Position numbers and translations under genes: made by a program
Shown here: positions 1 to 64,000 of the stretch, piece after piece
Position numbering within the stretch: the stretch's first letter is position 1
How the letters are laid out: each line of letters begins with the position of its first letter
The notes under the pieces: generated by a model
The model's input: the letters and a program-made list of their open reading frames with translations, nothing else
Databases searched by the model: none
What the model was told of the DNA's origin: nothing
DNA from: Symbiodinium natans
Lineage: Eukaryota; Sar; Dinophyceae; Suessiales; Symbiodiniaceae
Reading direction: 5' to 3'
NCBI GenBank assembly: GCA_905221605.1
Contig: CAJNDS010002760.1
Span: forward strand, 37,501 to 101,500
Length of the DNA: 64,000 nucleotides

Positions 1-557
1 ACTCTTAATTCAAGATTTCTTTTGAAGCAGCTGGTTCCAAGCCGAACTTTGCGAGACTTTATGTCCCCACCCTCGCCGTGACCTCACCACCATACCCAAC
101 AATTCTGCAACCCTAAACCCTAAACCCTAAACCCTAAACCCTAAACCCTAAACCCTAAACCCTAAACCCTCACTACCGCCGCCGATTGTGGTATGAACAT
201 ATGAAGCAGGGTTTATATTACTGTTACTGGTGAGTGCATATAATGTTCGTTTTTAATATTGGTGAGTGTGCATATAGGGTGTCCATTTGGTGATACAAGA
301 AATATATACCCAACTTCATATCGGGATTCCAAGAGGATGCTTGGCTCTCAGAAGGTTAGATCTTAGGGTTTAGGCGGTTGGTAGGTTCCAGGGTAGGCAA
401 CGTGTTGGGATAAGAGGGCCTCTAGGGTTTCTTTTTTGAGCTTATGAGACAACCCTGTCAGCCCTGAGCCCTATAAGCCCCCTAAACCCTAAACCCTAAG
501 CCCTAAACCCTAAACCTTAAACCTTAAACCCTAAACCCTAAACCCTAAACCCTAAAG

Positions 558-634
558 GCGATGGCAGCTGACTTCCTGACGAAGCACAAGCCACAGAGCT
601 ATCCGGAAGTCAGGGACTCCCAGCAGTGCGCTGG
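558..634 (+). CDS. candidate exon, unknown protein
   Basis: An open island between a C-type array (acceptor-like AAAG at 554-557) and a G-type array. It reads AMAADFLTKHKPQSYPEVRD. There is no clear GT donor; a GA donor at CTG|GAGGG is possible. Codons look protein-like but the island is short. Confidence 0.4.
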
Positions 635-1092
635 AGGGTTTAGAGCTTATAGGGTTTAGGGTTTAGGGTTTTGGGTTTAGGGTTTAGGGTTTAGGTTTTA
701 GGGTTAGGGTGTAAAGGGCTTTTGGGGTTTATGAGGTTTATAGGGTTTAGGGTTAGGGTTTATAGGGTTTATATGGCTTGTAGGGTTTATAGGGCTTCTG
801 GGTCTTATAGGGCTTGTAGGCCGGTTTATGAGGTTTATTGGGTTTTGCGGTTAGGGTTTAGAGGGTTTGCAGGGTTTATTGGGTGTATAAGGTTTATAGG
901 GTTTAGGGATAGGGTTTGTAGGGTGTATAGCCTGTATAGGGTGTGGGTGTATCAGGCTCATAGGGCATGTTTTGGGGTTTGGGCTTCAGGTTGCGAGTCT
1001 TGGGGACAGGAGACAGGGATGACTGAAGGGCGGCGATTCCCTAGACTAGACGGAAAGGGGTAGGTCTTCATGTGTGTTTTGTTTTTGTTTTC

Positions 1093-1118
1093 TTTGGGGG
1101 GGGGGGGGGGGGGGGGGG
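1093..1118. repeat. poly-G tract
   Basis: About 26 consecutive G after a T-rich stretch. Similar homopolymer G or C tracts recur at 12770-12786, 23607-23621, 23773-23790, 25351-25366, 42090-42104 and 48570-48583. Their length in the assembly is unreliable. Confidence 0.9.
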
Positions 1119-1443
1119 CTCTCTGTGTATTTTCCGGTTCAAGGAAACTCTACTCTCTTGGCCTCTTGCAGGGGTATGACCGACAACTTTAGAGACTCTT
1201 GCACCCTCAGGTGCTGAAGACTGCCCCACGACCCAGAATCCCCACACCTTCTATGCCCTAAAACAACCCTACACTCTAAACCCCTAGAAACCCGCAAAAA
1301 ACCCTTCTGAGCCCTTGCCAAGAACAGGTTGCGGGCCTTTGCATCTAAGTCTCTGCCAATTAGGACCCCCTTGAGGGCTCAACTCACTGAGTGTTTCGGG
1401 TTTTGGGCTGCGAGTTCAGGATGTTGGGGTTTTTTCTGGGACC

Positions 1444-1449
<6 letters not shown>

Positions 1450-1481
<32 letters not shown>
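1450..1481. repeat. (GA)n microsatellite
   Basis: About 16 GA units. The 60-90 aa frames that run through it (RERERE on plus, SLSLSL on minus) come from the repeat. Confidence 0.95.
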
Positions 1482-1483
<2 letters not shown>

Positions 1484-1818
1484 AAAGGAGATAGAGATCA
1501 GAGAAATTTGAGGTGGGTCTGTTGGACCCAATCAGTTCATATCCCCCGCAATCATCTCTGCAATATCTACTGTTGTCAACGCGCGAAGATCCGTTTAAGG
1601 CACAATGTTCATCCTCTGCCAACAGAAAGAAGCATGCTTGAACATCATCCCTAAACCCTAAACCCTATACTCTAAACCCTATACCCTAAACCCTAAACCC
1701 CCGTAAGTCCTGCAAACATCTTCCCAGGTCAGCGGCGACAGTAACTGGGCCCCGTGTGGCCCTTGGAGTCACGTTTCCATGCCCTATAGCCCGATAGCCC
1801 TAGACCCTAAACCCTAAA

Positions 1819-1942
1819 CTAGCACCGGGAGTAGGCACTTTTTTCCCCCCCCCTTTTTTTAGGGCTTAGGTTCCCTTATGATTAATCCCCTTAAAACCAA
1901 AAAGGGTACCCTTTTTATTCCTAGGCGACTCCCGAGTGTAGT
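1819..1942. mobile_element. MITE-like element, family C copy 1
   Basis: It starts near CTAGCACCGGGAGTAGG and ends near CCTAGGCGACTCCCGAGTGTAG, which are inverted-repeat ends with a poly-T/poly-C interior. Sister copies at 13735, 32916, 51492 and 59461 share the termini and the core AACCAAAAAGGG. No coding capacity. Confidence 0.75.
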
Positions 1943-1997
1943 AACCCCTGATCCACACAACCGCAGGTTTCCGAACCCCCGACATCATGACACGTGG

Positions 1998-2090
1998 GCA
2001 CTTCTCTAAATAATGGTCCATTTTGCGGTTACGAATATTGGCGGCCCCTATGACTTAGGGTAAACTGACCATATCTCACCAACCGTAGAT
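1998..2090. mobile_element. MITE-like element, family G copy 1
   Basis: Core CACTTCTCTAAATAATGGTCC followed by GGCGGCCCCT, related to copies at 11478, 30728, 37804, 49638 and 58198. The rest of 1943-2400 holds a family O element (about 2190-2285) and otherwise nothing recognisable. Confidence 0.6.
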
Positions 2091-2189
2091 TCGCGCATCA
2101 ACGCTTTGTGTGGGTGGGGACGGCAAGTGGGCTTGGTTCCGTGGTGAGGGAGCGGGGTTCTAGCTAGCTTCTGGGGTATAGCTTATGTG

Positions 2190-2285
2190 GGTTGGTGGTC
2201 TCTTTAAGTAGGGTTCCTGTTTCACAGGGCATATCTAGGGGCCATGTTCCGGGATAAGGGCAACAGATAAAGAGGCCACCTGGTT
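2190..2285. mobile_element. MITE-like element, family O copy 1
   Basis: It carries GGTGGTCTCTTTAAG at one end and AACAGATAAAGAGGCCACC at the other. The second block recurs in reverse complement at 42597-42624. Confidence 0.6.
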
Positions 2286-2503
2286 TAGGGTGTGGTTTTA
2301 AAGGTTTGGAGCTTATGGGGACTTGTGGGGTTCAGGGTTGCCTAATGTCGCCCAAGGAAGAAGCTAGTTCCGATTTCTGAGGTCGTCAATCCCCCCAACC
2401 TGTACCTAACACGATTATTTTTGTATAGAATGCAGGTATCCAGTAACAGAACTGTACCAAATAAGGAAAGAGACCACAATTGGGGTCTAGGTATTCTTGG
2501 CAG

Positions 2504-2606
2504 GTACGTGGATGCAATGGGCAACCCCCTGCCTCCCATCAAGAAGCTGGACGACCTGCCGAACATCAAGGACGCGCGAAATAGGTTTGAGAGACTGCAG
2601 GGATAG
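2504..2606 (+). CDS. candidate terminal exon, unknown protein
   Basis: After an acceptor TTGGCAG the frame is open for 33 codons with GC-rich third positions (start YVDAMGNPLPPIKKLDDLPN, then helical and basic) and stops at TAG 2604-2606. A (CAG)n(AAG)n microsatellite follows, as a 3'UTR could. Confidence 0.5.
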
Positions 2607-2619
2607 CCCTCACACCCAC

Positions 2620-2755
2620 CAGCAGCAGCAGCAGAAGAAGAAGAAGAAGAAGAAGAAGAAAAAGAAGAAGCATAATAATAAGAAGAAGATGAAGAGCCAG
2701 AATAAGAAGAAGAAGAAGAAGCAGAAGGAGCAGAAGAAGAAGAAGAAGAAGAAGC
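2620..2755. repeat. (CAG)n/(AAG)n compound microsatellite
   Basis: A purine-rich trinucleotide tract. A shorter mirror tract, (TCAC)n then (AAG)n then (AAT)n, lies at 3325-3415, so the two bracket the GC-rich island between them. Confidence 0.9.
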
Positions 2756-2869
2756 CCCCTCGTCCGGGGTGGGTGGTGACCGGAGCTTCGGTCTTCACCC
2801 CTCTACTCCGAGGGCACAGCGACAGGGACCTGTTTGCAGGAGAATGGCCCGAGCCTGCCATTCCCTTTT

Positions 2870-3334
2870 TCACAGGAAACGGTGGTGAATGAGTGAGTCC
2901 CCGGAGCGCATGGGTCGCGTTGTGCACGTATATCCGTAGAGGGATCTGCGGAGAAGTGTGCCTGCTGCTTTAGCACGCGGCTGCGCATTGCCCAACGCAG
3001 AGGCGATGTTGTCTGCCTGGCTTAGTACCGAAGAGGGATCTTCGGGCGAAGCGCTTCTTGCATTGGCCTCAGCGAGGATGGCACGCTGTCGTGCCTTTAT
3101 GTCGGTTTTCCGGTGGCGGGCTTGCCTAGTTGTGGTTCCGTGCAAAATGGTGGACAAACCCTCTTGCTTAACCGGGCTTGCCGACCTCAGAGCGTTGTCT
3201 TGTGGTTGGGGCGCGTGCCGGACGTGAACTCCAAGTGGAGGGGGCAATGACGGTTGCGGAGCTCCCGAGGAAGCCGGGAGGGAACAGCGCCAAAGGCACG
3301 TGCCAGCTCGTGCAGTGAGCCAGCACTCACTCAC
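2870..3334 (-). CDS. possible minus-strand ORF, unknown product
   Basis: A GC-rich island of about 550 bp with no telomere-like repeats. The minus frame runs 154 codons and contains a helical, basic/acidic stretch (TTTRQARHRKTDIKARQRAI). An overlapping plus frame (2958-3227, 89 codons) is also open, so the coding strand is unsettled. Flanking microsatellites suggest an inserted sequence. Confidence 0.3.
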   Translation of the reverse strand: MSECWLTARAGTCLWRCSLPASSGAPQPSLPPPLGVHVRHAPQPQDNALRSASPVKQEGLSTILHGTTTRQARHRKTDIKARQRAILAEANARSASPEDPSSVLSQADNIASALGNAQPRAKAAGTLLRRSLYGYTCTTRPMRSGDSLIHHRFL

Positions 3335-3883
3335 TCACTCACCCACTCACTCACTCACTCACTCAAGAAGAAGAAGAAGCAACAGGAAAATACGAATATG
3401 AATAATAATAATATTATGCCATCAACTACTTCCCCTTGGAGCTTCGTTCAGGAGAGGTTTGAAGGTTTTGGTTGTTGGGTTGCCTCTGCGCACATCTACC
3501 CGTCTGTCTCCACTCTCACCCCTAGAACCCCTACAACCCCTAAAACCTCCTACTAACCCCTTCTAGCCCTACACCCCTACAACCCCGACACGACCCCTAC
3601 AATCCCTACAACCCCCTGTGATCCCCCCCCCCCCCCATAGCTCCCCCCAAACCCTAAGCCCTAAACAATAAACCCTAAACCCCTAAAACCCTAAGACTCT
3701 AAGCCCCAACCCTCAACCCTAAACCCTAAAACCCTAAAACACTAAACCCTAAAAACCCTAAACCCTAACCCTAACCCTAAACCCTAAACCCTAAACCCTA
3801 AACCCTAAACCCTAAACCCTAAACCCTAAACCCCTAAACCCTAAACCCTAAACCCCAAACCCCCCACCCCCCCCCCCCCCCCC

Positions 3884-3991
3884 TGCCCTTTATGGGAGCG
3901 CCCAGAAGTAGGATCCCCCGGCGGCCTCCTTGGACCACCTGGCGACATCCACCTTCGAGGAGCCCCCGGGCCCTTGCCGGCGGCCTTGGAT
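3884..3991 (+). CDS. candidate exon, Gly/Pro-rich
   Basis: Lies between a C-type array with poly-C and a G-type array. The frame is open for 36 codons (GGLLGPPGDIHLRGAPGPLP) up to a donor GAT|GTAGGG. There is no acceptor AG at the 5' edge, so the start is uncertain. Confidence 0.35.
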
Positions 3992-4803
3992 GTAGGGTTT
4001 AGGGTTTAAGGGTTTAAGGGTTTTAGGGTTTTAGGGTTTAGGGTTTAGGGTTTAGGGCTTAGGGCTTATAAGGCTTCGGGGTGGTGGCTTTTGGTTGGTG
4101 AAGATCTGCCTGCAGAGGGTGTTAGGGGTCTTGGGGTCTTCTGGCTTTAGGGCTTTAGTACGATAGGGCTACAGAGGGCTCGTCGGATTTTTTTACACGC
4201 TTTTGGCTGAGTTGAGGGCCGTGGGGAGTCCTCCATCACCTCAACGAAGGCGGTTTAGGGTTTAGGGTTTAGGGTTTAGGGTTTAGGGATGTTTAGGGTA
4301 AAGGGTTTAGGGGCTTGGGGTTTAGGGTGTAGGGTTTAGGGCCTTGTCCTTCCCGTTTCTCGGAGTGTCTACTTATCCGGGCGCCGTGCTGTACTTTCGG
4401 GAGCGGGAGGGTTAAGGGTTTAGAGCATTTTCGTGTCTGTCTCCCACAAAACTAAACAGAACCAGCGGCTCAACTGTCTATCCTACACCTCGACCTTGTG
4501 CCGGGACAGGTCCACAAAACCAACCCCCCCCCCTCCCCCGCCCCAACGAAAAGAAAAGCAACGACAACCTTCGCAATCCCTAAGCCCTAAAACCCCTGAA
4601 CCCCCAACCCCCTTCATAAACTCCACGCCCTAAGGCCCTAAACCCTTGATAAACCCCCCCTAATTAGACCGAAATACCCTCCCTAGCCCCTAAACTCCGG
4701 AACAGTATACTTCAGAATCACCCGAACCCTAAACCCTCAACCCCTTCATAGCCACCCTAACCACGGAGCCGCTTCGTGACCCCCCTTCTAAACCCTAAAC
4801 CCT

Positions 4804-4870
4804 AAACCCCAAACCCCAAACCCCAAACCCCAAACCCCAAACCCCAAACCCCAAACCCCAAACCCCAAAC
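4804..4870. repeat. (CCCCAAA)n variant array
   Basis: About nine C4A3 units inside a CCCTAAA array; the variant has been homogenised locally. Confidence 0.9.
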
Positions 4871-4910
4871 CCTAAACCCTAAACCCTAAACCCTAACACA
4901 GCCTTGAATT

Positions 4911-4976
4911 GCCTCTGAGGCCCCGACCCAGTCCCCGCCGCCAGCGGCCTTGTTCGACCAGCTCCCCGCCTACCAG
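4911..4976 (+). CDS. candidate exon, unknown protein
   Basis: It follows a C-type array ending CACAG. The frame reads ASEAPTQSPPPAALFDQLPA and then YQ at the edge of a TTGAGGG-type array. An in-frame TGA just upstream means the true acceptor must lie inside the island. Confidence 0.35.
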
Positions 4977-5699
4977 AGGGTTGAGGGCTCTTTGGGGTTG
5001 AGGGTTTTAGGGTTTAGGATCTTGGGTTCTTTGGGGTTGAGGGTTTTAGGATTTAGGATTATGGGTTCTTTGGGGTTGATGGTTTTAGGGTTGAGGGTTC
5101 TTTGGGGGTTGAGGGTTTTAGGCTTTAGAATTTTGGGTTCTTTGGGGTTAGTGGTTTTAGGGTTGAGGGTTCTTTGGTTTTAGTGTTGAGGGTTCTTTGG
5201 GGTTGAGCGTGTATAGGGTGTTTAGGGTTGAAGGTTCTTTCGGGGTTCAGGGTCGAGGGTTCTTTGAGGGTCAGGGTCCATGAGAAGCCTCCACCCTCCT
5301 CTTGAGCTCGGTTTTCTCACGGGGTCCCTAGCAGGGAACATGTAGGAAGCTTTCCCCCAAGCCCCGAACCCCAAATCCTGAGCGGTTACGCCCTTAAACC
5401 CTAAAACTCTAAACCAATAACTCCCAACCCCTAAACCCGAAACCCTAAAACCCTAAACCACTAACCCCCAACCCCTAAGCCCGAAACCTTAAAACCCTAA
5501 GACCCTACACCCTAAACCCTAAACCCTAAGCCGTAAACCCTAAACCCAGGCTCCCCCCCCGCCCAGTCGACCTGTCCAGGAGGCGGAGGCTCTTTGGTTT
5601 TGATTCCGGGTTCTAGAGTTTGGGGTTTAGGGTTTCGGGTTTAAGGTTTAGGGTTTAGGGTGCAGGGTTTAGGGTTTCGGGTTTACGGTTTTAGGTTTT

Positions 5700-5860
5700 A
5701 GGTTTTAGGTTTCAGGGTCCGGTTTTAGGGTTTAGGGTTTTAGGGTTTTAGGGTTTAGGGTTTAGGGTTTTAGGGTTTTAGGGTTTTAGGGTTTTAGGGT
5801 TTTAGGGTTTTAGGGTTTTAGGGTTTTAGGGTTCTAGGGTTCTAGGGTTCTAGGGCTTAG
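5700..5860. repeat. (TTTTAGGG)n variant array
   Basis: A run of T4AG3 units, the Chlamydomonas-type octamer, continuous with T3AG3 units upstream. Confidence 0.9.
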
Positions 5861-6116
5861 GGAAGCTCCCGAAGCCTATATTTTTGGGCAGGTTTAGGGT
5901 TTAGGTTTAGGGATCAGTCTAAGGATGTGGTTTTGGCAAATGAAAGGAGCCACCAAAACACCAGGGCTTTGGCCAAACACCCTAAACATGCCAAACCCTC
6001 AACGCCAAAGCCCCTAAACCCCAAAACCCCAAACCCTAAACCCCCAAACTCGAACTCCAAACCCTAATTCCCAAACCCCAAACCCCAAACCCTCAACCCT
6101 AAACCCTAAACCTTAG

Positions 6117-6212
6117 GAGCCGGCGCCAGCCCCCGAGCTTCGACGGGAGCGAGAGCACCAGTCCTCTGCCGCCCACGCCTGGTTGCCTGAGGATCCCATG
6201 TACCGAGCTTAG
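6117..6212 (+). CDS. candidate exon, unknown protein
   Basis: Acceptor CCTTAG, then an open frame EPAPAPELRREREHQSSAAH ending in a TAG formed by the first telomere-like unit. A second frame is also open through the island. Confidence 0.4.
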   Translation, partial: EPAPAPELRREREHQSSAAHAWLPEDPMYRA

Positions 6213-6307
6213 GGTTTGGGGCTTGGGGTTCGGGCTGTAAGGCTTAGGGTTTAGGGTTTAGGGTGCTCCGCGAGGTCGCGCGCTGGGATTCGCGCAGTAG
6301 TATGCAG

Positions 6308-6382
6308 ACATGCCCACCCCGAAGACCACCCAGACACTTCTCCTGTGCCACACGAACTTGGATTGCAGCAGCTTTCTGTCAG
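6308..6382 (+). CDS. candidate exon, unknown protein
   Basis: Acceptor TATGCAG and donor CTGTCAG|GTACAT bound 75 nt that are open in two frames (TCPPRRPPRHFSCATRTWIA, or MPTPKTTQTLLLCHTNLDCS). Unusually, a G-type array lies upstream. Confidence 0.4.
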
Positions 6383-6999
6383 GTACATTCAAATCCCAAG
6401 CCCCAGAACCCCAAAAAACTAATCAGAGGTGCCACCGAGGCATTGACAGTACACTGGTCAATGAGAAATCCCAACTTTTCCCAACCAACTGTTGGACCTT
6501 GCAAGCCTATATGCGCCGGACCCTAAACCCAATAACCCTAAACCCCATAACCCTGAACCCCCCAACCCCAAACCCTAAACCCTAAACCCCTAAACCCCTA
6601 TACCCCAAACCCTATTAAGACCACAACAAACAAGGAGTCGGAGTCAGAGCCCCCCCCCCCCCCAACCCTAAACTCTAGAGCCCTGTGGCCCTAAAGTATG
6701 TAGGGTTTAGGGTTTAGGGTTTAGGGTTTAGGGTTTAAGGTTTAGGGTTTAGGGCTTAGGGCTTAGGGTTTAGGGTTTAGGGTTTAGGGTTTAGTGTGGC
6801 CAGGCTCGTGGCACGTCGGCTACCAGCTCCGACCGTCCCGTAGTGCCCTGGTGAAGATCCGAACTGCGGGGGTCGAATTGTAGGGTTGAGGGGGTTGCGC
6901 AAGATGTCGGGGTCTTAGGGTTTCTCGTTTCTTAGGGAGGGGGTCATGGTTTAGACAAGTTTAGACGTTAGAGGTTTAAGAAGTGAAGTAACATGTTCT

Positions 7000-7400
7000 C
7001 GGTTAGCTGTTTGCAATATGTATGTATATATATATATATATGTATATAGTGTGTGTATGTATATAGAGTATATATATATATATGCTGATAGTTAAATATG
7101 CATTTACATGCAATATTCATATACGCCACGAGTAGCATGGTGCCTTTGGGAGGGATTTGGTCTTAGAGCTGCTGTGGTGTGAAATTTGCATCTTTTAGGG
7201 TTTCAGTTCAGGACTGGGGCTTAGGCCCCCAAACCCTGAACCCTAAGGCCTTATAGGTGTTTCAGGCCCCGGGTTTATGAGGTTTAGGCTTTGCGGTTCA
7301 GGGGCGCACGGCTATGGAAACAAAAGTCAAGAAGCGCACGACGCAACTTTTGAGAAGACGGATCACTGTTGGCCCTAAGCCGTTTGCCATACCTTGGGGA
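7000..7400. other. non-coding stretch with (TA)n
   Basis: AT-rich (TA)n microsatellite at about 7021-7082, then GC-balanced sequence with scattered decayed telomere units. I see no exon-like frame here. Confidence 0.6.
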
Positions 7401-7473
7401 CTGCAGGCACCCCCTAAACCCTAAACCCTAAACCCTAAACCCTAAACCCTAAACCCGTGTATTATTGTAGTAG

Positions 7474-7519
7474 CATGGGGAAGTATGACCTCAATGATAC
7501 GGTTCAGTTCCTGCCCAAG
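7474..7519 (+). CDS. candidate short exon
   Basis: Acceptor TAG at 7471-7473 and donor AAG|GTAGGC. The frame reads MGKYDLNDTVQFLPK. The Met could be an initiator or internal. Confidence 0.45.
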
Positions 7520-8448
7520 GTAGGCCTGATAATCTTGACCCAAAGCGAAGGTTCAACCTAAACCTTGAAAACCAATAAACCCCTAACCCCGTAAAATCCT
7601 GGTTGCTCAGGGTTTGACGTTCATTGTACTTGTTGTTTTCGTTTTTGGTAGTAGGGATTTCAGGCTGCAGCGTTTAAGGTGTGGCTTTTAGGGTTAAAGT
7701 CTTCAGTGACATTGTTTAATGTCCAGTGTTTTGGGGGGTTGTAAGAAGAGTTGTTGTTCGAATGCCGATAGCACCAAACGCGGTTTGCAAGCGCTTCAGC
7801 GGTGAGAATTCGCCTGTTGCCCTAGAACCTCAAACCGTTGAGGGTTTAGGTTTCAGGGTTTAGGGTTAAGGGTTTGGGGTTCAGGGTTCAGGGTTTGGGG
7901 TTAGCTCATGATGCTGTCTTGAGGTGCTCGTAGCGCACGAGCGGGCATGGACCCCAGCAGTTGGGCTTAGGACTGGTTGATCTAGGGTTTAGGGTTTAGA
8001 GTTTAGGGGTTTAGGGTTTAGGGTTTAGGGTTTAGGGTTTAGGGTTTAGGGTTTAGGGTCTAGGGTTTAGGGTTTAGGGGTTCCTCTGGGTTTACACGGG
8101 AACTCGAAATTTGGAGAACAGCAGGCAAGTGCACGAAGTCCCCCAAACCCTGCTTAGAGGGTCCTTAAAGGGACGGGGGTGCCAGGGCGGTATGAAACTC
8201 CAGGTTCCCAAATACTCCCTAAACCCTAAACCCTAAACCCTCAACCCTAAACCCTAAACCCCTAAACCCTATCGCCGCACGAATCCCCTCCCTTGAGGAG
8301 CCTATCACCTGAATTGGAAACCCCAAGCCAACCTAAACCCTGAGCCCTAAACCCTCATAGACCCTAAGCCCTCAACCCCGAACAGCAGAAGTGAGAGAGG
8401 TCTCTAGGCCTCAGGCCACGGAGCGCTGGGTTAATGCAGGGTTTTCGT

Positions 8449-8554
8449 GGATGGTACCATTTCCCTTTTTTGGTTCCAGGTTCAAAACCCCCTGATCAAG
8501 TAACCAACCCAAAACAGGGTACCCTTATCATTATCTTGTTGTCGGGCTACCAAG
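8449..8554. mobile_element. MITE-like element, family D copy 1
   Basis: Left part GGTACCATTTCCC, right end GGGCTACCAAG, with interior AACCAACCCAAAACAGGG. Family members at 20569, 24452, 26283 and 41006 share the right end. Confidence 0.65.
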
Positions 8555-8918
8555 TCTTCAGGGGTTTCCTCAGCGCTTTTTGAGGGAGAGTTGTCGCGTT
8601 TAGGCAGGCCCGTGGACGTTTGCCCCTATGAGGTTTTATCAAATTTGGGAAATGGTTTTTGTGGGATGGGTTTGCACGCCATCGCTTTCCTGTCACAGGC
8701 TTTGTCTGTTGGTCCGTACATTGCATTTCCATGTGTTTTCCTGGGCTTCGACCATGTAATCCCTAAATCCAACTGAAAACGCTGAACCCTCTTTGGGTTG
8801 AGGGTTTAGGGCTCAGGGTTTCGGGTTCAGGGTTTAGGTTTTAGGGTTTCGGGTTAGGGTTTAGGGTTTCGGGTTCAGGGTTTAGGGTTTCGGGTTTAGG
8901 GGTTTAAAGCTCCGAAAG

Positions 8919-8980
8919 CCAACCAGTCCGCCCTGGCGCGAGCAGCTAATGCCGCGGGGGGCGAGCGGCAGGCGCCAAAA
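8919..8980 (+). CDS. candidate exon, Ala-rich helix
   Basis: Acceptor CGAAAG and a possible GC donor (AAAA|GCTTTAGG). The frame reads NQSALARAANAAGGERQAPK with GC-rich third positions. A G-type array lies directly upstream. Confidence 0.4.
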
Positions 8981-9003
8981 GCTTTAGGCTTAAGGTCAGG
9001 GTT

Positions 9004-9163
9004 TGGGTGCTTCCCCTTTTACTAACAGTCCTTAATCAGGATTATAGTACCCCCTATAGGGCTTGGGGGTTTCTCCTTATACTAAGAGTCCTTAATCGGG
9101 ATTATAGCACCCCCGAGTATAGTCCCCACTAAGGACTGTTAGTATAAGGGGGAACATCCCAAG
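9004..9163. mobile_element. MITE-like element, family A copy 1 (double left arm)
   Basis: The right arm ends in TATAAGGGGGAACATCCCAA. The left arm (CTTATACTAAGAGTCC) is present twice in tandem, at about 9010-9050 and 9065-9105. Confidence 0.8.
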
Positions 9164-9214
9164 TTTCGGGTCTGAAGATTGGGTTTGAGGTCTTGGGTCC
9201 AGGGTCTTCAGGTT

Positions 9215-9310
9215 CCCAAGAGCCCCCTTTACGTAAGGAATAGGCCTATTAAATCATACTAAGGATCCCAGTATGAGTGAAGGTATATTCCTTACTTAAG
9301 GGGTCTTGGG
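9215..9310. mobile_element. MITE-like element, family B copy 1
   Basis: Ends TTCCCAAGAGCCCC and GGGGTCTTGGG; interior TAAGGAATA...AAGGATCC...GGTATATTCCTTA. Related copies lie at 43000, 43789, 50953 and 57933. Confidence 0.75.
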
Positions 9311-9807
9311 GTTGAGGTTTTTTGGGTTTAGGGCGTACGTGAAGGAATGCTTACGGGAGTAGGTTGAAAGCAGGGTTCGAAGTACCTGAGATTGGGTTGT
9401 CCTCTATGTGGCCCGGCTTATTCCTGTTTGCTTGAAGTTCCCCAAGCCCCTTTTTAGCCTGCTTTGAACCTATGAACCTTCAAACCACTGCCTGGAGCCA
9501 AGAAGGCAGGAAGCCCTGAGGTAAGGCCTAAAACCCGAACCTAAGCCCCTAAACCCTAAACCCTAAACCCTAAACCCTAAACCCTAAACCCTAAACCCTA
9601 AACCCCAAGCCGTGAACCTTGGACCCTTAGAGGGGTAGTCCTCTACATCAAGGTCCCAGGAGGGGAGCAGGCGCTGTTTGTCAAGCCCTGCAGGCCAAGA
9701 TACCCAAGCTACCAGGGAAAGAGGGGAGCGCCAAGACAAAGGAGAAAGGCGAAGTGCGCAACCGAGCAGCGCCCCACCCCAAATCCTAAACTCTGCAGAT
9801 GAGATTG

Positions 9808-9866
9808 CAATAGGGGGTACGATCATCCCGATTAAGGACTGTTAGTATAAAGGGGGACATCCCAAC
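9808..9866. mobile_element. solo right arm, family A
   Basis: Contains AAGGACTGTTAGTATAAAGG and ends in GACATCCCAA. The left arm is missing. Confidence 0.6.
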
Positions 9867-9929
9867 CTATGACCCCTAAACCCTATAGCCCTAAACCCTC
9901 TACCCTTACAACAAACTCGTGGGGGAGAA

Positions 9930-10008
9930 CAGCCAGTAGACAAGGAGATTCTCCCGAGTGCTCACGATTCAGCATAGATTCTCCCGAGTGCTCACGATTC
10001 AGCATTGG
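9930..10008. repeat. short tandem duplication
   Basis: A 28-29 bp unit containing GATTCTCCCGAGTGCTCACG occurs twice, at about 9948 and 9977, head to tail. Confidence 0.8.
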
Positions 10009-10269
10009 GCCCGCCATGAGAACCCGAGCAGCCCTAATTCTTGCACAGCGGTCTAGGGTTTAGGGTTGAGGGTATAGGGTATAGGGTTTAGGGTTTAGGG
10101 TGTTAGTGATAAGACGCTTTTGCATCAATCCCCCCACACGGGGAAAGTGTTGTGCTCTTCAGGCAATCAAGCCCCACAATCATCTCACCCGAATACCTCA
10201 ACCCTGAACCCGAAACCCTAAAACCCGTCTAACCTGAATCCAGGGCTGTCGCGTGCTTCCAAGATTGGA

Positions 10270-10405
10270 ACCATGGGCCCTTAGTATGGTCGCTTGCAGT
10301 TGTTTATAGGGATCCGAAGTACGGGCCCCCAGTACGTATTGTGTACAAGATGGGTTATATAACAAGGGACCCCAACTTAGGGCCCGTACTTGGAACCCTA
10401 GAATA
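10270..10405. mobile_element. MITE-like element, family N copy 1
   Basis: Mirror blocks GGGCCCTTAGTATGG and GGGCCCGTACTTGGAACC around GGGTTATATAACAAGG. Relatives at 26592, 31722 and 37640. Confidence 0.5.
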
Positions 10406-10545
10406 TTTCCCCTCTTTGGGTTAATTACCCTAAACCCTAAACCCCTAAACCCTTAAACCCCTAAACCCTAAACCCTAAACCCTGAACCCTGAACCCCAAA
10501 ATTCAGGGCCCATACTTGGAACCCTAAGCGTGCTGCTCTGTCCAG

Positions 10546-10590
10546 GGCTCTGTTTCGGGCAGCGCTGCCGGCAGCACGGCGGGCTCACAT
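10546..10590 (+). CDS. candidate exon, Gly/Ser-rich
   Basis: Acceptor TGTCCAG and donor CACAT|GTAGGC bound exactly 15 codons, GSVSGSAAGSTAGSH. A second frame is also open. Confidence 0.35.
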
Positions 10591-11149
10591 GTAGGCCGCC
10601 AGCCTTACCGTTAGGGAATGGGGGGGTTTAGGGTTTAGGGTTTAGGGTTTAGGGTTTGGGGTTTGGGGTTAGGGTTTAGGGTTTAGGGTTTAGGGTTTTA
10701 GGCCGCCAGCGAGAGGGCTCTCGGGCTGCGAGTGTTAGAGGGTTTTAGGATTGTAGGGTTTGGTTTTAGGGTTTAAGGTTTTTTTTTTTGTTGGGGGGGG
10801 GCTTTAGGGTTGTGGGGTTTTAGGGTTTTAGTGTTTTAGGGTTATAGGAGTTTAGGGTTATTGGGATTTTGGGGTTGTAGGGTGTTTGGGTTGTAGGGTT
10901 ATAGGTTTTTTTGGTTTTAGGGTTGCAGGGTTTTCGGGTTAAAGGGTGCTAGGGTTGAGGGTATAGGGTTAGGCCTCATGGCTCATTGAAGAGTTGAGTC
11001 GAATCCCAAACCCTAAACGCTAAACCCTAAACCCTAACCCTAACCCTAAGCCCTAAGCCCTAAGCCCTAGACCCTAAACCCTAGACCCTAAACCCTAAAC
11101 CTAAACCCTAAACCCTAAACCCTAAACCCTCTCCCCTGATCCCTAAGTT

Positions 11150-12410
11150 GTGGGGCTCAACCTCTTTTGGGCCTTGCAGGGTGTGGTTGGGCTTCGGGGT
11201 GGGCCTCGGATGAATTTGACAGATCACTGTCCGGTCAAATCCTTTGTGTCTGTGCGTGTTTAGCTTTGGGCCCTAAACCCTAAACCCTAAACCCTAAACC
11301 CTAAACCCTAACCCTAAACCCTAAACCCTAAACCCTAAACCCTAAAGGTTTAGGTTTTAGGCTTGTGTCTCGGTCGAAGGCCTTCTGGCTACAAACCCGA
11401 AACAATAGGTGCATTTCTCAACGCGCGCGCCCGCTCGTTACCCGCAAACACAAACTTGGAGCCGCTGGCCATCATAGGGCAGTTCTTTAAATTATGGTCC
11501 CTTGTGAGGCTCCTTACCATACGGGTGCCGTACTATACAGGGACCCAAAAAGGGACAGGGTTTAGGGTAACTACCTATATTCAAGCATGACCAAGTTTGG
11601 GCCAGTTCGGGTTTCGTTGACGTGGGCAGGTGTCGGTGGAGATACAACAGGCCAGCCGGGGTTTGGGGGTTTCGGGTTTAGGGGTTATAGGGTTATAGGT
11701 TTTAGGTGTCAAGGGTTCAAGGGTTTAAGAGTTCAAGGGTTTTAGGGATTCAAAGGGTTTATAGGGGTTTAAGGGTTTTAGGGCTTATGGGTTGAAACAT
11801 AGAGGCGACCTTCTTCACGCGGCTCATGACGTGGTTCCTGCCCTGTTCGGGTTGCTGGCGAGGGCTTGAGTGTTTAGGTCTTTGCGCTTTAAAGGTTTAG
11901 GGTCTAGAGGTCAAAGGTTGAGAGGTTCTGTAGACTTGAACCCGAAAAGCCTAAACTCTGCAACCCTCTGCCTTAAAACCCTGCGCCCTAAACCCTCAAC
12001 CCTACAACCCTGAGCCTTAAAGCCCTAAAACCACACCCTCCCCTCCACCCAAACCCGAAACCCTCAACCCCAGAGCCTTAAAAGCCTACAAAGCTCATCT
12101 TAAGGGAGTACGACTCGTACCCCGAAGGTTGCACCGTTGTACTAAGAGGTTCCCCTTACTCCTAATATGGCCCTGTTAATTCTAATGACTACCTTCAGGA
12201 TCGTTCGACAGGGTGCCATGACCCAAGGGTACAGCAGGGTCCAAGGTACAACCCCCAAAGAGCAGAACTGTTGACGCTACAAAACTTGAAGCTAGGGTCT
12301 ACTGTTTATAGGCTTTAGGTTTTAGGTTGTAGGGTTTAGGGTTTAGGGTGCCCTACTCGTAAACCCTATTCGTAAACCCTAAGCCCTCAATCCTAGCGAG
12401 TGAGCATGAT
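11150..12410. other. array-rich stretch with MITE debris
   Basis: C-type array 11272-11346, a family G copy at about 11478-11568 (CAGTTCTTTAAATTATGG), decayed G-type 11655-11785, a decayed C-type block 11940-12070, and an unassigned palindrome-like block near 12110-12260. The 75-codon frame at 11363-11590 overlaps the MITE and is not credible. Confidence 0.6.
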
Positions 12411-12414
12411 CCCT

Positions 12415-12632
12415 AAACCCTAAACCCCTAAGCCCAAAGTCACCCTAAACCCTACCCTAAACCCCTAAACCCTAAGCCCTAAGCCCCTAAGCCCCTAAAC
12501 CCTAAGCCCTAAGCCCTAAACCCTAAACCCTAAACCCCTAAACCCTAAACCCCTAAACCCCTAAACCCTAAACCCTAAACCCTAAACCCCGAAACCCGAA
12601 ACCCTAAACCCTAAACCCTAAGCCCTAAACCC
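12415..12632. repeat. long C-type array
   Basis: About 215 bp of CCCTAAA with CCCCTAAA and CCCTAAG variants, directly before the exon at 12634. Confidence 0.95.
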
Positions 12633-12633
12633 G

Positions 12634-12717
12634 ATGGGCCAGGCACGGAAGGCGGCTCCCGAAGTTCGCGGCAGCGAAAAGTCTCCGCCTCCAAGGTTCC
12701 AGCATCTTGCTGAATAT
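12634..12717 (+). CDS. candidate exon, unknown protein
   Basis: Bounded by a C-type array and a donor AATAT|GTCGGG that runs into a G-type array. Open for 28 codons: MGQARKAAPEVRGSEKSPPP then RFQHLAEY. The Met may be internal. Confidence 0.5.
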
Positions 12718-13370
12718 GTCGGGTTTAGGGTTTAGGGTTTAGGGTTTAGGGTTTAGGGTTTAGGGTTTAGGGGGGGGGGGGGGGGGATTGGGGTTGAAAG
12801 TTTAGGCTTTGTAGGCTTTTTGGGGTTTAGGGTTTAGGGTGTGGGGTTTAGGAGGTTTCGAGGGTTTTGGGTTTAGAGTTTAGAGTTTAGGGTTTATAGG
12901 GTTTATGGGGTTGAAAGTTTAGGGTTTAGAGGCTTTATAGTGTTTAGGGGTTCAAGTTTAGGTTGTAGGACTACAGGGTATAGGGGTTATAGGGTTTATA
13001 GGGATTGTAGGGATTGTAGGGTTTATAAGGTTTATAAGTTTATTTGCTTTAAGTGTAGGGTTTGGGTTTAGGGTCTAGGGTGTAGGGTTTAGGGTTGGCA
13101 GGAAGCTGGATATGGGTTTAGCCTTATCTGGGGGTTTATCGCATTTTCGGATTTTCATTAGGACCCTAAACCCTAAATGGGGATTGATTAGGGGTTTACG
13201 GCCTATAGTGTATACTTTGGGGTTTACCCTAAACCGTAAACCCTAAACCCTAAACCCCCCTCCTCCTAAACCCTAAACGTCCTAAAGCCGAAGCCTGATT
13301 CGCTTTATCTGGTAGCTCTCGACCTTAATTTCCATGTGGGTGGGCCTTACATATGGGGGGTCGGGATGTT

Positions 13371-13462
13371 GCCCCTTCTACTAGCTGTCCTGAATAGGGA
13401 TTCTAGTACCCCCTATTATGATCCCTATTAAGGACTGTTAGGATAAGGGGGAGCATCCCAAG
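13371..13462. mobile_element. MITE-like element, family A copy 3
   Basis: A complete palindrome from TCGGGATGTTGCCCC to AGGGGGAGCATCCCAA, with a short AT-containing loop. Confidence 0.8.
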
Positions 13463-13484
13463 GGGTTCCGAAAGTTAGGGGCAC

Positions 13485-13575
13485 CCTTTGGGGGGGTCCC
13501 CTTAAGGGGACTCTACTCTATTTGGGGTATAAAAAGGGGTACCCCTATCTTGGGAAACCCCCGTATGTAGAAAAA
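13485..13575. mobile_element. MITE-like element, family M copy 1
   Basis: Ends in TATCTTGGGAAACCCCCGTA and contains GGTATAAAAAGGGGTACCCC. Similar blocks at 19890, 20810, 46362, 50826 and 61380. Confidence 0.5.
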
Positions 13576-13734
13576 AACATACGCCCTTAGAATGAGGACC
13601 CAGAAAGGGACCCCCCAATGTAGAGAACTGTTCCCAAGAGCAAGTTTGCACACTTATCGCGGGTTGAGAGCTCATGGTCCAAAGGCAAGTCGTTTTCGGA
13701 AGGCTTGCTGCGTGCGTCTGTGAAAAACCTGTTG

Positions 13735-13879
13735 CTAGGACCCAGAGTAGGCCAGGGTGTAGGGTTTAGGGTTCAGGGTCTAGGGTTTAGGGTTTAGGTT
13801 TTTTTTTCCAGTTCCCTTGCAAGCTCATTTTACCCAAAAAGGGCACCCATTTGTATTCCTAGGTTTCTCTTGGGTTTAG
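13735..13879. mobile_element. family C copy 2 with nested G-type array
   Basis: CTAGGACCCAGAGTAGGCC and a late CCAAAAAGGGCACCC core are intact, but 45 bp of TTTAGGG-type sequence interrupts the left arm at about 13756-13800, where copy 3 has a T-rich stretch. Confidence 0.75.
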
Positions 13880-14162
13880 GTTGTTTTTCTCTTTCAGAGG
13901 CTCCCGGAATTCCCAAGTCGGGTGCAGGGGGTCTCAGTTTCCAATCCCGTAAAAACCTTGGGCATGACCTGCATCTTGCTACCATCTTCTACAGCCCCAC
14001 AACCCTGCCACACCCCTAAACCCTGAACCCTAAACTTGCCCTAAACCCCAAACCCCATAACCCTAAACCCTAAACCCTAAACCCTAAATCCTAAACCCTA
14101 AACCCTAAACCCTAAACCCTAAACCCTAAACCCCAAACAAACAAAAACACCAAACAAACCGC

Positions 14163-14240
14163 GCTCCTGAGGAGACGCCTCCGGCCGAGCGCTCGCGCAC
14201 CAGTCGCCGTCGGATAGAGGAGGCGAGAGCCCTCTCTTGA
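14163..14240 (+). CDS. candidate terminal exon, Arg/Glu-rich
   Basis: Between C-type and G-type arrays. The frame APEETPPAERSRTSRRRIEE then ARALS stops at TGA before the G-type array. No clear acceptor. Confidence 0.35.
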   Translation, partial: APEETPPAERSRTSRRRIEEARALS

Positions 14241-15234
14241 ACGTGATCTTGGTTTAGGGTTTAGGGTATAGGGTTTAGGGTTTAGGGTTTAGGGTTTAGG
14301 GTTTAGGGTTTAGGGTTCGAAGCCCATGAGCCCCTACTGCGACTGGGTATGGGCGTCTAGGGCTTTTTGTAGCGTGCAATAGTCCATAGCATCCAAGATA
14401 TGACCAACTTTGCAGCAGGTTGAGCCCTTGAACCCGAAGACTTCTTCTAGAAGCCTCCTGCTCCAACTCGATCGTTGCAACCGGAAGCCCGCGACCCACG
14501 ACTTTTCGCGGTCGTCGAATGAGAGCTAACCCAAGTCAGGGCAGCCCCAGAATTCCGTACGAAACTAGGTCTGTAGGTCCCCCCCCCCCTCTTTATGCCT
14601 CCATTTCTTAGAACCCCCCGCCCCCCCACCTCCCCAGGAAACGCTTGAACCATACACCCTATTCAAAATAGAGCCACAGCCATGTATGCAACCAAGCAGT
14701 CGCTATAGAAGCAATGAACACCTAACCTCAAAGGAAGTCTCTCTCACCGCCTGGGTCACGTCTTCGGGCTTATAGGGTTTAGGGTTAAGGGTTGGGCCGG
14801 GTTGGGGGGGCACCGGACTTGCAGTTTCAGGGTTTAGGGTTTGGGGTTTAGGGTTTAGGGTTTAGGGTTTAGGGTTTGGGGGACTTTCTACTATCGGCGA
14901 CACTATAGGTACATAGCAGGTACCCAACAGGAACGACAATTGCGGATGGTATGGCCCTCGTTTCGGGTGCCTGTCCGCTAGAGGGCACGGCGCTCCGGTT
15001 CGGAGCACCTAAACCCAAAGAACAAAAACACAAACCCTAACCCCTCCCCCAACCCTGAACCCTAGAACCCTAAAAACCTAAAGCCCTAAAGCCCTAAACC
15101 CTAAACCCTTAACCTTTAACCCTAAAACCTAAACCCTAAACCCTAAACCCTAAACCCTAAACCCTAAACCCTAAACCCTAAACCCCGCCCCTGGCCCCAC
15201 GTATGTGTGCCGTGGCTAGGCCTCCTCTCCACAG

Positions 15235-15282
15235 TCGGCGCACCTTCCGCCTGAGGTGGCTGAGGAGCTCCAGGTCTCCGCG
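15235..15282 (+). CDS. exon, unknown protein
   Basis: Pyrimidine-rich acceptor CTCCTCTCCACAG and donor CCGCG|GTTTAGG enclose exactly 16 codons, SAHLPPEVAEELQVSA. The donor is the first base pair step of the following G-type array. Confidence 0.6.
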
Positions 15283-15738
15283 GTTTAGGGTTTAGGGTTT
15301 AGGGTTTAGGGTTTAGGGTTTAGGGTTACAGGTCTTCGCAGAAAGAGTTTAGGGTTTCCGGTGTTTAGGGTTTAGGGAGGTTAAGGATTTTTGGGTTTAG
15401 GGAAGTTAGTGAGCTTCGCGTTTATAGGGTTTAGGGAGTTTCGGGTGTTTGGGGTTTACAGGGCTTTCAGGGTTTACAGGGTTTACAGGGCTTACAGGGC
15501 TTACAGGGCCTACAGGGCCTACAGGGTTTAGCGTTACAGGGTTTAGCGCCTACGGCGTTTAGGGTTTGCAGGGTCTAGTGAGCTTAGGGTTCACAGGGTT
15601 TTTGGGTTTGGGGTTTAGGGAGTTTAGGGGTTTAGGGTTTAGTTTTGGAGTTCAGTGGAGACTCTTTGGATCTTGCTAAGCTAGAGGAGCTGGGAAGTCG
15701 CATCCTGTGGTTTGCCAACCCTGTAGCCGGCGCTCAAG

Positions 15739-16027
15739 ATGAGTGTCGCTGCCAGCCTAGATGCTGAGGTTTTCACCCCCAAACGGCCTACGGGCTGCGC
15801 ATGCTTCGCGCTTTCGGACGAAGTCGCATCCTGGAGCCGTGGAGTACAATCCCAGATTTGTCGTCAATGTTGACGGCAGTCATGTCATCTGTCAGCCGGC
15901 ACATCACGCGCTAGCACTTCTGTTCTACGTCGAACGATGCAAGCCGAACCCTACACGCCACCCGATGGGCCCGATTGGCGGCGCGGGTTACCGCCGCCTA
16001 CATAGAAGGTTTTTGTCAGCGGCATAG
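15739..16027 (+). CDS. possible coding island, two overlapping frames
   Basis: About 360 bp free of arrays. One frame starts MSVAASLDAEVFTPKRPTGC and stops at 15871-15873. A second (15761-16027) continues 88 codons through YNPRFVVNVDGSHVICQPAH. A frameshift or an unseen intron could join them. Which frame is real is unknown. Confidence 0.4.
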
Positions 16028-16293
16028 TCCATGTCGTGTGTGGGCGGATTGCCGATTATGTGGCTTATGGGTTTCTTGTGGTGTAAAGAGGCCAAATCTG
16101 CAAAAGAAAACAAAGCGGAAGGTTAAAAGGGTTTAGGGTTTAGGGTTTAGGGTTTAGGGTTTATGGGGTTTGCAGAGTTTGTAAGGTTTTGGGGGCACCC
16201 GAGGCTTAGGGATGCATGCAGCCTGTTGCTTCTGATGGTTTGGGGTCTAGGCTTTAGGGTCCAGGGTCTCTTTATGTTAAACCTATACTCGAA

Positions 16294-16424
16294 GACGTAT
16301 CAACATACCCCTTGGGCATACCCCTTAAAAGAAGTTAAGGGGTGTGGCAAAATCCTTCCTTATATTATATTCATATTCTCCATTTATAGATTAAGGGGTA
16401 TGGGTTGGGGGCATGTTGAGTTTT
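16294..16424. mobile_element. MITE-like element, family J copy 1
   Basis: Starts near CAACATACCCCTTGGGCATA and ends near AAGGGGTATGGG...GCATGTTGAG. A second copy lies at 42282-42402. Confidence 0.7.
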
Positions 16425-16741
16425 GCTTAGATATACCCGAAACTCTGATTTTTGTGGTTTAGGAAGTATAGGCTTTGGGGTTTAGGATTTCTCCAAACCC
16501 TATACCCAAAACTCTGATTCCTATGGTTTAGGGCATAGAGGCTTTAGGGTTTCGGGTTCTCTTAACCCTATACTGCCCTCTACCCCTAAAGTCTATAATT
16601 GCGTCGTAAACTAGTGTTCGGGGCCGGGGCCTCTCACCTCTCTGCCTTCAGCCAGGAGTTATCGGGTCTAGGGTTTAGGGTTTAGGGTTTAGGGTTTAGG
16701 GTTTGGGGTTTAGGGTTTAGGGAGGCCGGGTGTATGGGGAG

Positions 16742-16852
16742 TAGGAACCTAGGGTGCCTTAGGCAAGCTTAGGAGCTTTAGGGGGTAGTGGGGAGCATGA
16801 GGGAACCTTGGGTTACATACCCACCTTGAAACCCCCCTCCCATAAGAACCCT
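16742..16852. mobile_element. MITE-like element, family I copy 1
   Basis: Contains GGGAACCTTGGGTTACATAC then CCACCTTGAAACC. Copies at 33205 (same strand) and 25378 (reverse). Confidence 0.65.
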
Positions 16853-16865
16853 ATAATTGAGCCAG

Positions 16866-16922
16866 GCAGAGCTGGACGAATGCTTGGACACCATCAAGCA
16901 GAGAGCCTGGAGGGCGGAGTGG
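16866..16922 (+). CDS. exon, helical segment of unknown protein
   Basis: Acceptor GAGCCAG and donor GAGTGG|GTTTCGG bound exactly 19 codons, AELDECLDTIKQRAWRAEW, an amphipathic helix pattern. The last 15 nt before the donor region are repeated exactly after the next array. Confidence 0.55.
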
Positions 16923-17447
16923 GTTTCGGGGCATTGCTAAACCCTAAACCCTAAACCCTAAACCCTAAACCCTAAACCCTAAACCCTAAACCCCTAAACC
17001 CTAAACCCTAATCCCTAAACGAGCCTGGAGGGCGGCTTAGGGTGTTGGGGGTTAGGACTCAGGCGTCTGAAGATGGAAAGGTGGAGTTGTCAAGCTTGCA
17101 TTCGCAGCTAGCACCTGGGCTCGTGTGCTAGGGTTAGGGTTTAGGGTTTGGGGTTTAGGGTTTAGGGTTTAGGGTTTAGGTATTTGGCGCTATGGTTCCG
17201 AGATCTAGGATTCACGGGGCTGTTGTGTGTTTCGGCTTTTCGGCTGTGATTTTTTCGAAGTTTTGTTTTGAAAGGCTTAAGGGTTTAAGGGCTTAGGGCT
17301 GGGAAGGTGAGGAGGTCTAGTGGGTTTAAAGGTCCATTGGGTTTGTTTTGGGCATGTTATGGGTGGCTGAGGGCGTAGATCTTATAACTCTAGTGAAATG
17401 TTGGGTTTAAGGGTAAGATATCGGGTCTTGAGGTTTAGGGCGGTCGC

Positions 17448-17582
17448 ATGGGCTTCTGCGCCCGAGCTTGCAACTGCAGCCTGCCGATAGGCTCAAGCTG
17501 CCCTCTTGCCACGGACGCGCGCCATGAACGTGAGGAACGTGAACATGATGCCCTCGGTTGCGATTGGAACCCTAAACCCTGA
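17448..17582 (+). CDS. possible Cys-rich short ORF
   Basis: A 44-codon frame from ATG, MGFCARACNCSLPIGSSCPL..., ending in a TGA formed by telomere-like sequence. Its last part (CCCTCGGTTGCGATTGG) matches the exon ends of the tandem array just downstream. Confidence 0.3.
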   Translation: MGFCARACNCSLPIGSSCPLATDARHEREEREHDALGCDWNPKP

Positions 17583-19350
17583 ACACTAAACTTCCCTAAG
17601 CCTCATGCCCTAAACGGAGGGGGGGGGGGGTTGTTTTGAAGCACGGCCCATTTGGGAGGGAGCGGGGTCGCTGTGACGAAGCCGAACCCGTGACATCTCA
17701 ATGGAAACCAAGGCAGAAAACCCAGTTCCACTTCACGCCACAGCAGCAGCAACAGCAGCAGCACCCTCGGTTGCGATTTGCAGTCCTCATGCCCAAATCA
17801 GGCGTTGTTTGGAGGCATGGTTGGGGGGAAGGGGGCGGGGGGGGGGGGGCGTGATGATCAAAGGATGGCGTCAGAAGGACGACAGCAGCCCTCATGCCAA
17901 TGGAAACCAAGGCAGAATGCCCAGGTCAACTTCGTGGCACAGCAGTTGCAACAGCAGCACCCTCGGTTGCGATTGGTAACCCGAATACCCGAATGAGGGG
18001 TTGTGTTGAAGCATGGGTGGGGGGGTTCGAGGTGTGTTTCCAAGGGCAGTGATGATCAAAGACTGGCACAAGAAAGTAAACAAGTGACAGCAGCACTCAA
18101 AATAACCCACACACCCAAACATGGGGTTGTTTTCAAAAGTAGTGGGGGGGGGGGGGGTCAGTCTCAAAGCAGCAGCCCTCAAGCAGCAGCTCTCAAATCC
18201 CTTCTGCCCATTTTTGCAACTGCCAGGTGTTGCTGGAGTCGTGACCCGCAATACTACGCAAGCCCGAGCCCGTGACATCTCAATGGAAACCAAGGCAGAA
18301 TGCCCAGGTCAACTTCGCGGCACAGCAACAGCAGCACCCTCGGTTGTGATTGGTAACCCTAATCCCCAAATGAGGGTTTTTTTGAAGCAGGGGCCGGGGT
18401 GGGGGGGGGGGTTCGGGGTCTGTTTGCAAGGGCAGTGGGTGGCACCAAAAGGTAAACAAGTGACAGCAGCCCTCAAGTAACTCACATACCCAAATTTTAT
18501 TGGGGTTGTTTTCAAAGGTGCGGGGGGGGGGGGGGTCAGTTTCAAAGCAGCAGCCCTCACGCAGCAGCCCTCAAATCCCTTCAACCCTTTTTTTGCAACT
18601 GCCACGTGTTGCTGGAGTCGTGACCCGCAATACTACGCAAGCCCGAGCCCGTGACATCTCAATGGAAACCAAGGCAGAATGCCCAGGTCAACTTCGTGGC
18701 ACAGCAGTTGCAACAGCAGCACCCACGGTTGCGATTGGTAATTACCCCGAATACCCGAATGAGGGGTTGTGTTGAGGGGTTGTGTTGAAGCATGGGTGGG
18801 GGGGTTCGAGGTGTGTTTCCAAGGGCAGTGATGATCAAAGACTGGCACAAGAAAGTAAACAAGTGACAGCAGCACTCAAAATAACCCACACACCCAAACA
18901 TGGGGTTGTTTTCAAAAGTAGTGGGGGGGGGTCAGTCTCAAAGCAGCAGCCCTCAAGCAGCAGCTCTCAAATCCCTTCTGCCCATTTTTGCAACTGCCAG
19001 GTGTTGCTGCAGTCGTGGCCCGCAATACTACGCAAGCCCGAGCCCGTGACATCTCAATGGAAACCAAGGCAAAATGCCCAGGTCAACTCCGTGACACAGC
19101 AGTTGCAACAGCTGCACCTTCGGTTGTGATTGGCAACCCTAATCCCCAAATGAGGGGTTGTGTTGAGGCATGGGTGAGGGGGTTCGGGGTTTGTTTCCAA
19201 GGGCAGTGATGATCAAAGGCTGGAACCAGAAGGTAAACAAGTGACAGCAGCCCTCAAATTTCTTCAGTTTTTGTTGCAATTGCCAGGCGTTGCTGGTTTC
19301 GTGAGGCCAAAATACCACGCAAGCCCGAACCCATGACATGGCGATTGAAG
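17551..19350 (+). repeat. tandem exon-intron duplication, Gln-rich
   Basis: Anchor ATGGAAACCAAGGCAG recurs at 17701, 17900, 18283, 18662, 19057 and (diverged) 19344, so spacings are 199, 383, 379, 395 and 287 bp. Each complete unit is a 126-132 nt exon (18227-18352, 18606-18737, 19001-19132) plus an intron of about 260 bp starting GTAACCC or GCAACCC. The 126 and 132 nt exons keep phase. One frame reads GQLRGTAVATAAP and another QWKPRQNAQVNF. The 18606 copy has lost its acceptor (CAC for CAG) and the 19001 copy has a GC donor. Confidence 0.85.
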
Positions 19351-19536
19351 CCAAGGCAGAATGACCAGGTCAACCTCATGCGGATGCAGCAGCAGCAACA
19401 GCAGCGGCTGCTGCAGCAGCAGCAGCAGCAGCAGAGTGGGGGCTTCAGCCTTGCTCAGCTGATGTCGATGATGTCGCGGAAGGCCCCCAAGCATGCTAGG
19501 TCTTGGGCTTCTAAGCCCATGTCGAAGAGTTCCTAG
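19287..19536 (+). CDS. terminal exon, poly-Gln protein C-terminus
   Basis: The last and longest unit of the tandem series. Acceptor TTGCCAG, then 83 codons to TAG: KPEPMTWRLKPRQNDQVNLM, two Gln runs, SGGFSLAQLMSMMSRKAPKH and a basic Ser-rich tail. Compared with upstream copies it has one extra base, which keeps this frame open where the others meet TGA. The upstream copies may therefore be decaying duplicates. Confidence 0.6.
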
Positions 19537-19743
19537 GCTCGTTGTAGAAGCACTTACCCGAATGCCTCAAGCTAGAAGGTAGGAATCCGGAACCTGCTTG
19601 GGGTGATGAGGTTGAGGTGTACGTGAATTCAGTACTATCTACCCTGGAAGCCTGAACCCTAAGTGGGCCATTACAAGAACATGGTGCAGGAGCTTCAGCT
19701 TAATTTAGTTGAAAATATATCATCCCGTTATACATTTTATCTT

Positions 19744-19841
19744 TCGGGATGTTCCCTCTTATACTAGCCTTCCTGAACAGGGATTCTGTTCCCCTATTCT
19801 AATCCTTCTTAAGGAGCTGTTCGCATAAGGGGGAACATCGC
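19744..19841. mobile_element. MITE-like element, family A copy 4
   Basis: Complete palindrome, TTCGGGATGTTCCCTC to AGGGGGAACATCG, diverged in the stem. Confidence 0.75.
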
Positions 19842-20259
19842 CGTACTTTTCATTCATAACACACACCACTCCGAGATTCGGGTGTACCTTCTTGGGGTCC
19901 GTATTATTAAGGGAATCCTACTATTTTGGGGGGGGTCTAGATTCGGGGTCCCCTATTTTCCCTAAACCCAAAACCCAAAACCCTAAACCCTAAACCCTAA
20001 AACCTACCTTTCTCATGCACAATACCACTCCGGCATGGCCCCAAATGCATCCTCGGCCCACCCCCTCAGGCTCGTCTCGACATGGGGGGAGGGGGGTTCT
20101 TACTAGGTGTACCGGTTTTTGAGGGTTCTTTGAGAAGGATAATCTAGTAACTAGTATTTGGGGGTTCCTGTAGGAGGATTCTATAGTATTCCTTTAAGGC
20201 CCTTGGGAAATTCCATATTTTTCCCTTATTGGGTTTAAGAGGACCATATTTAGGAAAAT

Positions 20260-20505
20260 TTTTCAGAGGGTTGGAGGGGCCATCCTAGCTTAATAGGGGT
20301 CAGGGGTTCTTTGAGAAGGATGATATGGTATTTTGGGGTTCCTTTAGGAGGATTTTATAGTATTTTGGGTTCCTTTAGAGGGATGATATAGTATTTTGGG
20401 GTTCCTTTAGAAGGATTCTATAGTATTTTGGGGTTCTTCGAGAAGGATAATCTAGTATTATGGGGTTCCTTTAGAAGGATTGTATAGTATTTTGGGGTAT
20501 ATAAG
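20260..20505. repeat. minisatellite, about 32 bp unit
   Basis: Six or more imperfect copies of a unit containing GGGGTTCCTTTAGAAGGATT and TATAGTATTT. A partial, more decayed copy precedes at about 20110-20190. Confidence 0.85.
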
Positions 20506-20568
20506 GGGTACCCCCCCCCCCCCTTTTTCGGAAGCCCCCACATGACAGCCAATGGCCCCGCCCTAAAC

Positions 20569-20695
20569 CCTTGGTGGCCCCCAGTGGTACCCTTTTCCCT
20601 TTCTTTTCCTCTGTTCTCTTCTAGGTTCCCTTTTCAAGTAACCCACCCGCCAAAAAGCGTACTCTTGTTGTATCATGGTTGCGGGGCTACCAAGA
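20569..20695. mobile_element. MITE-like element, family D copy 2
   Basis: CTTGGTGGCCCCCAGTGGTA at the left and GGGGCTACCAAG at the right form the inverted ends. Confidence 0.7.
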
Positions 20696-21346
20696 ACCAG
20701 AAACCGCGTTTCCCGAACCCAAACCCCTAGACCCTAGGCTCTAGGTCCTGAGCATTGCCGGGCTAACAGCTCACGCCACGCTGCTCCCAGAAACCATAAG
20801 TGGGTTTACGCAAATCGCCACTTGCGTCCCTAAATAGTAGGATTTCCTGATAATTGGGACCCGAATAAGGTACCCCTAATTTCGGAAACCCCCATAAAAC
20901 CTGAAGGTCGAATTCGAAGAAAGACCCACAGTTTCTTGGCACGGAAGGGGGGGGGGGAAGGGTTAAGGTGCGGAGGGGATACATTCCACTAAACCTCATT
21001 TGAACAAGTGTTCCGGGATCTAACCCCAATCCCTTGAGAGAGCTGTTTGGGCTAGAGTTGAAGGCGGTTTGCCCTCTTTTTGTTGGAGCCGTGTCCACAA
21101 GCTCCGCACCTGAGCACTTTTTGTTTTTGACCGTGCAGTCGGTTCCTCAAGCTATTGCAAGACCCTTGACAAAACCGATTCAAGACACGTGCTTTGGAAA
21201 TCATAGCTATATCTAAAATATGCTAAAATGCAATGAAGACTTTGACAGTCACCTAGTTATCGTAGCGTATCGTACCATATGATGATGGCATATGATGGCT
21301 ACCCGGAAAGGTGTAGGATGTAGGATATTCTGATTTCATGGGCCCC

Positions 21347-21413
21347 TACTTGGAGGTTCCTGGGTACTGTATCACCCCAACTATACCTGTACTTTAAGCC
21401 CCCGAAGTCCTCT
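21347..21413. mobile_element. partial MITE, family H copy 1
   Basis: CTTGGAGGTTCCTGGGTACT then CCCGAAGTCCTCTGAG. It matches one arm of the complete copy at 45796-45919. Confidence 0.55.
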
Positions 21414-21714
21414 GAGCAGATTATAAGTCGACTTGTAATTGGCAAGCCGCCTGTCCCGGGGCCTAGGGTTTAGGGTTTAGGGTTTAGGGTTTAGGGTTTA
21501 GGGTTTAGGGTGCCTTTTCCATAGTGCATGCTTTGCTGTGTTTCGCGAGCCGAAGTGTTGAGCCCTGGGGCCTTCTGTTTTAAATTGGGGTTATAATCCT
21601 ACACCCTACACCCTACACCCTAAACCCTAAACCCTAAACCCTAAACCCTAAACCCTAAACCCTAAACCCTAAACTCATGAACCCTCCAAGTGCAGTAGGC
21701 TCTTTCTTGCGCAG

Positions 21715-21794
21715 GCGGATCTGCTGCAATACGCGATGCCCCAGTCGCTCCTCGGGCCGCAGACCGAGGCACGGCCACAAAGTTCGGGTGCAGG
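21715..21794 (+). CDS. exon, unknown protein
   Basis: Strong pyrimidine tract and acceptor CTTTCTTGCGCAG; donor GCAGG|GTAGGG at the start of a G-type array. Open for 80 nt: ADLLQYAMPQSLLGPQTEAR then PQSSGAG. Confidence 0.7.
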
Positions 21795-22205
21795 GTAGGG
21801 GGTTTAGGGTTTAGGGTTTAGGGTTTAGGGTTTAGGGTTTAGGGTTTAGGGTTTAGGGTTTAGGGTTTAGGGTTTAGGGTTTAGGGTTTAGGGCTAGGGT
21901 TCAGGGTTGAGTTCAGGGTCTAGGGTCAAGGTTTTAGGTCCTAAACCCCCTAGACCTGCCAGATGCCCTAACCCCGGTCCCCTAAACCTCCAAAGTCCAT
22001 GAAAATCCTCAAATCCCCTCCTACACCCAAGTCCCCTAATCCCCCCAACATCCCTGGACCCTCAACCCTCAACCCTAAATTCCTCACGGCCAGAAACTTG
22101 GACGCTCAATGGGAATGGAAAGACCAATCCTACCCCAGCCCCAGGGCAAAGGGGGGAGCCGGGGTGACCCCTCGTGGGTAAGCATTTTGTGCTTGCGTGC
22201 AACAG

Positions 22206-22288
22206 GGCCCAGCGCTCCAATAACCGTCCAGCACTGGCTCGGCAACATAGGGGACCGCCTCTACCTGGAAGAGTGCCCCGGTACTCCG
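22206..22288 (+). CDS. exon, unknown protein
   Basis: Acceptor GTGCAACAG, frame PSAPITVQHWLGNIGDRLYL EECPGTP, donor ACTCCG|GTGCCAC. Joined to the next exon in phase by a 47-nt intron of TTTAGGG units; an alternative donor eight bases earlier would also leave an open frame. Confidence 0.55.
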
Positions 22289-22335
22289 GTGCCACTTTAG
22301 GGTTTAGGATTTAGGGTTCAGGGTTTAGGGTTTAG

Positions 22336-22466
22336 GGGAATGGAGGCTCACGGGCGGCGTACGAGGCGCGCGGTCCGGACCTCGTCTGGAAACTAACGTG
22401 GCAAGGCGGCGACGAAGGGCACAGGAGTGGACACGCTCCAAAATGGCCGAAGAGTATTCTTCTTAG
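22336..22466 (+). CDS. exon, unknown protein
   Basis: Acceptor is a telomere-like unit (TTTAG|GGG) and the donor is CTTAG|GTTTAGG. In phase with 22206-22288 the frame reads SRAAYEARGPDLVWKLTWQG then GDEGHRSGHAPKWPKS. A second frame, ending MAEEYSS and stop, is open with the alternative upstream donor. Confidence 0.5.
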
Positions 22467-22840
22467 GTTTAGGGTTTAGGGTTTGGGTTTTGGGTTTAGG
22501 GTTTAGGGTTTAGGGCTTTTCGAATTTCGCCCCCCCGCTCCCCGCCCAAAGTCAGCAGTATTTGCATAAATGGAGCCCGAAGGATAGAGCAAACAAAAAA
22601 AGCAGATGCCATGGCCCAAAATGCCCTCAACCTTCAAGCCCTCTAAGCAAGGCCTCAGCCCAGAACCTTGGCTCTTCTAGGGTTTAGGGTTTAGGGTTTT
22701 GGGTTTAGGGTTTAGGGTTTAGGGTTTAGGGCTTGGGGAGCTTTAGACCCAAGGACCCTGAACCCCTCAACGCTGAGCCCCCATTCAGGCGTCAGCTAAA
22801 TAATCACTCCAGGGATCAGGGGGCTTGATACATAGCCTGT

Positions 22841-22996
22841 GGGATGATCCCCCTTATACTAAGAGTCGTTAGTAGGGATTCAATAGGGGGTACCTTTGGG
22901 ATGTTCCCCCTTATACTAAGAGTCGTTCATGGGGATTACAATAGGGGCTACTAGAATCCCTACTAAGGACTGTTAGTAGAAGGGGGAACATCCCAA
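22841..22996. mobile_element. MITE-like element, family A copy 5 (double left arm)
   Basis: Two tandem left arms (GGGATGATCCCCCTTATACT and GGGATGTTCCCCCTTATACT) and one right arm ending GGGGGAACATCCCAA, the same composite layout as copy 1. Confidence 0.8.
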
Positions 22997-22999
22997 CAT

Positions 23000-23500
23000 A
23001 GCCCCGTCGTCCGCAGGAGCAAGTGTTGACCGGAAGCTTGGAGTATGGTTCAAGGGGTTTGACAATCTTGCACGTAGAGGCAATGCTGATACCCGCGAGG
23101 TACCGAACTGTGGCTCCGCATACGCTGTTTTGTGGGGAATATGCTGTAGTTTGCAGGGCTTTGGGTTTACGTTTGTGGTTCCCTTCTTCTCACTTTCTTA
23201 TATATATATATATTATATTCTAGATTATATATTATAATATAAATAAATAAATAAATAAATAAATATATATATATATATATAGATATGTCCTCGTTGCGTG
23301 CGATGCCTATAGGGTCCAGGATCCAGCACGCTGATGCGGCACTCTCAAACCCAAGCCACATAACCCTCCACCCCACGCCCCACATAAACCCCAAAGCCCT
23401 AAAGCCTAAACTCCTCAACCCTAGAGCCCTAAAATCCCAAAACCCTAAAGCCCTGAAACCCTAAAACTCAAATCCCTCATTCCCGCCCTAAACCCTATAA
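23000..23500. other. AT-rich and decayed repeat stretch
   Basis: (TA)n and (AAAT)n between about 23200 and 23285, then decayed CCCTAAA-type sequence. The 66-codon frame at 23023-23223 runs into the AT repeat; I see no splice-bounded exon. Confidence 0.55.
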
Positions 23501-23528
23501 ACCCTAAACCCACCAGCAATGCCAGCAG

Positions 23529-23603
23529 GAGCCTCCTTCAGCACCTGCCGAGCTCCCCGTCGCATCGCTGCAGAAGCTCCGGCAAGGGGCACCATGGCCG
23601 ACC
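23529..23603 (+). CDS. exon, unknown protein
   Basis: Acceptor AATGCCAGCAG, donor CGACC|GTGGGG. Exactly 25 codons: EPPSAPAELPVASLQKLRQG then APWPT. A poly-G tract follows the donor. Confidence 0.6.
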
Positions 23604-24045
23604 GTGGGGGGGGGGGGGGGGTAGCATGGACCCTTCCTCCAAAGATCCCTAAGGGAATGAAAGGGTCATATTAGGAGAAGATTAACGGAACCGTTAGGGG
23701 TACAACCTTAGGGATGCGAGTCTTCATCCCTTGAAACATAGGAGCCTTATAATTGATTTGTTTTTATTGGGGCGGGGGGGGGGGGGGGGGATTGTAGTAT
23801 ATTTTTTTAAAGGGAGCATAAGGGAATACCATTAGTAATGGTTCCGACCCCTATGTTAAGGGCTTGAGGGGGTTTAGGGTACAGGTCTTAGGTTTTTGTT
23901 AGCAAGCGGGAGGGTGTATTCACAACGGTTGAGGGGCTTTGGGAGGTTTAGGTATGGGTTGTCGAACAAACGTCCCCCTAAACCCTAAACCCTGAAAAAA
24001 GCAAGGGAAAAATAGAAATAGATAAACACCCTAGACCCTCCTCAG

Positions 24046-24127
24046 GATCGCGCAGCTGTTGAAACAGCCCTGGACGGCCTGAGAAGCCGCGGCTTCGTTT
24101 GGGTGAATTTCGAGGAGCCATGCAAGG
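24046..24127 (+). CDS. exon, possibly RRM-like strand
   Basis: Acceptor CCTCCTCAG and donor AAGG|GTTTAGG at a G-type array. The frame reads DRAAVETALDGLRSRGFVWV then NFEEPC. The spacing of Ala/Leu then RGFVWVNFE loosely recalls an RNA-recognition motif, but this is too short to assign. Confidence 0.7.
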
Positions 24128-24451
24128 GTTTAGGCTTCAGGGTTCAGGGTTCAGGGTTTAGAGTTTAGAGTTTAGAGTTTAGGGTTTAGGGTTTAGGGCT
24201 TAGGGTTTAGGCTTTAGGGTTTAAGCCCAAATCCTCCAAGCAGGTCGCAAGTCTCTTGCTTAAGGGAGGAGCCTGGGGGCCTGCATTGAGGAGTTTAAAT
24301 AAGGAAGCTCAGGGTTTGTGGTTTGGGGTTGAGGGTTTAGGGTTCAGGGTTTGGGGTTCAGGTTGGCAGTTCTTATTCCTGGAGGGCTTTCGGAGGGTTT
24401 CTAGGTTGGTTTTTTCTCACAATGAGGGTATGAGGCCTGTCTCTGACTTGG

Positions 24452-24567
24452 GCTTCTGGAGTTTGCAGGCCTTCTCCTTGTTTTTTCAAGGCTCCCGTAT
24501 AAAGTCGGCAACCGCGGCAACCCGCAAGAAGGGTGCTCTTATTATAATCTGGTTATTGGGCTACCAA
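24452..24567. mobile_element. MITE-like element, family D copy 3
   Basis: Right end ATTGGGCTACCAAG and interior AAGAAGGGTGCTCTTATTAT match the family; the left end is diverged. Confidence 0.5.
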
Positions 24568-24648
24568 GTCAGGGTGTCAAGGGTTTAGGGTTTAGGGTTT
24601 AGGGTTTGGGGTTTGGGGTTTGGGGTTTGGGGTTTGTAGTGTTCAGAG

Positions 24649-24751
24649 CCACACGGGTGGTTGTTGGGCTCACCATGCCTGGTGGCCGGGCGAGTGATGG
24701 CGCGGTGTGTTGTGCCCACCGGCAACCCAGACCTTTGGGAAGATGCAGAAG
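24649..24751 (+). CDS. exon, unknown protein
   Basis: Acceptor GTTCAGAG after a TTTGGGG array and donor GCAGAAG|GTAGAAC. Open for 103 nt: WLLGSPCLVAGRVMARCVVP then TGNPDLWEDAE. The arrays here are in the reverse of the usual order, G before and C after. Confidence 0.55.
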
Positions 24752-24788
24752 GTAGAACCCCCATGTAGTAACGAAAACGACTATTGGG

Positions 24789-24925
24789 TCCTAAACCCTA
24801 AACCCTAAACCCTAAACCCTAAACCCTAAACCCTAAACCCTAAACCCTAAACCCTAAACCCTAAACCCTAAACCCTAAACCCTAAACCCTAAACCCTAAA
24901 CCCTAAACCCTAAACCCTAAACCCA
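24789..24925. repeat. pure (CCCTAAA)n array
   Basis: About 19 perfect units without interruption. Confidence 0.97.
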
Positions 24926-25169
24926 AACGCGCTTCGGAAGAGGCTGGCCTAAACCCAGACCCTGCGGCAAAGCCCTGAAAGCCCCACAACCCCTTGAAAC
25001 CCCAAAGCCCCAAGCATCCTGAACCCCTCCACCCTAAAACCACTGGCTCTAAGAATTAAGGTTTAGGGTTTAGGGTTTAGGGTTTAGGGTTACATACCCT
25101 TTGAGGGATCATACAGGGTACCTCATTCCCTACTAAGAACCAGCCAGTAGACCCCCACACCCAAACCCC

Positions 25170-25259
25170 GCACCGCGCCGGAAGGAGGCGGATGCCTTGA
25201 GTCAGGCCGCGGCAGCCGCACTGCCAGCTGCAGGAGCCCCATTCTTAGAGGGTGCTTGA
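25170..25259 (+). CDS. candidate exon, Ala-rich
   Basis: GC-rich island; frame RRKEADALSQAAAAALPAAG then APFLEGA and TGA. A donor at TTAGAGG|GTGCTT just before the stop is possible. Confidence 0.45.
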   Translation, partial: APRRKEADALSQAAAAALPAAGAPFLEGA

Positions 25260-25377
25260 GCTACTATTTTGCTTGAGAAGACCCCCCAAAATGTAAGATT
25301 TACAATGGTAGTCAGTATGTTGCCCTTGTAAGGATTTTTTTTTTTTTTTTGGGGGGGGGGGGGGGGTCTTAAGCAAA

Positions 25378-25498
25378 TAGCAGCCAGGGAGGGGGGGTTC
25401 AAGGTGGGTATGTAACCCGAGGTTCCGCAAGACTCCCTGCTGCTACTCCCTAAGGCTCTCTACGCTTCCCATGAACCAGCCTCCCCTAAGAACCCTGG
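25378..25498. mobile_element. MITE-like element, family I copy 3 (reverse)
   Basis: TTCAAGGTGGGTATGTAACC then GAGGTTCC is the reverse complement of the core of copies 1 and 2. Confidence 0.6.
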
Positions 25499-25852
25499 GT
25501 AGAGGGTTGCGGTTTAGGGGTCCATACGGGGGGTGTAGGGTTTGGCGTCAAGGCTTTGGAGTTTGGAGTTTTGGGTTTAGGGCTGAAAGCCTGTTTTGGA
25601 TGCGGCTTGCAGTCGCTGATGTTTTCTAGAACGCCAGGGCTTCAATAGTTTAGGGTTTGGGGTTTAGGGTTTAGGGTTCAGGGTTGAGGGTATGAAAGCT
25701 ATGTTTTACCATGAGAAGAGACTCGAATAATTAAGGGTTAGGGTTTTTGAGGTTCGCGAGGTGCCCTATGAACCCTAAATCTCAAACCCGAAGCCCCCAA
25801 CCCTAAATCCGGAACCCTAAACCCTAAACCCCAAAAACCCTAAAACCCAAAG

Positions 25853-25948
25853 GCCTCTGCTCTTCGAGGACCCTACAAGGCAAGCTCTCAGGCCCAGAAA
25901 AATGCCCACAAGCACTGCGCGTATGCGCCTTTGGAGATCTGGGCATCC
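25853..25948 (+). CDS. exon, unknown protein
   Basis: Acceptor CCCAAAG, 32 codons (ASALRGPYKASSQAQKNAHK then HCAYAPLEIWAS), and a possible GA donor TCC|GAAACCC leading straight into a C-type array. Confidence 0.5.
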
Positions 25949-25994
25949 GAAACCCTAAACGCTAAACGCATCCCTAAACGCTAAACCCTAAACC

Positions 25995-26048
25995 CTAAAC
26001 CCTAATACCCTAATACCCTAATACCCTAATACCCTAATACCCTAAACC
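25995..26048. repeat. (CCCTAAT/A) variant array
   Basis: Five CCCTAATA units inside a CCCTAAA array, a local variant. Confidence 0.9.
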
Positions 26049-26049
26049 C

Positions 26050-26166
26050 TACCGCACTTCGGACAGAGGAGCCTTCCTAGCGGAAGCTGGGGCGTCCGGC
26101 AGGCCTCATGCCATGCAAGGGCATTTCAGTGCGGCCCAGAAAGACGGCTTGGGCGCCCAGCTTTGA
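26050..26166 (+). CDS. terminal exon, unknown protein
   Basis: Open from the array edge: YRTSDRGAFLAEAGASGRPH, AMQGHFSAAQKDGLGAQL, then TGA at 26164-26166. Third positions are GC-rich. The acceptor may be TCGGACAG at about 26062. A family F MITE begins 20 nt after the stop, so it would lie in the 3'UTR or next intron. Confidence 0.55.
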   Translation, partial: YRTSDRGAFLAEAGASGRPHAMQGHFSAAQKDGLGAQL

Positions 26167-26185
26167 GGAGTTTCCTTCAGCTCTA

Positions 26186-26280
26186 TCCAAAGGCTCCTAT
26201 GTGGCACCTTTTTGGGGTAGCATACTAGAATCCCCTATGACTAACCCCAAAAAGGAACTACATTGGAGCCTTTGGGTAAA
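26186..26280. mobile_element. MITE-like element, family F copy 1
   Basis: Inverted ends TCCAAAGGCTCCTATGT and ACATTGGAGCCTTTGGGTA; interior CTAGAATCCCCTATGACTAA. Two closely related copies at 53355 and 54831. Confidence 0.85.
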
Positions 26281-26282
26281 TC

Positions 26283-26391
26283 TTCTTGGTAGCCCAGTGG
26301 TACTCGTTACTTTGTTTTTGGTTCAAGGGTTCTTAACAAAGGGCTTTTTTGGGTACCCTTACTTTAAGATATGGTTTCTGGGCTACCAAGT
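26283..26391. mobile_element. MITE-like element, family D copy 4
   Basis: Best-preserved inverted ends of the family: CTTGGTAGCCCAG and CTGGGCTACCAAG. It abuts the family F copy directly. Confidence 0.85.
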
Positions 26392-26591
26392 CTTATAGGC
26401 CTTTCACACACGGTTTTTGATTGGAGGTTAGAGGCTAAGCAGGAGCTCGGGACCAGAGGTCCCGAGGATCCCAATCTACGAGCTCATGTGCAGGGCTTAG
26501 GGTTTTTAGGGTTTCAGGCTTTAGGGTTTTGGGTGTGGGGTTTACGGCTTTAGGGTTTCAGGGTTTTAGATGTATCTGAGGGTAGCGTCAC

Positions 26592-26690
26592 GGGCCCTTA
26601 ATAAGGTCCCCAACCTCCTTTACAAATCTTGTTTAGGGTATATAAGGGGTACCCCCTTCGAGGGCCCCTACTAAGGGACCATGTAACTAC
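26592..26690. mobile_element. MITE-like element, family N copy 2
   Basis: GGGCCCTTAATAAGG...GGTATATAAGGGGTACCCCC...GGGCCCCTACTAAGGGACC. Confidence 0.6.
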
Positions 26691-26777
26691 CTGTGGAGGC
26701 TTCGGGTTTTAGGGTTCTAGGCTGTAGGTTTTGGGGTTTAGAGCTCTAGGTCTTTAGCGCTTTAGATGTAGAGCAGG

Positions 26778-27032
26778 GTGGGCGTTAACTTGCCGCACGC
26801 GCCCGCTCAGCAAAAGTCATCAGCTGCTGAGCAGCAGGCTGAGCAAAGCTATAGTGTCGGTTTGAATAAGAACGGAAATCGTCACCTTGCAGTAAGATCG
26901 TTAAAGTGTTACACGTGTGCCGTTTCTTCTGCTGAATCTACTGCACGCCTGTCGCTCATAACTTCATTCGTGTGCAAGCATGATAAACACCATCATGAGG
27001 GTGGCTCCCTACTTTTTGGGTCCAACATATAG
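26778..27032 (+). CDS. possible ORF, Gln/Ala-rich start
   Basis: An 84-codon frame with HAPAQQKSSAAEQQAEQSYS near its start and a Cys/His-containing end. No arrays inside, but also no clear splice sites, and the 3' part merges with MITE-like sequence. Confidence 0.3.
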   Translation: MGVNLPHAPAQQKSSAAEQQAEQSYSVGLNKNGNRHLAVRSLKCYTCAVSSAESTARLSLITSFVCKHDKHHHEGGSLLFGSNI

Positions 27033-27411
27033 TACGGCACCCTTACGGTAAGAACCAAAAAGGGGCCCCTAATTTAGAGAACTACCCATGAAACTGTACG
27101 TCTAAAGCACCCGTCCTCTCGCCAACAAGGATCGGAGGACGGCTGAATGTTCCGGAGTGTTTATGGGCTTGAAACCCTAAACCCAAATACCCTAGACCCT
27201 CAACCGCAACAAACCCGACCCGTTGCTGGATTTGGGCGCTGGGCCCTTGGCATTCCGTAGTCGTGACAGAACTTCAGAAAGGAAACGGCTACGTGGGGGA
27301 TCAATGTTTCCCAAGTATGTCGTACCCTAACCAAAAACCCGAGATTTGTTTGGATGGGAAACAACATACCCTAAACCCTAAACCCTAAGCCCTAAACCCT
27401 AAACCCTAAAC

Positions 27412-27507
27412 TACACTCAAGGCCTCCGCTTCGTGACTGGTGCCTGGCTAGACCGCACGACGGGCCTGGAGACTTGGATTATGTTTCAAGTGACCGTTGA
27501 GCTTTAG
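27412..27507 (+). CDS. candidate exon, unknown protein
   Basis: Begins at a C-type array edge. The frame reads YTQGLRFVTGAWLDRTTGLE then TWIMFQVTVEL and TAG. A donor at TTTCAA|GTGACC would remove the last six codons. Confidence 0.55.
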   Translation, partial: YTQGLRFVTGAWLDRTTGLETWIMFQVTVEL

Positions 27508-28235
27508 GTGAAGGGTTTAGGGTTTAGGGTTAAGGGTTAAGGGTTTAGGGCTTAGGGTCTAGGGTTTAGGGTTTAAGGCTAAGGGCGTAGGGTTTAGAGA
27601 GTTCTAAGGGCTTCTGGGGGGGCGTGCTCGCTTCGTCTTCAGGCTTGAGCTAGTGCTTCGAGTTTGGGTGTGGAGCTAAGCATTCCATTTAATGCTTCGG
27701 GTTACTGCCCTCCTAGTGTGGCCAAAGATACGAAAACCTGAAATCGAATGTACCCTTATCCCACAAGCCAAGACATTTTTCCGGCCGGAACCTTACCCTA
27801 CAAAGGAATCAAAGCAGGTACCCCGTAAGTCAAAGCGGACCATGTGGTTAACCCCAACACGCCTACACCCTAAAGCCTAAGCCCTAAACCACCTAAACCC
27901 CCTAAGCTCCCTAAACCCCCCTAAACTCCCTAAACTCTAAACCCCCTAAACCCCCTGAACCCCCTTAAACCCCCTAAGCCCTAAACCCCCTAAGCTCCCT
28001 AAACTCCCGAAACTCTAAACCCCCGAGGCAAGAGGCCACCACACTTAAGAAAACAAAACCTAAACCCCCTCAACCCCCTAAACCGCCTGAGCCCTCTAAA
28101 CCCCCTAAAGTCCCTTAACTCCCTAAGCCCTAAACCCTCCCTAAACCCTAAACCCTCAACACTAGACACTAAACCCTGAACCCTAGACCCTAAACCAGAC
28201 CCCAAATCCTAGACCCTAGAGCCTATTAACCCTAG

Positions 28236-28303
28236 ACCCTGTGAAACCCGAAGCATCCGAGGAGTCGGTGCAGGCTGAGACGCAGGCCGAACGGGGGCTT
28301 TAG
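28236..28303 (+). CDS. candidate exon, acidic
   Basis: Acceptor ACCCTAG, frame PVKPEASEESVQAETQAERG, ending at the edge of a G-type array where CTT TAG closes it. Confidence 0.45.
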
Positions 28304-28949
28304 GGTTTAGGGCTTAGGGTTTAGGGTTTAGGGTTTAAGGTTTAGGGAGTTTAGGGTTTAGGGTTCAGGGTTGAGGGAGTTTAGGGGGAGTTTAGGGAGT
28401 TTAGGGTTTGGGAGTTTAGGGAGTTCAGGGGCTTAAGCTTTGAGGTTTCGTGTTTAGGGGTTTAGGGGCTCTTGTGGGTCGGATTCATGGCCTAGGGTTT
28501 GGGGTTTAGAGTTTAGGGAGTTTAGATGGCTTAAGTTTGGCCTTTTGTTGGGGCCTAAGCCCTAAACCCTAAACCCTAAATTAAACCCTAAAATAAGCCC
28601 TAAACCCTTAACCCACTGTGGGTTAGGGGTGCAGGAGTTGAGGAAATGCAGGGCTTAGGGGGTCATGGGATGGAGTGCCTTCCAGGAGTCTTCAGCTCAC
28701 GGGCTCGAATTTTAGGTTTGGGGCTTAGGGCTTGGAATACTTAGGTTTGGGGTTTAGGATTTAGGGTTAGGGTTTAGGGTTTAGGGGAAGGTTTGGGGTT
28801 TCGGGTTCAGGGTGGGTATGGAGTTCGAGGAGGAGGTACTTGGCGTGTTTTTTTGTTCGCTTGGTTACCCTAAACCATTTAAGAGCCTCCGGCTCAAGCC
28901 GCCGAACCCGCAAAAAGGTTTGGGGTTTGGTGATTTTGTTTGCGGTCCT

Positions 28950-29352
28950 GTTGGGGGGGTGGGGGGGTGGGGGGGGGGGGGTGGGGGGCGGGGGGGTGGG
29001 GGGGTGGGGGGGTGGGGGGGTGGGGGGGGGGGTGGGGGGGGTGGGGGGGGTGGGGGGGTGGGGGGGTGGGGGGGTGGGGGGGGTGGGGGGGTGGGGGGTG
29101 GGGGGGGTGGGGGGGTGGTGGGGGGGGTGGGGGGGGTGGGGGGGGGGGTGGGGGGGGGGGGGGTGGGGGGGTGGGGGGTGGGGGGGTGGGGGGGTGGGGG
29201 GGGTGGGTGGGGGGGGTGGGGGGGTGGGGGGTGGGGGGGTGGGGGGGGGGGGTGGGGGGGTGGGGGGGTGGGGGGGGGTGGGGGGGTGGGGGGTGGGGGG
29301 GGTGGTGGGGGGGGGGGGGGGGTGGTGGGGGGGTGGGGGGGGGGGGGTGTGC
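28950..29352. repeat. 400-bp (G6-8 T)n tract
   Basis: Nearly only G with a T every six to nine bases. The long Gly/Val/Trp frames on plus and Pro/His/Thr frames on minus across 28812-29563 are artefacts of this tract. Strong quadruplex potential. Confidence 0.95.
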
Positions 29353-29621
29353 GGGAGGGGGGGTTTTTTCGAGCCCTATGCACTGTGCGAAAACGCCTAT
29401 GGTCCATGAGTTTTGGGGGCTGGTTCCTCCACGGAAAAGCTGGCGGGGTACCCCCCCCTACCCCCCCCCCCATTTTGGGGGGGAAAGGACCTTTTCCCAT
29501 CCAACACGCCGCCAGGGTCGGCGGATATACCCTACACCCCAAACCCTAAACCCTAAACCCTAAACCCTAAACCCAAAACCCTAAACCCTAAACCCTAAAC
29601 CCCAAACCTTCTTCATCCCAG

Positions 29622-29699
29622 GCACAGCTGAAGAACCTGGCAACGCAGTTTGATCGTGCGCAGCGCTTCGACCGCATGTGGGGTGACCCATGGATTGAG
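29622..29699 (+). CDS. exon, unknown protein (set 29.6 kb, exon 1)
   Basis: Acceptor CTTCTTCATCCCAG, donor TTGAG|GTTCTAGG. Exactly 26 codons with strong coding character: AQLKNLATQFDRAQRFDRMW then GDPWIE. A family E MITE starts two bases inside the intron. Joins 29934-29965 in phase. Confidence 0.82.
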
Positions 29700-29701
29700 G
29701 T

Positions 29702-29883
29702 TCTAGGATGCCCAGCCGTGCCCCTATTCCCCTTTTTTGGGGTTTTTGTTCCCTTATAATGAACCCAGGGTTTAGGGTTTTGGGTTTAGGGTTTAGGGGG
29801 TTGTTGTTCCTTATAAACCCATTTCAGCAACAAAAGGGCACCTTTCTTAAAAAAAAAATCCCAGGTTACTGGGCAACCTAGGG
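29702..29883. mobile_element. family E MITE with nested G-type array
   Basis: Inverted ends CTAGGATGCCCAG and CTGGGCAACCTAG. A TTTAGGG block (29767-29803) sits in the loop, flanked by a near-direct repeat of TTGTTCCCTTATAA...ACCC at 29746-29766 and 29804-29820. The copy at 36285 has only one such segment and no array. Confidence 0.85.
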
Positions 29884-29933
29884 TTTACGGGGCGTTGGGA
29901 CAACAAAACAGAGTCTTCCCATCGCACATCCAG

Positions 29934-29965
29934 GCAGTGCTGCGGGGTCAGCACTTGCGATGCAG
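29934..29965 (+). CDS. exon (set 29.6 kb, exon 2)
   Basis: Acceptor GCACATCCAG, donor GATGCAG|GTCCATG. The 32 nt read AVLRGQHLRC in phase 0 with the previous exon and leave two bases for the next. Confidence 0.75.
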
Positions 29966-29971
29966 GTCCAT

Positions 29972-30076
29972 GGGGATGTTCCCCGATATTCTGGCAGTCC
30001 TTAATAGGGGCTACAGTAGGGGGGGGGACTCTAATTCCCTACTAAGGAGCTGTGAGTATCAGGGGGAACATCCCAA
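29972..30076. mobile_element. MITE-like element, family A copy 6
   Basis: Palindrome GGGGATGTTCCCC to GGGGGAACATCCC, directly behind the donor of exon 29934-29965. Flanked by an 18-bp direct repeat with two mismatches (29953-29970 and 30083-30100) that carries the donor. Confidence 0.85.
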
Positions 30077-30364
30077 GTGAGAACTTTCGATGCAAGTCCA
30101 GCACAAAACCTGAGCCTACAAGTTTGGCCTGAAACCGAAGATCCCCAAGCACGGCCCAAACCCTGAACCCTAAACCCCAAACCCTGAACCCTAAACCCGA
30201 AACCCCAAACCCGATACCCTGAACCTGAAAACCCCAAACCCTAAACCCTAAACCCTAAAAACCCTAAACCCCAAACCCTAAACCCTACACCCTAAACCCT
30301 AAACCCTAAACCCTAAGCCCTAAGCCCTAAAGCCCTAAGCCCTAAGCCCTGCTCTCAAGCAAAG

Positions 30365-30423
30365 GCTTGATATCGTGGCAGCCTTGGGCCCCACGATGCT
30401 GCAACTCGATTGCTTTTGTGCTG
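30365..30423 (+). CDS. exon (set 29.6 kb, exon 3)
   Basis: Acceptor CAAGCAAAG, donor GTGCTG|GTTTATG. In phase with exon 2: (R)LDIVAALGPTMLQLDCFCA, a hydrophobic segment. Leaves one base. Confidence 0.72.
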
Positions 30424-30576
30424 GTTTATGGATTAGGGTTCAGGCTTAGGGGTTAGGGTTTAGGGTTTAGGGTTTAGGGTTTAGGGTTTAGGGTTTAGGG
30501 CAGTATCTTGTGGGCCTGTGCGGGTTCAGGCCCGGCTCCCCTAAAGCTTTATAGGCTTGGTGGGTGCGGGGCCCAG

Positions 30577-30604
30577 CGTGCCCAGTACACCATGTCCGTG
30601 ACAG
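30577..30604 (+). CDS. candidate exon (set 29.6 kb, exon 4)
   Basis: Acceptor GGGGCCCAG, donor GTGACAG|GTAGGG. In phase after exon 3 it reads (A)CPVHHVRD. If the exon starts at 30555 instead, another frame (AQRAQYTMSVT) is open. Confidence 0.45.
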
Positions 30605-30727
30605 GTAGGGTTTAGGGTTTAGGGTTTAGGGTGTAGGGGGGTTTGGGGTTTAGGGTTTAGGGTTTGGGGTTTGGGGTTTAGGGTTTGGGGTTTAGGAATA
30701 TCCGGCAAGCAATGGTAGCTGTACATG

Positions 30728-30863
30728 GTCACTTCTCCAAAACATGACCTCACTTCCTCTAAAAGATGGTTGCTTCTGTGCTCCTCATTCTAAGGCGGCC
30801 CCTCTTTTTTAGGGTATCCGACAAGGGACCAGAACTTAGCGATTTGACCATATGGCTGCGATC
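30728..30863. mobile_element. MITE-like element, family G copy 3
   Basis: TGGTCACTTCTCCAAAACAT at the left, GGCGGCCCCTCTTTTTTAGG and TTTGACCATA at the right. Confidence 0.65.
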
Positions 30864-31538
30864 CAAAAGGTCCAGGCTACCTAGCAGGCCCAGAAGCCTT
30901 TTGGCGACCTTTGTTGCAGCCGTTCTCTTCGTGCCCCCCGGCCCCCCCCCCCCCCCCGCCCCCCCCTCACTACGGCGGCTCTTTGATACAGGTCCGCGCC
31001 GCGACATACGTATGAAACAAGGGGGCGTGACATCGGTACGTAGCGGGGGAAGGACACCGCGACATGCCCCTATACCTTGGGGACGAAAGTTTGAGGGTTT
31101 GGGGTCTAGATTTCTCTCCAGGGGTCTTCAGGCTGGTTGGCTTTGACTTTGCAGCCTGGGTTTAGGGTTTAGGGTTTAACGTTTAGGGTTTAGGGGATAG
31201 AGTTTAGGACTTAGGATTTAGGATTTAGGGTTTAGGGTTGGAGAACCCAAAAGTTGTAATCCTACAAAAAACCAACTCACCAAGTGCCCTTACCCTTGAA
31301 CGTGGGCTGAGCTGGGGTAGAGTTCATGCCTGCAGGGCTTGTGTGGGTTCGTTGTAGGGCTTATAGCCCTAAACCCCAAACCCTGAACCCTCTAAACTCC
31401 CCGAAGCCCCACACCCCTAAACCCCAAAGCTCCCAAAAAAACCTAAAACCCTAAACCCCAAAGCTCCCAAAACCCTAAAACCCTAAACCCTAAAGCCTAA
31501 ACCCGAAGTCCCAAAAGTTTCGGGCTGTGGCACCCCAG

Positions 31539-31614
31539 GAGAGGCATGTACCGAGAGAAGCTCTCAAACAGCGAGGTCGTGGAAGAGCCTGGCCAGCACA
31601 GAGCTTTGTGACAG
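31539..31614 (+). CDS. exon, unknown protein
   Basis: Acceptor GGCACCCCAG, donor GTGACAG|GTAGGG. All three frames are open or nearly so; ERHVPREALKQRGRGRAWPA is open throughout, while RGMYREKLSNSEVVEEPGQH stops just before the donor. Splice sites are better evidence than the frame. Confidence 0.58.
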
Positions 31615-31721
31615 GTAGGGTTTAGGGCTTCAGGGTTTTCGGGCTTTAGGTTTTTTGGGTTTTAGGGCTAGGGGTTTTGGCGTTTTGGGGTTTCTCAGGG
31701 TAGCTATATGGGGCCGGGTTG

Positions 31722-31805
31722 TATAGGGTATATAAGGGGTATATAACGCGTCCCCGTGTAAGGGCCCGTACTAAGGGACCATGTAGCTGCTATGTAGCTA
31801 CCCTA
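31722..31805. mobile_element. MITE-like element, family N copy 3
   Basis: GGGTATATAAGGGGTATATA and AAGGGCCCGTACTAAGGGAC; half the length of copy 1. Confidence 0.5.
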
Positions 31806-32386
31806 GGAAAATGCATGGTACGTACCGCATGTCGCACTTTTTGGGGTTTCAGGTCTATGCTTTTGGGCTTAGGGTTTGGGGTTCACGGTAGGGTTTCGGG
31901 GACGTCCCAGAAACGAAAGCCTCACTCTGCAGGTAGGCGTCTATGTATAGGCGCTTGGGAAATGTTTTGATTTATCCTTTTTGGGGTTTAGGATTCTATT
32001 TCGGATGATTTTCAGAGGTTTCTAGGGGCCGCCCCAGGCATAGTCTAGAACTAGGAAGGTTCGAGCGCTAGCGCCGTGCCGGTTGGCAAGATGGCAAGAC
32101 TAGTCGCCCCCCTGCTTTCGGAGGGGGTCGGTTGAGAGTTTAGTGTCTGCGGGTTGATCTGTAGGGGTTTAGGGTTCAGGGTTTAGGGTTTAGGGGTTTG
32201 CAGTGTAGGGGTTTAGGGTTTCGGGAACCCAACCCCTGAAAGCCTCAAAGCTCTACACACCGGAAACTCTCAACCCTCCAAAGCTCCCCTAAGCTCTCAG
32301 CCCTAAACCCTCAACCCGAAACCTCAACCCGAAACCCTATAAACCCTTCAAAACCCTAAACCCAAGAGCCCTCAGCACTCTCTCAG

Positions 32387-32467
32387 AAAGTTGGGGAGAT
32401 CTTCGACATCCCCTTGCTGCAGCCCGCACCATGGCCTTTCTTGAGGAGCTTCGGTCTGGCGCATTAT
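32387..32467 (+). CDS. exon, unknown protein
   Basis: Acceptor CACTCTCTCAG, donor GCATTAT|GTTGGGG. Exactly 27 codons: KVGEIFDIPLLQPAPWPFLR then SFGLAHY. In phase with 32636-32701. Confidence 0.72.
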
Positions 32468-32635
32468 GTTGGGGAGGGGGAGGGTTTGGGGTTTAGGGTT
32501 TAGGGTTTAGGGTATGGGTAAGGGTTTAGGGTTAAGGGTTTAGGGTTAGGGTTTAGGGTTAGGGTTTAGTGCTTGGGGCTTAGGGCTAATTATGAGGGCA
32601 ATCTGGAGGGCAATCTAGTCTAGAACGGCTTCCAG

Positions 32636-32701
32636 GCTGTAGGTTTGCAATGCCCGAAAAGACCGAAACTGAAGCCAAAGAGAAAGCTTGTTCGGAAAAG
32701 G
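32636..32701 (+). CDS. candidate exon, Lys/Arg-rich
   Basis: Acceptor GGCTTCCAG, donor AAAAGG|GTTCAGG. Exactly 22 codons; in phase with the previous exon it reads AVGLQCPKRPKLKPKRKLVR. A second frame, MPEKTETEAKEKACSEK, is also open. Confidence 0.5.
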
Positions 32702-32744
32702 GTTCAGGGTTTAGGGCTTTAGGGTTCAGGGTCGTATGCGCAAG

Positions 32745-32884
32745 ACGATGCCGCCATTGCCTGTGCCGGGTGCAGTATTACGCAAGAGGCCTTGAGCCCC
32801 CCCCCCACCAACACCCGGAATCATCTGAGCTGCACGTCGTGGCCTAAGAACCGAGCATGGTCGGCTCACCTCGGACGGTGCAAG
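32745..32884 (+). CDS. candidate exon with Cys pairs
   Basis: Acceptor ATGCGCAAG, donor GTGCAAG|GTTAGG. The longest frame reads DAAIACAGCSITQEALSPPP then TNTRNHLSCTSWPKNRAWSA, with CxxC and a later Cys, suggestive of a small metal-binding fold but unassigned. Confidence 0.52.
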
Positions 32885-32915
32885 GTTAGGTTTTAGGGCG
32901 ATAATTACATTAGGG

Positions 32916-33026
32916 CTAGGACCCGGAGTAGGCCCTTATTTGTTTTTTATGGGTTGGGGTTCCCTTTTCATCCCCTCAAAACCAAAAAGGGCACCCTTTT
33001 TATTCCTAGCTTACTCCTGGGTCTAG
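32916..33026. mobile_element. MITE-like element, family C copy 3 (no array)
   Basis: Reference copy: CTAGGACCCGGAGTAGGCCC to CTTACTCCTGGGTCTAG with AACCAAAAAGGGCACCC inside and no telomere-like insert. Confidence 0.85.
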
Positions 33027-33084
33027 TAATAAGGGTGTCAGGATTTAGGAACCCGAAACTCTAAGCTCTAAACCCAAGAGCTTT

Positions 33085-33204
33085 ATGAGTTCTCGAGGCG
33101 CAGCAAGGGATGACTCCGTATGGGCTGCTGGACGTCGTGCGCTACAGGAGCTGGCGTGGTTGAACCTCTCCGAGGGTTTCATGGGAAATCCGAGCATATT
33201 GTAG
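33085..33204 (+). CDS. candidate short ORF or exon
   Basis: From ATG, 39 codons with strong amino-acid composition: MSSRGAARDDSVWAAGRRAL, QELAWLNLSEGFMGNPSIL, TAG. An overlapping frame (EAQQGMTPYGLLDVVRYRSW) is open for 22 codons. Confidence 0.4.
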   Translation: MSSRGAARDDSVWAAGRRALQELAWLNLSEGFMGNPSIL

Positions 33205-33311
33205 GGTTCTTAAGAGGGTAGGTATATCGGGAACCTGAGGGAGTAGTGGGGGTAATTACTAGGGAACCTTGGGTTACATACCCCCCTTGAACCCACGTCC
33301 CTTAAGAACAC
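33205..33311. mobile_element. MITE-like element, family I copy 2
   Basis: GGTTCTTAAGAGGG at the left and CCCTTAAGAACACC at the right are inverted ends; core GGGAACCTTGGGTTACATAC. Confidence 0.75.
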
Positions 33312-33539
33312 CTAGAAGTACGGTAGTCCCACAAGATCCCAACCTGAAATGCGGTCTTCAGGTTTCACTAGGGCTTAGTAACCCTAAACCCTAAACCCTA
33401 AACCCCAAACCCTAAACCCTAAACCCTAAACCCTCAGGCGCAAACCCTAAACCGCAGATCTAGGATTTAGGGTTCAGGGTTTAGGGTTTACGGTCGAGGG
33501 TTGACACAACCTTAAGCCCCAAAGCCCTCTCCATCGCAG

Positions 33540-33578
33540 GATGGGGGCTGAGAGTCCTGAAGAAGCTACTTGACGCGG
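33540..33578 (+). CDS. exon, unknown protein
   Basis: Acceptor CCATCGCAG, donor GCGG|GTTGTGG. The frame reads WGLRVLKKLLDA. The end of this exon with its donor is repeated (26 bp, three mismatches) at 33774-33799 behind a G-type array. Confidence 0.58.
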
Positions 33579-33949
33579 GTTGTGGGGCTTTCAGGGGGGG
33601 TTAGGGCTTAGGAGGTTTAGGGTTTAGGGTTTAGGGTTTAGGGTTTAGGGTTTAGGGTTTAGGGTTTAGGGTTTAGGGTTCAGGGTTCAGGGTTTAGGGT
33701 TTAGGGTTTAGGGGGTTCTGGTGGCTTAGGCGGCTGTAGGGGGCTTAGGGTTGGGAGTTTGGGGCTTAGGGCCCTACTTGATGCAGGTTGTGGGACTTTA
33801 GAGAGGTTGTAGAGGTTTGGTGGCTTAGGGTGCTTTAGGCGGCTTTAGCCCTAAACCCCAAACCCGAAACCCTAATCCCCTTAAAGGGCGTTTATAGGGG
33901 CTTAGGGTTGGGGGTTTTGGGCTACTGGGCGGTTCATAGTACTTAGGAA

Positions 33950-34050
33950 CCCAATTATGACTGCACCTATATCCCAACTATAGCCCTTTTAGGGTACCTA
34001 AGGGGCTTATATGTGGGTTATAACTACACTTCTACATGGGTTACCCTAAA
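33950..34050. other. unassigned palindrome-like block
   Basis: AGGAACCCAATTATG and GGGTTATAACTACAC arms with CTTTTAGGGTACCTAAGG between; only this copy was noticed. Confidence 0.4.
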
Positions 34051-34206
34051 CCCTGAACCCTAAACCCTATTCGGTTTCTAAGTAACCTGAACCTCCAAGT
34101 AAGGGGCTCAGTGCATTTAGAGGTTCAGGGTTTCGGACGGTCGGTCTCCGGGTTCAGGTTTGCCATTACGGCTGGGGGCGATAAGGCTTGAAGGTTACAA
34201 GGGGTC

Positions 34207-34418
34207 CTCAACCCTAAACCCTAGCCCTAAACCCTAAACCCTAAACCCTAAACCCTAAACCCTAAACCCTAAACCCTAAACCCTAAACCCTAAACCCTAA
34301 ACCCTAAACCCTAAACCCTAAACCCTAAACCCTAAACCCTAAACCCTAAACCCTAAACCCTAAACCCTAAACCCTAAACCCTAAACCCTAAACCCTAGCC
34401 CTAAACCCTAAACCCTAA
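34207..34418. repeat. longest pure C-type array
   Basis: About 30 CCCTAAA units with one CCCTAGC interruption near each end. It ends 12 nt before the acceptor of exon 34431. Confidence 0.97.
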
Positions 34419-34430
34419 TCCCACGCCCAG

Positions 34431-34506
34431 CGTGCCCGGCATCTTGCCCGCTTCACTGGCCAAGGTCGTCGCTGCACACGCCGATCCCGGAATCTCCGCT
34501 CCAATG
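34431..34506 (+). CDS. penultimate exon, unknown protein
   Basis: Acceptor CCACGCCCAG, donor CCAATG|GTGGGT. Frame VPGILPASLAKVVAAHADPG then ISAPM, GC-rich in third positions, ending on a codon boundary. Confidence 0.7.
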
Positions 34507-34607
34507 GTGGGTTTGGGGTTTCGGATTTGGGGTTTCGGGTTTAGGGTTTAGGGTTTCGGGTTTAGGGTTTAGGGTTCAGGGCTTAAGGTTCCGCATCGCG
34601 ATCGCAG
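34507..34607 (+). repeat. 101-nt intron built of TTTCGGG/TTTAGGG units
   Basis: Starts GTGGGTTTGGGG, consists of alternating TTTCGGG and TTTAGGG heptamers, and ends CATCGCGATCGCAG. In-phase exons on both sides support splicing. Confidence 0.65.
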
Positions 34608-34619
34608 GAGCCTAAATAG
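34608..34619 (+). CDS. terminal mini-exon
   Basis: Reads EPK then TAG in phase with 34431-34506. Only four codons, so support rests on phase and a good acceptor. Confidence 0.55.
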   Translation, partial: EPK

Positions 34620-34907
34620 TTGCCGAAAAGTACTGTTCTCTCTCTCTCTCAACTACCCCAAACCGCCTAGAGATTTTGTTTCAAAAGCACGTTCTGATCT
34701 TTCAAGCTGTTGAAAGCCCGTGTTTCGAGGAGCCCATCATGAACTTTAGGGTTTAGGATTTAGGGTTAGGGTAACCCTTAAACCATAAACCTGAAGCCCC
34801 GTTCAGTCCTTTAGGAACCCTTCACATCCTTACCCCGTGAATGCAACCCGAAGACTCCTGCAATTTCCTAAACGCCCTCTTCTAGCCCTGCACATCCTAT
34901 GAGCCCC

Positions 34908-35040
34908 TGTGCTATAGGGGTCAGAATAATTACGAATAGTATTCCATTCTGGTCCCTAGAACAGAAGATTATGATAGCCCCCAAAACCCTATTCTCATTA
35001 TTGAGACCCCTTTTGTATGCCCTCATACCCTATAATCTCT
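34908..35040. mobile_element. MITE-like element, family L copy 1
   Basis: TATAGGGGTCAGAATAATTA, then TCTGGTCCCTA, CCCCCAAAACCCTATTCT and GAGACCCC. Relatives at 42407 and 51233. Confidence 0.65.
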
Positions 35041-35311
35041 TAACAGGCCCCAAACCCCAAACACCCCATACTCATTGAACCCCAAACCCGAAAACACCCT
35101 AAGCCCCAAACCCCAAAACAGCCCAAGCCCTAAACCCCAAATCCCTACACCCCCAAATCCCCCAAAACCCTAAAACCCCACAAAGCCCTAAACCCGCAAA
35201 TCCCCTAAAACACTACAAAGCCCCAAAAACCCTACAAAGCCCCAAACCCCAAACCCTAAACCCTAAACCCTAAACCCTAAACCCTAAACCCTAAATCCTA
35301 CAAAGCTCCAG

Positions 35312-35377
35312 GGCTTTTTATCCTGAGCTTGCCCTGTGCCTCCCCGGGCCTGGAGCTCCGGGTCGGGCTCTCAGGAG
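35312..35377 (+). CDS. exon, hydrophobic segment
   Basis: Acceptor AGCTCCAG, donor TCAGGAG|GTTTAGGG formed by the next array. Frame LFILSLPCASPGLELRVGLS; could be part of a membrane segment or signal. Confidence 0.58.
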
Positions 35378-35990
35378 GTTTAGGGTTTAGGGTTTGGGGT
35401 TTGGGGTTTAGGGTTTAGGGTTTGGGGTTTAGGGTTTAGGGTTTGGGGTTTAGGGTTTAGGGTTTAGGGTTTGGGGTTTGGGGTTTTAGGGTTTAGGGTT
35501 TAGGGTTTAGGGTTTAGGGTTTGGGGTTTGGGGTTTGGGGTTTTAGGGTTTAGGGTTGAGGGTTTCGGGTTTAGGGTTTTAGGGTTTAGGGTTTCGGGTT
35601 TAGGGTTTATGGTTTAGGTTTCAGGGTTTCGGGTTTAGGGTTTTAGGGTTTAGGGTTTCGGGTTTAGGGTTTCGGGTTTCAAGGTTTAGGGTTTAGGGTC
35701 TATAAGGTTTTAGGGCTGTGGGGTTTGAAGGTTTTGGGGTTTAGGATTTAGGGTCTATATTATAGGGTTTTAGGGTTTAGGGTCTGCAGGGCTTTTGGGG
35801 TTAGGGTTAGGGTTTATAGGGTTTTAGCGTTTTGGGGTTTTAGGGTTAGGGTTTAGGGTTTAGGGTCCATTGGGCTTTAGGGTTTAGGTCTTTAGAGCGT
35901 TGGGGACTGTAGTGTTTGGGGTTTTTGGTTCAGGGTATACCACGCTTTTTTGTTATGGGGGCGGAGGGGGGATGTGTTTCTTGAGGGTTT
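35378..35990. repeat. longest G-type array complex
   Basis: Over 300 bp of T3AG3, T3G4, T4AG3 and TTTCGGG units, followed by about 290 bp of progressively decayed units. Confidence 0.95.
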
Positions 35991-36284
35991 AGGGTCTGAA
36001 GGGCTTGGGATTAAAGGGCTCGTAACTCTTTTGACCCTAAACCCTAAACCCTAAACCCTAAACCCTAAACCCTAAACCGCAAACCCCTTCGACAGCTCGT
36101 GAAACCATGATTCCCCAAATTTCGATAGGGTTTAGGGTTTAGGGTTTAGGGTTTAGGGTTTAGGGTTTAGGGTTTAGGGTTTAGGGTTAAGGGTTTAGCA
36201 ACGACCAATCAAAGACAGAAGCGCATGTAAACAACAAGCACAGTCAAGGTACGAGACAGAAGGCTAATCAAAAGACTTATAACT

Positions 36285-36378
36285 AGGATGCCCAGTAGTA
36301 GCCTTATTCCCTTTTTGGGGGGTTTAGGTTCCCTTATAAACCCCTTTAAGCAAAAAAGGGCACCCTTTTGAAGAGATA
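36285..36378. mobile_element. MITE-like element, family E copy 2 (no array)
   Basis: CTAGGATGCCCAGTAGTAG start and CAAAAAAGGGCACCC right core. Serves as the empty-site comparison for the array inside copy 1. Confidence 0.65.
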
Positions 36379-36838
36379 AACCCCTAAACCCTAAGCCCAA
36401 TCATATTTTTTTGGCACCCAGGGCTCAGGGTTCAGGGTTCAGGGTTTAGGGTTTAGGGTTTAGGGTTCAGGGTTCAGGGTTTAGGGTGAATGGGAACAGC
36501 AGAAGACGAATATCAACCCTCATATCGAATACACAGAAGAAGACCCTAGGCCCTAAACCTTAACCCTAAACCTTAAACCCTACAACCCTAAACCCCAAGA
36601 ACCCTAATTATAGACCCTAAAACCCAAAAACACCCTATAGACCCTAAAACCCTAAACAACCCTTTAGACCCTAACCCTAAACAACCCTTTAGACCCAAAA
36701 ACCTTAAAACCCTACAGACCCTAAAACCCTAAAACCCTACAGACCCTACAAACCCTAAAACCCTAAAACCCTAAACCCTAAACCCTAAACCCTAAACCCT
36801 AAACCCTAAACCCTAAACCCTGAACCCTACACGGTGAG

Positions 36839-36961
36839 GACGAGTCCATGGGTTGGCGCTCGCCCCCGGCTGGCCTTGGCGTCCTCTGGGCCGGGGAAGC
36901 GGCCGTCGGGCCGTCGCGTATGCTGAAGACTGGCCGGGAGGGGCCAGGGGGAAGCCTCGGG
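36839..36961 (+). CDS. exon, unknown protein
   Basis: Acceptor CACGGTGAG, donor CTCGGG|GTTTAGG. Exactly 41 codons: DESMGWRSPPAGLGVLWAGE, AAVGPSRMLKTGREGPGGSL, G. Between a C-type and a G-type array. Confidence 0.62.
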
Positions 36962-37094
36962 GTTTAGGGCTGACCCTAAACCCTAAACCCTAAACGCTAA
37001 ACGCTAAACCCTAAACCCCAAACCCCAAACCCCAAACCCCAAACCCTAAACCCTAAACCCTGAACCCTACTTCTCCCCTACCGGGGTTCTGCAG

Positions 37095-37123
37095 AAGGGG
37101 AGGTGGCATTGAAGAATGCAAAG
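37095..37123 (+). CDS. candidate short exon
   Basis: Acceptor GGTTCTGCAG, donor GCAAAG|GTGGGG. Reads GEVALKNAK in one frame; phase to 36839-36961 does not fit that frame. Confidence 0.38.
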
Positions 37124-37371
37124 GTGGGGTTCGGTTTTGAAAGTTGATTTTGGGGGGGGATCTCCCAAAATTAGGCTACGCATTTTAGGGTTCGGGTTCA
37201 GGGTTTTGGGTTTAGGTTTCAGGGTCGGGGTAAATAAGGGCCATCCTTTGTTTTAGGAAATGCACATTTAGTATGTTCCGAGCTCTTTGGGGTGCAGCTT
37301 TGGGGGCCTGCAGGAGGAACCGTCTCTGCTTCCACTCCACTGTTTTCGGGTTTAGGGTTTAGGGTTTTGGG

Positions 37372-37458
37372 ATGAGGAGCCATAGGCGGGGAATGGAAGA
37401 GTCAGGCAGGGTAAACGCTTCGGCTACGGGTTGCTTCCGAGACGCCATGAAAGCCTGA
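37372..37458 (+). CDS. candidate short ORF or exon
   Basis: MRSHRRGMEESGRVNASATG then CFRDAMKA and TGA, between a G-type and a C-type array. No convincing acceptor. Confidence 0.38.
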   Translation: MRSHRRGMEESGRVNASATGCFRDAMKA

Positions 37459-37565
37459 AGCCACCAGAACCCTGAACCCCACGGAAATTCTAAACCTTAA
37501 AACCCGAAACCCGAAACCCTGAACCCTAAACCCTAAACCCTAAACCCTAAGCCCTGAATCCAAAG

Positions 37566-37636
37566 CAGCCTGGGAGGCATTCACCGCGTCCGCGCGACGC
37601 CTGACAGGCCAGGTCCATAGGGAAGTGACACCTCAG
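37566..37636 (+). CDS. exon, unknown protein
   Basis: Acceptor AATCCAAAG (or CAG three bases on), donor CCTCAG|GTTGCA. Frame AWEAFTASARRLTGQVHREV then TPQ, a likely amphipathic helix. Confidence 0.62.
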
Positions 37637-37639
37637 GTT

Positions 37640-37757
37640 GCATAAGGGGTCCATACGGGTTTGGGGTTTAGGGTTTAGGGTTTAGGGTTTAGGGTCCATA
37701 TGTATGTAGATACAGGCTCCCAAAGTAAGGGCCCATACTGAGGACCCTTGGAACCCC
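37640..37757. mobile_element. family N copy 4 with nested G-type array
   Basis: Family core GGGCCCATACTGAGGACC at the right. A TTTAGGG block is flanked by GGGTCCATA at 37648-37656 and 37692-37700, a 9-bp direct repeat. Confidence 0.65.
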
Positions 37758-37803
37758 GTGAAGATTTAAGGTTGTAGCGGCTTGAGGCTCTGAATGTGCT
37801 ATA

Positions 37804-37873
37804 TGGTCATTTCTCCAAATTATGGTACCCTAAATAAGAGGGGCCGCCATATAATAAGGAAGTGACCACCGTA
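37804..37873. mobile_element. MITE-like element, family G copy 4
   Basis: GGTCATTTCTCCAAATTATG and AAGGAAGTGACC are the inverted ends; short interior with GAGGGGCCGCC. Confidence 0.7.
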
Positions 37874-37912
37874 AACCTTCTACCCTAAACCCTAAACCCT
37901 AAACCCTCAACC

Positions 37913-37999
37913 TCATATGACCTTGACTTGCTCGGACAGCTGGTCTAAAGACTCTTCGAGCTCCCCGGGCGTCCAGCCCTTCGGGGCTTGAGGGTGTGC
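37913..37999 (-). CDS. possible minus-strand exon
   Basis: The minus frame reads AHPQAPKGWTPGELEESLDQ then LSEQVKVI and TGA, a helical pattern. A plus frame (MTLTCSDSWSKDSSSSPGVQ) is open over the same bases, so orientation is unresolved. Confidence 0.33.
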   Translation of the reverse strand, partial: AHPQAPKGWTPGELEESLDQLSEQVKVI

Positions 38000-38282
38000 C
38001 CGGAGGGTTTGGGTTTATAAAGGGATTGGGGTCTAGAGTTTCGGGTTTAAGGGTGGAACAGGGATACCAAAAGCTACAACTGGCAGGAGTCAAGCACTCT
38101 AAGTCAAACTACGAACTTTTCAGTGTCAAGCAACTGGGAAATTAGGTTGTAAATAGGGTACCCAAAGCCCAAACTGTATTTCGACTCGTGGCCGTGAAGA
38201 GTCTTTTTCTTTGGGTGAGTCGTTAAACCATTTCGAGCTGCGGTTTAGGGTTCAGGGTTCAGGGTTCAGGGTTAGGGTTTAG

Positions 38283-38372
38283 GCGACTTCTTTTGTTGGT
38301 GCCTCCCGACGCTCCCAAGCCTGCAAGCAGCCCTTCTTTTGGGGCGCCTGTGACCAGTCTTGTGGCCCACAA
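38283..38372 (+). CDS. exon, Pro/Ser/Ala-rich
   Basis: Acceptor TTTAG within the upstream G-type array, donor CACAA|GTTTAGGG within the downstream one. Frame RLLLLVPPDAPKPASSPSFG then APVTSLVAH. Confidence 0.6.
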
Positions 38373-38426
38373 GTTTAGGGTGTAGGGTTTAGGGTTTAGG
38401 CTTTAGGGCTTGTGTCTTAACCCTAA

Positions 38427-38640
38427 ACCTCAAAACCCCAAAACCCCAAAACCCCAAGACCCCAAGACCCCAAGACCCCAAAACCCCAAAACTCCAAAAC
38501 CCCAAAACCCCAAAACCCCAAAACCCCAAAACCCCAAAACCCCAAAACCCCAAAACCCCAAAACCCCAAAACCCCAAAACCCAAAACCCCCAAAACCCCC
38601 CAAACCCCAAAACCCCCAAAACCCCAAACGCCCTAATCCT
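38427..38640. repeat. (CCCCAAAA)n array, ciliate-type unit
   Basis: About twenty C4A4 octamers with a few C4AAG variants. Frames through it (PKPQNPKTPKPQ on plus, FWGFGVLGFWG on minus) are repeat artefacts. Confidence 0.95.
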
Positions 38641-38913
38641 AAACCTCAAAACCCATAAACACCACAAAACCCAAATTCCCTAAAAGCACAAAAACAAAAA
38701 CAAAAACCTGAAGACCCCAAAACTCTAAATCCCAAAACGTCCCAAAACCCTAAAACTCTAAACGCCCAAAAACCCAACCCCCCCAACACCCTAGGCACAA
38801 AAGCCCTAAGCTCCTACAGCTCACCCTAAACCCTAACCCTAAACCCTAGACCCTAAACCCCAAACCTTATTTCGTAAACCCCTAAGTTTCCTAAAGCTCA
38901 CGGCAACCCACAG

Positions 38914-38967
38914 GTCCCCACGCCTGTCGGCATGGCATGAGCTTTGCACACGCCGCGTGGCTCAGAG
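38914..38967 (+). CDS. candidate exon, unknown protein
   Basis: Acceptor CAACCCACAG, frame PHACRHGMSFAHAAWLRA. C-type arrays on both sides and no donor seen. Confidence 0.35.
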
Positions 38968-39038
38968 CCCTAAACCCTAAACCCTCAACTCTAAACCCTA
39001 AACCCTCAACCCTCAATCCTAAACCCTAAACCCTAAAT

Positions 39039-39107
39039 ACTTCATCTTGGGCGGCTTCTTCTCAAGTGCTTTCATGGCCTGAGGAGGTTGTCTTGTTGAG
39101 GGCATGA
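39039..39107 (+). CDS. candidate terminal exon
   Basis: Frame TSSWAASSQVLSWPEEVVLL then RA and TGA directly after a C-type array. No acceptor at the edge. Confidence 0.37.
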   Translation, partial: TSSWAASSQVLSWPEEVVLLRA

Positions 39108-39274
39108 GGTTATTGACAGTAACGGGTTTTCAGGGTTTAGGGCTGAGGGTTTACTGGAGTTTGCTTTGTTGAGGGTTTTGGGGGGTTTAGGGTTTAGGGT
39201 TTAGGGTTTAGGGTTTAGGGTTTAGGGTTTAGGGCTCCCAGCCGCACATCAGTCTCCACAGAAGGGGTTTCCAG

Positions 39275-39309
39275 TCAAAAGCCCAGTGGACGGAGCACTC
39301 CGGGATCCG
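39275..39309 (+). CDS. candidate short exon
   Basis: Acceptor GGTTTCCAG, donor GATCCG|GTAATG. Frame KSPVDGALRDP. Downstream 39340-39425 resembles a rearranged family B MITE. Confidence 0.4.
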
Positions 39310-39728
39310 GTAATGACCCAGAGAGCCCAAATAAAATACCGCCTCAATGCAGGAATACCCTTAAACCATAGAAAGGATCCCTATACAGACAAAGGAATAT
39401 ACCTTAGATCAGAAAACGGATCCCTACATAAACTGAGCTCGATTTCTTATTGTTTCGGGCTCCGCTGGGGAGCGAATGGCGAAGCTAAAGGCTGTTGGAC
39501 CTTTCACAGGGTCCGGAACTGCACCCAAAGCCTGAACAAAAGAGCCCTTAAACCCTGTGCCCTAAGCCCTAAACCTCTCAACGCTATTAGCCTCAAAACC
39601 CTAAAACTCTGAACCCTAGTACCCTAAACCTCTGAACCCTAGTAGCCCGAAACCCAAAACCTCTCAAAGCGAACTAGCCCTAAACCCTATTCCTCTCAAC
39701 CCTAGACCCCGAAAAGGGGGGGTCGCAG

Positions 39729-39813
39729 GAGCCCAGCTGTGTCCTCCCATGTTCCAAGCCCTGGAAGAGAACGGGATGGAGTTGCGGAGCCTGGTCCGCA
39801 TGTGTTTTAGGGG
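39729..39813 (+). CDS. exon, unknown protein
   Basis: Acceptor GGGTCGCAG, donor TTAGGG|GTACAAG. Frame AQLCPPMFQALEENGMELRS then LVRMCFRG, strongly protein-like. An alternative donor lies 12 nt earlier. Confidence 0.68.
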
Positions 39814-40268
39814 GTACAAGCTTGGGGTTTAGGGTTTAGGGTTTAGGGTTTAGGGTTTAGGGTTTAGGGCTCAGGGTTTCGGGCTCAGGGTTTAGAGTTT
39901 AGGGTTTAGGGTCTAGAGTGCAAGTTGGGGGGGGGTTTGTTCCAAAGGTCCTTTCAAAGGGATGGATCCAAGGGAAACGAGCCCCTTAAAAGCGGGGTCT
40001 TTATGAGAAAAGGGGGCCACCTACCTCTATCTTGGGGGCAGGTATGTTGAACAACAGCCACGTATGTACCTTGGGTCCACAAAAAGCTACTTTATGGAAC
40101 TCCCGGCCCCACGCCCGCGTTCCCTGTTGAGGGACTGGGGAGGGGAGGGTGTAAGATTTAGAGCACCCCAATCATGAAACATCTAGGATGACCTGAAAGT
40201 AATTTTGTTGCTGTGGCGGGTGAGTATGGTAGGGTTTCGGGTTGAGCGCTTGGGGCGGCTAAGGTGGG

Positions 40269-40502
40269 TTGAGGGTTCATGGTTTCCGGGTTTTGCGCCT
40301 GTGCCAACACTTTTGCCTTGCGAAGTCTCATGCGGTTGCAACCTTAAAGCTTAAGCTTCAAGCTCATACCGTCATCCCAAAGAGTGGCGATAAACGTTCG
40401 CGGAGTAGGCTGAGGCTTTCCGTAGCCACGGCACGATATCTGCTGTTTAGGGGCTCGGCCTGCGCCCACCTCCATCACCCACCTCCATTTCCCATAGATT
40501 AG
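40269..40502 (+). CDS. possible coding island, basic protein
   Basis: 77 codons without arrays inside: LCQHFCLAKSHAVATLKLKL, QAHTVIPKSGDKRSRSRLRL, SVATARYLLFRGSACAHL. The start codon lies in decayed telomere units, so the 5' end is uncertain. Confidence 0.45.
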   Translation: MRVHGFRVLRLCQHFCLAKSHAVATLKLKLQAHTVIPKSGDKRSRSRLRLSVATARYLLFRGSACAHLHHPPPFPID

Positions 40503-40655
40503 GGTTCAGGGTTTAGGGTTTTTGAGGCTACCAAGTACAGGGTTTGCAGTCTCCCAAACCCTAAGCCCTAAACCCTAAACCCTAAACCCTAAACCGGAAG
40601 CTCTAAACCCTAAACCCTATGCCCTAAACCCTAAGCCCTAAGCCCTAAACACCAG

Positions 40656-40707
40656 GTTGGGGGACCTGCGCGGAACAGATGCAGTGCTGAGGCCGGGTGT
40701 CCTCTAA
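40656..40707 (+). CDS. candidate terminal exon
   Basis: Acceptor AACACCAG, frame LGDLRGTDAVLRPGVL, stop TAA. Confidence 0.45.
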
Positions 40708-41005
40708 GCCCTATGACTGCGCTCCTGCCACGTTAGTCCCAAAACCACCCTTTGGGGTTTTGGGGTTTAGGGTTTGGGGTTTAGGGTTTCGGGTTTCGGG
40801 TTTAGGGTTTCGGGTTTAGGGTTTCGGGTTTAGGGTTTCGGGTTTCGGGTTTAGGGTTGGGGATTTGGGGTTGAGGGCTTAGGGTGAAGTTTAGCTTAGA
40901 ATCCCACAAAAGCAGGCAGGAGGTAGGTTGTGGGTTCTTCGAGGTGGGTCCTGAAGCAAGTTGGGTCGAAACCTGGTGAGGCGTGCACGACCCTCCAGTC
41001 CTACA

Positions 41006-41138
41006 TTTGGTAGTTGCCCTTGTGGGAGGTTCTGCGTTCCCTTAGAAGGTAACCAACACCAAAGAAGGTTTAGGGTTTAGGGTTTAGGGTTTAGGGTTTA
41101 GGGTTTAGGGTATACCTCATCACAATGTGGTTGCTGGG
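41006..41138. mobile_element. family D copy 5 with nested G-type array
   Basis: TTTGGTAGTTGCCC at the left and GTTGCTGGGCTAG at the right. A pure TTTAGGG block at 41068-41110 interrupts the interior just after AACCAACACCAAAGAAGG, where copy 1 has AACCAACCCAAAACAGGG. Confidence 0.8.
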
Positions 41139-41620
41139 CTAGAGTTTAGGCATAAGCTGCGCATGTGAGAGAACAGTGCATTGCGAGCGCCCACGGCAAC
41201 CGCTAACGTTCATTGCCCCGCTTGCTTGCCCCACTTGCCAGCCAACCTACAGAGACCCCCTTCAGGGGAGTATACAGGGTTATTTTCTGAACTTTACGAA
41301 GAACTAGCAGGTTTAGGTTAGGGAGTAGGAGTTAGGGGCTCTTTTCTCCTGTTTTTGCACTTGCCTGAACCTAAACCCTAAACCCTAAACCCTAAACTCC
41401 CCGACTCCTGAACCCCGAAGTGTCCCTGAGACCCCCAGAGTTGGCCCTTCTTCCGTTGCTTGACCTAAGGCTCCCCCACAAATTCCACCCCATGTTTCAC
41501 TCTCTTAAACCCTAAACACCCCAAACCCTAAACCCTAAACCAGGCGAAAAATTGAAAAAAATGAAAAAACTAAACACCCTAAACCCTAAACCCTAAACCC
41601 CCGCCCAAGTCCCTCTATAG

Positions 41621-41677
41621 AGGCAGCTGCAGGCCGCGGAGGACCGGACCTTTGGAAATCACTTGAGCCCCCTTTGA
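41621..41677 (+). CDS. exon, unknown protein
   Basis: Acceptor CCCTCTATAG, frame RQLQAAEDRTFGNHLSPL then TGA at the border of a G-type array. Confidence 0.55.
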   Translation, partial: RQLQAAEDRTFGNHLSPL

Positions 41678-41829
41678 GGGGGTTTAGGGTTTAGGGTCTA
41701 GGGTTTAGGGTTTAGGGTTTAGGGTTTGGGATTCGGGGTTTACGTTTTAGGGTTTAGGGTTTAGGGTTTAGGGTCTCAGAATAGGGTTTAGGGTTTGGGG
41801 TTTGGGGTTGGGGTTTTTTTGCGCTTGAG

Positions 41830-41890
41830 GCCCAACTTGCTAAGCCCAAGATGTTTGGGATCGGGGTGTACGGAGTCCCTGACTGGCCAG
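41830..41890 (+). CDS. exon, unknown protein
   Basis: Poly-T tract and acceptor GCGCTTGAG; consensus donor GGCCAG|GTAAGA. Frame AQLAKPKMFGIGVYGVPDWP. The most canonical donor in the window. Confidence 0.72.
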
Positions 41891-42281
41891 GTAAGACCTG
41901 GAGATACGCCTGACCTTCCCATATTGGGCATGTGATGTAGCAATGTAGTTTCGGGGTTACTGTTTAGGGGTTAGGGTTTAGGGGTTCGGGTTTATATAGG
42001 GTGTAGGGTGTAGGGTTTAGGGTTTAGGCTTTCGGGTTTCCTAAATGAAGGTTCTGGCGGGCCCGGGTAATTCCTGGGGAGGGGGGGAGGGGGGGGGGGG
42101 GGGTGCAGCATTCGGGGAAAATCTAAGCCTACAGTAATTGGCTAAACTTCAGTATTGCAAGGGCCAGAAGCAATAAGGACGTACTTCAGGGCTCAGGGAA
42201 CCTTAGCAAGTAGGTTATATCTCAGGTGGAAACGAAGGACTTATCGTCCTGTGAGCCCGAAAGCTCTAAAGCCACAAATCT

Positions 42282-42402
42282 AAGACGTATTGAACATCCT
42301 CCTTGGGCATACACCTTAAAAGAGATTACAGTGAGGGGTATGGCAGAATCCTTCCTCAGATTCCTTTTGCAGAGGCTCAGGGCTATGGGGTATGTTGAAT
42401 GA
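42282..42402. mobile_element. MITE-like element, family J copy 2
   Basis: GAACATCCTCCTTGGGCATA to GGGGTATGTTGAATG; shares TATGGCAGAATCCTTCCT with copy 1 (GTGGCAAAATCCTTCCT). Confidence 0.7.
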
Positions 42403-42406
42403 ATAT

Positions 42407-42510
42407 AGGGGTCGGAAGAACTGCCAAAGGCAAGCTGTCATGGTCCCCTTGTAATTACAACATAGCAACCCCCAAAGCCCTGTTGTAATCATTCAGGCTC
42501 CCATATGGGG
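42407..42510. mobile_element. MITE-like element, family L copy 2
   Basis: ATATAGGGGTCGGAAGAACT, ATGGTCCCC, CAACCCCCAAAGCCCTGTTG. It follows the family J copy immediately. Confidence 0.55.
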
Positions 42511-42595
42511 GTTTACGACAATAGGGGACCCCGAAAATCGACCCCTAAATGATAAGATTCCCTTATGGTACCCCTAATGTTACCTTATACAGGCC

Positions 42596-42680
42596 GGTGG
42601 CCTCTTTATCTGTTACCCTTATACTACGAAGAACCCCTCACATCACAGAAACCCTGCTTAAAGAGCCCATCAACCAACGT
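42596..42680. mobile_element. MITE-like element, family O copy 2 (reverse)
   Basis: GGTGGCCTCTTTATCTGTTA and AAACCCTGCTTAAAGAGCCC match copy 1 in reverse complement. Confidence 0.65.
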
Positions 42681-42731
42681 AAACCCTAAACCCTGAACCC
42701 TGAACCCTGAACCCTAAACCCTAAACCGCAG

Positions 42732-42814
42732 GACCACCGCAACCGGCTCCTGGAAGCCCAGCTGGTGCAGCGCCGCGGCGTGCCTGTTGGCAAGTCCGGC
42801 AGCCGGGACGGCAG
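42732..42814 (+). CDS. exon, unknown protein
   Basis: Acceptor CTAAACCGCAG is the last unit of a C-type array; donor GACGGCAG|GTTAGGG opens a G-type array. Frame DHRNRLLEAQLVQRRGVPVG then KSGSRDG with almost only G or C in third positions. Confidence 0.83.
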
Positions 42815-42999
42815 GTTAGGGTTTAGGGTTTAGGGTTTGGGGTTTGGGGTTTAGGGTTCAGGGTTTTGGGTTTAGGGTTTAGGGTTTGGGGTTTGGGGTT
42901 TAGGTTTTTGTTTAGGGTTGTTTAGCGTTTAAGGTTGAGGGTTGAGGGTTTGGGGTTTAGGGTTCAGGGTGATGGGGATTGTCTTCCCTTAAACCCCAA

Positions 43000-43103
43000 A
43001 GCCCCATACCCCTCAAAGAAGGAATGTGCCTTAACTCGTATTCTGGATCCCTTGATAGATTAGGGTGAATTCCTTAATTAAGGGCCATTATGGCGCCTAT
43101 GGT
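43000..43103. mobile_element. MITE-like element, family B copy 2
   Basis: AAAGAAGGAATGTGCCTTAA, CTGGATCCCTTGATAG and GAATTCCTTAATTAAGG. Confidence 0.6.
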
Positions 43104-43259
43104 TCACGGTGGGCCTAAAGGAAGGGCACTTACAGGGGCTACGTAGGCGTGCTTTTGGACATCGGGGTCCTCCTAAACCCTAAACCCTAAACCCTCAAGC
43201 TTCAACCCTAAACCCTAAACCCTCAACCCTGAACCCTCCTAATGACCCCTATCCACAAG

Positions 43260-43314
43260 CACATTGGGGCCTCATTGGTTGGGGAGGCCTGGGTTGGGCT
43301 CAAGAGTGCCTTGG
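43260..43314 (+). CDS. exon, unknown protein
   Basis: Acceptor TATCCACAAG, donor CCTTGG|GTTTAGG. Frame HIGASLVGEAWVGLKSAL; a second frame is also open. Confidence 0.58.
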
Positions 43315-43360
43315 GTTTAGGGTTCAGGGTTTAGGGTTTGGGGTTTGGGGTTTGGGGTAT

Positions 43361-43549
43361 AGGGTTAGGGTTGCTAAATGGCCCTGTGTAGTGCTTGCTG
43401 CGATACTCATGATAACGCCTGGTAGGGTACATGCCCTGTTAGGGTTCCTGTCGTCCCAAGACTCTGAAGTTTGGAAGCTTCCAACGACAAAACGTCGGCA
43501 ACTCGAAAGGCGTCCGCGTTGTGGAGGAGTACGTGCCAATCCGGAGTGA
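43361..43549 (+). CDS. possible ORF with hydrophobic N-terminus
   Basis: Frame VAKWPCVVLAAILMITPGRV, HALLGFLSSQDSEVWKLPTT, KRRQLERRPRCGGVRANPE, TGA. The first part looks like a signal or membrane segment, followed by a basic tail. The 5' edge lies in a G-type array. Confidence 0.42.
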   Translation, partial: RVRVAKWPCVVLAAILMITPGRVHALLGFLSSQDSEVWKLPTTKRRQLERRPRCGGVRANPE

Positions 43550-43725
43550 CGACCTGACCAGTGCCTGGCTAAGCTACTATGTGCTTAAGAACCCCCACAA
43601 AAAAAAGATATGTAATTCCCTCGAAGAATGTTTTTCAGTTCATGTGGTTTCTTCAGCAAACAGTAGAAAGTCGACCCTAAACCCTGAACCCTAAAACCCT
43701 AAACCCTCAACCCCACACCCCAAAG

Positions 43726-43783
43726 CCATGTTGCGACGCGGGCGCTGTGGAGCGCCCAGCACGCCATGCCATGGCAGGCTCAG
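43726..43783 (+). CDS. exon before MITE intron (pair, exon 1)
   Basis: Acceptor CACCCCAAAG; frame HVATRALWSAQHAMPWQAQ, ending on a codon boundary at a GC donor (CTCAG|GCTGAC). Joins 43970-44060 in phase across an intron that is essentially one MITE. Confidence 0.68.
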
Positions 43784-43788
43784 GCTGA

Positions 43789-43960
43789 CCCAAAGAGGCC
43801 ACTACCCCTTAACTAAGGAAAGCACCTTCAAGGGTTTAGGTTAGGGTTTTGGGTTTAGGGTTTGGGGTTTAGGGTTTAGGGTCTAGGGATCACATGAAGG
43901 ATCCCTTCAGAAATTTCAAGGTATATTCCTTAATTCAGGGGGTATGGGGCTCTTGTTGGG
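43789..43960. mobile_element. family B copy 3 with nested G-type array, forming an intron
   Basis: Inverted ends CCCAAAGAGGCCACTACCCC and GGTATGGGGCTCTTGTTGGG; CTTAACTAAGGAA mirrors TTCCTTAATTCAG. A TTTAGGG block at 43825-43888 fills the loop. The element starts 5 nt after the proposed donor and ends 9 nt before the acceptor. Confidence 0.82.
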
Positions 43961-43969
43961 GAGCTGCAG

Positions 43970-44060
43970 TGCTGCAGCCGCACCCTTGAGGGGTCGCCAA
44001 GCTTGGTCGCCAAGCTCCGTGTCGTGTGGCCCCCCTTGGAGGGCCCAACGCTCCTGGAGG
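43970..44060 (+). CDS. exon after MITE intron (pair, exon 2)
   Basis: Acceptor GGGAGCTGCAG, donor CTGGAGG|GTTTAGGG. In phase 0: CCSRTLEGSPSLVAKLRVVW then PPLEGPTLLE. Confidence 0.7.
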
Positions 44061-44194
44061 GTTTAGGGCTTTAGGGTTTAGGGTTTAGGGTTTAGGATTT
44101 AGGGTTTAGGGTTTAGGGTTTAGGGTTTAGGTTTACGGTAGTTGGCGGTCCCTAAAGGCCATAGACGGCGCGGGCCCCTGATTGCTGAAAGGGT

Positions 44195-44490
44195 TGGAAC
44201 AAGTGAGCCAAGTGTCCCAAGTTTCCAAATCTCCCAAGGGTCCCACAAATTCTGACGTCCCAATTGTGTCCCTGTAACGCAGTTGCCCAAAGTGTTCAAA
44301 ACCAGTTTTGAATGTCGCAAGTGACCCAAATGACCGAAGCGTGCAATTGTCCGACGTGACTGATCCAAGTGTCCGAAGTGGCCCGAGTCATCCAGTCTCC
44401 ACGTGTCCCACGTTACCCATCCTAAGTATCCCAAGTGCCCCAAGGATCCACAGTGTCCCCGTGTCTTAAGCGTGGCCCAAGTGATCCAGG
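44195..44490. repeat. degenerate 9-bp minisatellite
   Basis: Loose tandem repeats of the motif AAGTGTCCC/AAGTGACCC. The minus frame (44120-44629, 169 codons) therefore shows a three-residue period (GHLGHLRHS, WDTWRLDDSGHFGHL). Because nine is a multiple of three the frame stays open, so length is not evidence of coding. Confidence 0.75.
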
Positions 44491-44687
44491 TGTGGGCTGG
44501 CTCGGGTTTGGGCTGGCTGTGAGTTGTGTTCGGGCGCTCTTGGCGTGGGCGTTTTGCGCATGCTGCTACGTGCTTTTGCCTCCAGAAGCCAAAGCCAAGA
44601 GTCAAGGTGACATGAGCCGCTTTATGCATTTCAAGACGAACGTCTTTCTGCAGGGAGCTTCGGCAGCAGCGTGTTGTTGGCTTTGGG
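44490..44687 (+). CDS. candidate exon, membrane segment plus basic region
   Basis: Acceptor AGTGATCCAG, donor TTTGGG|GTGTTTAGG. Frame GWLGFGLAVSCVRALLAWAF, CACCYVLLPPEAKAKSQGDM, SRFMHFKTNVFLQGASAAAC: a hydrophobic helix then a soluble part. Confidence 0.5.
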
Positions 44688-45012
44688 GTGTTTAGGGTTT
44701 AGGGCTTCGGGGTAGCCTTTAAGGGGTTTTAGGGTTTCGTGTGAGTCTAGAGGGTGTAGGAATTGGGGGATTTCCGCCTTCAACTGTACTTGAAGGCTCA
44801 GGGACCATAGTAAGCAGGTTGTACGCCAGTTTGCAACATGGTTTTAAGAGCCTGCTCACTTGCGTCTCTGAGCCTTGAAAGTAGAGATTGGGACTGGTCT
44901 CACCCGACTTTTCAGCCCACATCAGCCTAAAAACCCCAAAACCCTAAACCTTAAACCCAAAAAGGCTAAACTCTAAACCTAAACTTCTGTGCTTAGAGGG
45001 TTTAGGGTTTAG

Positions 45013-45078
45013 GACGGGCCCGGGTGTTTCGAGTCCCTGCAGGCTTGGGTGCGGAGTTTGCACACTTTAGCATTCAGG
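45013..45078 (+). CDS. exon, unknown protein
   Basis: Acceptor TTTAG from a telomere-like unit, donor TTCAGG|GTTTAGG. Exactly 22 codons, DGPGCFESLQAWVRSLHTLA then FR. Confidence 0.57.
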
Positions 45079-45135
45079 GTTTAGGTTACCCTAAACCCTG
45101 AACCCTAAACCCTAAACCCTAAACCTTCCGAGCAG

Positions 45136-45198
45136 GACCGCCACCACCTGGTATGGTCGAGATCGTGAGGAAGCAGGGCGGGGCGATGGAGATCGATG
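45136..45198 (+). CDS. exon, unknown protein
   Basis: Acceptor CTTCCGAGCAG, donor ATCGATG|GTTAAG. Frame PPPPGMVEIVRKQGGAMEID. A solo family E right arm follows at 45217-45243. Confidence 0.6.
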
Positions 45199-45468
45199 GT
45201 TAAGGGATCCCTTTACAATCCCAGGTTACTGAGCATCCTAGATAGTTGCTTAGGATTTGGTGCTTAAGCTGGTTTTGCTTGGGCAGGAGCTTGGATGTTT
45301 GCTCGCCGAAGGCAGCAGAACTCTTTGTTGGCAACCTCCCAGGTTTCTGCCAGGCCCCCAAAGCATGCTTGAACGATTCTCTGATGTCGGGGCTTAGGGT
45401 TTATGGTTGAGGGTTTCAGGTTTAGAAACCCTAAACCCTAAACCTTAAACCCTAAACCCTACTTCCAG

Positions 45469-45543
45469 CATGCGCCCCGGAGAGAATCGTCAAGTGGGTC
45501 ATGTACAGTTGGCCGCCGCTGTGGAAGAAAAGAGTGATCCTTG
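45469..45543 (+). CDS. exon, unknown protein
   Basis: Acceptor CCCTACTTCCAG, donor CCTTG|GTTCTC. Two open frames: CAPERIVKWVMYSWPPLWKK with more G/C in third positions, or MRPGENRQVGHVQLAAAVEE. Confidence 0.52.
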
Positions 45544-45795
45544 GTTCTCAACCGCACACCCTAAACCCTAAACCCTAAACCCTAAACCCTAAACCCTAAA
45601 CCCTAAACCCTAAACCCTAAACCCTAAACCCTAAGCTATCGTTTTGAGAGAATAGGAGTCGCTTTTGAGCATAAAGGGAAAACTGTGGGAACCCCACAAA
45701 AGGGGAAAAAAGGTTTTTCTGGGGGGAAAAGAGGTCCTTTTTGGTTCCTGTATATACGGCGTTTACACCAAAACACATGAGAGCTGCCCATAGAG

Positions 45796-45919
45796 TACTT
45801 GGAGGTTCATGGGTACTAGTGAACCCCAAATATGAGTCTACGTATAACCTACTTAGAGGACTTCGGGCTTATAAGTACAGATATCATTGGGGTAACAAGT
45901 ACCCATGAACCTCGAAGTA
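45796..45919. mobile_element. MITE-like element, family H copy 2 (complete)
   Basis: TACTTGGAGGTTCATGGGTA and TACCCATGAACCTCGAAGTA are near-perfect 20-bp inverted ends; interior includes GAGGACTTCGGGC. Confidence 0.88.
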
Positions 45920-46036
45920 GGAATTACTTATATCCCATCGCGTTTAGGGTTTAGGGGGGTCTAGGGTTTAGGTTTAGGGTTTAGGGTTTAGGGTTTAGGG
46001 TTTAGGGTTTAGGGTTTTGGGTTTTGGGGCATCCCG

Positions 46037-46128
46037 ATGGCTGTGCCTCGCTTTCGTGCGGCCCAGGTGGTGTGCAAGCTCCGTCACTCGCGACAGTCTG
46101 CAGGAACATGCTTTGCCGCTGCCGTTCA
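46037..46128 (+). CDS. exon, unknown protein
   Basis: Frame MAVPRFRAAQVVCKLRHSRQ then SAGTCFAAAV, GC-rich in third positions. It meets a C-type array through GTTCAGG|GAACCC, a possible GA donor like that at 46844. Confidence 0.55.
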
Positions 46129-46298
46129 GGGAACCCTAAACCCCAAAGCCCTAAGCCCTAAACCCTAAACCCTAAACCCTAAACCCTACACCCTACACCC
46201 TAAACCCTAAACCCTAGCCCTAAACCCTAAACCCTAAACTTGAACCCTAGACCCTAAACCCTATACATAAACCCTCAACCCCACCGCTGCCCAAGCAG

Positions 46299-46346
46299 AT
46301 TCCCGGTTGGGCTTTCGCTGGAAATTCTACACACAAGATTGCAACC
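46299..46346 (+). CDS. candidate exon
   Basis: Acceptor TGCCCAAGCAG, donor GCAACC|GTTAGT; 48 nt. Open as IPGWAFAGNSTHKIAT or SRLGFRWKFYTQDCN. Confidence 0.48.
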
Positions 46347-46361
46347 GTTAGTTGTGCATGT

Positions 46362-46460
46362 GGGGGTTTCCGAAAATTGGGGGGGGGGAGGGGTTATCTT
46401 ACTATTTGGGGGCGGGGGGGGATTATTGGGTCCCTTATTTTCGTAAACCCGCCATGTAGG
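46362..46460. mobile_element. MITE-like element, family M copy 4
   Basis: GGGGGTTTCCGAAAATTGGG and TTATTTTCGTAAACCCGCC are inverted ends; the 3' end lies 8 nt before the next acceptor. Confidence 0.65.
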
Positions 46461-46468
46461 ACTTTCAG

Positions 46469-46496
46469 GAGCCCAAATTCAGAGCGCGCGGAAGGG
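46469..46496 (+). CDS. candidate short exon
   Basis: Acceptor GGACTTTCAG, donor GGAAGGG|GTCCAT. Frame EPKFRARGR. Confidence 0.48.
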
Positions 46497-46692
46497 GTCC
46501 ATGCTTGAGACCTTTTCATGGAGGCTTAGGGTTTAGGGTTTAGGGTTTAGGGTTTAGGGTTTAGGGTTTATAGGGCTTAGGGCCTCCCCTCCTCCTTAAG
46601 ATTCAGCATCGCCACCCAGCCCCTAACATTCAACCTGCCCATGTGTTCTTCACTGTGTGTCCTGGGGGGACTTAAAGTTCGAACTAAGCCAG

Positions 46693-46720
46693 GAACCTGG
46701 ACGCCCAAAGCCACTATAGG
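46693..46720 (+). CDS. exon (set 46.7 kb, exon 1)
   Basis: Acceptor ACTAAGCCAG, donor CTATAGG|GTTTAGG. Reads NLDAQSHYR in phase with the next two exons. A longer open frame from 46581 (CSSLCVLGGLKVRTKPGTWT) competes but does not join them. Confidence 0.55.
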
Positions 46721-46774
46721 GTTTAGGGTTTAGGGTTTAGGGTTTAGGGTTTAGGGTTTAGGGTTACATCCCAG
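46721..46774 (+). repeat. 54-nt intron of pure TTTAGGG units
   Basis: Starts GTTTAGGG, six units, then TTACATCCCAG. Exons on both sides are in phase, which makes this the smallest telomere-like intron in the window. Confidence 0.7.
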
Positions 46775-46843
46775 ATGGGCAGCTTTGAATTCCGCGAGCC
46801 TTATTTTGGCTCCTGGACAATCTTGGCCTCTGCATTACAAAGG
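46775..46843 (+). CDS. exon (set 46.7 kb, exon 2)
   Basis: Exactly 23 codons: MGSFEFREPYFGSWTILASA then LQR. Ends at a possible GA donor, CAAAGG|GAACCC. A second frame (NSASLILAPGQSWPLHYKGN) is open, but only the first keeps phase with the following exon. Confidence 0.65.
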
Positions 46844-46943
46844 GAACCCGAAAGGGACCCTACAAACCCTAAGCCCTAAAACCCTAAACCCTAAACCCCA
46901 AACGCTAAACCCTAGACCCCCGCCCCGTCTGAGCACGCCACAG

Positions 46944-47021
46944 GACGTCCAAAAAACGACCAAGCCAGCCCCCGTCGTGAAAGACGTCTTGGAGGCATGG
47001 CTTTGTGGCCCATCGTGGGAT
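46944..47021 (+). CDS. exon (set 46.7 kb, exon 3)
   Basis: Acceptor CACGCCACAG, donor GTGGGAT|GTTAGGG. Exactly 26 codons: DVQKTTKPAPVVKDVLEAWL then CGPSWD. Confidence 0.75.
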
Positions 47022-47158
47022 GTTAGGGTTTGGGGTTTGGGGTTTAGGGTTCAGGGTTCAGGGTTTATAGGGTTTGCAGGGTTTATAGGGTTTAACAGGG
47101 TTTAGAGGGTGTATAGGGTTTAGGGTTTACAGGGTTCAGCGTTGGGGGGTTTACCCAG

Positions 47159-47327
47159 GTGTAGATTTGAATGCGGCGTTTCGGATGCCAACCCCGAGCA
47201 CCCCATAAGCTTTTCATGGCGCCTCTTAGTTGGCTGTAATTCGGCAAATGTACTTTCAATAAGGTATATATGGGGGTTATGTCCGGGTTATAATATAGGG
47301 GAGTATAACCTGAAGGGTCCGTTCTAG
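47159..47327 (+). CDS. possible coding island
   Basis: After acceptor TTTACCCAG two frames are open: VDLNAAFRMPTPSTP then stop, or CRFECGVSDANPEHPISFSW continuing past 47300 into AT-rich sequence. Neither is in phase with 46944-47021. Confidence 0.35.
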
Positions 47328-47535
47328 GGGTCTCCCGCTATACCCCGAATACCACGGTTGTCTAGCTAAGGCGTCGGGCTTTGGCAGCTTTTGCGGCTAG
47401 GCTTGAGGTTTAGGGTGTAGGGTTTAGGGCTTAGGGTTTAGGGTTCAGGGTTAGGGTTTAGGATTTAGGGTTTAGGGTTTAGGGTGTGAGTGTATGGAGT
47501 GCCCTGAAAACATGAACCCTAAGCCCGAATGCCTG

Positions 47536-47757
47536 CGCCTAAACCCTAAACCCTAAACCCTAATCCCTAAACCCTAAACCCTAAACCCTAAACCCTAAAC
47601 CCCAAACCCTAAACCCCAAACCCCAAACCCCAAACCCCAAACCCTAAACCCTAAACCCTAAACCCTAAACCCTAAACCCTAAACCCTAAACCCTAAACCC
47701 TAAACCCTAAACCCTAAACCCTAAACCCTAAACCCTAAACCCTAAACCCTAAACCCC
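47536..47757. repeat. long C-type array with CCCCAAA block
   Basis: About 220 bp of CCCTAAA with a central cluster of C4A3 units near 47600-47640. Confidence 0.95.
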
Positions 47758-47806
47758 AACCCTAGTTTTCATTATTTGATTACCTGGTTCCAAAAACGCG
47801 CGCCAG

Positions 47807-47860
47807 CGCCAAGAGTTATGCGCAGGCCGTGTCGGTCCTCCTTGGCCAGCCCGAGACAAG
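47807..47860 (+). CDS. exon, unknown protein
   Basis: Acceptor GCGCGCCAG, donor GAGACAAG|GTGGGT. Frame AKSYAQAVSVLLGQPET, GC-rich third positions; another frame is open. Confidence 0.57.
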
Positions 47861-48589
47861 GTGGGTACGGTGAGAGGACAATAGGGTTTAAGAGTTCAGG
47901 GTTTAGAGTTTAGGGTTTAGCGTACTGAAAAAGGGGGCCCGGATATGGGGTACAAGTGAGGGGTTGCATAAGGTGTTCGCAGGCTATAGACCTGTTTTCG
48001 GCTTGGCTTCCGTTCTTGCTTCAGGAATCTTTGCGAGGCTTTTCCGATGCATAGGAACTGCTCTGCCGATGGGGCTTGCCCAACACCGCATCCAACCCTA
48101 TACAACAAACCTTGAACCCTACAGTAGGCCCTAAGCCCTATACCCTGACCCTTCAACTCCAAACCCTGAACCTTAAGCCCTAAACCCTAAACCCTAAACC
48201 CTAAACCCTAAACCCTAAACCCTAAACCCTAAACCCTAAACCCTAAACCCTAAACCCTAAACCCTAAACCCTAAACCCTAAACTTAAGCCCCCGGGCTGT
48301 GAACCAGAAGCCTGAACCACAATAGGGGCACTCCTTTTATGCCCCTTATAGAATAGAATCCCCTAAAGGAACCGCCGAAAAAGGGTACCCCTAAACCCTA
48401 AACCCCCACAAGGACCCCCAAAAAGGTTCCCCCTCTTTTCGGAACCCCTTGAAACCCTAAACCCTAAACCCTAGCCCGAAACCCTAAACCTAAGCCCTAG
48501 CCCTAACCCTAAAACCTAGCCCTAAACCCTAAAGCCCTAAACCCTAAAACCCTCTTTTCGGACACCCCCCCCCCCCCCCCCACGTGAAG

Positions 48590-48683
48590 GTGGGACAAGC
48601 TCAAGCAGATGATCGCGAAGCCGCAGTTCTTTGAGAAGCTCCAGAGGCACCAAAATCTGTTTGTGGGCTTGGAGAGGGGGGGG
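48590..48683 (+). CDS. exon, helical segment of unknown protein
   Basis: A poly-C tract acts as the pyrimidine tract before acceptor CACGTGAAG; donor near GGGG|GTTAGG. Frame WDKLKQMIAKPQFFEKLQRH then QNLFVGLE. The pattern loosely recalls a helix of dynein heavy chains but lacks their following conserved residues, so this is not assigned. Confidence 0.62.
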
Positions 48684-49171
48684 GTTAGGGTTTAGGGTTT
48701 AGGGTTTGGGGTTTGGGGTTTGGGGTTTAGGGTGGGCCCGGCGCCCCCCCCCCCCCCCCCCCCCCCTCCCCCTAAACCCTAAACCCTAAACCCTAAACCC
48801 TAAACCCTAAACCCTAAACCCTAGATTTAGGTCGACTCTACAAATCAGAGTAAGGCCTAGCCGATGTTTCCCTAGGACAACACTCCTAAACCCTATTTCC
48901 CGATAACCCTACAACCCTATAACCCTGTAAGCCTATAAACCCCAGAACCCTAACCTATAACCTTACAAAAACCCTACAAACCCTATAAACCCTAAACACA
49001 CTCAACCCTGAACCCTGTAAGCCTATAACCCTATAACCGTATAAACCCTTGTAAGCCTAAGCCTTAAACCCTAAATCCTAAACCCTAAGCCGGAAACCCT
49101 ATAGCGTATATAACACAAGAAACTTCCTTACCCCCAAAAGGAATTACACTTGGGGGTCCTGGGGGCAACAG

Positions 49172-49244
49172 CGCAGGTCCTGAGGCCCTTGTCCTGGACG
49201 CCCGAAGCCCTCCTGAGAGCCTTATCGACCCCATGGGGTTCACG
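49172..49244 (+). CDS. exon, unknown protein
   Basis: Acceptor GGGGGCAACAG, donor TTCACG|GTTTAG. Frame AGPEALVLDARSPPESLIDP then MGFT. Confidence 0.57.
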
Positions 49245-49335
49245 GTTTAGAGTTTAGGGTTTGGGGTTTAGGGTTTAGGGTTTGCTATGGGTGAATACAG
49301 TCAGTGTACCCTAAACCCCAAACTTTCCTACCTTT

Positions 49336-49395
49336 ATGAAGCTGCAAGGCCCACGTTTTGTTCTGGGATATCTGCCGCTGAGACTTCAACCCTGA
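49336..49395 (+). CDS. candidate short ORF or terminal exon
   Basis: MKLQGPRFVLGYLPLRLQP then TGA. An acceptor CTGCAAG inside would shorten it. Confidence 0.4.
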   Translation: MKLQGPRFVLGYLPLRLQP

Positions 49396-49485
49396 ACCCA
49401 AAAGACCGTCAAACAAAAAGACCCTAAACCCTAAACCCTAAACTCTAAACTCCAAACCCTAAACCCTAAACCCTAACCATGCGAG

Positions 49486-49531
49486 GTTGGACTTCCAGCG
49501 AAGCGTCTCGAAGGAGCAGTTCAAGAAGCTG
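49486..49531 (+). CDS. exon, unknown protein
   Basis: Acceptor ACCATGCGAG, donor AAGCTG|GTGGGC. Frame LDFQRSVSKEQFKKL. Confidence 0.6.
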
Positions 49532-49637
49532 GTGGGCTGTGCGGGGAGGGGGAGGGCGGGTTCGGGTTGAGGGCTTGGGGGCTGGCTTGGGGGCTTCAGG
49601 TCATGGGGATTAGGGCTTGGGGGCGAAGGGTCATATT

Positions 49638-49735
49638 AGGTGGTTTTGTTTAAAATATGGTCCCTTCTGGGTTCCTTAGTATGGCGGCCCCTCTTATTTA
49701 GGGAACCCAGAAAGGGACCATCATTGGGAGAGCTG
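49638..49735. mobile_element. MITE-like element, family G copy 5
   Basis: AATATGGTCCCTTCTGGGTT and AACCCAGAAAGGGACCAT are inverted; interior GGCGGCCCCTCTTATTTAGG. Confidence 0.8.
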
Positions 49736-49798
49736 TCGTTTAGGGTTTACGGCCTAGTGGGGGTACCTTTTCCCTCCTGCCCACGGACAAGTAGCCAG

Positions 49799-49859
49799 TT
49801 CAGACCTTTAAGACAAGCAACCAGGCTTCGGCAAAGCGCAACGAAAGTACCATTCCCAG
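49799..49859 (+). CDS. candidate exon
   Basis: Acceptor AAGTAGCCAG, donor CCCAG|GTTTAGG. Frame QTFKTSNQASAKRNESTIP. A longer frame (SQFRPLRQATRLRQSATKVP) runs on to 49945. Confidence 0.5.
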
Positions 49860-50243
49860 GTTTAGGTCGCCCTTTTGCTTTCCAGTTCAGGGTAGGAGGC
49901 ATATTGATCGGGCCAAGTGTCGCCAACCAATTGGGTTGGGGCTGAGCACATCTTCAAGTTTGCATTTCTTGGAATTGTAGGATTGTTGCATGGCCCTTTA
50001 TTTTGGGCGCTAAAAAGGGGACCCCTCACAAACCCCTTGTATACCCTAGGGTTTAGGGTTAGGGTTAGGGTTTAGGGTTTAGGGTTCTTGGTGATTGTCA
50101 GCAGGGTTCCTCGTAGATAGTTGCGAGTGATCCTGTGTCATGTTCTGAGTCCAGCAATGAAAGCCCTAAACCCTGCATCCGAATCCCTGAACCCTGAACT
50201 TGGACCAAGATTTGTTCTTGCCCATTCCTTCCGCTCCTGCCAG

Positions 50244-50366
50244 CGCGACAAGCTGTCGCACCCTCATTTCGACGAAGAGCTGATCAAGACGGTCGGGCTC
50301 TCAAGACGTCGTGTAGCCCGGGGGTTTCCAAGAACTAGGTTCACCATGTATACCCAAGCACAGTAG
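50244..50366 (+). CDS. terminal exon, unknown protein
   Basis: Strong pyrimidine-rich acceptor TTCCGCTCCTGCCAG, then 40 codons and TAG: RDKLSHPHFDEELIKTVGLS, RRRVARGFPRTRFTMYTQAQ. Basic C-terminus. Confidence 0.72.
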   Translation, partial: RDKLSHPHFDEELIKTVGLSRRRVARGFPRTRFTMYTQAQ

Positions 50367-50514
50367 AATCCCCCTCAAGAAAAGCCAGCAGCAACGGCAT
50401 CCTCAAATCATAGGGCCTTAAGCTCTAAGCCCTGAACCCTAATCACTCGACCCTAAACCCTAAACCCTAAACCCTAAACCCTAAACCCTAAACCCTAAAC
50501 CCTAAACCCTAAAG

Positions 50515-50551
50515 ATTTAGAACATGGCTCCGAGGCTGTTGGCATTGAGGG
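50515..50551 (+). CDS. exon (pair 50.5 kb, exon 1)
   Basis: Acceptor CCTAAAG, donor GAGGG|GTTTAGG. Reads LEHGSEAVGIE and leaves two bases that fit the next exon. Confidence 0.55.
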
Positions 50552-50690
50552 GTTTAGGATTTAGGGTTTAGGATTTATAGGGTTTAGGATTTATAGGGTT
50601 TAGGATTTAGGGTCCAGGATTTATAGGGTTTAGGATTTAGGGTTTAGGATTTATAGGGTCTGGGGGCCACAGGGCTCGGGTGTCTTTCAG

Positions 50691-50763
50691 AGCTCTTTTC
50701 GATGGGTCGTTGAGTCAGGTCTCTGTGCCCATCGTGCCCTTGGCCATGTGGCCGGCGCCCTAG
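50691..50763 (+). CDS. terminal exon (pair 50.5 kb, exon 2)
   Basis: Acceptor GGGTGTCTTTCAG. In phase: (G)ALFDGSLSQVSVPIVPLAM then WPAP and TAG, with 18 of 23 third positions G or C. The intron 50552-50690 consists of TTTAGGAT/TTTATAGGG-type units. Confidence 0.62.
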
Positions 50764-50825
50764 ACATGATCGTAACTTGCGCTGCCAAGCACTTGGGGCT
50801 TTTGGCTTTTAAGGGTTTTATGATA

Positions 50826-50935
50826 CTAGGGGTACCTTATCTTGTGGTACCTGATTATAAGGAACTCCTACTATTTGGGGGGGGGGGGCTATTATGGGGG
50901 TCCCTTATTTTCGTACACTCCCATGTACGCTGCCT
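50826..50935. mobile_element. MITE-like element, family M copy 5
   Basis: CTAGGGGTACCTTATCTTGT...CCTACTATTTGGGGG...CCCTTATTTTCGTACACTCC. Confidence 0.5.
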
Positions 50936-50952
50936 CGGCTTTTGGTCTGCAG

Positions 50953-51066
50953 CTACCCAAAGAGCCAAATACCCCTGAGTGAAGGAGTATACCTTAAGTT
51001 TGAAATCATACTAAGGATCCCTAAATCAAGGTATATTCCTTAAGTGGTTTTGGGCTCTTTGGGTAC
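50953..51066. mobile_element. MITE-like element, family B copy 4 (no array)
   Basis: Inverted ends GCTACCCAAAGAGCC and GGGCTCTTTGGGTACC; GTATACCTTAAG and AAGGTATATTCCTTAA mirror each other. Comparison copy for the array-bearing 43789 element. Confidence 0.85.
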
Positions 51067-51170
51067 CTTAACTTCCCAAATGTTGCTGATGAGGGTTTGA
51101 GGATTTACTGTCGGGTCTAGGACCCCAAACTCCGAATCCATCCTCCCTCTTCCCCCTTCTCGCCCGCAAG

Positions 51171-51211
51171 CGAAACATCGCCTGCGCGATCGTAGCCGAA
51201 ACCACATGGAG
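51171..51211 (+). CDS. exon, unknown protein
   Basis: Very strong pyrimidine tract and acceptor CTTCTCGCCCGCAAG; donor ATGGAG|GTGCGT. Frame RNIACAIVAETTW. A family L MITE starts about 20 nt past the donor. A second frame (KHRLRDRSRNHMEVRSVMAI) is open beyond the donor to a TAG. Confidence 0.52.
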
Positions 51212-51232
51212 GTGCGTTCCGTCATGGCAATA

Positions 51233-51358
51233 TAGGAGTCAGAGTAATTCCTAAACAGTATTCCCTTATGGTCCCTATATAACTATACTTTCAGCACCCC
51301 CGAAACGCTCTTCTAATTATGAAGACCCCTATATTACCCTAGCAGGACCGTCAGGCTT
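51233..51358. mobile_element. MITE-like element, family L copy 3
   Basis: ATATAGGAGTCAGAGTAATT, ATGGTCCCTATAT, CACCCCCGAAACGCTCTTCT. Confidence 0.65.
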
Positions 51359-51491
51359 TGTGGTTCAGTATCCTAGTTTACTTACCAAGATCGTCCCCTT
51401 GTAGCCCATATGACTCTGACCATGTGCATTCCAAGCTACCCAAAACACAAAATCTAACAGACTAGGCCCAATCTCTCTGAGCACTTCTTGT

Positions 51492-51642
51492 CTAGGACCG
51501 GGAGTAGGCCCCTTTTTCCTTTTTTTAGGGTTGGGGTTCCCTTAGCATCCCCTCAAAACCAAAGAGGTGCCCTGTTTGATCCCTAAACCCTAAACCAAAA
51601 CCCTAAACTCAACCCTAATTCCTAGGTTACTCCTGGGTCTAG
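51492..51642. mobile_element. family C copy 4 with nested C-type array
   Basis: CTAGGACCGGGAGTAGGCCC to GTTACTCCTGGGTCTAG. A CCCTAAA block (51571-51618) interrupts the right arm between CCCTGTTTGA and TTCCTAGG. The array is in the opposite orientation and in the other arm compared with copy 2. Confidence 0.83.
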
Positions 51643-51657
51643 TTGGGTTTTTTGTAG

Positions 51658-51767
51658 GACTTGTTGGGTTGTTGGGGAAGGGCTCGTAGCCAACGCTTCC
51701 ACGCCGAGGTGCCGGGCGATTGGCGTCCACCTGTCGAAGACAAAGCACCTCGGTGGATGTTGTTGGG
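51658..51767 (+). CDS. exon, unknown protein
   Basis: Acceptor GGGTTTTTTGTAG lies 15 nt after the family C element; donor TTGGG|GTTTAGG. Two frames open: RARSQRFHAEVPGDWRPPVE then DKAPRWMLL, or CWVVGEGLVANASTPRCRAI. Confidence 0.57.
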
Positions 51768-52169
51768 GTTTAGGGTTTAGGGTTTAGGGTTTAGGGTGTA
51801 GGGTTTAAGGTTTAGGGTTGAGGGTTGAGGGTTTAGGGTTTAGGGTTTAGGGTTCAGCAGGGAATGAGGGAATTAGGGCCCCATATATGCCCTTTAAGGG
51901 ATTCTGTAGGGTACCCCCTTCCCCCGTTCCCTACGAACCAGCAGTAAGTGTTTGGCAGCGCGGTCGGGATTTTAAGTCTGTAGGGGTGCTTAACCTCTTC
52001 CCCTCAGTATTCGAAACCCCGAATACCACAAAAAGTCTCCCACAATCCCACTCCCCTAAACCCTAAACCACTCCTCTTAAACCCTTAACCCTTAACCCTA
52101 AACGCCTAAAACCCTAAAACCCCAAACCAGAAACCCTAAAGTCCTAAAACCCTCAACTCCGGCCTGAAA

Positions 52170-52334
52170 CTGCAAGGTACCGGGGTGGCAACACCCTTAA
52201 ACCCTAAACCCTTAAGTCTAACCCAGTCTGCAAAGTACTTAAACCCTGCCTACAAGCCTTAAACCCTTACACCCTAAACCCTAAACCCCAAACCCTAAAC
52301 CCTGCACCCACAACCTGCAAGGTACCGGGGTGGC
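52170..52334. repeat. 20-bp direct repeat flanking a C-type array
   Basis: CTGCAAGGTACCGGGGTGGC occurs perfectly at 52170-52189 and 52315-52334. The 125 bp between are CCCTAAA-type units plus unique sequence. Each copy contains a donor-like AAG|GTACCG. Confidence 0.9.
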
Positions 52335-52410
52335 CCCGAAGTGCGCCCCGTCGCGGGCGCCGGGGCTTCCGTGCCGCAGCCCAGGTACCAAGGCGCAGCT
52401 ACCCCCGGTC
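52335..52410 (+). CDS. candidate exon, Gly/Ala/Pro-rich
   Basis: GC-rich island, frame PEVRPVAGAGASVPQPRYQG then AATPGQ, ending at a G-type array. All three frames are open, so the frame is a guess; donor CCCAG|GTACCAAG is possible. Confidence 0.4.
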
Positions 52411-52880
52411 AGGGCTTAGGGTTTAGGGTTAAGGGTTCGAGGTTCAGAGGGTTTAAGGGTTTAGGGCGTATTGGCTTTGCTGTAAGGCTTCGGGGTTTAA
52501 GTACGGGCTTTGGTGTACTTGGCCAGAAAGGATTGGACACGGCCAATTGGGGTTTTGTTTTGGGGGCCCTAAACCCTAGTACCTAAACCCTAAACCCTAA
52601 ACCCTAAACCCTAAACCCTAAACCCTAAACCCTAAACGGTCGCCCCGCATCAAGGCCTCTCAGGGGCGTCTTCAACTGTCTTACGATGGGGGGTACCTTC
52701 ATGTCCTTTCCTTGGGAATCCGATGAATCCTACTTAGCAGTAGAGTAGGTAACCTTTAACCTTTTTGGGTTAATATATTCCCCTTATATTCCCAAAGGTT
52801 AACCTTTAAAACCCCTAGGTACTGGACAACTGAGCCTAAAATGGTTTCGGGCTCAGGGAGACCTTGAAAGGGATGGTAAT

Positions 52881-52954
52881 TGGGGGCGGGGGGGGGGGGG
52901 GGGGGTACCACAATCCCTATGGAGGACTGCTAGTATAGGGGGGAGCATCCCAAG
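52881..52954. mobile_element. family A copy 7, left arm replaced by poly-G
   Basis: Right arm AGGACTGCTAGTATAGGGGG then GAGCATCCCAA; a poly-G run stands where the left arm should be. Confidence 0.6.
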
Positions 52955-53239
52955 GAATGTGGTCCATATGGCCGAGAGTTTGTACTCCTTGTGTCCCCAG
53001 AAAGGACACCCAATAGATACACTCACCTCTATGCAAGAGGAACCCGAGGCACACCCACCAAAAATGTAGAGACCCTGTATCATATACCTTGAAAGGGATT
53101 GCTCCAAAGTCTTAAACCTAAACCCTGAACCCCAAGCCCTAAACCCTAAACCCTAAACACCCTAAACCGCAAACTTGAATCCCCTTTCAAGTCAGGGTTT
53201 GGGGGTTCAAGGCAAACCCTTGACCCCAAAAAGTTGCAG

Positions 53240-53337
53240 GAGCGCGGGCCACGATCCCAAGTCGAGCCACCGAAGTGGCCAGTCGTCAACTGAACCACCT
53301 GCAAGCAAGAGCAGTCACAGCACGAGTCCAGAACCTC
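53240..53337 (+). CDS. exon, helical segment of unknown protein
   Basis: Acceptor AAAGTTGCAG, donor AACCTC|GTAAGC. Frame ARATIPSRATEVASRQLNHL then QARAVTARVQNL, a long amphipathic helix. A family F MITE begins 18 nt into the intron. Confidence 0.72.
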
Positions 53338-53354
53338 GTAAGCCTTAAGCCCTT

Positions 53355-53449
53355 TACCAAAAGGCTCCTACGTAGTACCTTCTTGGGGGTAGTGTACTAG
53401 AAGACCCTAGTACTAACCCAAAAAGGAACGACATTGGAGCCTTCAGGTA
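53355..53449. mobile_element. MITE-like element, family F copy 2
   Basis: TACCAAAAGGCTCCTACGTA to ACATTGGAGCCTTCAGGTAA. Its 3' end contains CAG, a possible acceptor for the next island. Confidence 0.82.
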
Positions 53450-53457
53450 AACCCCAA

Positions 53458-53543
53458 ACCCCATGAACCCGCTCGCCCCTCTTTGGCGCCAGATCGGCGA
53501 TCCTCCTCCAGCCACGTTGCGTGCGGGTCCTGTTCTGCGAGTG
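53458..53543 (+). CDS. candidate exon, unknown protein
   Basis: Frame MNPLAPLWRQIGDPPPATLR then AGPVLR, donor CTGCGA|GTGCTTTAGG. A second frame starting at the MITE's CAG is open as well. Confidence 0.42.
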
Positions 53544-53919
53544 CTTTAGGGTTCTTGCAGGGCTTCGAGCTTTAAGAGGCATCGTAGATGCCGTACTGGA
53601 CTTTTGGGCTTAGAAGGTTTAAGTCATCCCCCAACCCTGTAACCCCTATATAAACCCTAAACACTACATACCTTTTATTCAACCCTATGAATGCAAATGG
53701 ACCATTCAGACTTTTAGGGTTCATCTGTCCGTGTAGTCCCCAAGTTTGGCAATGGGTCTTCGCCATTCCGTAGACTTTTAAAGATTTGTCTCGGGTCAGA
53801 AATCATTGTGCTTTCCCTTTTTCAAAGACTTGGTTTAGGGTCATAGGTCATGACGCTCTCCAGGAATCAGGCTAAACTAAAACCCTAAACCCTACACCCT
53901 AAACCCCTTTAAACTGAAG

Positions 53920-53991
53920 GATGTCGATCCAGCCGGATCTGGGCCGCATGTCCTCGGCAGAGCTCAGGTCCGTGGGAAGGTTTACGGGCTG
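53920..53991 (+). CDS. exon, unknown protein
   Basis: Acceptor AAACTGAAG, frame MSIQPDLGRMSSAELRSVGR then FTGW with GC-rich third positions. Donor GGCTG|GTTTAGG; earlier donors at GCTCAG|GTCCG or GGAAG|GTTTAC are possible. Confidence 0.52.
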
Positions 53992-54172
53992 GTTTAGGGT
54001 TTAGGGTTTAGAGGTGTCTCGGGTGTGGGGGTGTTTGGGGTGTGGGTCTAGGGTTTAGGATTTAGGGTTTATAGGCTTAGGGTTTAGAGTTTAGGGTTTA
54101 GGGTTGCTTCGGGAACTTGATTGTGTGTCTTCTGGGTTTGGGGTTGAGGGTCTGCGGTCCCTATAGCCAGAG

Positions 54173-54511
54173 CCCTGGGAGGATCCAAAAGTCGAACCCC
54201 CAAATCGTACCCAAAAACCCTAAACCCTAAACCCTAAACCCTAAACCCTAAACCCTAAACCCTAAACCCTAAACCCTAAACCCTAAACCCTAAACCCTAA
54301 ACCCTAAACCCTAAACCCTAAAACCAAAACCCTAAACCCTAAACCCTAAACCCTAAACCCTAAACCCTAAACCCTAAACCCTAAACCCTAAACCCTAAAC
54401 CCTAAACCCAAACCCTAAACCCCTAAACCCCTAAACCCTAAACCCCGATACTACGATTTGGGTCATTCTGAGGAGCCCTTGAAGGGATCTGCTTCTTGGA
54501 TCCTCCCAGGG
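54173..54511. mobile_element. large inverted repeat enclosing a long C-type array
   Basis: CCCTGGGAGGATCCAA (54173-54188) is the exact reverse complement of 54496-54511, and CCCAAATCGTA (54199-54209) of 54452-54462. Between the inner arms lie about 240 bp of CCCTAAA. This looks like a MITE whose loop is a telomere-like array. I see no second copy. Confidence 0.82.
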
Positions 54512-54613
54512 GTCCCCTAAACCCCAAACCCTAAACCCCTAATCCCTAAACCCTAAACCCTATTCCCTAATCTCTAAACCCTAAACCCTAAACCCTAAAC
54601 CCTAAACCCTAAA

Positions 54614-54682
54614 CTGACCCTTATGGTGCGAAACGGCGTTGGGAACAAGATGTCGAGCTACAGGGCAGGCCTTTTTTCTTAA
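54614..54682 (+). CDS. candidate terminal exon
   Basis: Directly after a C-type array: LTLMVRNGVGNKMSSYRAGL then FS and TAA. Confidence 0.45.
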   Translation: MTLMVRNGVGNKMSSYRAGLFS

Positions 54683-54830
54683 TAGGGTTTAGGGTTTGGT
54701 TTAGGGTTAAGGGCCAAGGGTTTAGGGTTTAGGGTTCAGGTTTGCGCTCGTCCAGACATAACAACATCCTTGAATCCCAACACCAAAACTCCTACGCCCA
54801 AGCCCAAAACCCATTAAGACCCTAACGCTC

Positions 54831-54924
54831 TACCCAAAGGCTCCTGTGAGTGCCTTTTTGGGGTAGTATACTAGAATACCCTATGGCTAACCCAAGAAAG
54901 GAACTACATTGGAGCCTTCAGGTA
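54831..54924. mobile_element. MITE-like element, family F copy 3
   Basis: TACCCAAAGGCTCCTGTGAG to ACATTGGAGCCTTCAGGTAA. Confidence 0.82.
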
Positions 54925-55114
54925 ATCATCACGCGTGGCCCTAAACCCAGAAACGCTAAGCTGGACGAACCCCAAAACCGAAACCCCGGAAACAGTTGGA
55001 AACCTCAAAGTAAAGTGTAATTAGGGCTTATTCCTAGACCCTCAACCCTCAACCCTAGGCCCTCAAACCTCAACCCTAAACCCTAAACCCTAAAGCCTAA
55101 CCCTCCGAAAAAAG

Positions 55115-55200
55115 CGAAGAATGGAGGCACGTGCAGGATCTCACCATCTCTCGGGAAGGAGCTGGGACCTCAGCTTGCGGGGGGCAACCTGCAGTTCGGG
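55115..55200 (+). CDS. exon (pair 55.1 kb, exon 1)
   Basis: Acceptor GAAAAAAG, donor TTCGGG|GTTTCT. Frame KNGGTCRISPSLGKELGPQL then AGGNLQFG, the frame with most G/C third positions of the three open here. Ends on a codon boundary. Confidence 0.62.
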
Positions 55201-55255
55201 GTTTCTGGTTTGGGGTTTAGGGTTTAGGGTTTAGGGTTTAGGGCTAAAGCCCCTA

Positions 55256-55312
55256 ACCCCCTAACCGCCCAACCCCCTAACCGCCCAACCCCCTAACCGC
55301 CCAAGTCCCCCC
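55256..55312. repeat. 16-bp tandem repeat
   Basis: CCCCCTAACCGCCCAA about three times, then poly-C and poly-A, all inside the intron of the 55.1 kb pair. Confidence 0.9.
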
Positions 55313-55336
55313 CCCCCCAAAAAAAAAAAGAAACAG

Positions 55337-55409
55337 AAGAATATGTTCTTCGTGAAATGGCGCAGCTTGTGGCCGGCGATCGAAGCAGTGGGTGCAGAGA
55401 AGTCCTTTA
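55337..55409 (+). CDS. exon (pair 55.1 kb, exon 2)
   Basis: Acceptor AAAGAAACAG; in phase 0: KNMFFVKWRSLWPAIEAVGA then EKSF. Donor CTTTA|GTGTTG. The intron between holds a G-type array, three 16-bp CCCCCTAACCGCCCAA units and a C/A tract. Confidence 0.65.
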
Positions 55410-55526
55410 GTGTTGTTTATAAAAGGATCCCCAAACCCCAAACCCCAAACAACGAACCCTAAACGCTAAACGCTAAACCCTAAACCCTGAACCCTGAACC
55501 CTGAACCCTGAACCCTGAACCCTGAA

Positions 55527-55650
55527 CCTTGAACCCTAAACCCTAAACCCTAAACCCTAAACCCTAAACCCTAAACCCTAAACCCTAAACCCTAAACCCT
55601 AAACCCTAAACCCTAAACCCTAAACCCTAAACCCTAAACCCTAAACCCTA
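55527..55650. repeat. pure C-type array
   Basis: About 17 CCCTAAA units, preceded by a block of CCCTGAA units, and ending at the palindrome at 55650. Confidence 0.95.
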
Positions 55651-55728
55651 CCCAAACAGGGAACCCCAAGAATATAGTAAGAATCTCAGAGGAATGTGCA
55701 TATTCTTGGGGTTCCTTGTTTGGGGCTC
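55650..55728. mobile_element. near-perfect palindrome, young MITE-like
   Basis: CCCAAACAGGGAACCCCAAG and CTTGGGGTTCCTTGTTTGGG are almost exact mirror arms, extended by AATAT/ATATT, with a loop of about 25 bp. No other copy seen. Confidence 0.85.
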
Positions 55729-55843
55729 CGACTAGGATCCTTTAGTTTAGGGGCTTCTGGTTGGGGGTTTAGGGGTTTCAGGTTGAAGGGTTGAAATTGG
55801 ATCGCATTTAAGGATTAGGAGGGGTTGCCGGGCCGAGTCCCAG

Positions 55844-55876
55844 ACGAATGCTAAGCTCTGCGCAAAGATGTGGAGG
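55844..55876 (+). CDS. candidate short exon
   Basis: Acceptor GAGTCCCAG; frame TNAKLCAKMWR, possible GC donor (GGAGG|GCTTAGG). Confidence 0.38.
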
Positions 55877-55977
55877 GCTTAGGGTTTCGGGTTTCGGGTT
55901 TAGGGTTTAGGGTTTAGGCTTTAGGGGCTTTAGGGCTTAGGGTTTTGGGTTGCAAAGGTTTATCCAGCTTACCAAAG

Positions 55978-56020
55978 TCCGTCGAACAGCTAACTCCCAC
56001 AGCTTTACCAGACCAGAGCC
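55978..56020 (+). CDS. candidate short exon
   Basis: Acceptor CTTACCAAAG; frame SVEQLTPTALPDQSP running into a C-type array without a clear donor. Confidence 0.38.
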
Positions 56021-56180
56021 CCAAACCCTAAACCCTAAACCCTAAACCCGCAACCCTAAACCCTAAACCCTCAACCCTCAACCCTAAACCCTAAACCCTA
56101 AACCCTAAACCCTAAACCCTAAACCCTAAACCCTAAACCCTAAACCCTAAACCCTAGCCCTAAACCCTAAACCCTGGCAG

Positions 56181-56268
56181 GTTGGCACCATCACCTTTGA
56201 GGGCGAGACTGATGTCACCGGCCTCGACTTCGAGGAGAGGGGCTCAGGGCTGCAGGTTCCAGATATGG
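56181..56268 (+). CDS. exon, unknown protein
   Basis: Acceptor AACCCTGGCAG right after a C-type array; donor GATATGG|GTAGGG at a G-type array. Frame VGTITFEGETDVTGLDFEER then GSGLQVPDM, almost all third positions G or C at first. Among the clearest exons. Confidence 0.83.
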
Positions 56269-56394
56269 GTAGGGTCTAGGGTTTAGGGTTTAGGGTTTAG
56301 GGTTTAGGGTTTAGGGTTTAGGGTTTTAGGGTTTTAGGGTTTTAGGGTTTTAGGGTTTGAGGTTTAGGGTTTTGGGGTTTTGGGTTTTTAGGGT

Positions 56395-56652
56395 TTAGGG
56401 TTTTAGGGGGTACAGGGATCCCAAAACCGGGAGTTTCCAAGAACAGGGGGGTTCCGGGCAGCTCGCTTGTGCATTCCGGGGAACTTTGCAAATAAATAAG
56501 TGAAGGCATATGTGCAATGCATGGAAAGGGACTTCGTTCGCAGCGTCTTCCTCATCAACAAAACAAAATAAACGTTTTGCAACTAAAACGTAGAACGCAA
56601 GTAACAAGGCTGCGACGGGTGGATTTGGAGAACGACCCTGCCCAAGAAACAT
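56395..56652 (-). CDS. possible minus-strand ORF with hydrophobic segment
   Basis: 85 codons: VAALLLAFYVLVAKRLFCFV then DEEDAANEVPFHALHI. No splice sites seen. A plus frame (MERDFVRSVFLINKTK) overlaps it. Arrays bound both sides. Confidence 0.3.
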   Translation of the reverse strand: MFLGQGRSPNPPVAALLLAFYVLVAKRLFCFVDEEDAANEVPFHALHICLHLFICKVPRNAQASCPEPPCSWKLPVLGSLYPLKP

Positions 56653-56751
56653 TACCCTAAACCCTAAATCCTAAAGCCTAAACCCTAAACCCTAAACCCT
56701 AAACCCTAAACCCTAAACCCTAAACCCACCCCTGACGCCCTAAGCTGCCAG

Positions 56752-56820
56752 ACCATCGTCCGGCTTGAGGTGGGCGAGGCCAGGGCACTGTTACAGCCTG
56801 GCTTTCGATTTGCTGGGTCT
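56752..56820 (+). CDS. exon (pair 56.8 kb, exon 1)
   Basis: Acceptor TAAGCTGCCAG, donor GGGTCT|GTGGGG. Exactly 23 codons: TIVRLEVGEARALLQPGFRF then AGS. An earlier acceptor (CCCTAAG) would change frame. Confidence 0.6.
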
Positions 56821-57033
56821 GTGGGGTTTACTGTTTAGGGTTTGGGGTTTAGGGTTTAGGGTTTAGAGTTTAGGGTTTAGGGTTTAAGGTCTGGAGTTTG
56901 GGACGGGTAGGGGTTAAGGCTTGAGGGCTTAGATTCGGGCTTGGGCTTCAGGGTTCGGTTTTTACATGTCAGGGTCCTCTGGCAGCTTCACGCCGGAAAC
57001 CCTAAACCCCAAACCCTAAACCCTAAACCCCAG

Positions 57034-57111
57034 TCCGTGCCGGTCGGCGGAAAGCCTCGAGCCTCAACCTCCCAAACTAAAATCATCCTTTTTGCGGGTT
57101 CAGGGTTTTAA
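57034..57111 (+). CDS. exon (pair 56.8 kb, exon 2)
   Basis: Acceptor CTAAACCCCAG; in phase 0: SVPVGGKPRASTSQTKIILF then AGSGF and TAA. A donor TTTGCGG|GTTCAG before the stop is possible. Confidence 0.57.
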   Translation, partial: SVPVGGKPRASTSQTKIILFAGSGF

Positions 57112-57298
57112 AAACTAAGTGCTACACCCCAAGCCCTAGCCCATAAACCTTCAGTCCTAAAGCCCTAAGAGACCTTGAACCCCCAAATCCCAAACCACCA
57201 ACCCTAAACCCTAAACCCTAAACCCCAAACCCCAAACCCCAAACCCCAAACAAACCCTCAACCCCAAAGCCTAAACTCCAACACCCAAACCTTAAACG

Positions 57299-57379
57299 GC
57301 TCTGGGGGATGCGGATAAACCCAAACCTCTGCAATGCCCAAGCCCAGTTAAGCCGGAGCCGCCAACACTCAAGTCTTAA
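57299..57379 (+). CDS. candidate terminal exon, Lys/Pro-rich
   Basis: ALGDADKPKPLQCPSPVKPE then PPTLKS and TAA between C-type arrays. No acceptor AG at the edge. Confidence 0.4.
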   Translation, partial: ALGDADKPKPLQCPSPVKPEPPTLKS

Positions 57380-57658
57380 GTCCGAAACCCTAAACCCTAG
57401 ACCCTAAGCCCTAAACCCTAAACCCTAAACCCTAAACCCTAAACCCTAAACCCTAAACCCTAAACCCTAAACCCTAAACCCTAAACCCTAAACCCCAAGC
57501 CCGAAAGCCTTAACCCCAAACCCCAAGCCCGAAAGCCTCAACCCCTAAACTCGACAATCCCATCCTCGAATTTCTTAAGGCCCTAACAACCCTCCAGGTT
57601 TAGTGTTGAGGGTTTAGGGTTTAGGGTTCCTCTAAGCCCAGCCCCCCAAGCCCATAAG

Positions 57659-57771
57659 CCATTGGAAGCCCGATGCAGCGAGGTGCTGGTGTATCCACAG
57701 CCGCGGACAAAGCCGGAAGTGGGTGTGGGCTTGAACAAGGCTCAAGCAACCCCTTCGGATTACGGATTGGG
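57659..57771 (+). CDS. candidate exon, unknown protein
   Basis: Acceptor GCCCATAAG; frame PLEARCSEVLVYPQPRTKPE then VGVGLNKAQATPSD; donor GGATTGGG|GTTCAG. Internal donors exist, so the 3' end is uncertain. Confidence 0.47.
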
Positions 57772-57850
57772 GTTCAGGGTTCATGGGCTTATAAGGGCTT
57801 TAAGTGCTTATGGGTTTTGAGAATGAGGTTGCAGGGCTAAGGGTCTCAAG

Positions 57851-57927
57851 GTTTGCGTGCTGGGATCCTGCTTCACTGGTCCGTTTTGTCAACTGGCAGT
57901 TAGATAGCGACTCTTCAATGCCAAACT
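57851..57927 (+). CDS. exon adjoining a MITE
   Basis: Acceptor GGGTCTCAAG, donor CCAAACT|GTACCA. Frame FACWDPASLVRFVNWQLDSD then SSMPN. The family B element begins about six bases into the intron. Confidence 0.57.
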
Positions 57928-57932
57928 GTACC

Positions 57933-58038
57933 ATAACCCTAAGCCCCTTAGTTAAGGAATATACCTCAATCTATAAGGGGTCCTTAATGTGATTTAAGGT
58001 ACATTCCTTAACTAAGGGGCATTGGGCTCTTTGGGAAC
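57933..58038. mobile_element. MITE-like element, family B copy 5 (no array)
   Basis: CCCCTTAGTTAAGGAATATA and TTCCTTAACTAAGGGGCATT are long inverted arms; the right end GGGCTCTTTGGGAACC is intact, the left outer end is shortened. Confidence 0.85.
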
Positions 58039-58197
58039 CCTAAGCCGCTAAGCCCCGAACCGAAGCTTCGGAGTTGGGTAGGAGGATGGGGTTTAGGGGG
58101 CTCTTTGTTCTTTCACACTCGAAGAGTCTAAAGCCTTAAACTTAGTGGATCTTAGTTTGGGTACAGTATATAGTCCCTGGCATGTGGAATAACGTAC

Positions 58198-58345
58198 ATG
58201 GTCAGTTCTCTAAATGATTTTCCCCCTTTTTGGGTACGTACTTTAGATATTAGCGGCCGCTTTCTACTTGAAACCCCAACAAAGACCCTAATCTAGAGAA
58301 TCCCCCATATACCCTAAAATAAGCGGGGCCTCTTTTTCATAAGGA
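58198..58345. mobile_element. MITE-like element, family G copy 6
   Basis: ATGGTCAGTTCTCTAAATGA and TAGCGGCCGCTT; ends less clear than in copy 5. Confidence 0.5.
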
Positions 58346-58425
58346 CCCCAAACCCTAAACCCTAAACCCCAAACCCCAAACCCTAAACCCTAAACCCTAA
58401 ACCCACAGCTGCCTTGTGTTGGCAG

Positions 58426-58476
58426 GCCGCCACGGTGAGGCGCTCAGTGCCTTCACGTGTCGTTTTTTTATACTAA
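58426..58476 (+). CDS. terminal exon, unknown protein
   Basis: Acceptor CCTTGTGTTGGCAG; AATVRRSVPSRVVFLY then TAA. Confidence 0.55.
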   Translation, partial: AATVRRSVPSRVVFLY

Positions 58477-58479
58477 GAA

Positions 58480-59049
58480 TTGCTTAAGAAGCCTCACACA
58501 ATAAATATTCTTCCTTATAAGGGTAATATAGGGATGTTTTTTGGGGGGGATCTTCAGCAACTAGTAGTTCAGCTCCTAGGTTTAGGTGGAGGGTTTGGGC
58601 CTTTAACAGGGGCAAGGACAGGATCTTTGCGTGTCTTCGACGTGCAGCGAGATGCAGACAAGATCTCTGCAGAAGTTCTTGTGGAAAAGGGGCGCATGGG
58701 TTCAGGGTTTGGAAAGCTGTTGCCTGACTTCTGGCCAAATATCATAGGGGAAAGCCTAGGGGGGGGGGGGGAAAGGGGGGGGAAGGGGGGGGGGGGGAAG
58801 GGGGGGGGGAAGGGGGGGGGAAGGGGGGGGGGGGGGGGGGGGGAAGGGGGGGGGAAGGGGGGGGGGGGGGGCAGTAAGGAGGGGAAAGGGGAACCCATGA
58901 AGATGGGGCTTCAGCGGTCGCGGGTGAACCCTAACATGTGCGAAGCTGCTTGCTACCCTTCCAGCAGAGGGACGCTGTCCATGTATATTCCTCACTGCGT
59001 TCGTAGCGGCATCATGCAGGAGACTGCGTCTGCATCGCTCCTGGTGTGA
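58480..59049 (+). CDS. long ORF with GGK linker, unknown product
   Basis: 189 codons from ATG to TGA with no telomere-like sequence inside. Part 1 contains SLRVFDVQRDADKISAEVLV and GKLLPDFWPNIIGES; a G-rich tract (58759-58871) encodes a Gly/Lys linker; part 2 reads SRVNPNMCEAACYPSSRGTL and MYIPHCVRSGIMQETASASL. The first 25 codons are AT-rich and may be intron or UTR. The frame across the G tract depends on its exact length. Confidence 0.42.
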   Translation: MLKKPHTINILPYKGNIGMFFGGDLQQLVVQLLGLGGGFGPLTGARTGSLRVFDVQRDADKISAEVLVEKGRMGSGFGKLLPDFWPNIIGESLGGGGERGGKGGGGKGGGKGGGRGGGGGGEGGGKGGGGGSKEGKGEPMKMGLQRSRVNPNMCEAACYPSSRGTLSMYIPHCVRSGIMQETASASLLV

Positions 59050-59321
59050 CGGTTGCAGTCCCCCTAAACCCTCAACACCTAGACCACCCATAAACCCCAA
59101 ATAATGAAAGCTGCCTGAACCCACGAAGCCTGTGAAGTGTTACCACCCCCGAAACCCTGCAAATTGCAAAGGCTTGGCTCAGGCGCGTAGAGTCTACTCG
59201 AAGCCTCACTACGAGGGCTGTATGAACTTAGTTCAGCCAAACTGCCGTGATATAGGGGTTGTATGAGGACCCTAAACCCTAAACCCTAAACCCTAAATGC
59301 TCGTGCTCCCAAGCGCCCAAG

Positions 59322-59369
59322 GTCACGATGTACCAGTGCTGGCCGCCCAACGGCAGCATCCTCGCCCAG
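59322..59369 (+). CDS. exon with possible GA donor
   Basis: Acceptor GCGCCCAAG, then 16 codons VTMYQCWPPNGSILAQ with every third position G or C; composition changes abruptly at CAG|GATCAATC. An open frame continues past it, so GA-AG splicing is inferred from composition. Confidence 0.52.
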
Positions 59370-59460
59370 GATCAATCAGGGGCTCGGGGTGTATCAGGTG
59401 CTGCCCTTATTCCTCTTAAGGGTTTTAGGGGTTTAGGGTTTAGGGGTTTAGGGTTTAGGG

Positions 59461-59677
59461 CTAGGACCCGGAGTAGGCCCTCGATTTTCCTTTTCTTAGT
59501 AGCTGAGTGAGCACACTTTACACTTTTTGGGATACTATAATCCCCCTATAGAACTGAAAGTTTACACTTTTTTGGGGCTTATGAACTTAGCAACTAAGTT
59601 TTTATAAGGGTTATGGGGTTCCCTTATAGTCCAAAAAGGGCACCCTTTTTTTTCCTAGGCTACTCCTGGGTCTGGGG
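59461..59677. mobile_element. family C copy 5 carrying a family K element
   Basis: CTAGGACCCGGAGTAGGCCC to GCTACTCCTGGGTCTGG. A second palindrome (59505-59615, CTTAGTAGCTGAGTG to ACTTAGCAACTAAG, core GGGATACTATAATCCCC) is inserted in it. Confidence 0.83.
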
Positions 59678-59914
59678 TAGTATGGCACCTGAGCTATGAT
59701 AAACATGGAGAAGAAGGATGATTCAGGGGTTCAGGGCGTAGCAGGTAGAGCATCTTAACATATCTTAGTTATGATCGAATGGAGAGTAAGAACATGCTTA
59801 TCGGGCTTGGGGGGTGGGTGGGCGTTGATGAGCTTAGGGTTAAGAGTCGGATGCCGGAAGGCGCTTGTGTCGCGCGAGCCCATGAGCTGATCATGGGAAC
59901 GTTCTCGTCCCTAA

Positions 59915-60065
59915 CCCTAAAACCCTAAAACCCTGAAACCCTAAAACCCCAAAACCCAAAAACCCTAAAACCCAAAAACCCAAAAACCCTAAAACCCTAA
60001 AACCCTAAAACCCTAAAACCCTAAAACCCTAAAACCCTAAACCCTGAAACCCGAAATCCTAAACC
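59915..60065. repeat. (CCCTAAAA)n variant array
   Basis: About 16 octamers, C3TA4 with C3A5 variants; the reverse complement is the T4AG3 unit. Confidence 0.93.
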
Positions 60066-60078
60066 CGGGCGTACTCAG

Positions 60079-60113
60079 GAGGAGCACAGGAGGAGCTGTT
60101 GCTCAGCTCACGG
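60079..60113 (+). CDS. candidate short exon
   Basis: Acceptor GCGTACTCAG, donor TCACGG|GTCGGT. Frame RSTGGAVAQLT. Confidence 0.38.
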
Positions 60114-60292
60114 GTCGGTTTGGGGTGTAGGGTTTTGGGGCAAGGAACCAGCAAGCACACATGAAAAAACGCCACAGACTTCCCTAAACCCTAAACACTT
60201 AACTATAAACCCTAAACCCTAAACCCCAAACCCTAAACCCTAAACCCTAAACCCTAAACTTCCCCAAGCCTTGCTCTTGCCTTGATCTTCAG

Positions 60293-60349
60293 TCGCCACC
60301 CCGAGGCAACCTGAATCGACCTCGACCCTTGGGAGTTGAGGGCTTTTAG
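60293..60349 (+). CDS. candidate terminal exon
   Basis: Very good pyrimidine tract and acceptor GCCTTGATCTTCAG. Open as SPPRGNLNRPRPLGVEGF plus stop, or ATPRQPESTSTLGS plus stop. Confidence 0.48.
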   Translation, partial: SPPRGNLNRPRPLGVEGF

Positions 60350-60501
60350 CCCCTCTTAGCTCTGAGCCTGAACATTCGCATAAATCCCTAAACCCTAAAC
60401 CCTAAACCCTAAACCCTAAACCCCAAACCCTAAACCCTAAACCCCAAACCCTAAACCCTAAACCCTAAACCCTAAACCCCCAAAACAGCCCTCGGATGTA
60501 G

Positions 60502-60579
60502 GACAAGGAGCAGCAGGAAGAGTACAAGCGACGAATCAAGCTTATGACCGAAGAAAAGAAAGCGAAGCGCGGCTCTCAG
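60502..60579 (+). CDS. exon, charged helix of unknown protein
   Basis: Acceptor CTCGGATGTAG, donor GGCTCTCAG|GTTCCG. Exactly 26 codons: DKEQQEEYKRRIKLMTEEKK then AKRGSQ, a coiled-coil-like segment. C-type array upstream and G-type array downstream. Confidence 0.83.
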
Positions 60580-60966
60580 GTTCCGGGTGTTTAGGGTTTA
60601 GGGTTTAGGGTTTAGGGTTTGGGGTTTAGGGTTTAGGGTGTTAGGGTTCAGGGTCTATAGGGCTTTTGTAAGTGTTTATAGGGTTGATGTACGGGCTTTT
60701 AGGGTTTAGGGGTTAATTAGGGTTTAGGGCCTTTAGGGTTTAGGGCTGAGGGTCTTAGGGTTTAGGGTGTTCGGGTCTAGGGTCTATAGGGCTGATGTAA
60801 GGGTTCGTGGGCTTAATGCAAGGGTTTGTAGGGTGCTCAGGTTTAGGAACTTCAGGGTTTAGGGCTGAGGGTGTCCTAGGATTTTGGGTCTGGGGCTTAT
60901 GCAAGGTTTCATCGGCTTGATGCAAGGGTTTGAAGGCTTTTGGGATTAGGGTGCTCAGGTTTAGGG

Positions 60967-61122
60967 TCCCTGTTTAGACGCTCCCGGGGGGTTTCTATGA
61001 TTTTATCAGGGAGGAGTTTGGGTAAGTTTAAAAGGGGCAGCGATGCCCGGCTATCTTTCTTAAAGGCGCGCCACGTGGAAATTTCTGTATGGAGGGACCC
61101 CCAAACAGTCAGCGTGTCCTGA
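60967..61122 (+). CDS. possible coding island, basic
   Basis: Frame LFRRSRGVSMILSGRSLGKF, KRGSDARLSFLKARHVEISV, WRDPQTVSVS, TGA. The 5' side is decayed G-type sequence; the last 28 codons are the most protein-like. Confidence 0.42.
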   Translation, partial: SLFRRSRGVSMILSGRSLGKFKRGSDARLSFLKARHVEISVWRDPQTVSVS

Positions 61123-61379
61123 ATATCACAGCCAATTTGACTTAATAGAGGAGGCCCCTTCTAAACCAGGTGCAACAGTAAACCCTAAACCCTAAACCCT
61201 GAACCCTAAACCCCTGAATCCTTAAACCTGGTGGCTCCGGTGGCTGTCTCCCAAAATCGCAGGGGTAAGCCTTTTAACCCCAAATAGAATACAATCGGAA
61301 CCCCCTGGTAACCTTAAACCAAAAGAAAAAAGAGTTTAGGGTTAGGTTTTTAGGGTTTGGGGTTCAGGGTTTAGGAAGC

Positions 61380-61500
61380 CCACAAAGCTGGTGGCTGTTT
61401 CCCAAAAAGGGGGGGGGGGGGAGGGGTTCCCCTTCTAACCCCGAGTTTAGAATCCCCGTAAGGGGACCCCCCAAAAGGGTACCCCCATTTTCGGAAACCT
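61380..61500. mobile_element. MITE-like element, family M copy 6
   Basis: GGCTGTTTCCCAAAAAGGGG to CCCCATTTTCGGAAACCTG. A related block lies just upstream at 61232-61320. Confidence 0.55.
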
Positions 61501-61609
61501 GAAGCCAAAAGAAAGAGTCTAGGGTTTGGGGTTTAGGTTTTGGGGTTTAGGGTTTAGGGCTTTCTAAACCACAAACCTTCTAAGTTTTCTATTTCTTTGG
61601 TTTGTGCAG

Positions 61610-61638
61610 GGCTGGGTTGGAGTCTGATAGCTCTTTTG
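61610..61638 (+). CDS. candidate short exon
   Basis: Excellent acceptor TTTCTTTGGTTTGTGCAG; frame AGLESDSSF; donor CTTTTG|GTTTTT. Confidence 0.48.
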
Positions 61639-61718
61639 GTTTTTTGGGGGTTTAGGGGTTAAGGGTGTTAGGGTTTTAGTGTTTTAGGGTTTTCGGGTTT
61701 TAGGGCTTTAGGGTTTAG

Positions 61719-61840
61719 GGTTTGGGGTGCGCCGTTCCAAGCGCTTGGGGTGGGGGTGGGCGCATCCTCGGCTGGCCCCGAGGTTTCTTGATTACGACTG
61801 CAACACGGGCATTTGGAAATTTGCCGTGGAGCACTTCTGA
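61719..61840 (+). CDS. terminal exon, unknown protein
   Basis: Acceptor TTTAG is the last unit of a G-type array. 39 codons follow: FGVRRSKRLGWGWAHPRLAP, RFLDYDCNTGIWKFAVEHF, TGA, with GC-rich third positions. Confidence 0.57.
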
Positions 61841-62025
61841 ACATTCAGGCCATAGGCTTGCCGTATATAGTTCTGGGTGCCCTTATATACCGTAACCAAC
61901 CCCAAACGGGCACCCTTAGGGTTTAGGGTCTAGGGTTTGGGGTTTAGGGTTTAATGGTCAATGGTTCCGAGTACTCGTATGAGCCTGTTGGCTTGTCTGC
62001 GAGGTCCACTCTGTCCTTTTTGTAG

Positions 62026-62089
62026 GATGAGTCCTTCCGCAAAAGGCTGGGAAGGCCCTCCACCGTTGGCCAGGAGCCACAACTCTTAT
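62026..62089 (+). CDS. exon (set 62 kb, exon 1)
   Basis: Strong acceptor CTGTCCTTTTTGTAG, donor CTCTTAT|GTAGGG. Frame DESFRKRLGRPSTVGQEPQL L, leaving one base that fits the next exon. Confidence 0.8.
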
Positions 62090-62206
62090 GTAGGGTTTAG
62101 GGTTTAGGGCTTAGGGTTCCAGAATGTGGCTCATTAGACGGCCTTCCGGTGGAAGATACTTGCCCCCGCCTCTGTACCGAATGCTGCCCCCGCCTTCTGT
62201 TTGCAG

Positions 62207-62244
62207 GCGTGGACTTCAATTGTCCCATACCCCACAACTCCTCA
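62207..62244 (+). CDS. exon (set 62 kb, exon 2)
   Basis: Acceptor CCGCCTTCTGTTTGCAG; in phase (C)VDFNCPIPHNSS. The donor CTCA|GTAGCT lies in the arm of a family K MITE. Confidence 0.76.
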
Positions 62245-62325
62245 GTAGCTTTTGGGGATACTATAATCCCCTATAGAACTGCAAGTGTGCTCTTTTTTGG
62301 GGGCTTCTGAACTCAGCATCTAAGA
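62242..62325. mobile_element. family K copy 2, forming an intron
   Basis: CTCAGTAGCTTTTGGGGATA to GAACTCAGCATCTAAG with the palindromic core GGGGATACTATAATCCCC, matching the element nested at 59505. It makes up nearly all of intron 62245-62337. Confidence 0.82.
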
Positions 62326-62337
62326 CCCTAGCCCCAG

Positions 62338-62377
62338 TCCCACGAAGCCTCAGCACTGCCTTGGAGACCAAACGAAG
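62338..62377 (+). CDS. exon (set 62 kb, exon 3)
   Basis: Acceptor CCTAGCCCCAG, 12 nt after the MITE end. In phase 0: SHEASALPWRPNE. Possible GC donor GAAG|GCTTTAGG. Confidence 0.65.
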
Positions 62378-62656
62378 GCTTTAGGGTTTCGGGCTTTGGG
62401 TTTAGGGTTTAAAAAGTGCAGGGTTTAGGGTTTAATGCTAGAATCCCTGGAGGGCCCTGTGCTCAAGCATAGTTTTCAAGAACGATCCTTTGGGGGCATA
62501 TTGCCCTATATGGCATGTATTTTGGGGCTGTCGTGCTTTGGGCGACAGGTCTATGAGTCTATGAAGTTTTTGTTATAGGGTCTTAAGTGGCAATGTGCTT
62601 ATCACAACGTAACAAGTCAAACACCACACTTGGTGCTCCAGCGCCTGTTCTCCTAG

Positions 62657-62784
62657 ATGCGTACCGGCCTGGCCGGCCGAAACGGCCGGGCCCCAAGTTA
62701 GCCAGGCCAAGCTGGCCGCCTGTTTCAACCAAGCGCGCCGAACTGCAGCAGGATGCGCAGCGCGTGCCTCACGGCGCATGTGCT
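62657..62784 (+). CDS. exon, Pro/Arg/Lys-rich
   Basis: Acceptor GCCTGTTCTCCTAG, donor GTGCT|GTCCTAAACC that leads into a C-type array. 42 codons: AYRPGRPKRPGPKLARPSWP, PVSTKRAELQQDAQRVPHGA, CA. The 68-codon minus frame over the same bases is its shadow. Confidence 0.67.
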
Positions 62785-62905
62785 GTCCTAAACCCTAGCC
62801 CTAAACCCTAAATTGGCCCTAAACCCTAACTCCCTCAGCCCTGGATCATATAGACGTCCCTATAATTACAAGCTCCAAAACCCGAAGCCCTCTACACAAC
62901 CGAAG

Positions 62906-62942
62906 CGCTTTCTGGTGGCACATGCGCAAAACAGAGCCATGG
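62906..62942 (+). CDS. candidate short exon
   Basis: Acceptor ACAACCGAAG, donor GCCATGG|GTTCCC. Frame RFLVAHAQNRAM; another frame (AFWWHMRKTEPW) is open. Confidence 0.4.
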
Positions 62943-63181
62943 GTTCCCCTCCTACCCCTTCTATACTACCCCGACTAGATTCCCCCCATAATTAAGGCCT
63001 GTGTAGGCCAATCTAGGCATAATTAAGCCGATTTACGGTTAAACCCAGGTGGGGGTAGCCCTAAACCCTCAACCCTCAACCCTAAACCCTAAACCCTAAA
63101 CCCCAAACCCAGTATGGAGGGGGGGTAGTAGGGAAACCCACGAAAGAATGGTGACCAAAGCGGCGCTGCCGCCCCCCGCAG

Positions 63182-63221
63182 CCTGAATGAACAGCAGAGA
63201 TTCTTGCTGACCCAAGCATAG
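63182..63221 (+). CDS. candidate terminal exon
   Basis: Acceptor GCCGCCCCCCGCAG; LNEQQRFLLTQA then TAG. Confidence 0.45.
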
Positions 63222-63409
63222 GGCTCAGCCTTTGTACGGGGATTATGGTCGAGGGTTGAGGGTTTTAGGGTTCAGGGTTTACGCTTTACATAGGGTTTGG
63301 GGTTTAGGGTTAGTCTTTGTGATGCTTGGGTTCAGGGCTTTAGGATGATATACCCTACGAAGCAAGGGTATGATGCACAGAAAAGCCCTAAGACCAAAAC
63401 CCTAAACCC

Positions 63410-63527
63410 TAAACCCTGATCTTCGGGTTCATCTGGTCCCCGTGGATGAATGTGTGCATTAGTTTTCATCACGTACGAAGTCTGCAGGCGGAACTGCTGT
63501 CCCAGAAAGAGTTCACAAGAATTGCAA
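63410..63527 (+). CDS. candidate exon, membrane segment then helix
   Basis: After a C-type array: LIFGFIWSPWMNVCISFHHV then RSLQAELLSQKEFTRIA; donor TTGCAA|GTAGTAGGG. An internal acceptor TACGAAG is possible. Confidence 0.47.
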
Positions 63528-63685
63528 GTAGTAGGGCTTAGGGTTTAGGGTTTAGGGTTTAGGGTTTAGGGTTTAGGGTTTAGGGTTTAGGGTTTAGGAT
63601 TTGTCGCGGTTAGGTAGCTAATTACTTTCAAACAGCAAAGGGCATTTGACATGGGTTGTTGCTTAACACAACTTGTCATTCAGTG

Positions 63686-63806
63686 TGCGGCCTCGGGGAC
63701 TAAACGAACCCTATAATTGGGACAAAATATTAGACCCAATGATACTGCAAGCCCTACGAGGGCATATGGACCATAAACCCTTTTATTCCATTTAGTCCTC
63801 GAGGAC
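63686..63806. mobile_element. MITE-like element adjoining an exon
   Basis: Inverted ends CCTCGGGGACTAAA and TTTAGTCCTCGAGG (one mismatch). The 3' arm supplies the acceptor TTTAG for the next exon. Confidence 0.75.
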
Positions 63807-63851
63807 GGCGAAGGCCGGTATGGCGGGAGGGGGCTGAGAAGCCTGAATCTC
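63796..63851 (+). CDS. candidate exon, partly MITE-derived
   Basis: Acceptor CCATTTAG in the MITE arm, donor AATCTC|GTTTAGG. Frame LEDGEGRYGGRGLRSLNL; the first four codons come from the MITE end. Confidence 0.47.
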
Positions 63852-64000
63852 GTTTAGGTGTTTAAGGTTTTGGGCTTGCATGTTCAGGGTTTAGGGGTTG
63901 TAAGATGCGATTAGCTGTGTTTGGGCCGTGGTTTGTACCGACCGAGACACCCCAATGGCAGTTCCATCTCGAGGGTGTTTGTTGTTCGCCTAAGCGTCAG

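Follow-up and report, generated by a model that had tools for sequence, protein, structure and literature searches.

Telomere-type repeat arrays usually run C-type before and G-type after exons in a 64,000-nt stretch of intron-rich DNA

A Nup98 gene of tiny exons

Toward the end of the window, by which we mean the whole 64,000-nt stretch of DNA analysed, eight plus-strand exons between 53920 and 61840 jointly encode a Nup98 autopeptidase domain (Pfam PF04096, E 3.2e-30; 105.7 bits against a curated cut-off of 28.4), and the protein ends in HF followed by the stop codon. All 23 sequences matched in the PDB are of the Nup98, Nup145 or Nup116 types (best E 5.9e-24). The first lead to this gene had been a weak Nucleoporin2 match (E 0.13). 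Its exons are the following:

53920..53967, +, exon A, MSIQPDLGRMSSAELR, donor CAG|GTCC
55127..55160, +, exon B, HVQDLTISREG, 3' edge tentative, probable GC donor GGA|GCTG
56181..56234, +, exon C, VGTITFEGETDVTGLDFE, GA donor GAG|GAGA
56752..56778, +, exon D, TIVRLEVGE, 27 bp, GC donor GAG|GCCA
57683..57745, +, exon E, VLVYPQPRTKPEVGVGLNKAQ, 3' edge tentative; exception to the array rule, with a G-type array upstream
59322..59369, +, exon F, VTMYQCWPPNGSILAQ, GA donor CAG|GATC
60502..60579, +, exon G, DKEQQEEYKRRIKLMTEEKKAKRG.., 3' edge and join to exon H tentative (60573 used in the counts)
61783..61840, +, last exon H, FLDYDCNTGIWKFAVEHF, stop; exception to the array rule, with G-type arrays on both sides

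These homology-proven exons are only 27-78 bp long. The donors of A, C, D and F are GT, GA, GC and GA, those of B and E are probably GC, and seven of the eight exons have AG|G acceptors. A shared AG|G at exon/intron boundaries is general in dinoflagellates, and the combination of GT, GC and GA donors with AG|G acceptors marks this as a dinoflagellate-type nuclear gene; donor-type percentages for dinoflagellates are given in the available text of PMC10666404. Judged by its splice sites, the window would be intron-rich nuclear DNA, probably from a dinoflagellate or a close relative. An open reading frame at 54615-54682, flanked by C-type and G-type arrays, was considered as a further Nup98 exon and dropped for want of an AG acceptor, its place being filled by exon B. 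If it is no exon, it represents a C-then-G gap without one.

Elsewhere in the window, two candidate exons lie between arrays:

29622..29699, +, candidate exon AQLKNLATQFDRAQRFDRMWGDPWIE, between a C-type and a G-type array; no family match
42732..42814, +, candidate exon named in the initial annotation, acceptor CAG, donor CAG|GTTAGGG, arrays at both edges; no family match

A frame-by-frame Pfam scan of the three plus-strand frames from 1 to about 60000 (stops read as X) gave no credible domain because the exons are too short; its best match, POP1_C (E 0.0064), was under its own cut-off and fell on a stretch of lysines near 2.6-2.75 kb. Exons picked by hand elsewhere in the window likewise matched no credible family (best E 0.16), and ab initio gene models are too noisy here to be relied upon. 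Rfam at gathering scores gave no match in the window, a tRNA search with the bacterial-code setting found none, and an exact-pattern scan of viral contigs for a C-type array, 60-100 bp and a G-type array found no instance.

Arrays of opposite type flank most Nup98 exons

Six of the eight proven exons are bracketed by telomere-type arrays lying 4-46 nt from their splice sites, so that the introns start G-run-rich with (TTTAGGG)n and end C-run-rich with (CCCTAAA)n:

53871..53908, C-type array before exon A
53977..54106, G-type array after exon A
55033..55105, C-type array before exon B
55198..55245, G-type array after exon B
56019..56176, C-type array before exon C
56269..56409, G-type array after exon C
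56653..56728, C-type array before exon D
56822..56890, G-type array after exon D
59268..59298, C-type array before exon F
59416..59462, G-type array after exon F
60381..60486, C-type array before exon G
60587..60665, G-type array after exon G

The frequency of exons with a C-type array before and a G-type array after, each within 60 nt (6/8), compares with a null of 6.0% window-wide (p 1.2e-6) and of 9.9% within the gene (p 2.1e-5), both being binomial p-values that assume independence among exons of a single gene. If array type is disregarded, 6/8 exons have arrays within 60 nt upstream and downstream alike (null 14%). Taken singly, C-type arrays lie within 60 nt upstream of six exons (null 15%) and G-type arrays within 60 nt downstream of six (null 18%), while a C-type array lies within 60 nt downstream of none. 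Exon E has a G-type array 53 nt before and a C-type array 184 nt after it, and exon H has a G-type array on either side.

With arrays masked, the same contrast extends to the remaining intron ends. The first 45 nt or less of the seven Nup98 introns hold 12 GGG vs. 2 CCC runs, and the last 45 nt or less upstream of the eight exons hold 3 GGG (all before H) vs. 9 CCC runs (Fisher p 0.004), a comparison that is not fully independent of the arrays since these ends may hold decayed remnants of them. CCC runs precede exon E too, despite the lack of a C-type array just upstream.

Array order across the window

Two array sets were used, namely exact C-type and G-type runs of at least 14 bp merged at 60 bp, and degenerate telomere-type arrays (n=252). 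Among the latter, 49 of the 118 gaps of 60-160 bp are of C-then-G order, more than in any of 20,000 label shuffles (mean 29.5, maximum 46). In the exact set, C-then-G neighbours less than 200 bp apart number 40 (shuffle mean 23.1, maximum 38 in 10,000) vs. 23 in G-then-C order. Degenerate C-then-G gaps of 40-300 bp have a median of 100.5 bp (IQR 84-125), and the arrays adjoining C-then-G gaps are longer (median 82 bp) than those at other gap types (46-57 bp).

Plus-strand coding signal exceeds threshold in 22 of the 49 C-then-G gaps of 60-160 bp vs. 7 of the 69 gaps of other types. The minus strand (14/49 vs. 7/69) and the reversed sequence (15/49 vs. 9/69) are likewise raised, so this excess is partly a matter of composition; C-then-G gaps nonetheless remain ahead in the forward-minus-reversed difference (p 0.001).

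Together with the proven Nup98 exons, the shuffles bear out the claim of the initial annotation that C-type arrays precede and G-type arrays follow exons as a statement of what is usual, not of what is always so. The four sites that it named are as described, with exact C-type runs ending at 12621 (degenerate to 12632), 42727, 56175 and 60479 and exact G-type runs beginning at 12721, 42816, 56277 and 60589. The exception that it had listed at 24649 is real (G-type 24580-24607, then C-type from 24790). At 38283, its other exception, the exact table has a C-type array before (37882-37907) and a G-type array after (38383-38400), whereas in the degenerate set G-type arrays flank the gap 38055-38240 on both sides.

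Explanations of the polarity

The reading that we prefer, tentatively and at a little under even confidence, is that the arrays are polar, splice-compatible intron-end tracts that were retained close to exons in whichever orientation is of use to splicing. In its RNA form, the C-type unit lacks the dinucleotides AG, GT, GC and GA, and an array of it would thus present no false splice site before the true AG|G acceptor while placing a C-rich, CUAAAC-containing tract at the likely branch-site position. The G-type unit carries AG|G every 7 nt, which would be harmless just after a donor and harmful before an acceptor, and its dense G triplets and UAGGGU, an hnRNP A1-type site, could help to define the weak donors of microexons. 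A stem between intron ends may form without being the selected feature, and the complementarity of these ends would follow from C-type and G-type tracts being each other's complements; we count the absence of partner-specific covariation described below in favour of this reading. Several points speak against it. The exclusion of AG by itself covers the acceptor side only, the basis is one proven gene, and exons E and H manage without bracketing. In the available text of PMC9634572, the hnRNP A1 site is UAGGGA/U, and UAGGG-type sites cause exon skipping or repression in several cases (PKM, MLCK) and favour inclusion in one (IRF-3), a precedent that by analogy would count against a role in exon definition.

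Moreover, an inserted unit with a G-type left end and a C-type right end would yield the same polarity without any function. Such insertion-driven polarity is the main rival and a possible, though less probable, account: the introns would have grown from units with TTTAGGG at the left and CCCTAAA at the right end, either introner-like elements whose terminal inverted repeats are telomere-type or two break ends rejoined after extension by telomerase, so that uninserted DNA, exons above all, stays between a C-type and a G-type array. Polarity on both sides of an exon would then be automatic, introners of S. microadriaticum have terminal inverted repeats (PMC9860276, available text), and the short remnants between arrays and splice sites would fit small introns that were split open internally. 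The alternating order of array types (113 of 173 neighbour pairs in the exact set vs. about 87 expected by hand calculation) also fits. However, a masked self-BLAST of the window returned dispersed repeats below 170 bp and tandem repeats but no intron-long families, and the arrays sit at variable distances inside the intron ends rather than at the splice sites. Introners have been recognised by inverted repeats of 8-20 nt that lie no more than 30 bases from either end of the intron, by 3-5 nt direct repeats at exon/intron boundaries and by families of similar introns (PMC10666404, available text, after PMC7789003). Of the Nup98 introns, 0/7 have an inverted repeat of even 8 nt when the search is confined to 30 nt from each end, compared with 3/7 within 60 nt and 5/7 within 100 nt, four of these last being telomere-type. 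Telomerase-healed breaks were set aside as a source because direct G-to-C junctions of up to 15 bp are no commoner than C-to-G ones (7 vs. 6). The exon-facing halves of C-type arrays are purer (p 0.04), but control arrays behave alike (p 0.04), and G-type arrays have no such gradient (p 0.73).

The initial annotation had instead proposed that the two ends of each intron are reverse complements and could pair into a long stem that joins the splice sites. The first part stood in type for four of the seven Nup98 introns, which have telomere-type inverted matches of at least 18 nt within 100 nt of both ends (AB 19, BC 31, CD 48 and FG 18 nt), and failed for DE, EF and GH, which lack telomere-type end pairing. 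The second part was not supported: all arrays are complementary to one another, and when every downstream flank is compared with every upstream flank, the true partner gives the strongest pairing in 0/7 introns. Variant units of putative intron partners are more alike than those of random arrays (mean 0.168 in 48 pairs vs. 0.115, p 0.0005) but not than those of a skip-one control (0.181, 47 pairs), and partner array lengths are uncorrelated (rho 0.06, p 0.69). Minimum-energy folds of 53870-56950 and 59200-60800 pair the first G-type arrays of introns AB, BC and FG with inner C-type arrays of the same intron when unrestricted, and list pairing of the first G-type with the last C-type array for no intron; with pairs limited to 300 nt, intron CD gains 20 bp of end-to-end pairing. 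A stem of (UUUAGGG)n starts and (CCCUAAA)n ends that works as in fish AC/GT introns is therefore improbable in our estimate, despite the precedents in PMC7404189 and PMC7789003 (available text).

Pairing across the exon, with skipping or circular RNA as its outcome, is very unlikely. It would be the nearest pairing available (a loop of about 100 nt), and naive folding prefers it for some exons, the unrestricted folds predicting it across exons C (127 bp) and G (72 bp) and those limited to 300 nt across A, C and D (26, 95 and 39 bp). Yet a hairpin over a constitutive exon should impede inclusion, and one conserved domain needs all eight exons, which makes regular skipping unlikely. On balance, the arrays more likely reflect intron marking or intron growth than a custom RNA hairpin. 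Chance or an artefact of reading has next to no probability left: noisy ab initio exon calls (48 above threshold on the plus and 32 on the minus strand vs. 24 and 21 in reversed sequence) could suggest it, but it is contradicted by the label shuffles of both array sets and by the proven Nup98 exons and is refuted for the window.

Comparison with known systems

G-run and UAGGG intronic splicing elements, which are linked to hnRNP A/B and F/H, likewise have G triplets and UAGGGU just downstream of donors; in the window, by contrast, they form long telomere-type arrays, and a C-rich counterpart in mirror image precedes the acceptors. The statement in the initial annotation that no intron class is defined by such a pair was mistaken, as dinoflagellate introns with inverted repeats at both ends have been described. 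In the available text on these introners (Amoebophrya, PMC7789003; Prorocentrum cordatum, PMC10666404), dinoflagellate-type genes, complementary 5' and 3' intron ends and predicted hairpins are common to both cases, whereas here the repeats are telomere-type tandem arrays, too far inside or too degenerate for 8 nt within 30 nt, and form no intron-long repeated family within the window. Fish and lamprey AC/GT-tract introns (Lin et al., Genome Res., via the available text of PMC7404189) share complementary simple repeats within the same intron but have other repeat units and were tested in minigenes, in contrast to folding predictions and covariation that is not partner-specific here. Eimeria tenella has bands with dense interspersed TTTAGGG/CCCTAAA repeats among genes (PMC9131526, available text); these bands are also rich in CAG repeats. 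An Eimeria source, which the telomere-like repeats could suggest, was set aside because the GC and GA donors here are dinoflagellate-like. At least one GCA array (19386-19434) lies in the window, among the 150 of 351 tandem repeats listed.

Significance

Among the literature matches listed, mostly without subscription papers, none describes telomere-type arrays polarised around exons, which is weak evidence of absence. In dinoflagellates, exons of 30-70 bp whose donors are GT, GC or GA have to be recognised between kilobase introns. That telomere-type arrays bracket exons lineage-wide and genome-wide and jointly mark tiny weak-donor exons for the spliceosome, as telomere repeats turned into a splicing code, seems to us rather unlikely. 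Polar repeated tracts flanking an exon would be a concrete and testable cue for exon finding, and if only insertion polarity is at work, the arrays would show how these introns grew.

Short-range polarity of telomere-type arrays

The window contains 51% G+C and no N, and carries 292 exact telomere-type runs (14 bp or longer) or, if one mismatch per repeat unit is tolerated, 252 arrays (the degenerate set). The initial annotation had proposed that C-type arrays, (CCCTAAA)n, usually lie before candidate exons and G-type arrays, (TTTAGGG)n, after them, an arrangement that is identical when read from either strand, so that the coding strand need not be known for testing it. The excess of C-then-G order at short range is real: there are 40 such neighbours less than 200 bp apart vs. 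23.1 expected (maximum of 10,000 shuffles, 38), and in the degenerate set they delimit 49 of the 118 gaps of 60–160 bp vs. 29.5 expected (maximum of 20,000 shuffles, 46). The size of C-then-G gaps is centred on 100 bp (IQR 84–125), and array types alternate in 113 of 173 neighbour pairs, with ca. 87 expected by our own calculation.

Other repeats of the window are the following:

2633–2754: AGA repeat, 40.7 copies, which encodes runs of lysine and produces weak Pfam matches by chance
9062–9163, 13359–13462, 22896–22996 and 29973–30078: MITE-like palindromic element of ca. 100 bp, recurring at ca. 73–85% identity; the first and third copies each match their own reverse complement
17898–19258: tandem repeat with a period of ca. 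395 bp, in a stretch (17180–21464) that holds a single short exact telomere-type array (19978–20001)
ca. 28900–29400: GGT/GGC-rich repeat that yields long, mutually overlapping open frames (Gly/Trp- or Pro/His-rich), probably a minisatellite rather than a gene

A Nup98 gene with arrays on both sides of its exons

One gene is proven in the window, with a Nup98 autopeptidase domain assembled from eight ordered exons at 53920–61840:

Exon A: 53920–53967, + strand, donor GT
Exon B: 55127–55160, + strand, donor probably GC
Exon C: 56181–56234, + strand, donor GA
Exon D: 56752–56778, + strand, donor GC
Exon E: 57683–57745, + strand, donor probably GC
Exon F: 59322–59369, + strand, donor GA
Exon G: 60502–60579, + strand
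Exon H: 61783–61840, + strand, last exon

Joined, these exons match Pfam PF04096 over profile positions 12–143 of 148 (105.7 bits, E 3.2e-30) and PDB entries of Nup98, Nup145, and Nup116, the best match spanning residues 6–133 of 133. Uncertainty concerns the 3' edges of exons B, E, and G and the way G joins H; the edges shift by a few bases, which leaves the array types as they are. Acceptors read AG|G at seven of the eight exons and, together with the donors, agree with what PMC10666404 tabulates and PMC11453091 describes for dinoflagellates (donors GT, GC, and GA; acceptors AGG), which suggests a dinoflagellate as the source. At exon H the domain terminates in HF with a stop codon immediately next to it, so that the Nup96 part beyond the usual cleavage site is absent. 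In intron DE (introns are named by their flanking exons), the same six bases GCGAGG span both boundaries (56778 and 57683), a single case that could be a target duplication.

At exons A, B, C, D, F, and G, a C-type array is the closest one upstream in the degenerate set, 4–23 nt from the acceptor, and a G-type array the closest one downstream, 9–46 nt from the donor. The exceptions are exon E (G-type 53 nt upstream, C-type 184 nt downstream) and exon H (G-type on either side, at 54 and 74 nt). Within 60 nt, 6 of 8 exons are preceded by a C-type array and followed by a G-type one, vs. 6.0% of segments of exon length placed randomly outside arrays across the window (binomial p 1.2e-6) or 9.9% within the gene (p 2.1e-5). 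The exons had initially been spotted in a list of array gaps, which may bias them toward this rule. The domain is nevertheless covered without a gap, and exons E and H were identified via the domain itself, outside the array pattern. Each side taken separately gives 6/8 as well (C-type before, 15% at random; G-type after, 18%). The arrays therefore cluster around these eight exons of a single gene in one orientation and on both sides.

In 43 of the 49 short C-then-G gaps (60–160 bp) there is no proven exon. Coding signal is raised in 22 of these 49 gaps vs. 7/69 other gaps, partly owing to composition, as it is also raised in reversed sequence (15/49 vs. 9/69) and on the minus strand (14/49 vs. 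7/69). One C-then-G gap in intron AB, the open segment 54615–54682, lacks an AG acceptor and seems to hold no exon.

Splice-site compatibility and insertion as possible sources of polarity

C-type arrays contain only the dinucleotides AA, AC, CC, CT, and TA, while G-type arrays contain AG, GG, GT, TA, and TT. With AG|G acceptors, false acceptors would recur every seven bases in a G-type array but would be absent from a C-type one. This AG content explains the acceptor side only, and the donor side requires another cause. G runs downstream of donors are a known type of intronic splicing element. G runs or UAGGG-type sites in G-type arrays may act in this way; the hnRNP A1 site is UAGGGA/U (PMC9634572). 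Outside masked arrays, intron starts hold 12 GGG vs. 2 CCC runs and intron ends 3 GGG vs. 9 CCC (p 0.004), counts that may include array remnants. We tentatively read the polarity as a splice-compatible polar tract.

The main alternative, though somewhat unlikely, is that introns were enlarged by inserted units reading G at their left and C at their right end. The alternating array order would fit this, as would dinoflagellate introns that carry an inverted repeat at either end and are interpreted as mobile introners in PMC7789003, PMC10666404, and PMC9860276. However, intron-long repeats were not found in the window, the arrays sit at varying distances from splice sites, and direct G-to-C junctions are not in excess. 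The initial annotation knew of no such intron class, which is contradicted by the Amoebophrya introner elements, whose 8–20 nt inverted repeats complement each other between intron ends (PMC7789003), and by comparable introns of Prorocentrum cordatum (PMC10666404). The criterion in PMC10666404 is inverted repeats within 30 bases of the ends; all seven Nup98 introns fall outside it, with no inverted matches of at least 8 nt within 30 nt of both ends, and are thus not classed as introner elements.

RNA pairing

The initial annotation had further proposed a stem between intron ends or, instead, exon looping. Telomere-type inverted matches of 18–48 nt, no more than 100 nt from both ends, occur in four of the seven Nup98 introns and are missing from the other three, including intron DE. 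Yet when every downstream 150-nt flank was paired with every upstream one, no intron (0/7) had its true partner as the strongest, duplex strength tracked array length, and pairing across intron GH (−59.8 kcal/mol) was no stronger than with shuffled flanks (mean −69.9 kcal/mol). Variant-unit sharing was 0.168 for putative intron partners (48 pairs), 0.185 for exon partners (49 pairs), 0.181 for skip-one controls (47 pairs), and 0.115 for random opposite arrays; arrays adjoining C-then-G gaps are alike in variant units but without partner specificity, and the lengths of partner arrays showed no correlation. Intron-end complementarity is real but generic, and a stem as cause of the pattern is not supported.

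Folding used a model that takes no account of proteins or G-quadruplexes, and the 14 largest pairing groups were considered for the first folded region. In unrestricted minimum-energy folds, exon C was closed by 127 pairs and exon G by 72; in introns AB, BC, and FG, the first G array paired with C arrays in the interior of its own intron (99, 34, and 37 bp), and two more pairings (59 and 66 bp) enclosed exon C or exons C and D. With pairing limited to 300 nt, exons A, C, and D were spanned by 26, 95, and 39 bp, a 50-bp hairpin formed over the dropped open reading frame 54615–54682, and intron CD gained 20 bp of end-to-end pairing. Naive folding would therefore loop some exons, contrary to the apparent requirement for every exon.

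An unusual arrangement around microexons

What is unusual here is that the arrays are telomere-type, with their polarity and closeness around microexons, for which no paper was found among the literature matches listed. The polarity itself is settled as an observation, the mechanism less so, on the basis of one window and one proven gene. A splice-compatible polar tract and polar insertion are compatible, as one can be the origin of the arrays and the other the reason for their retention.
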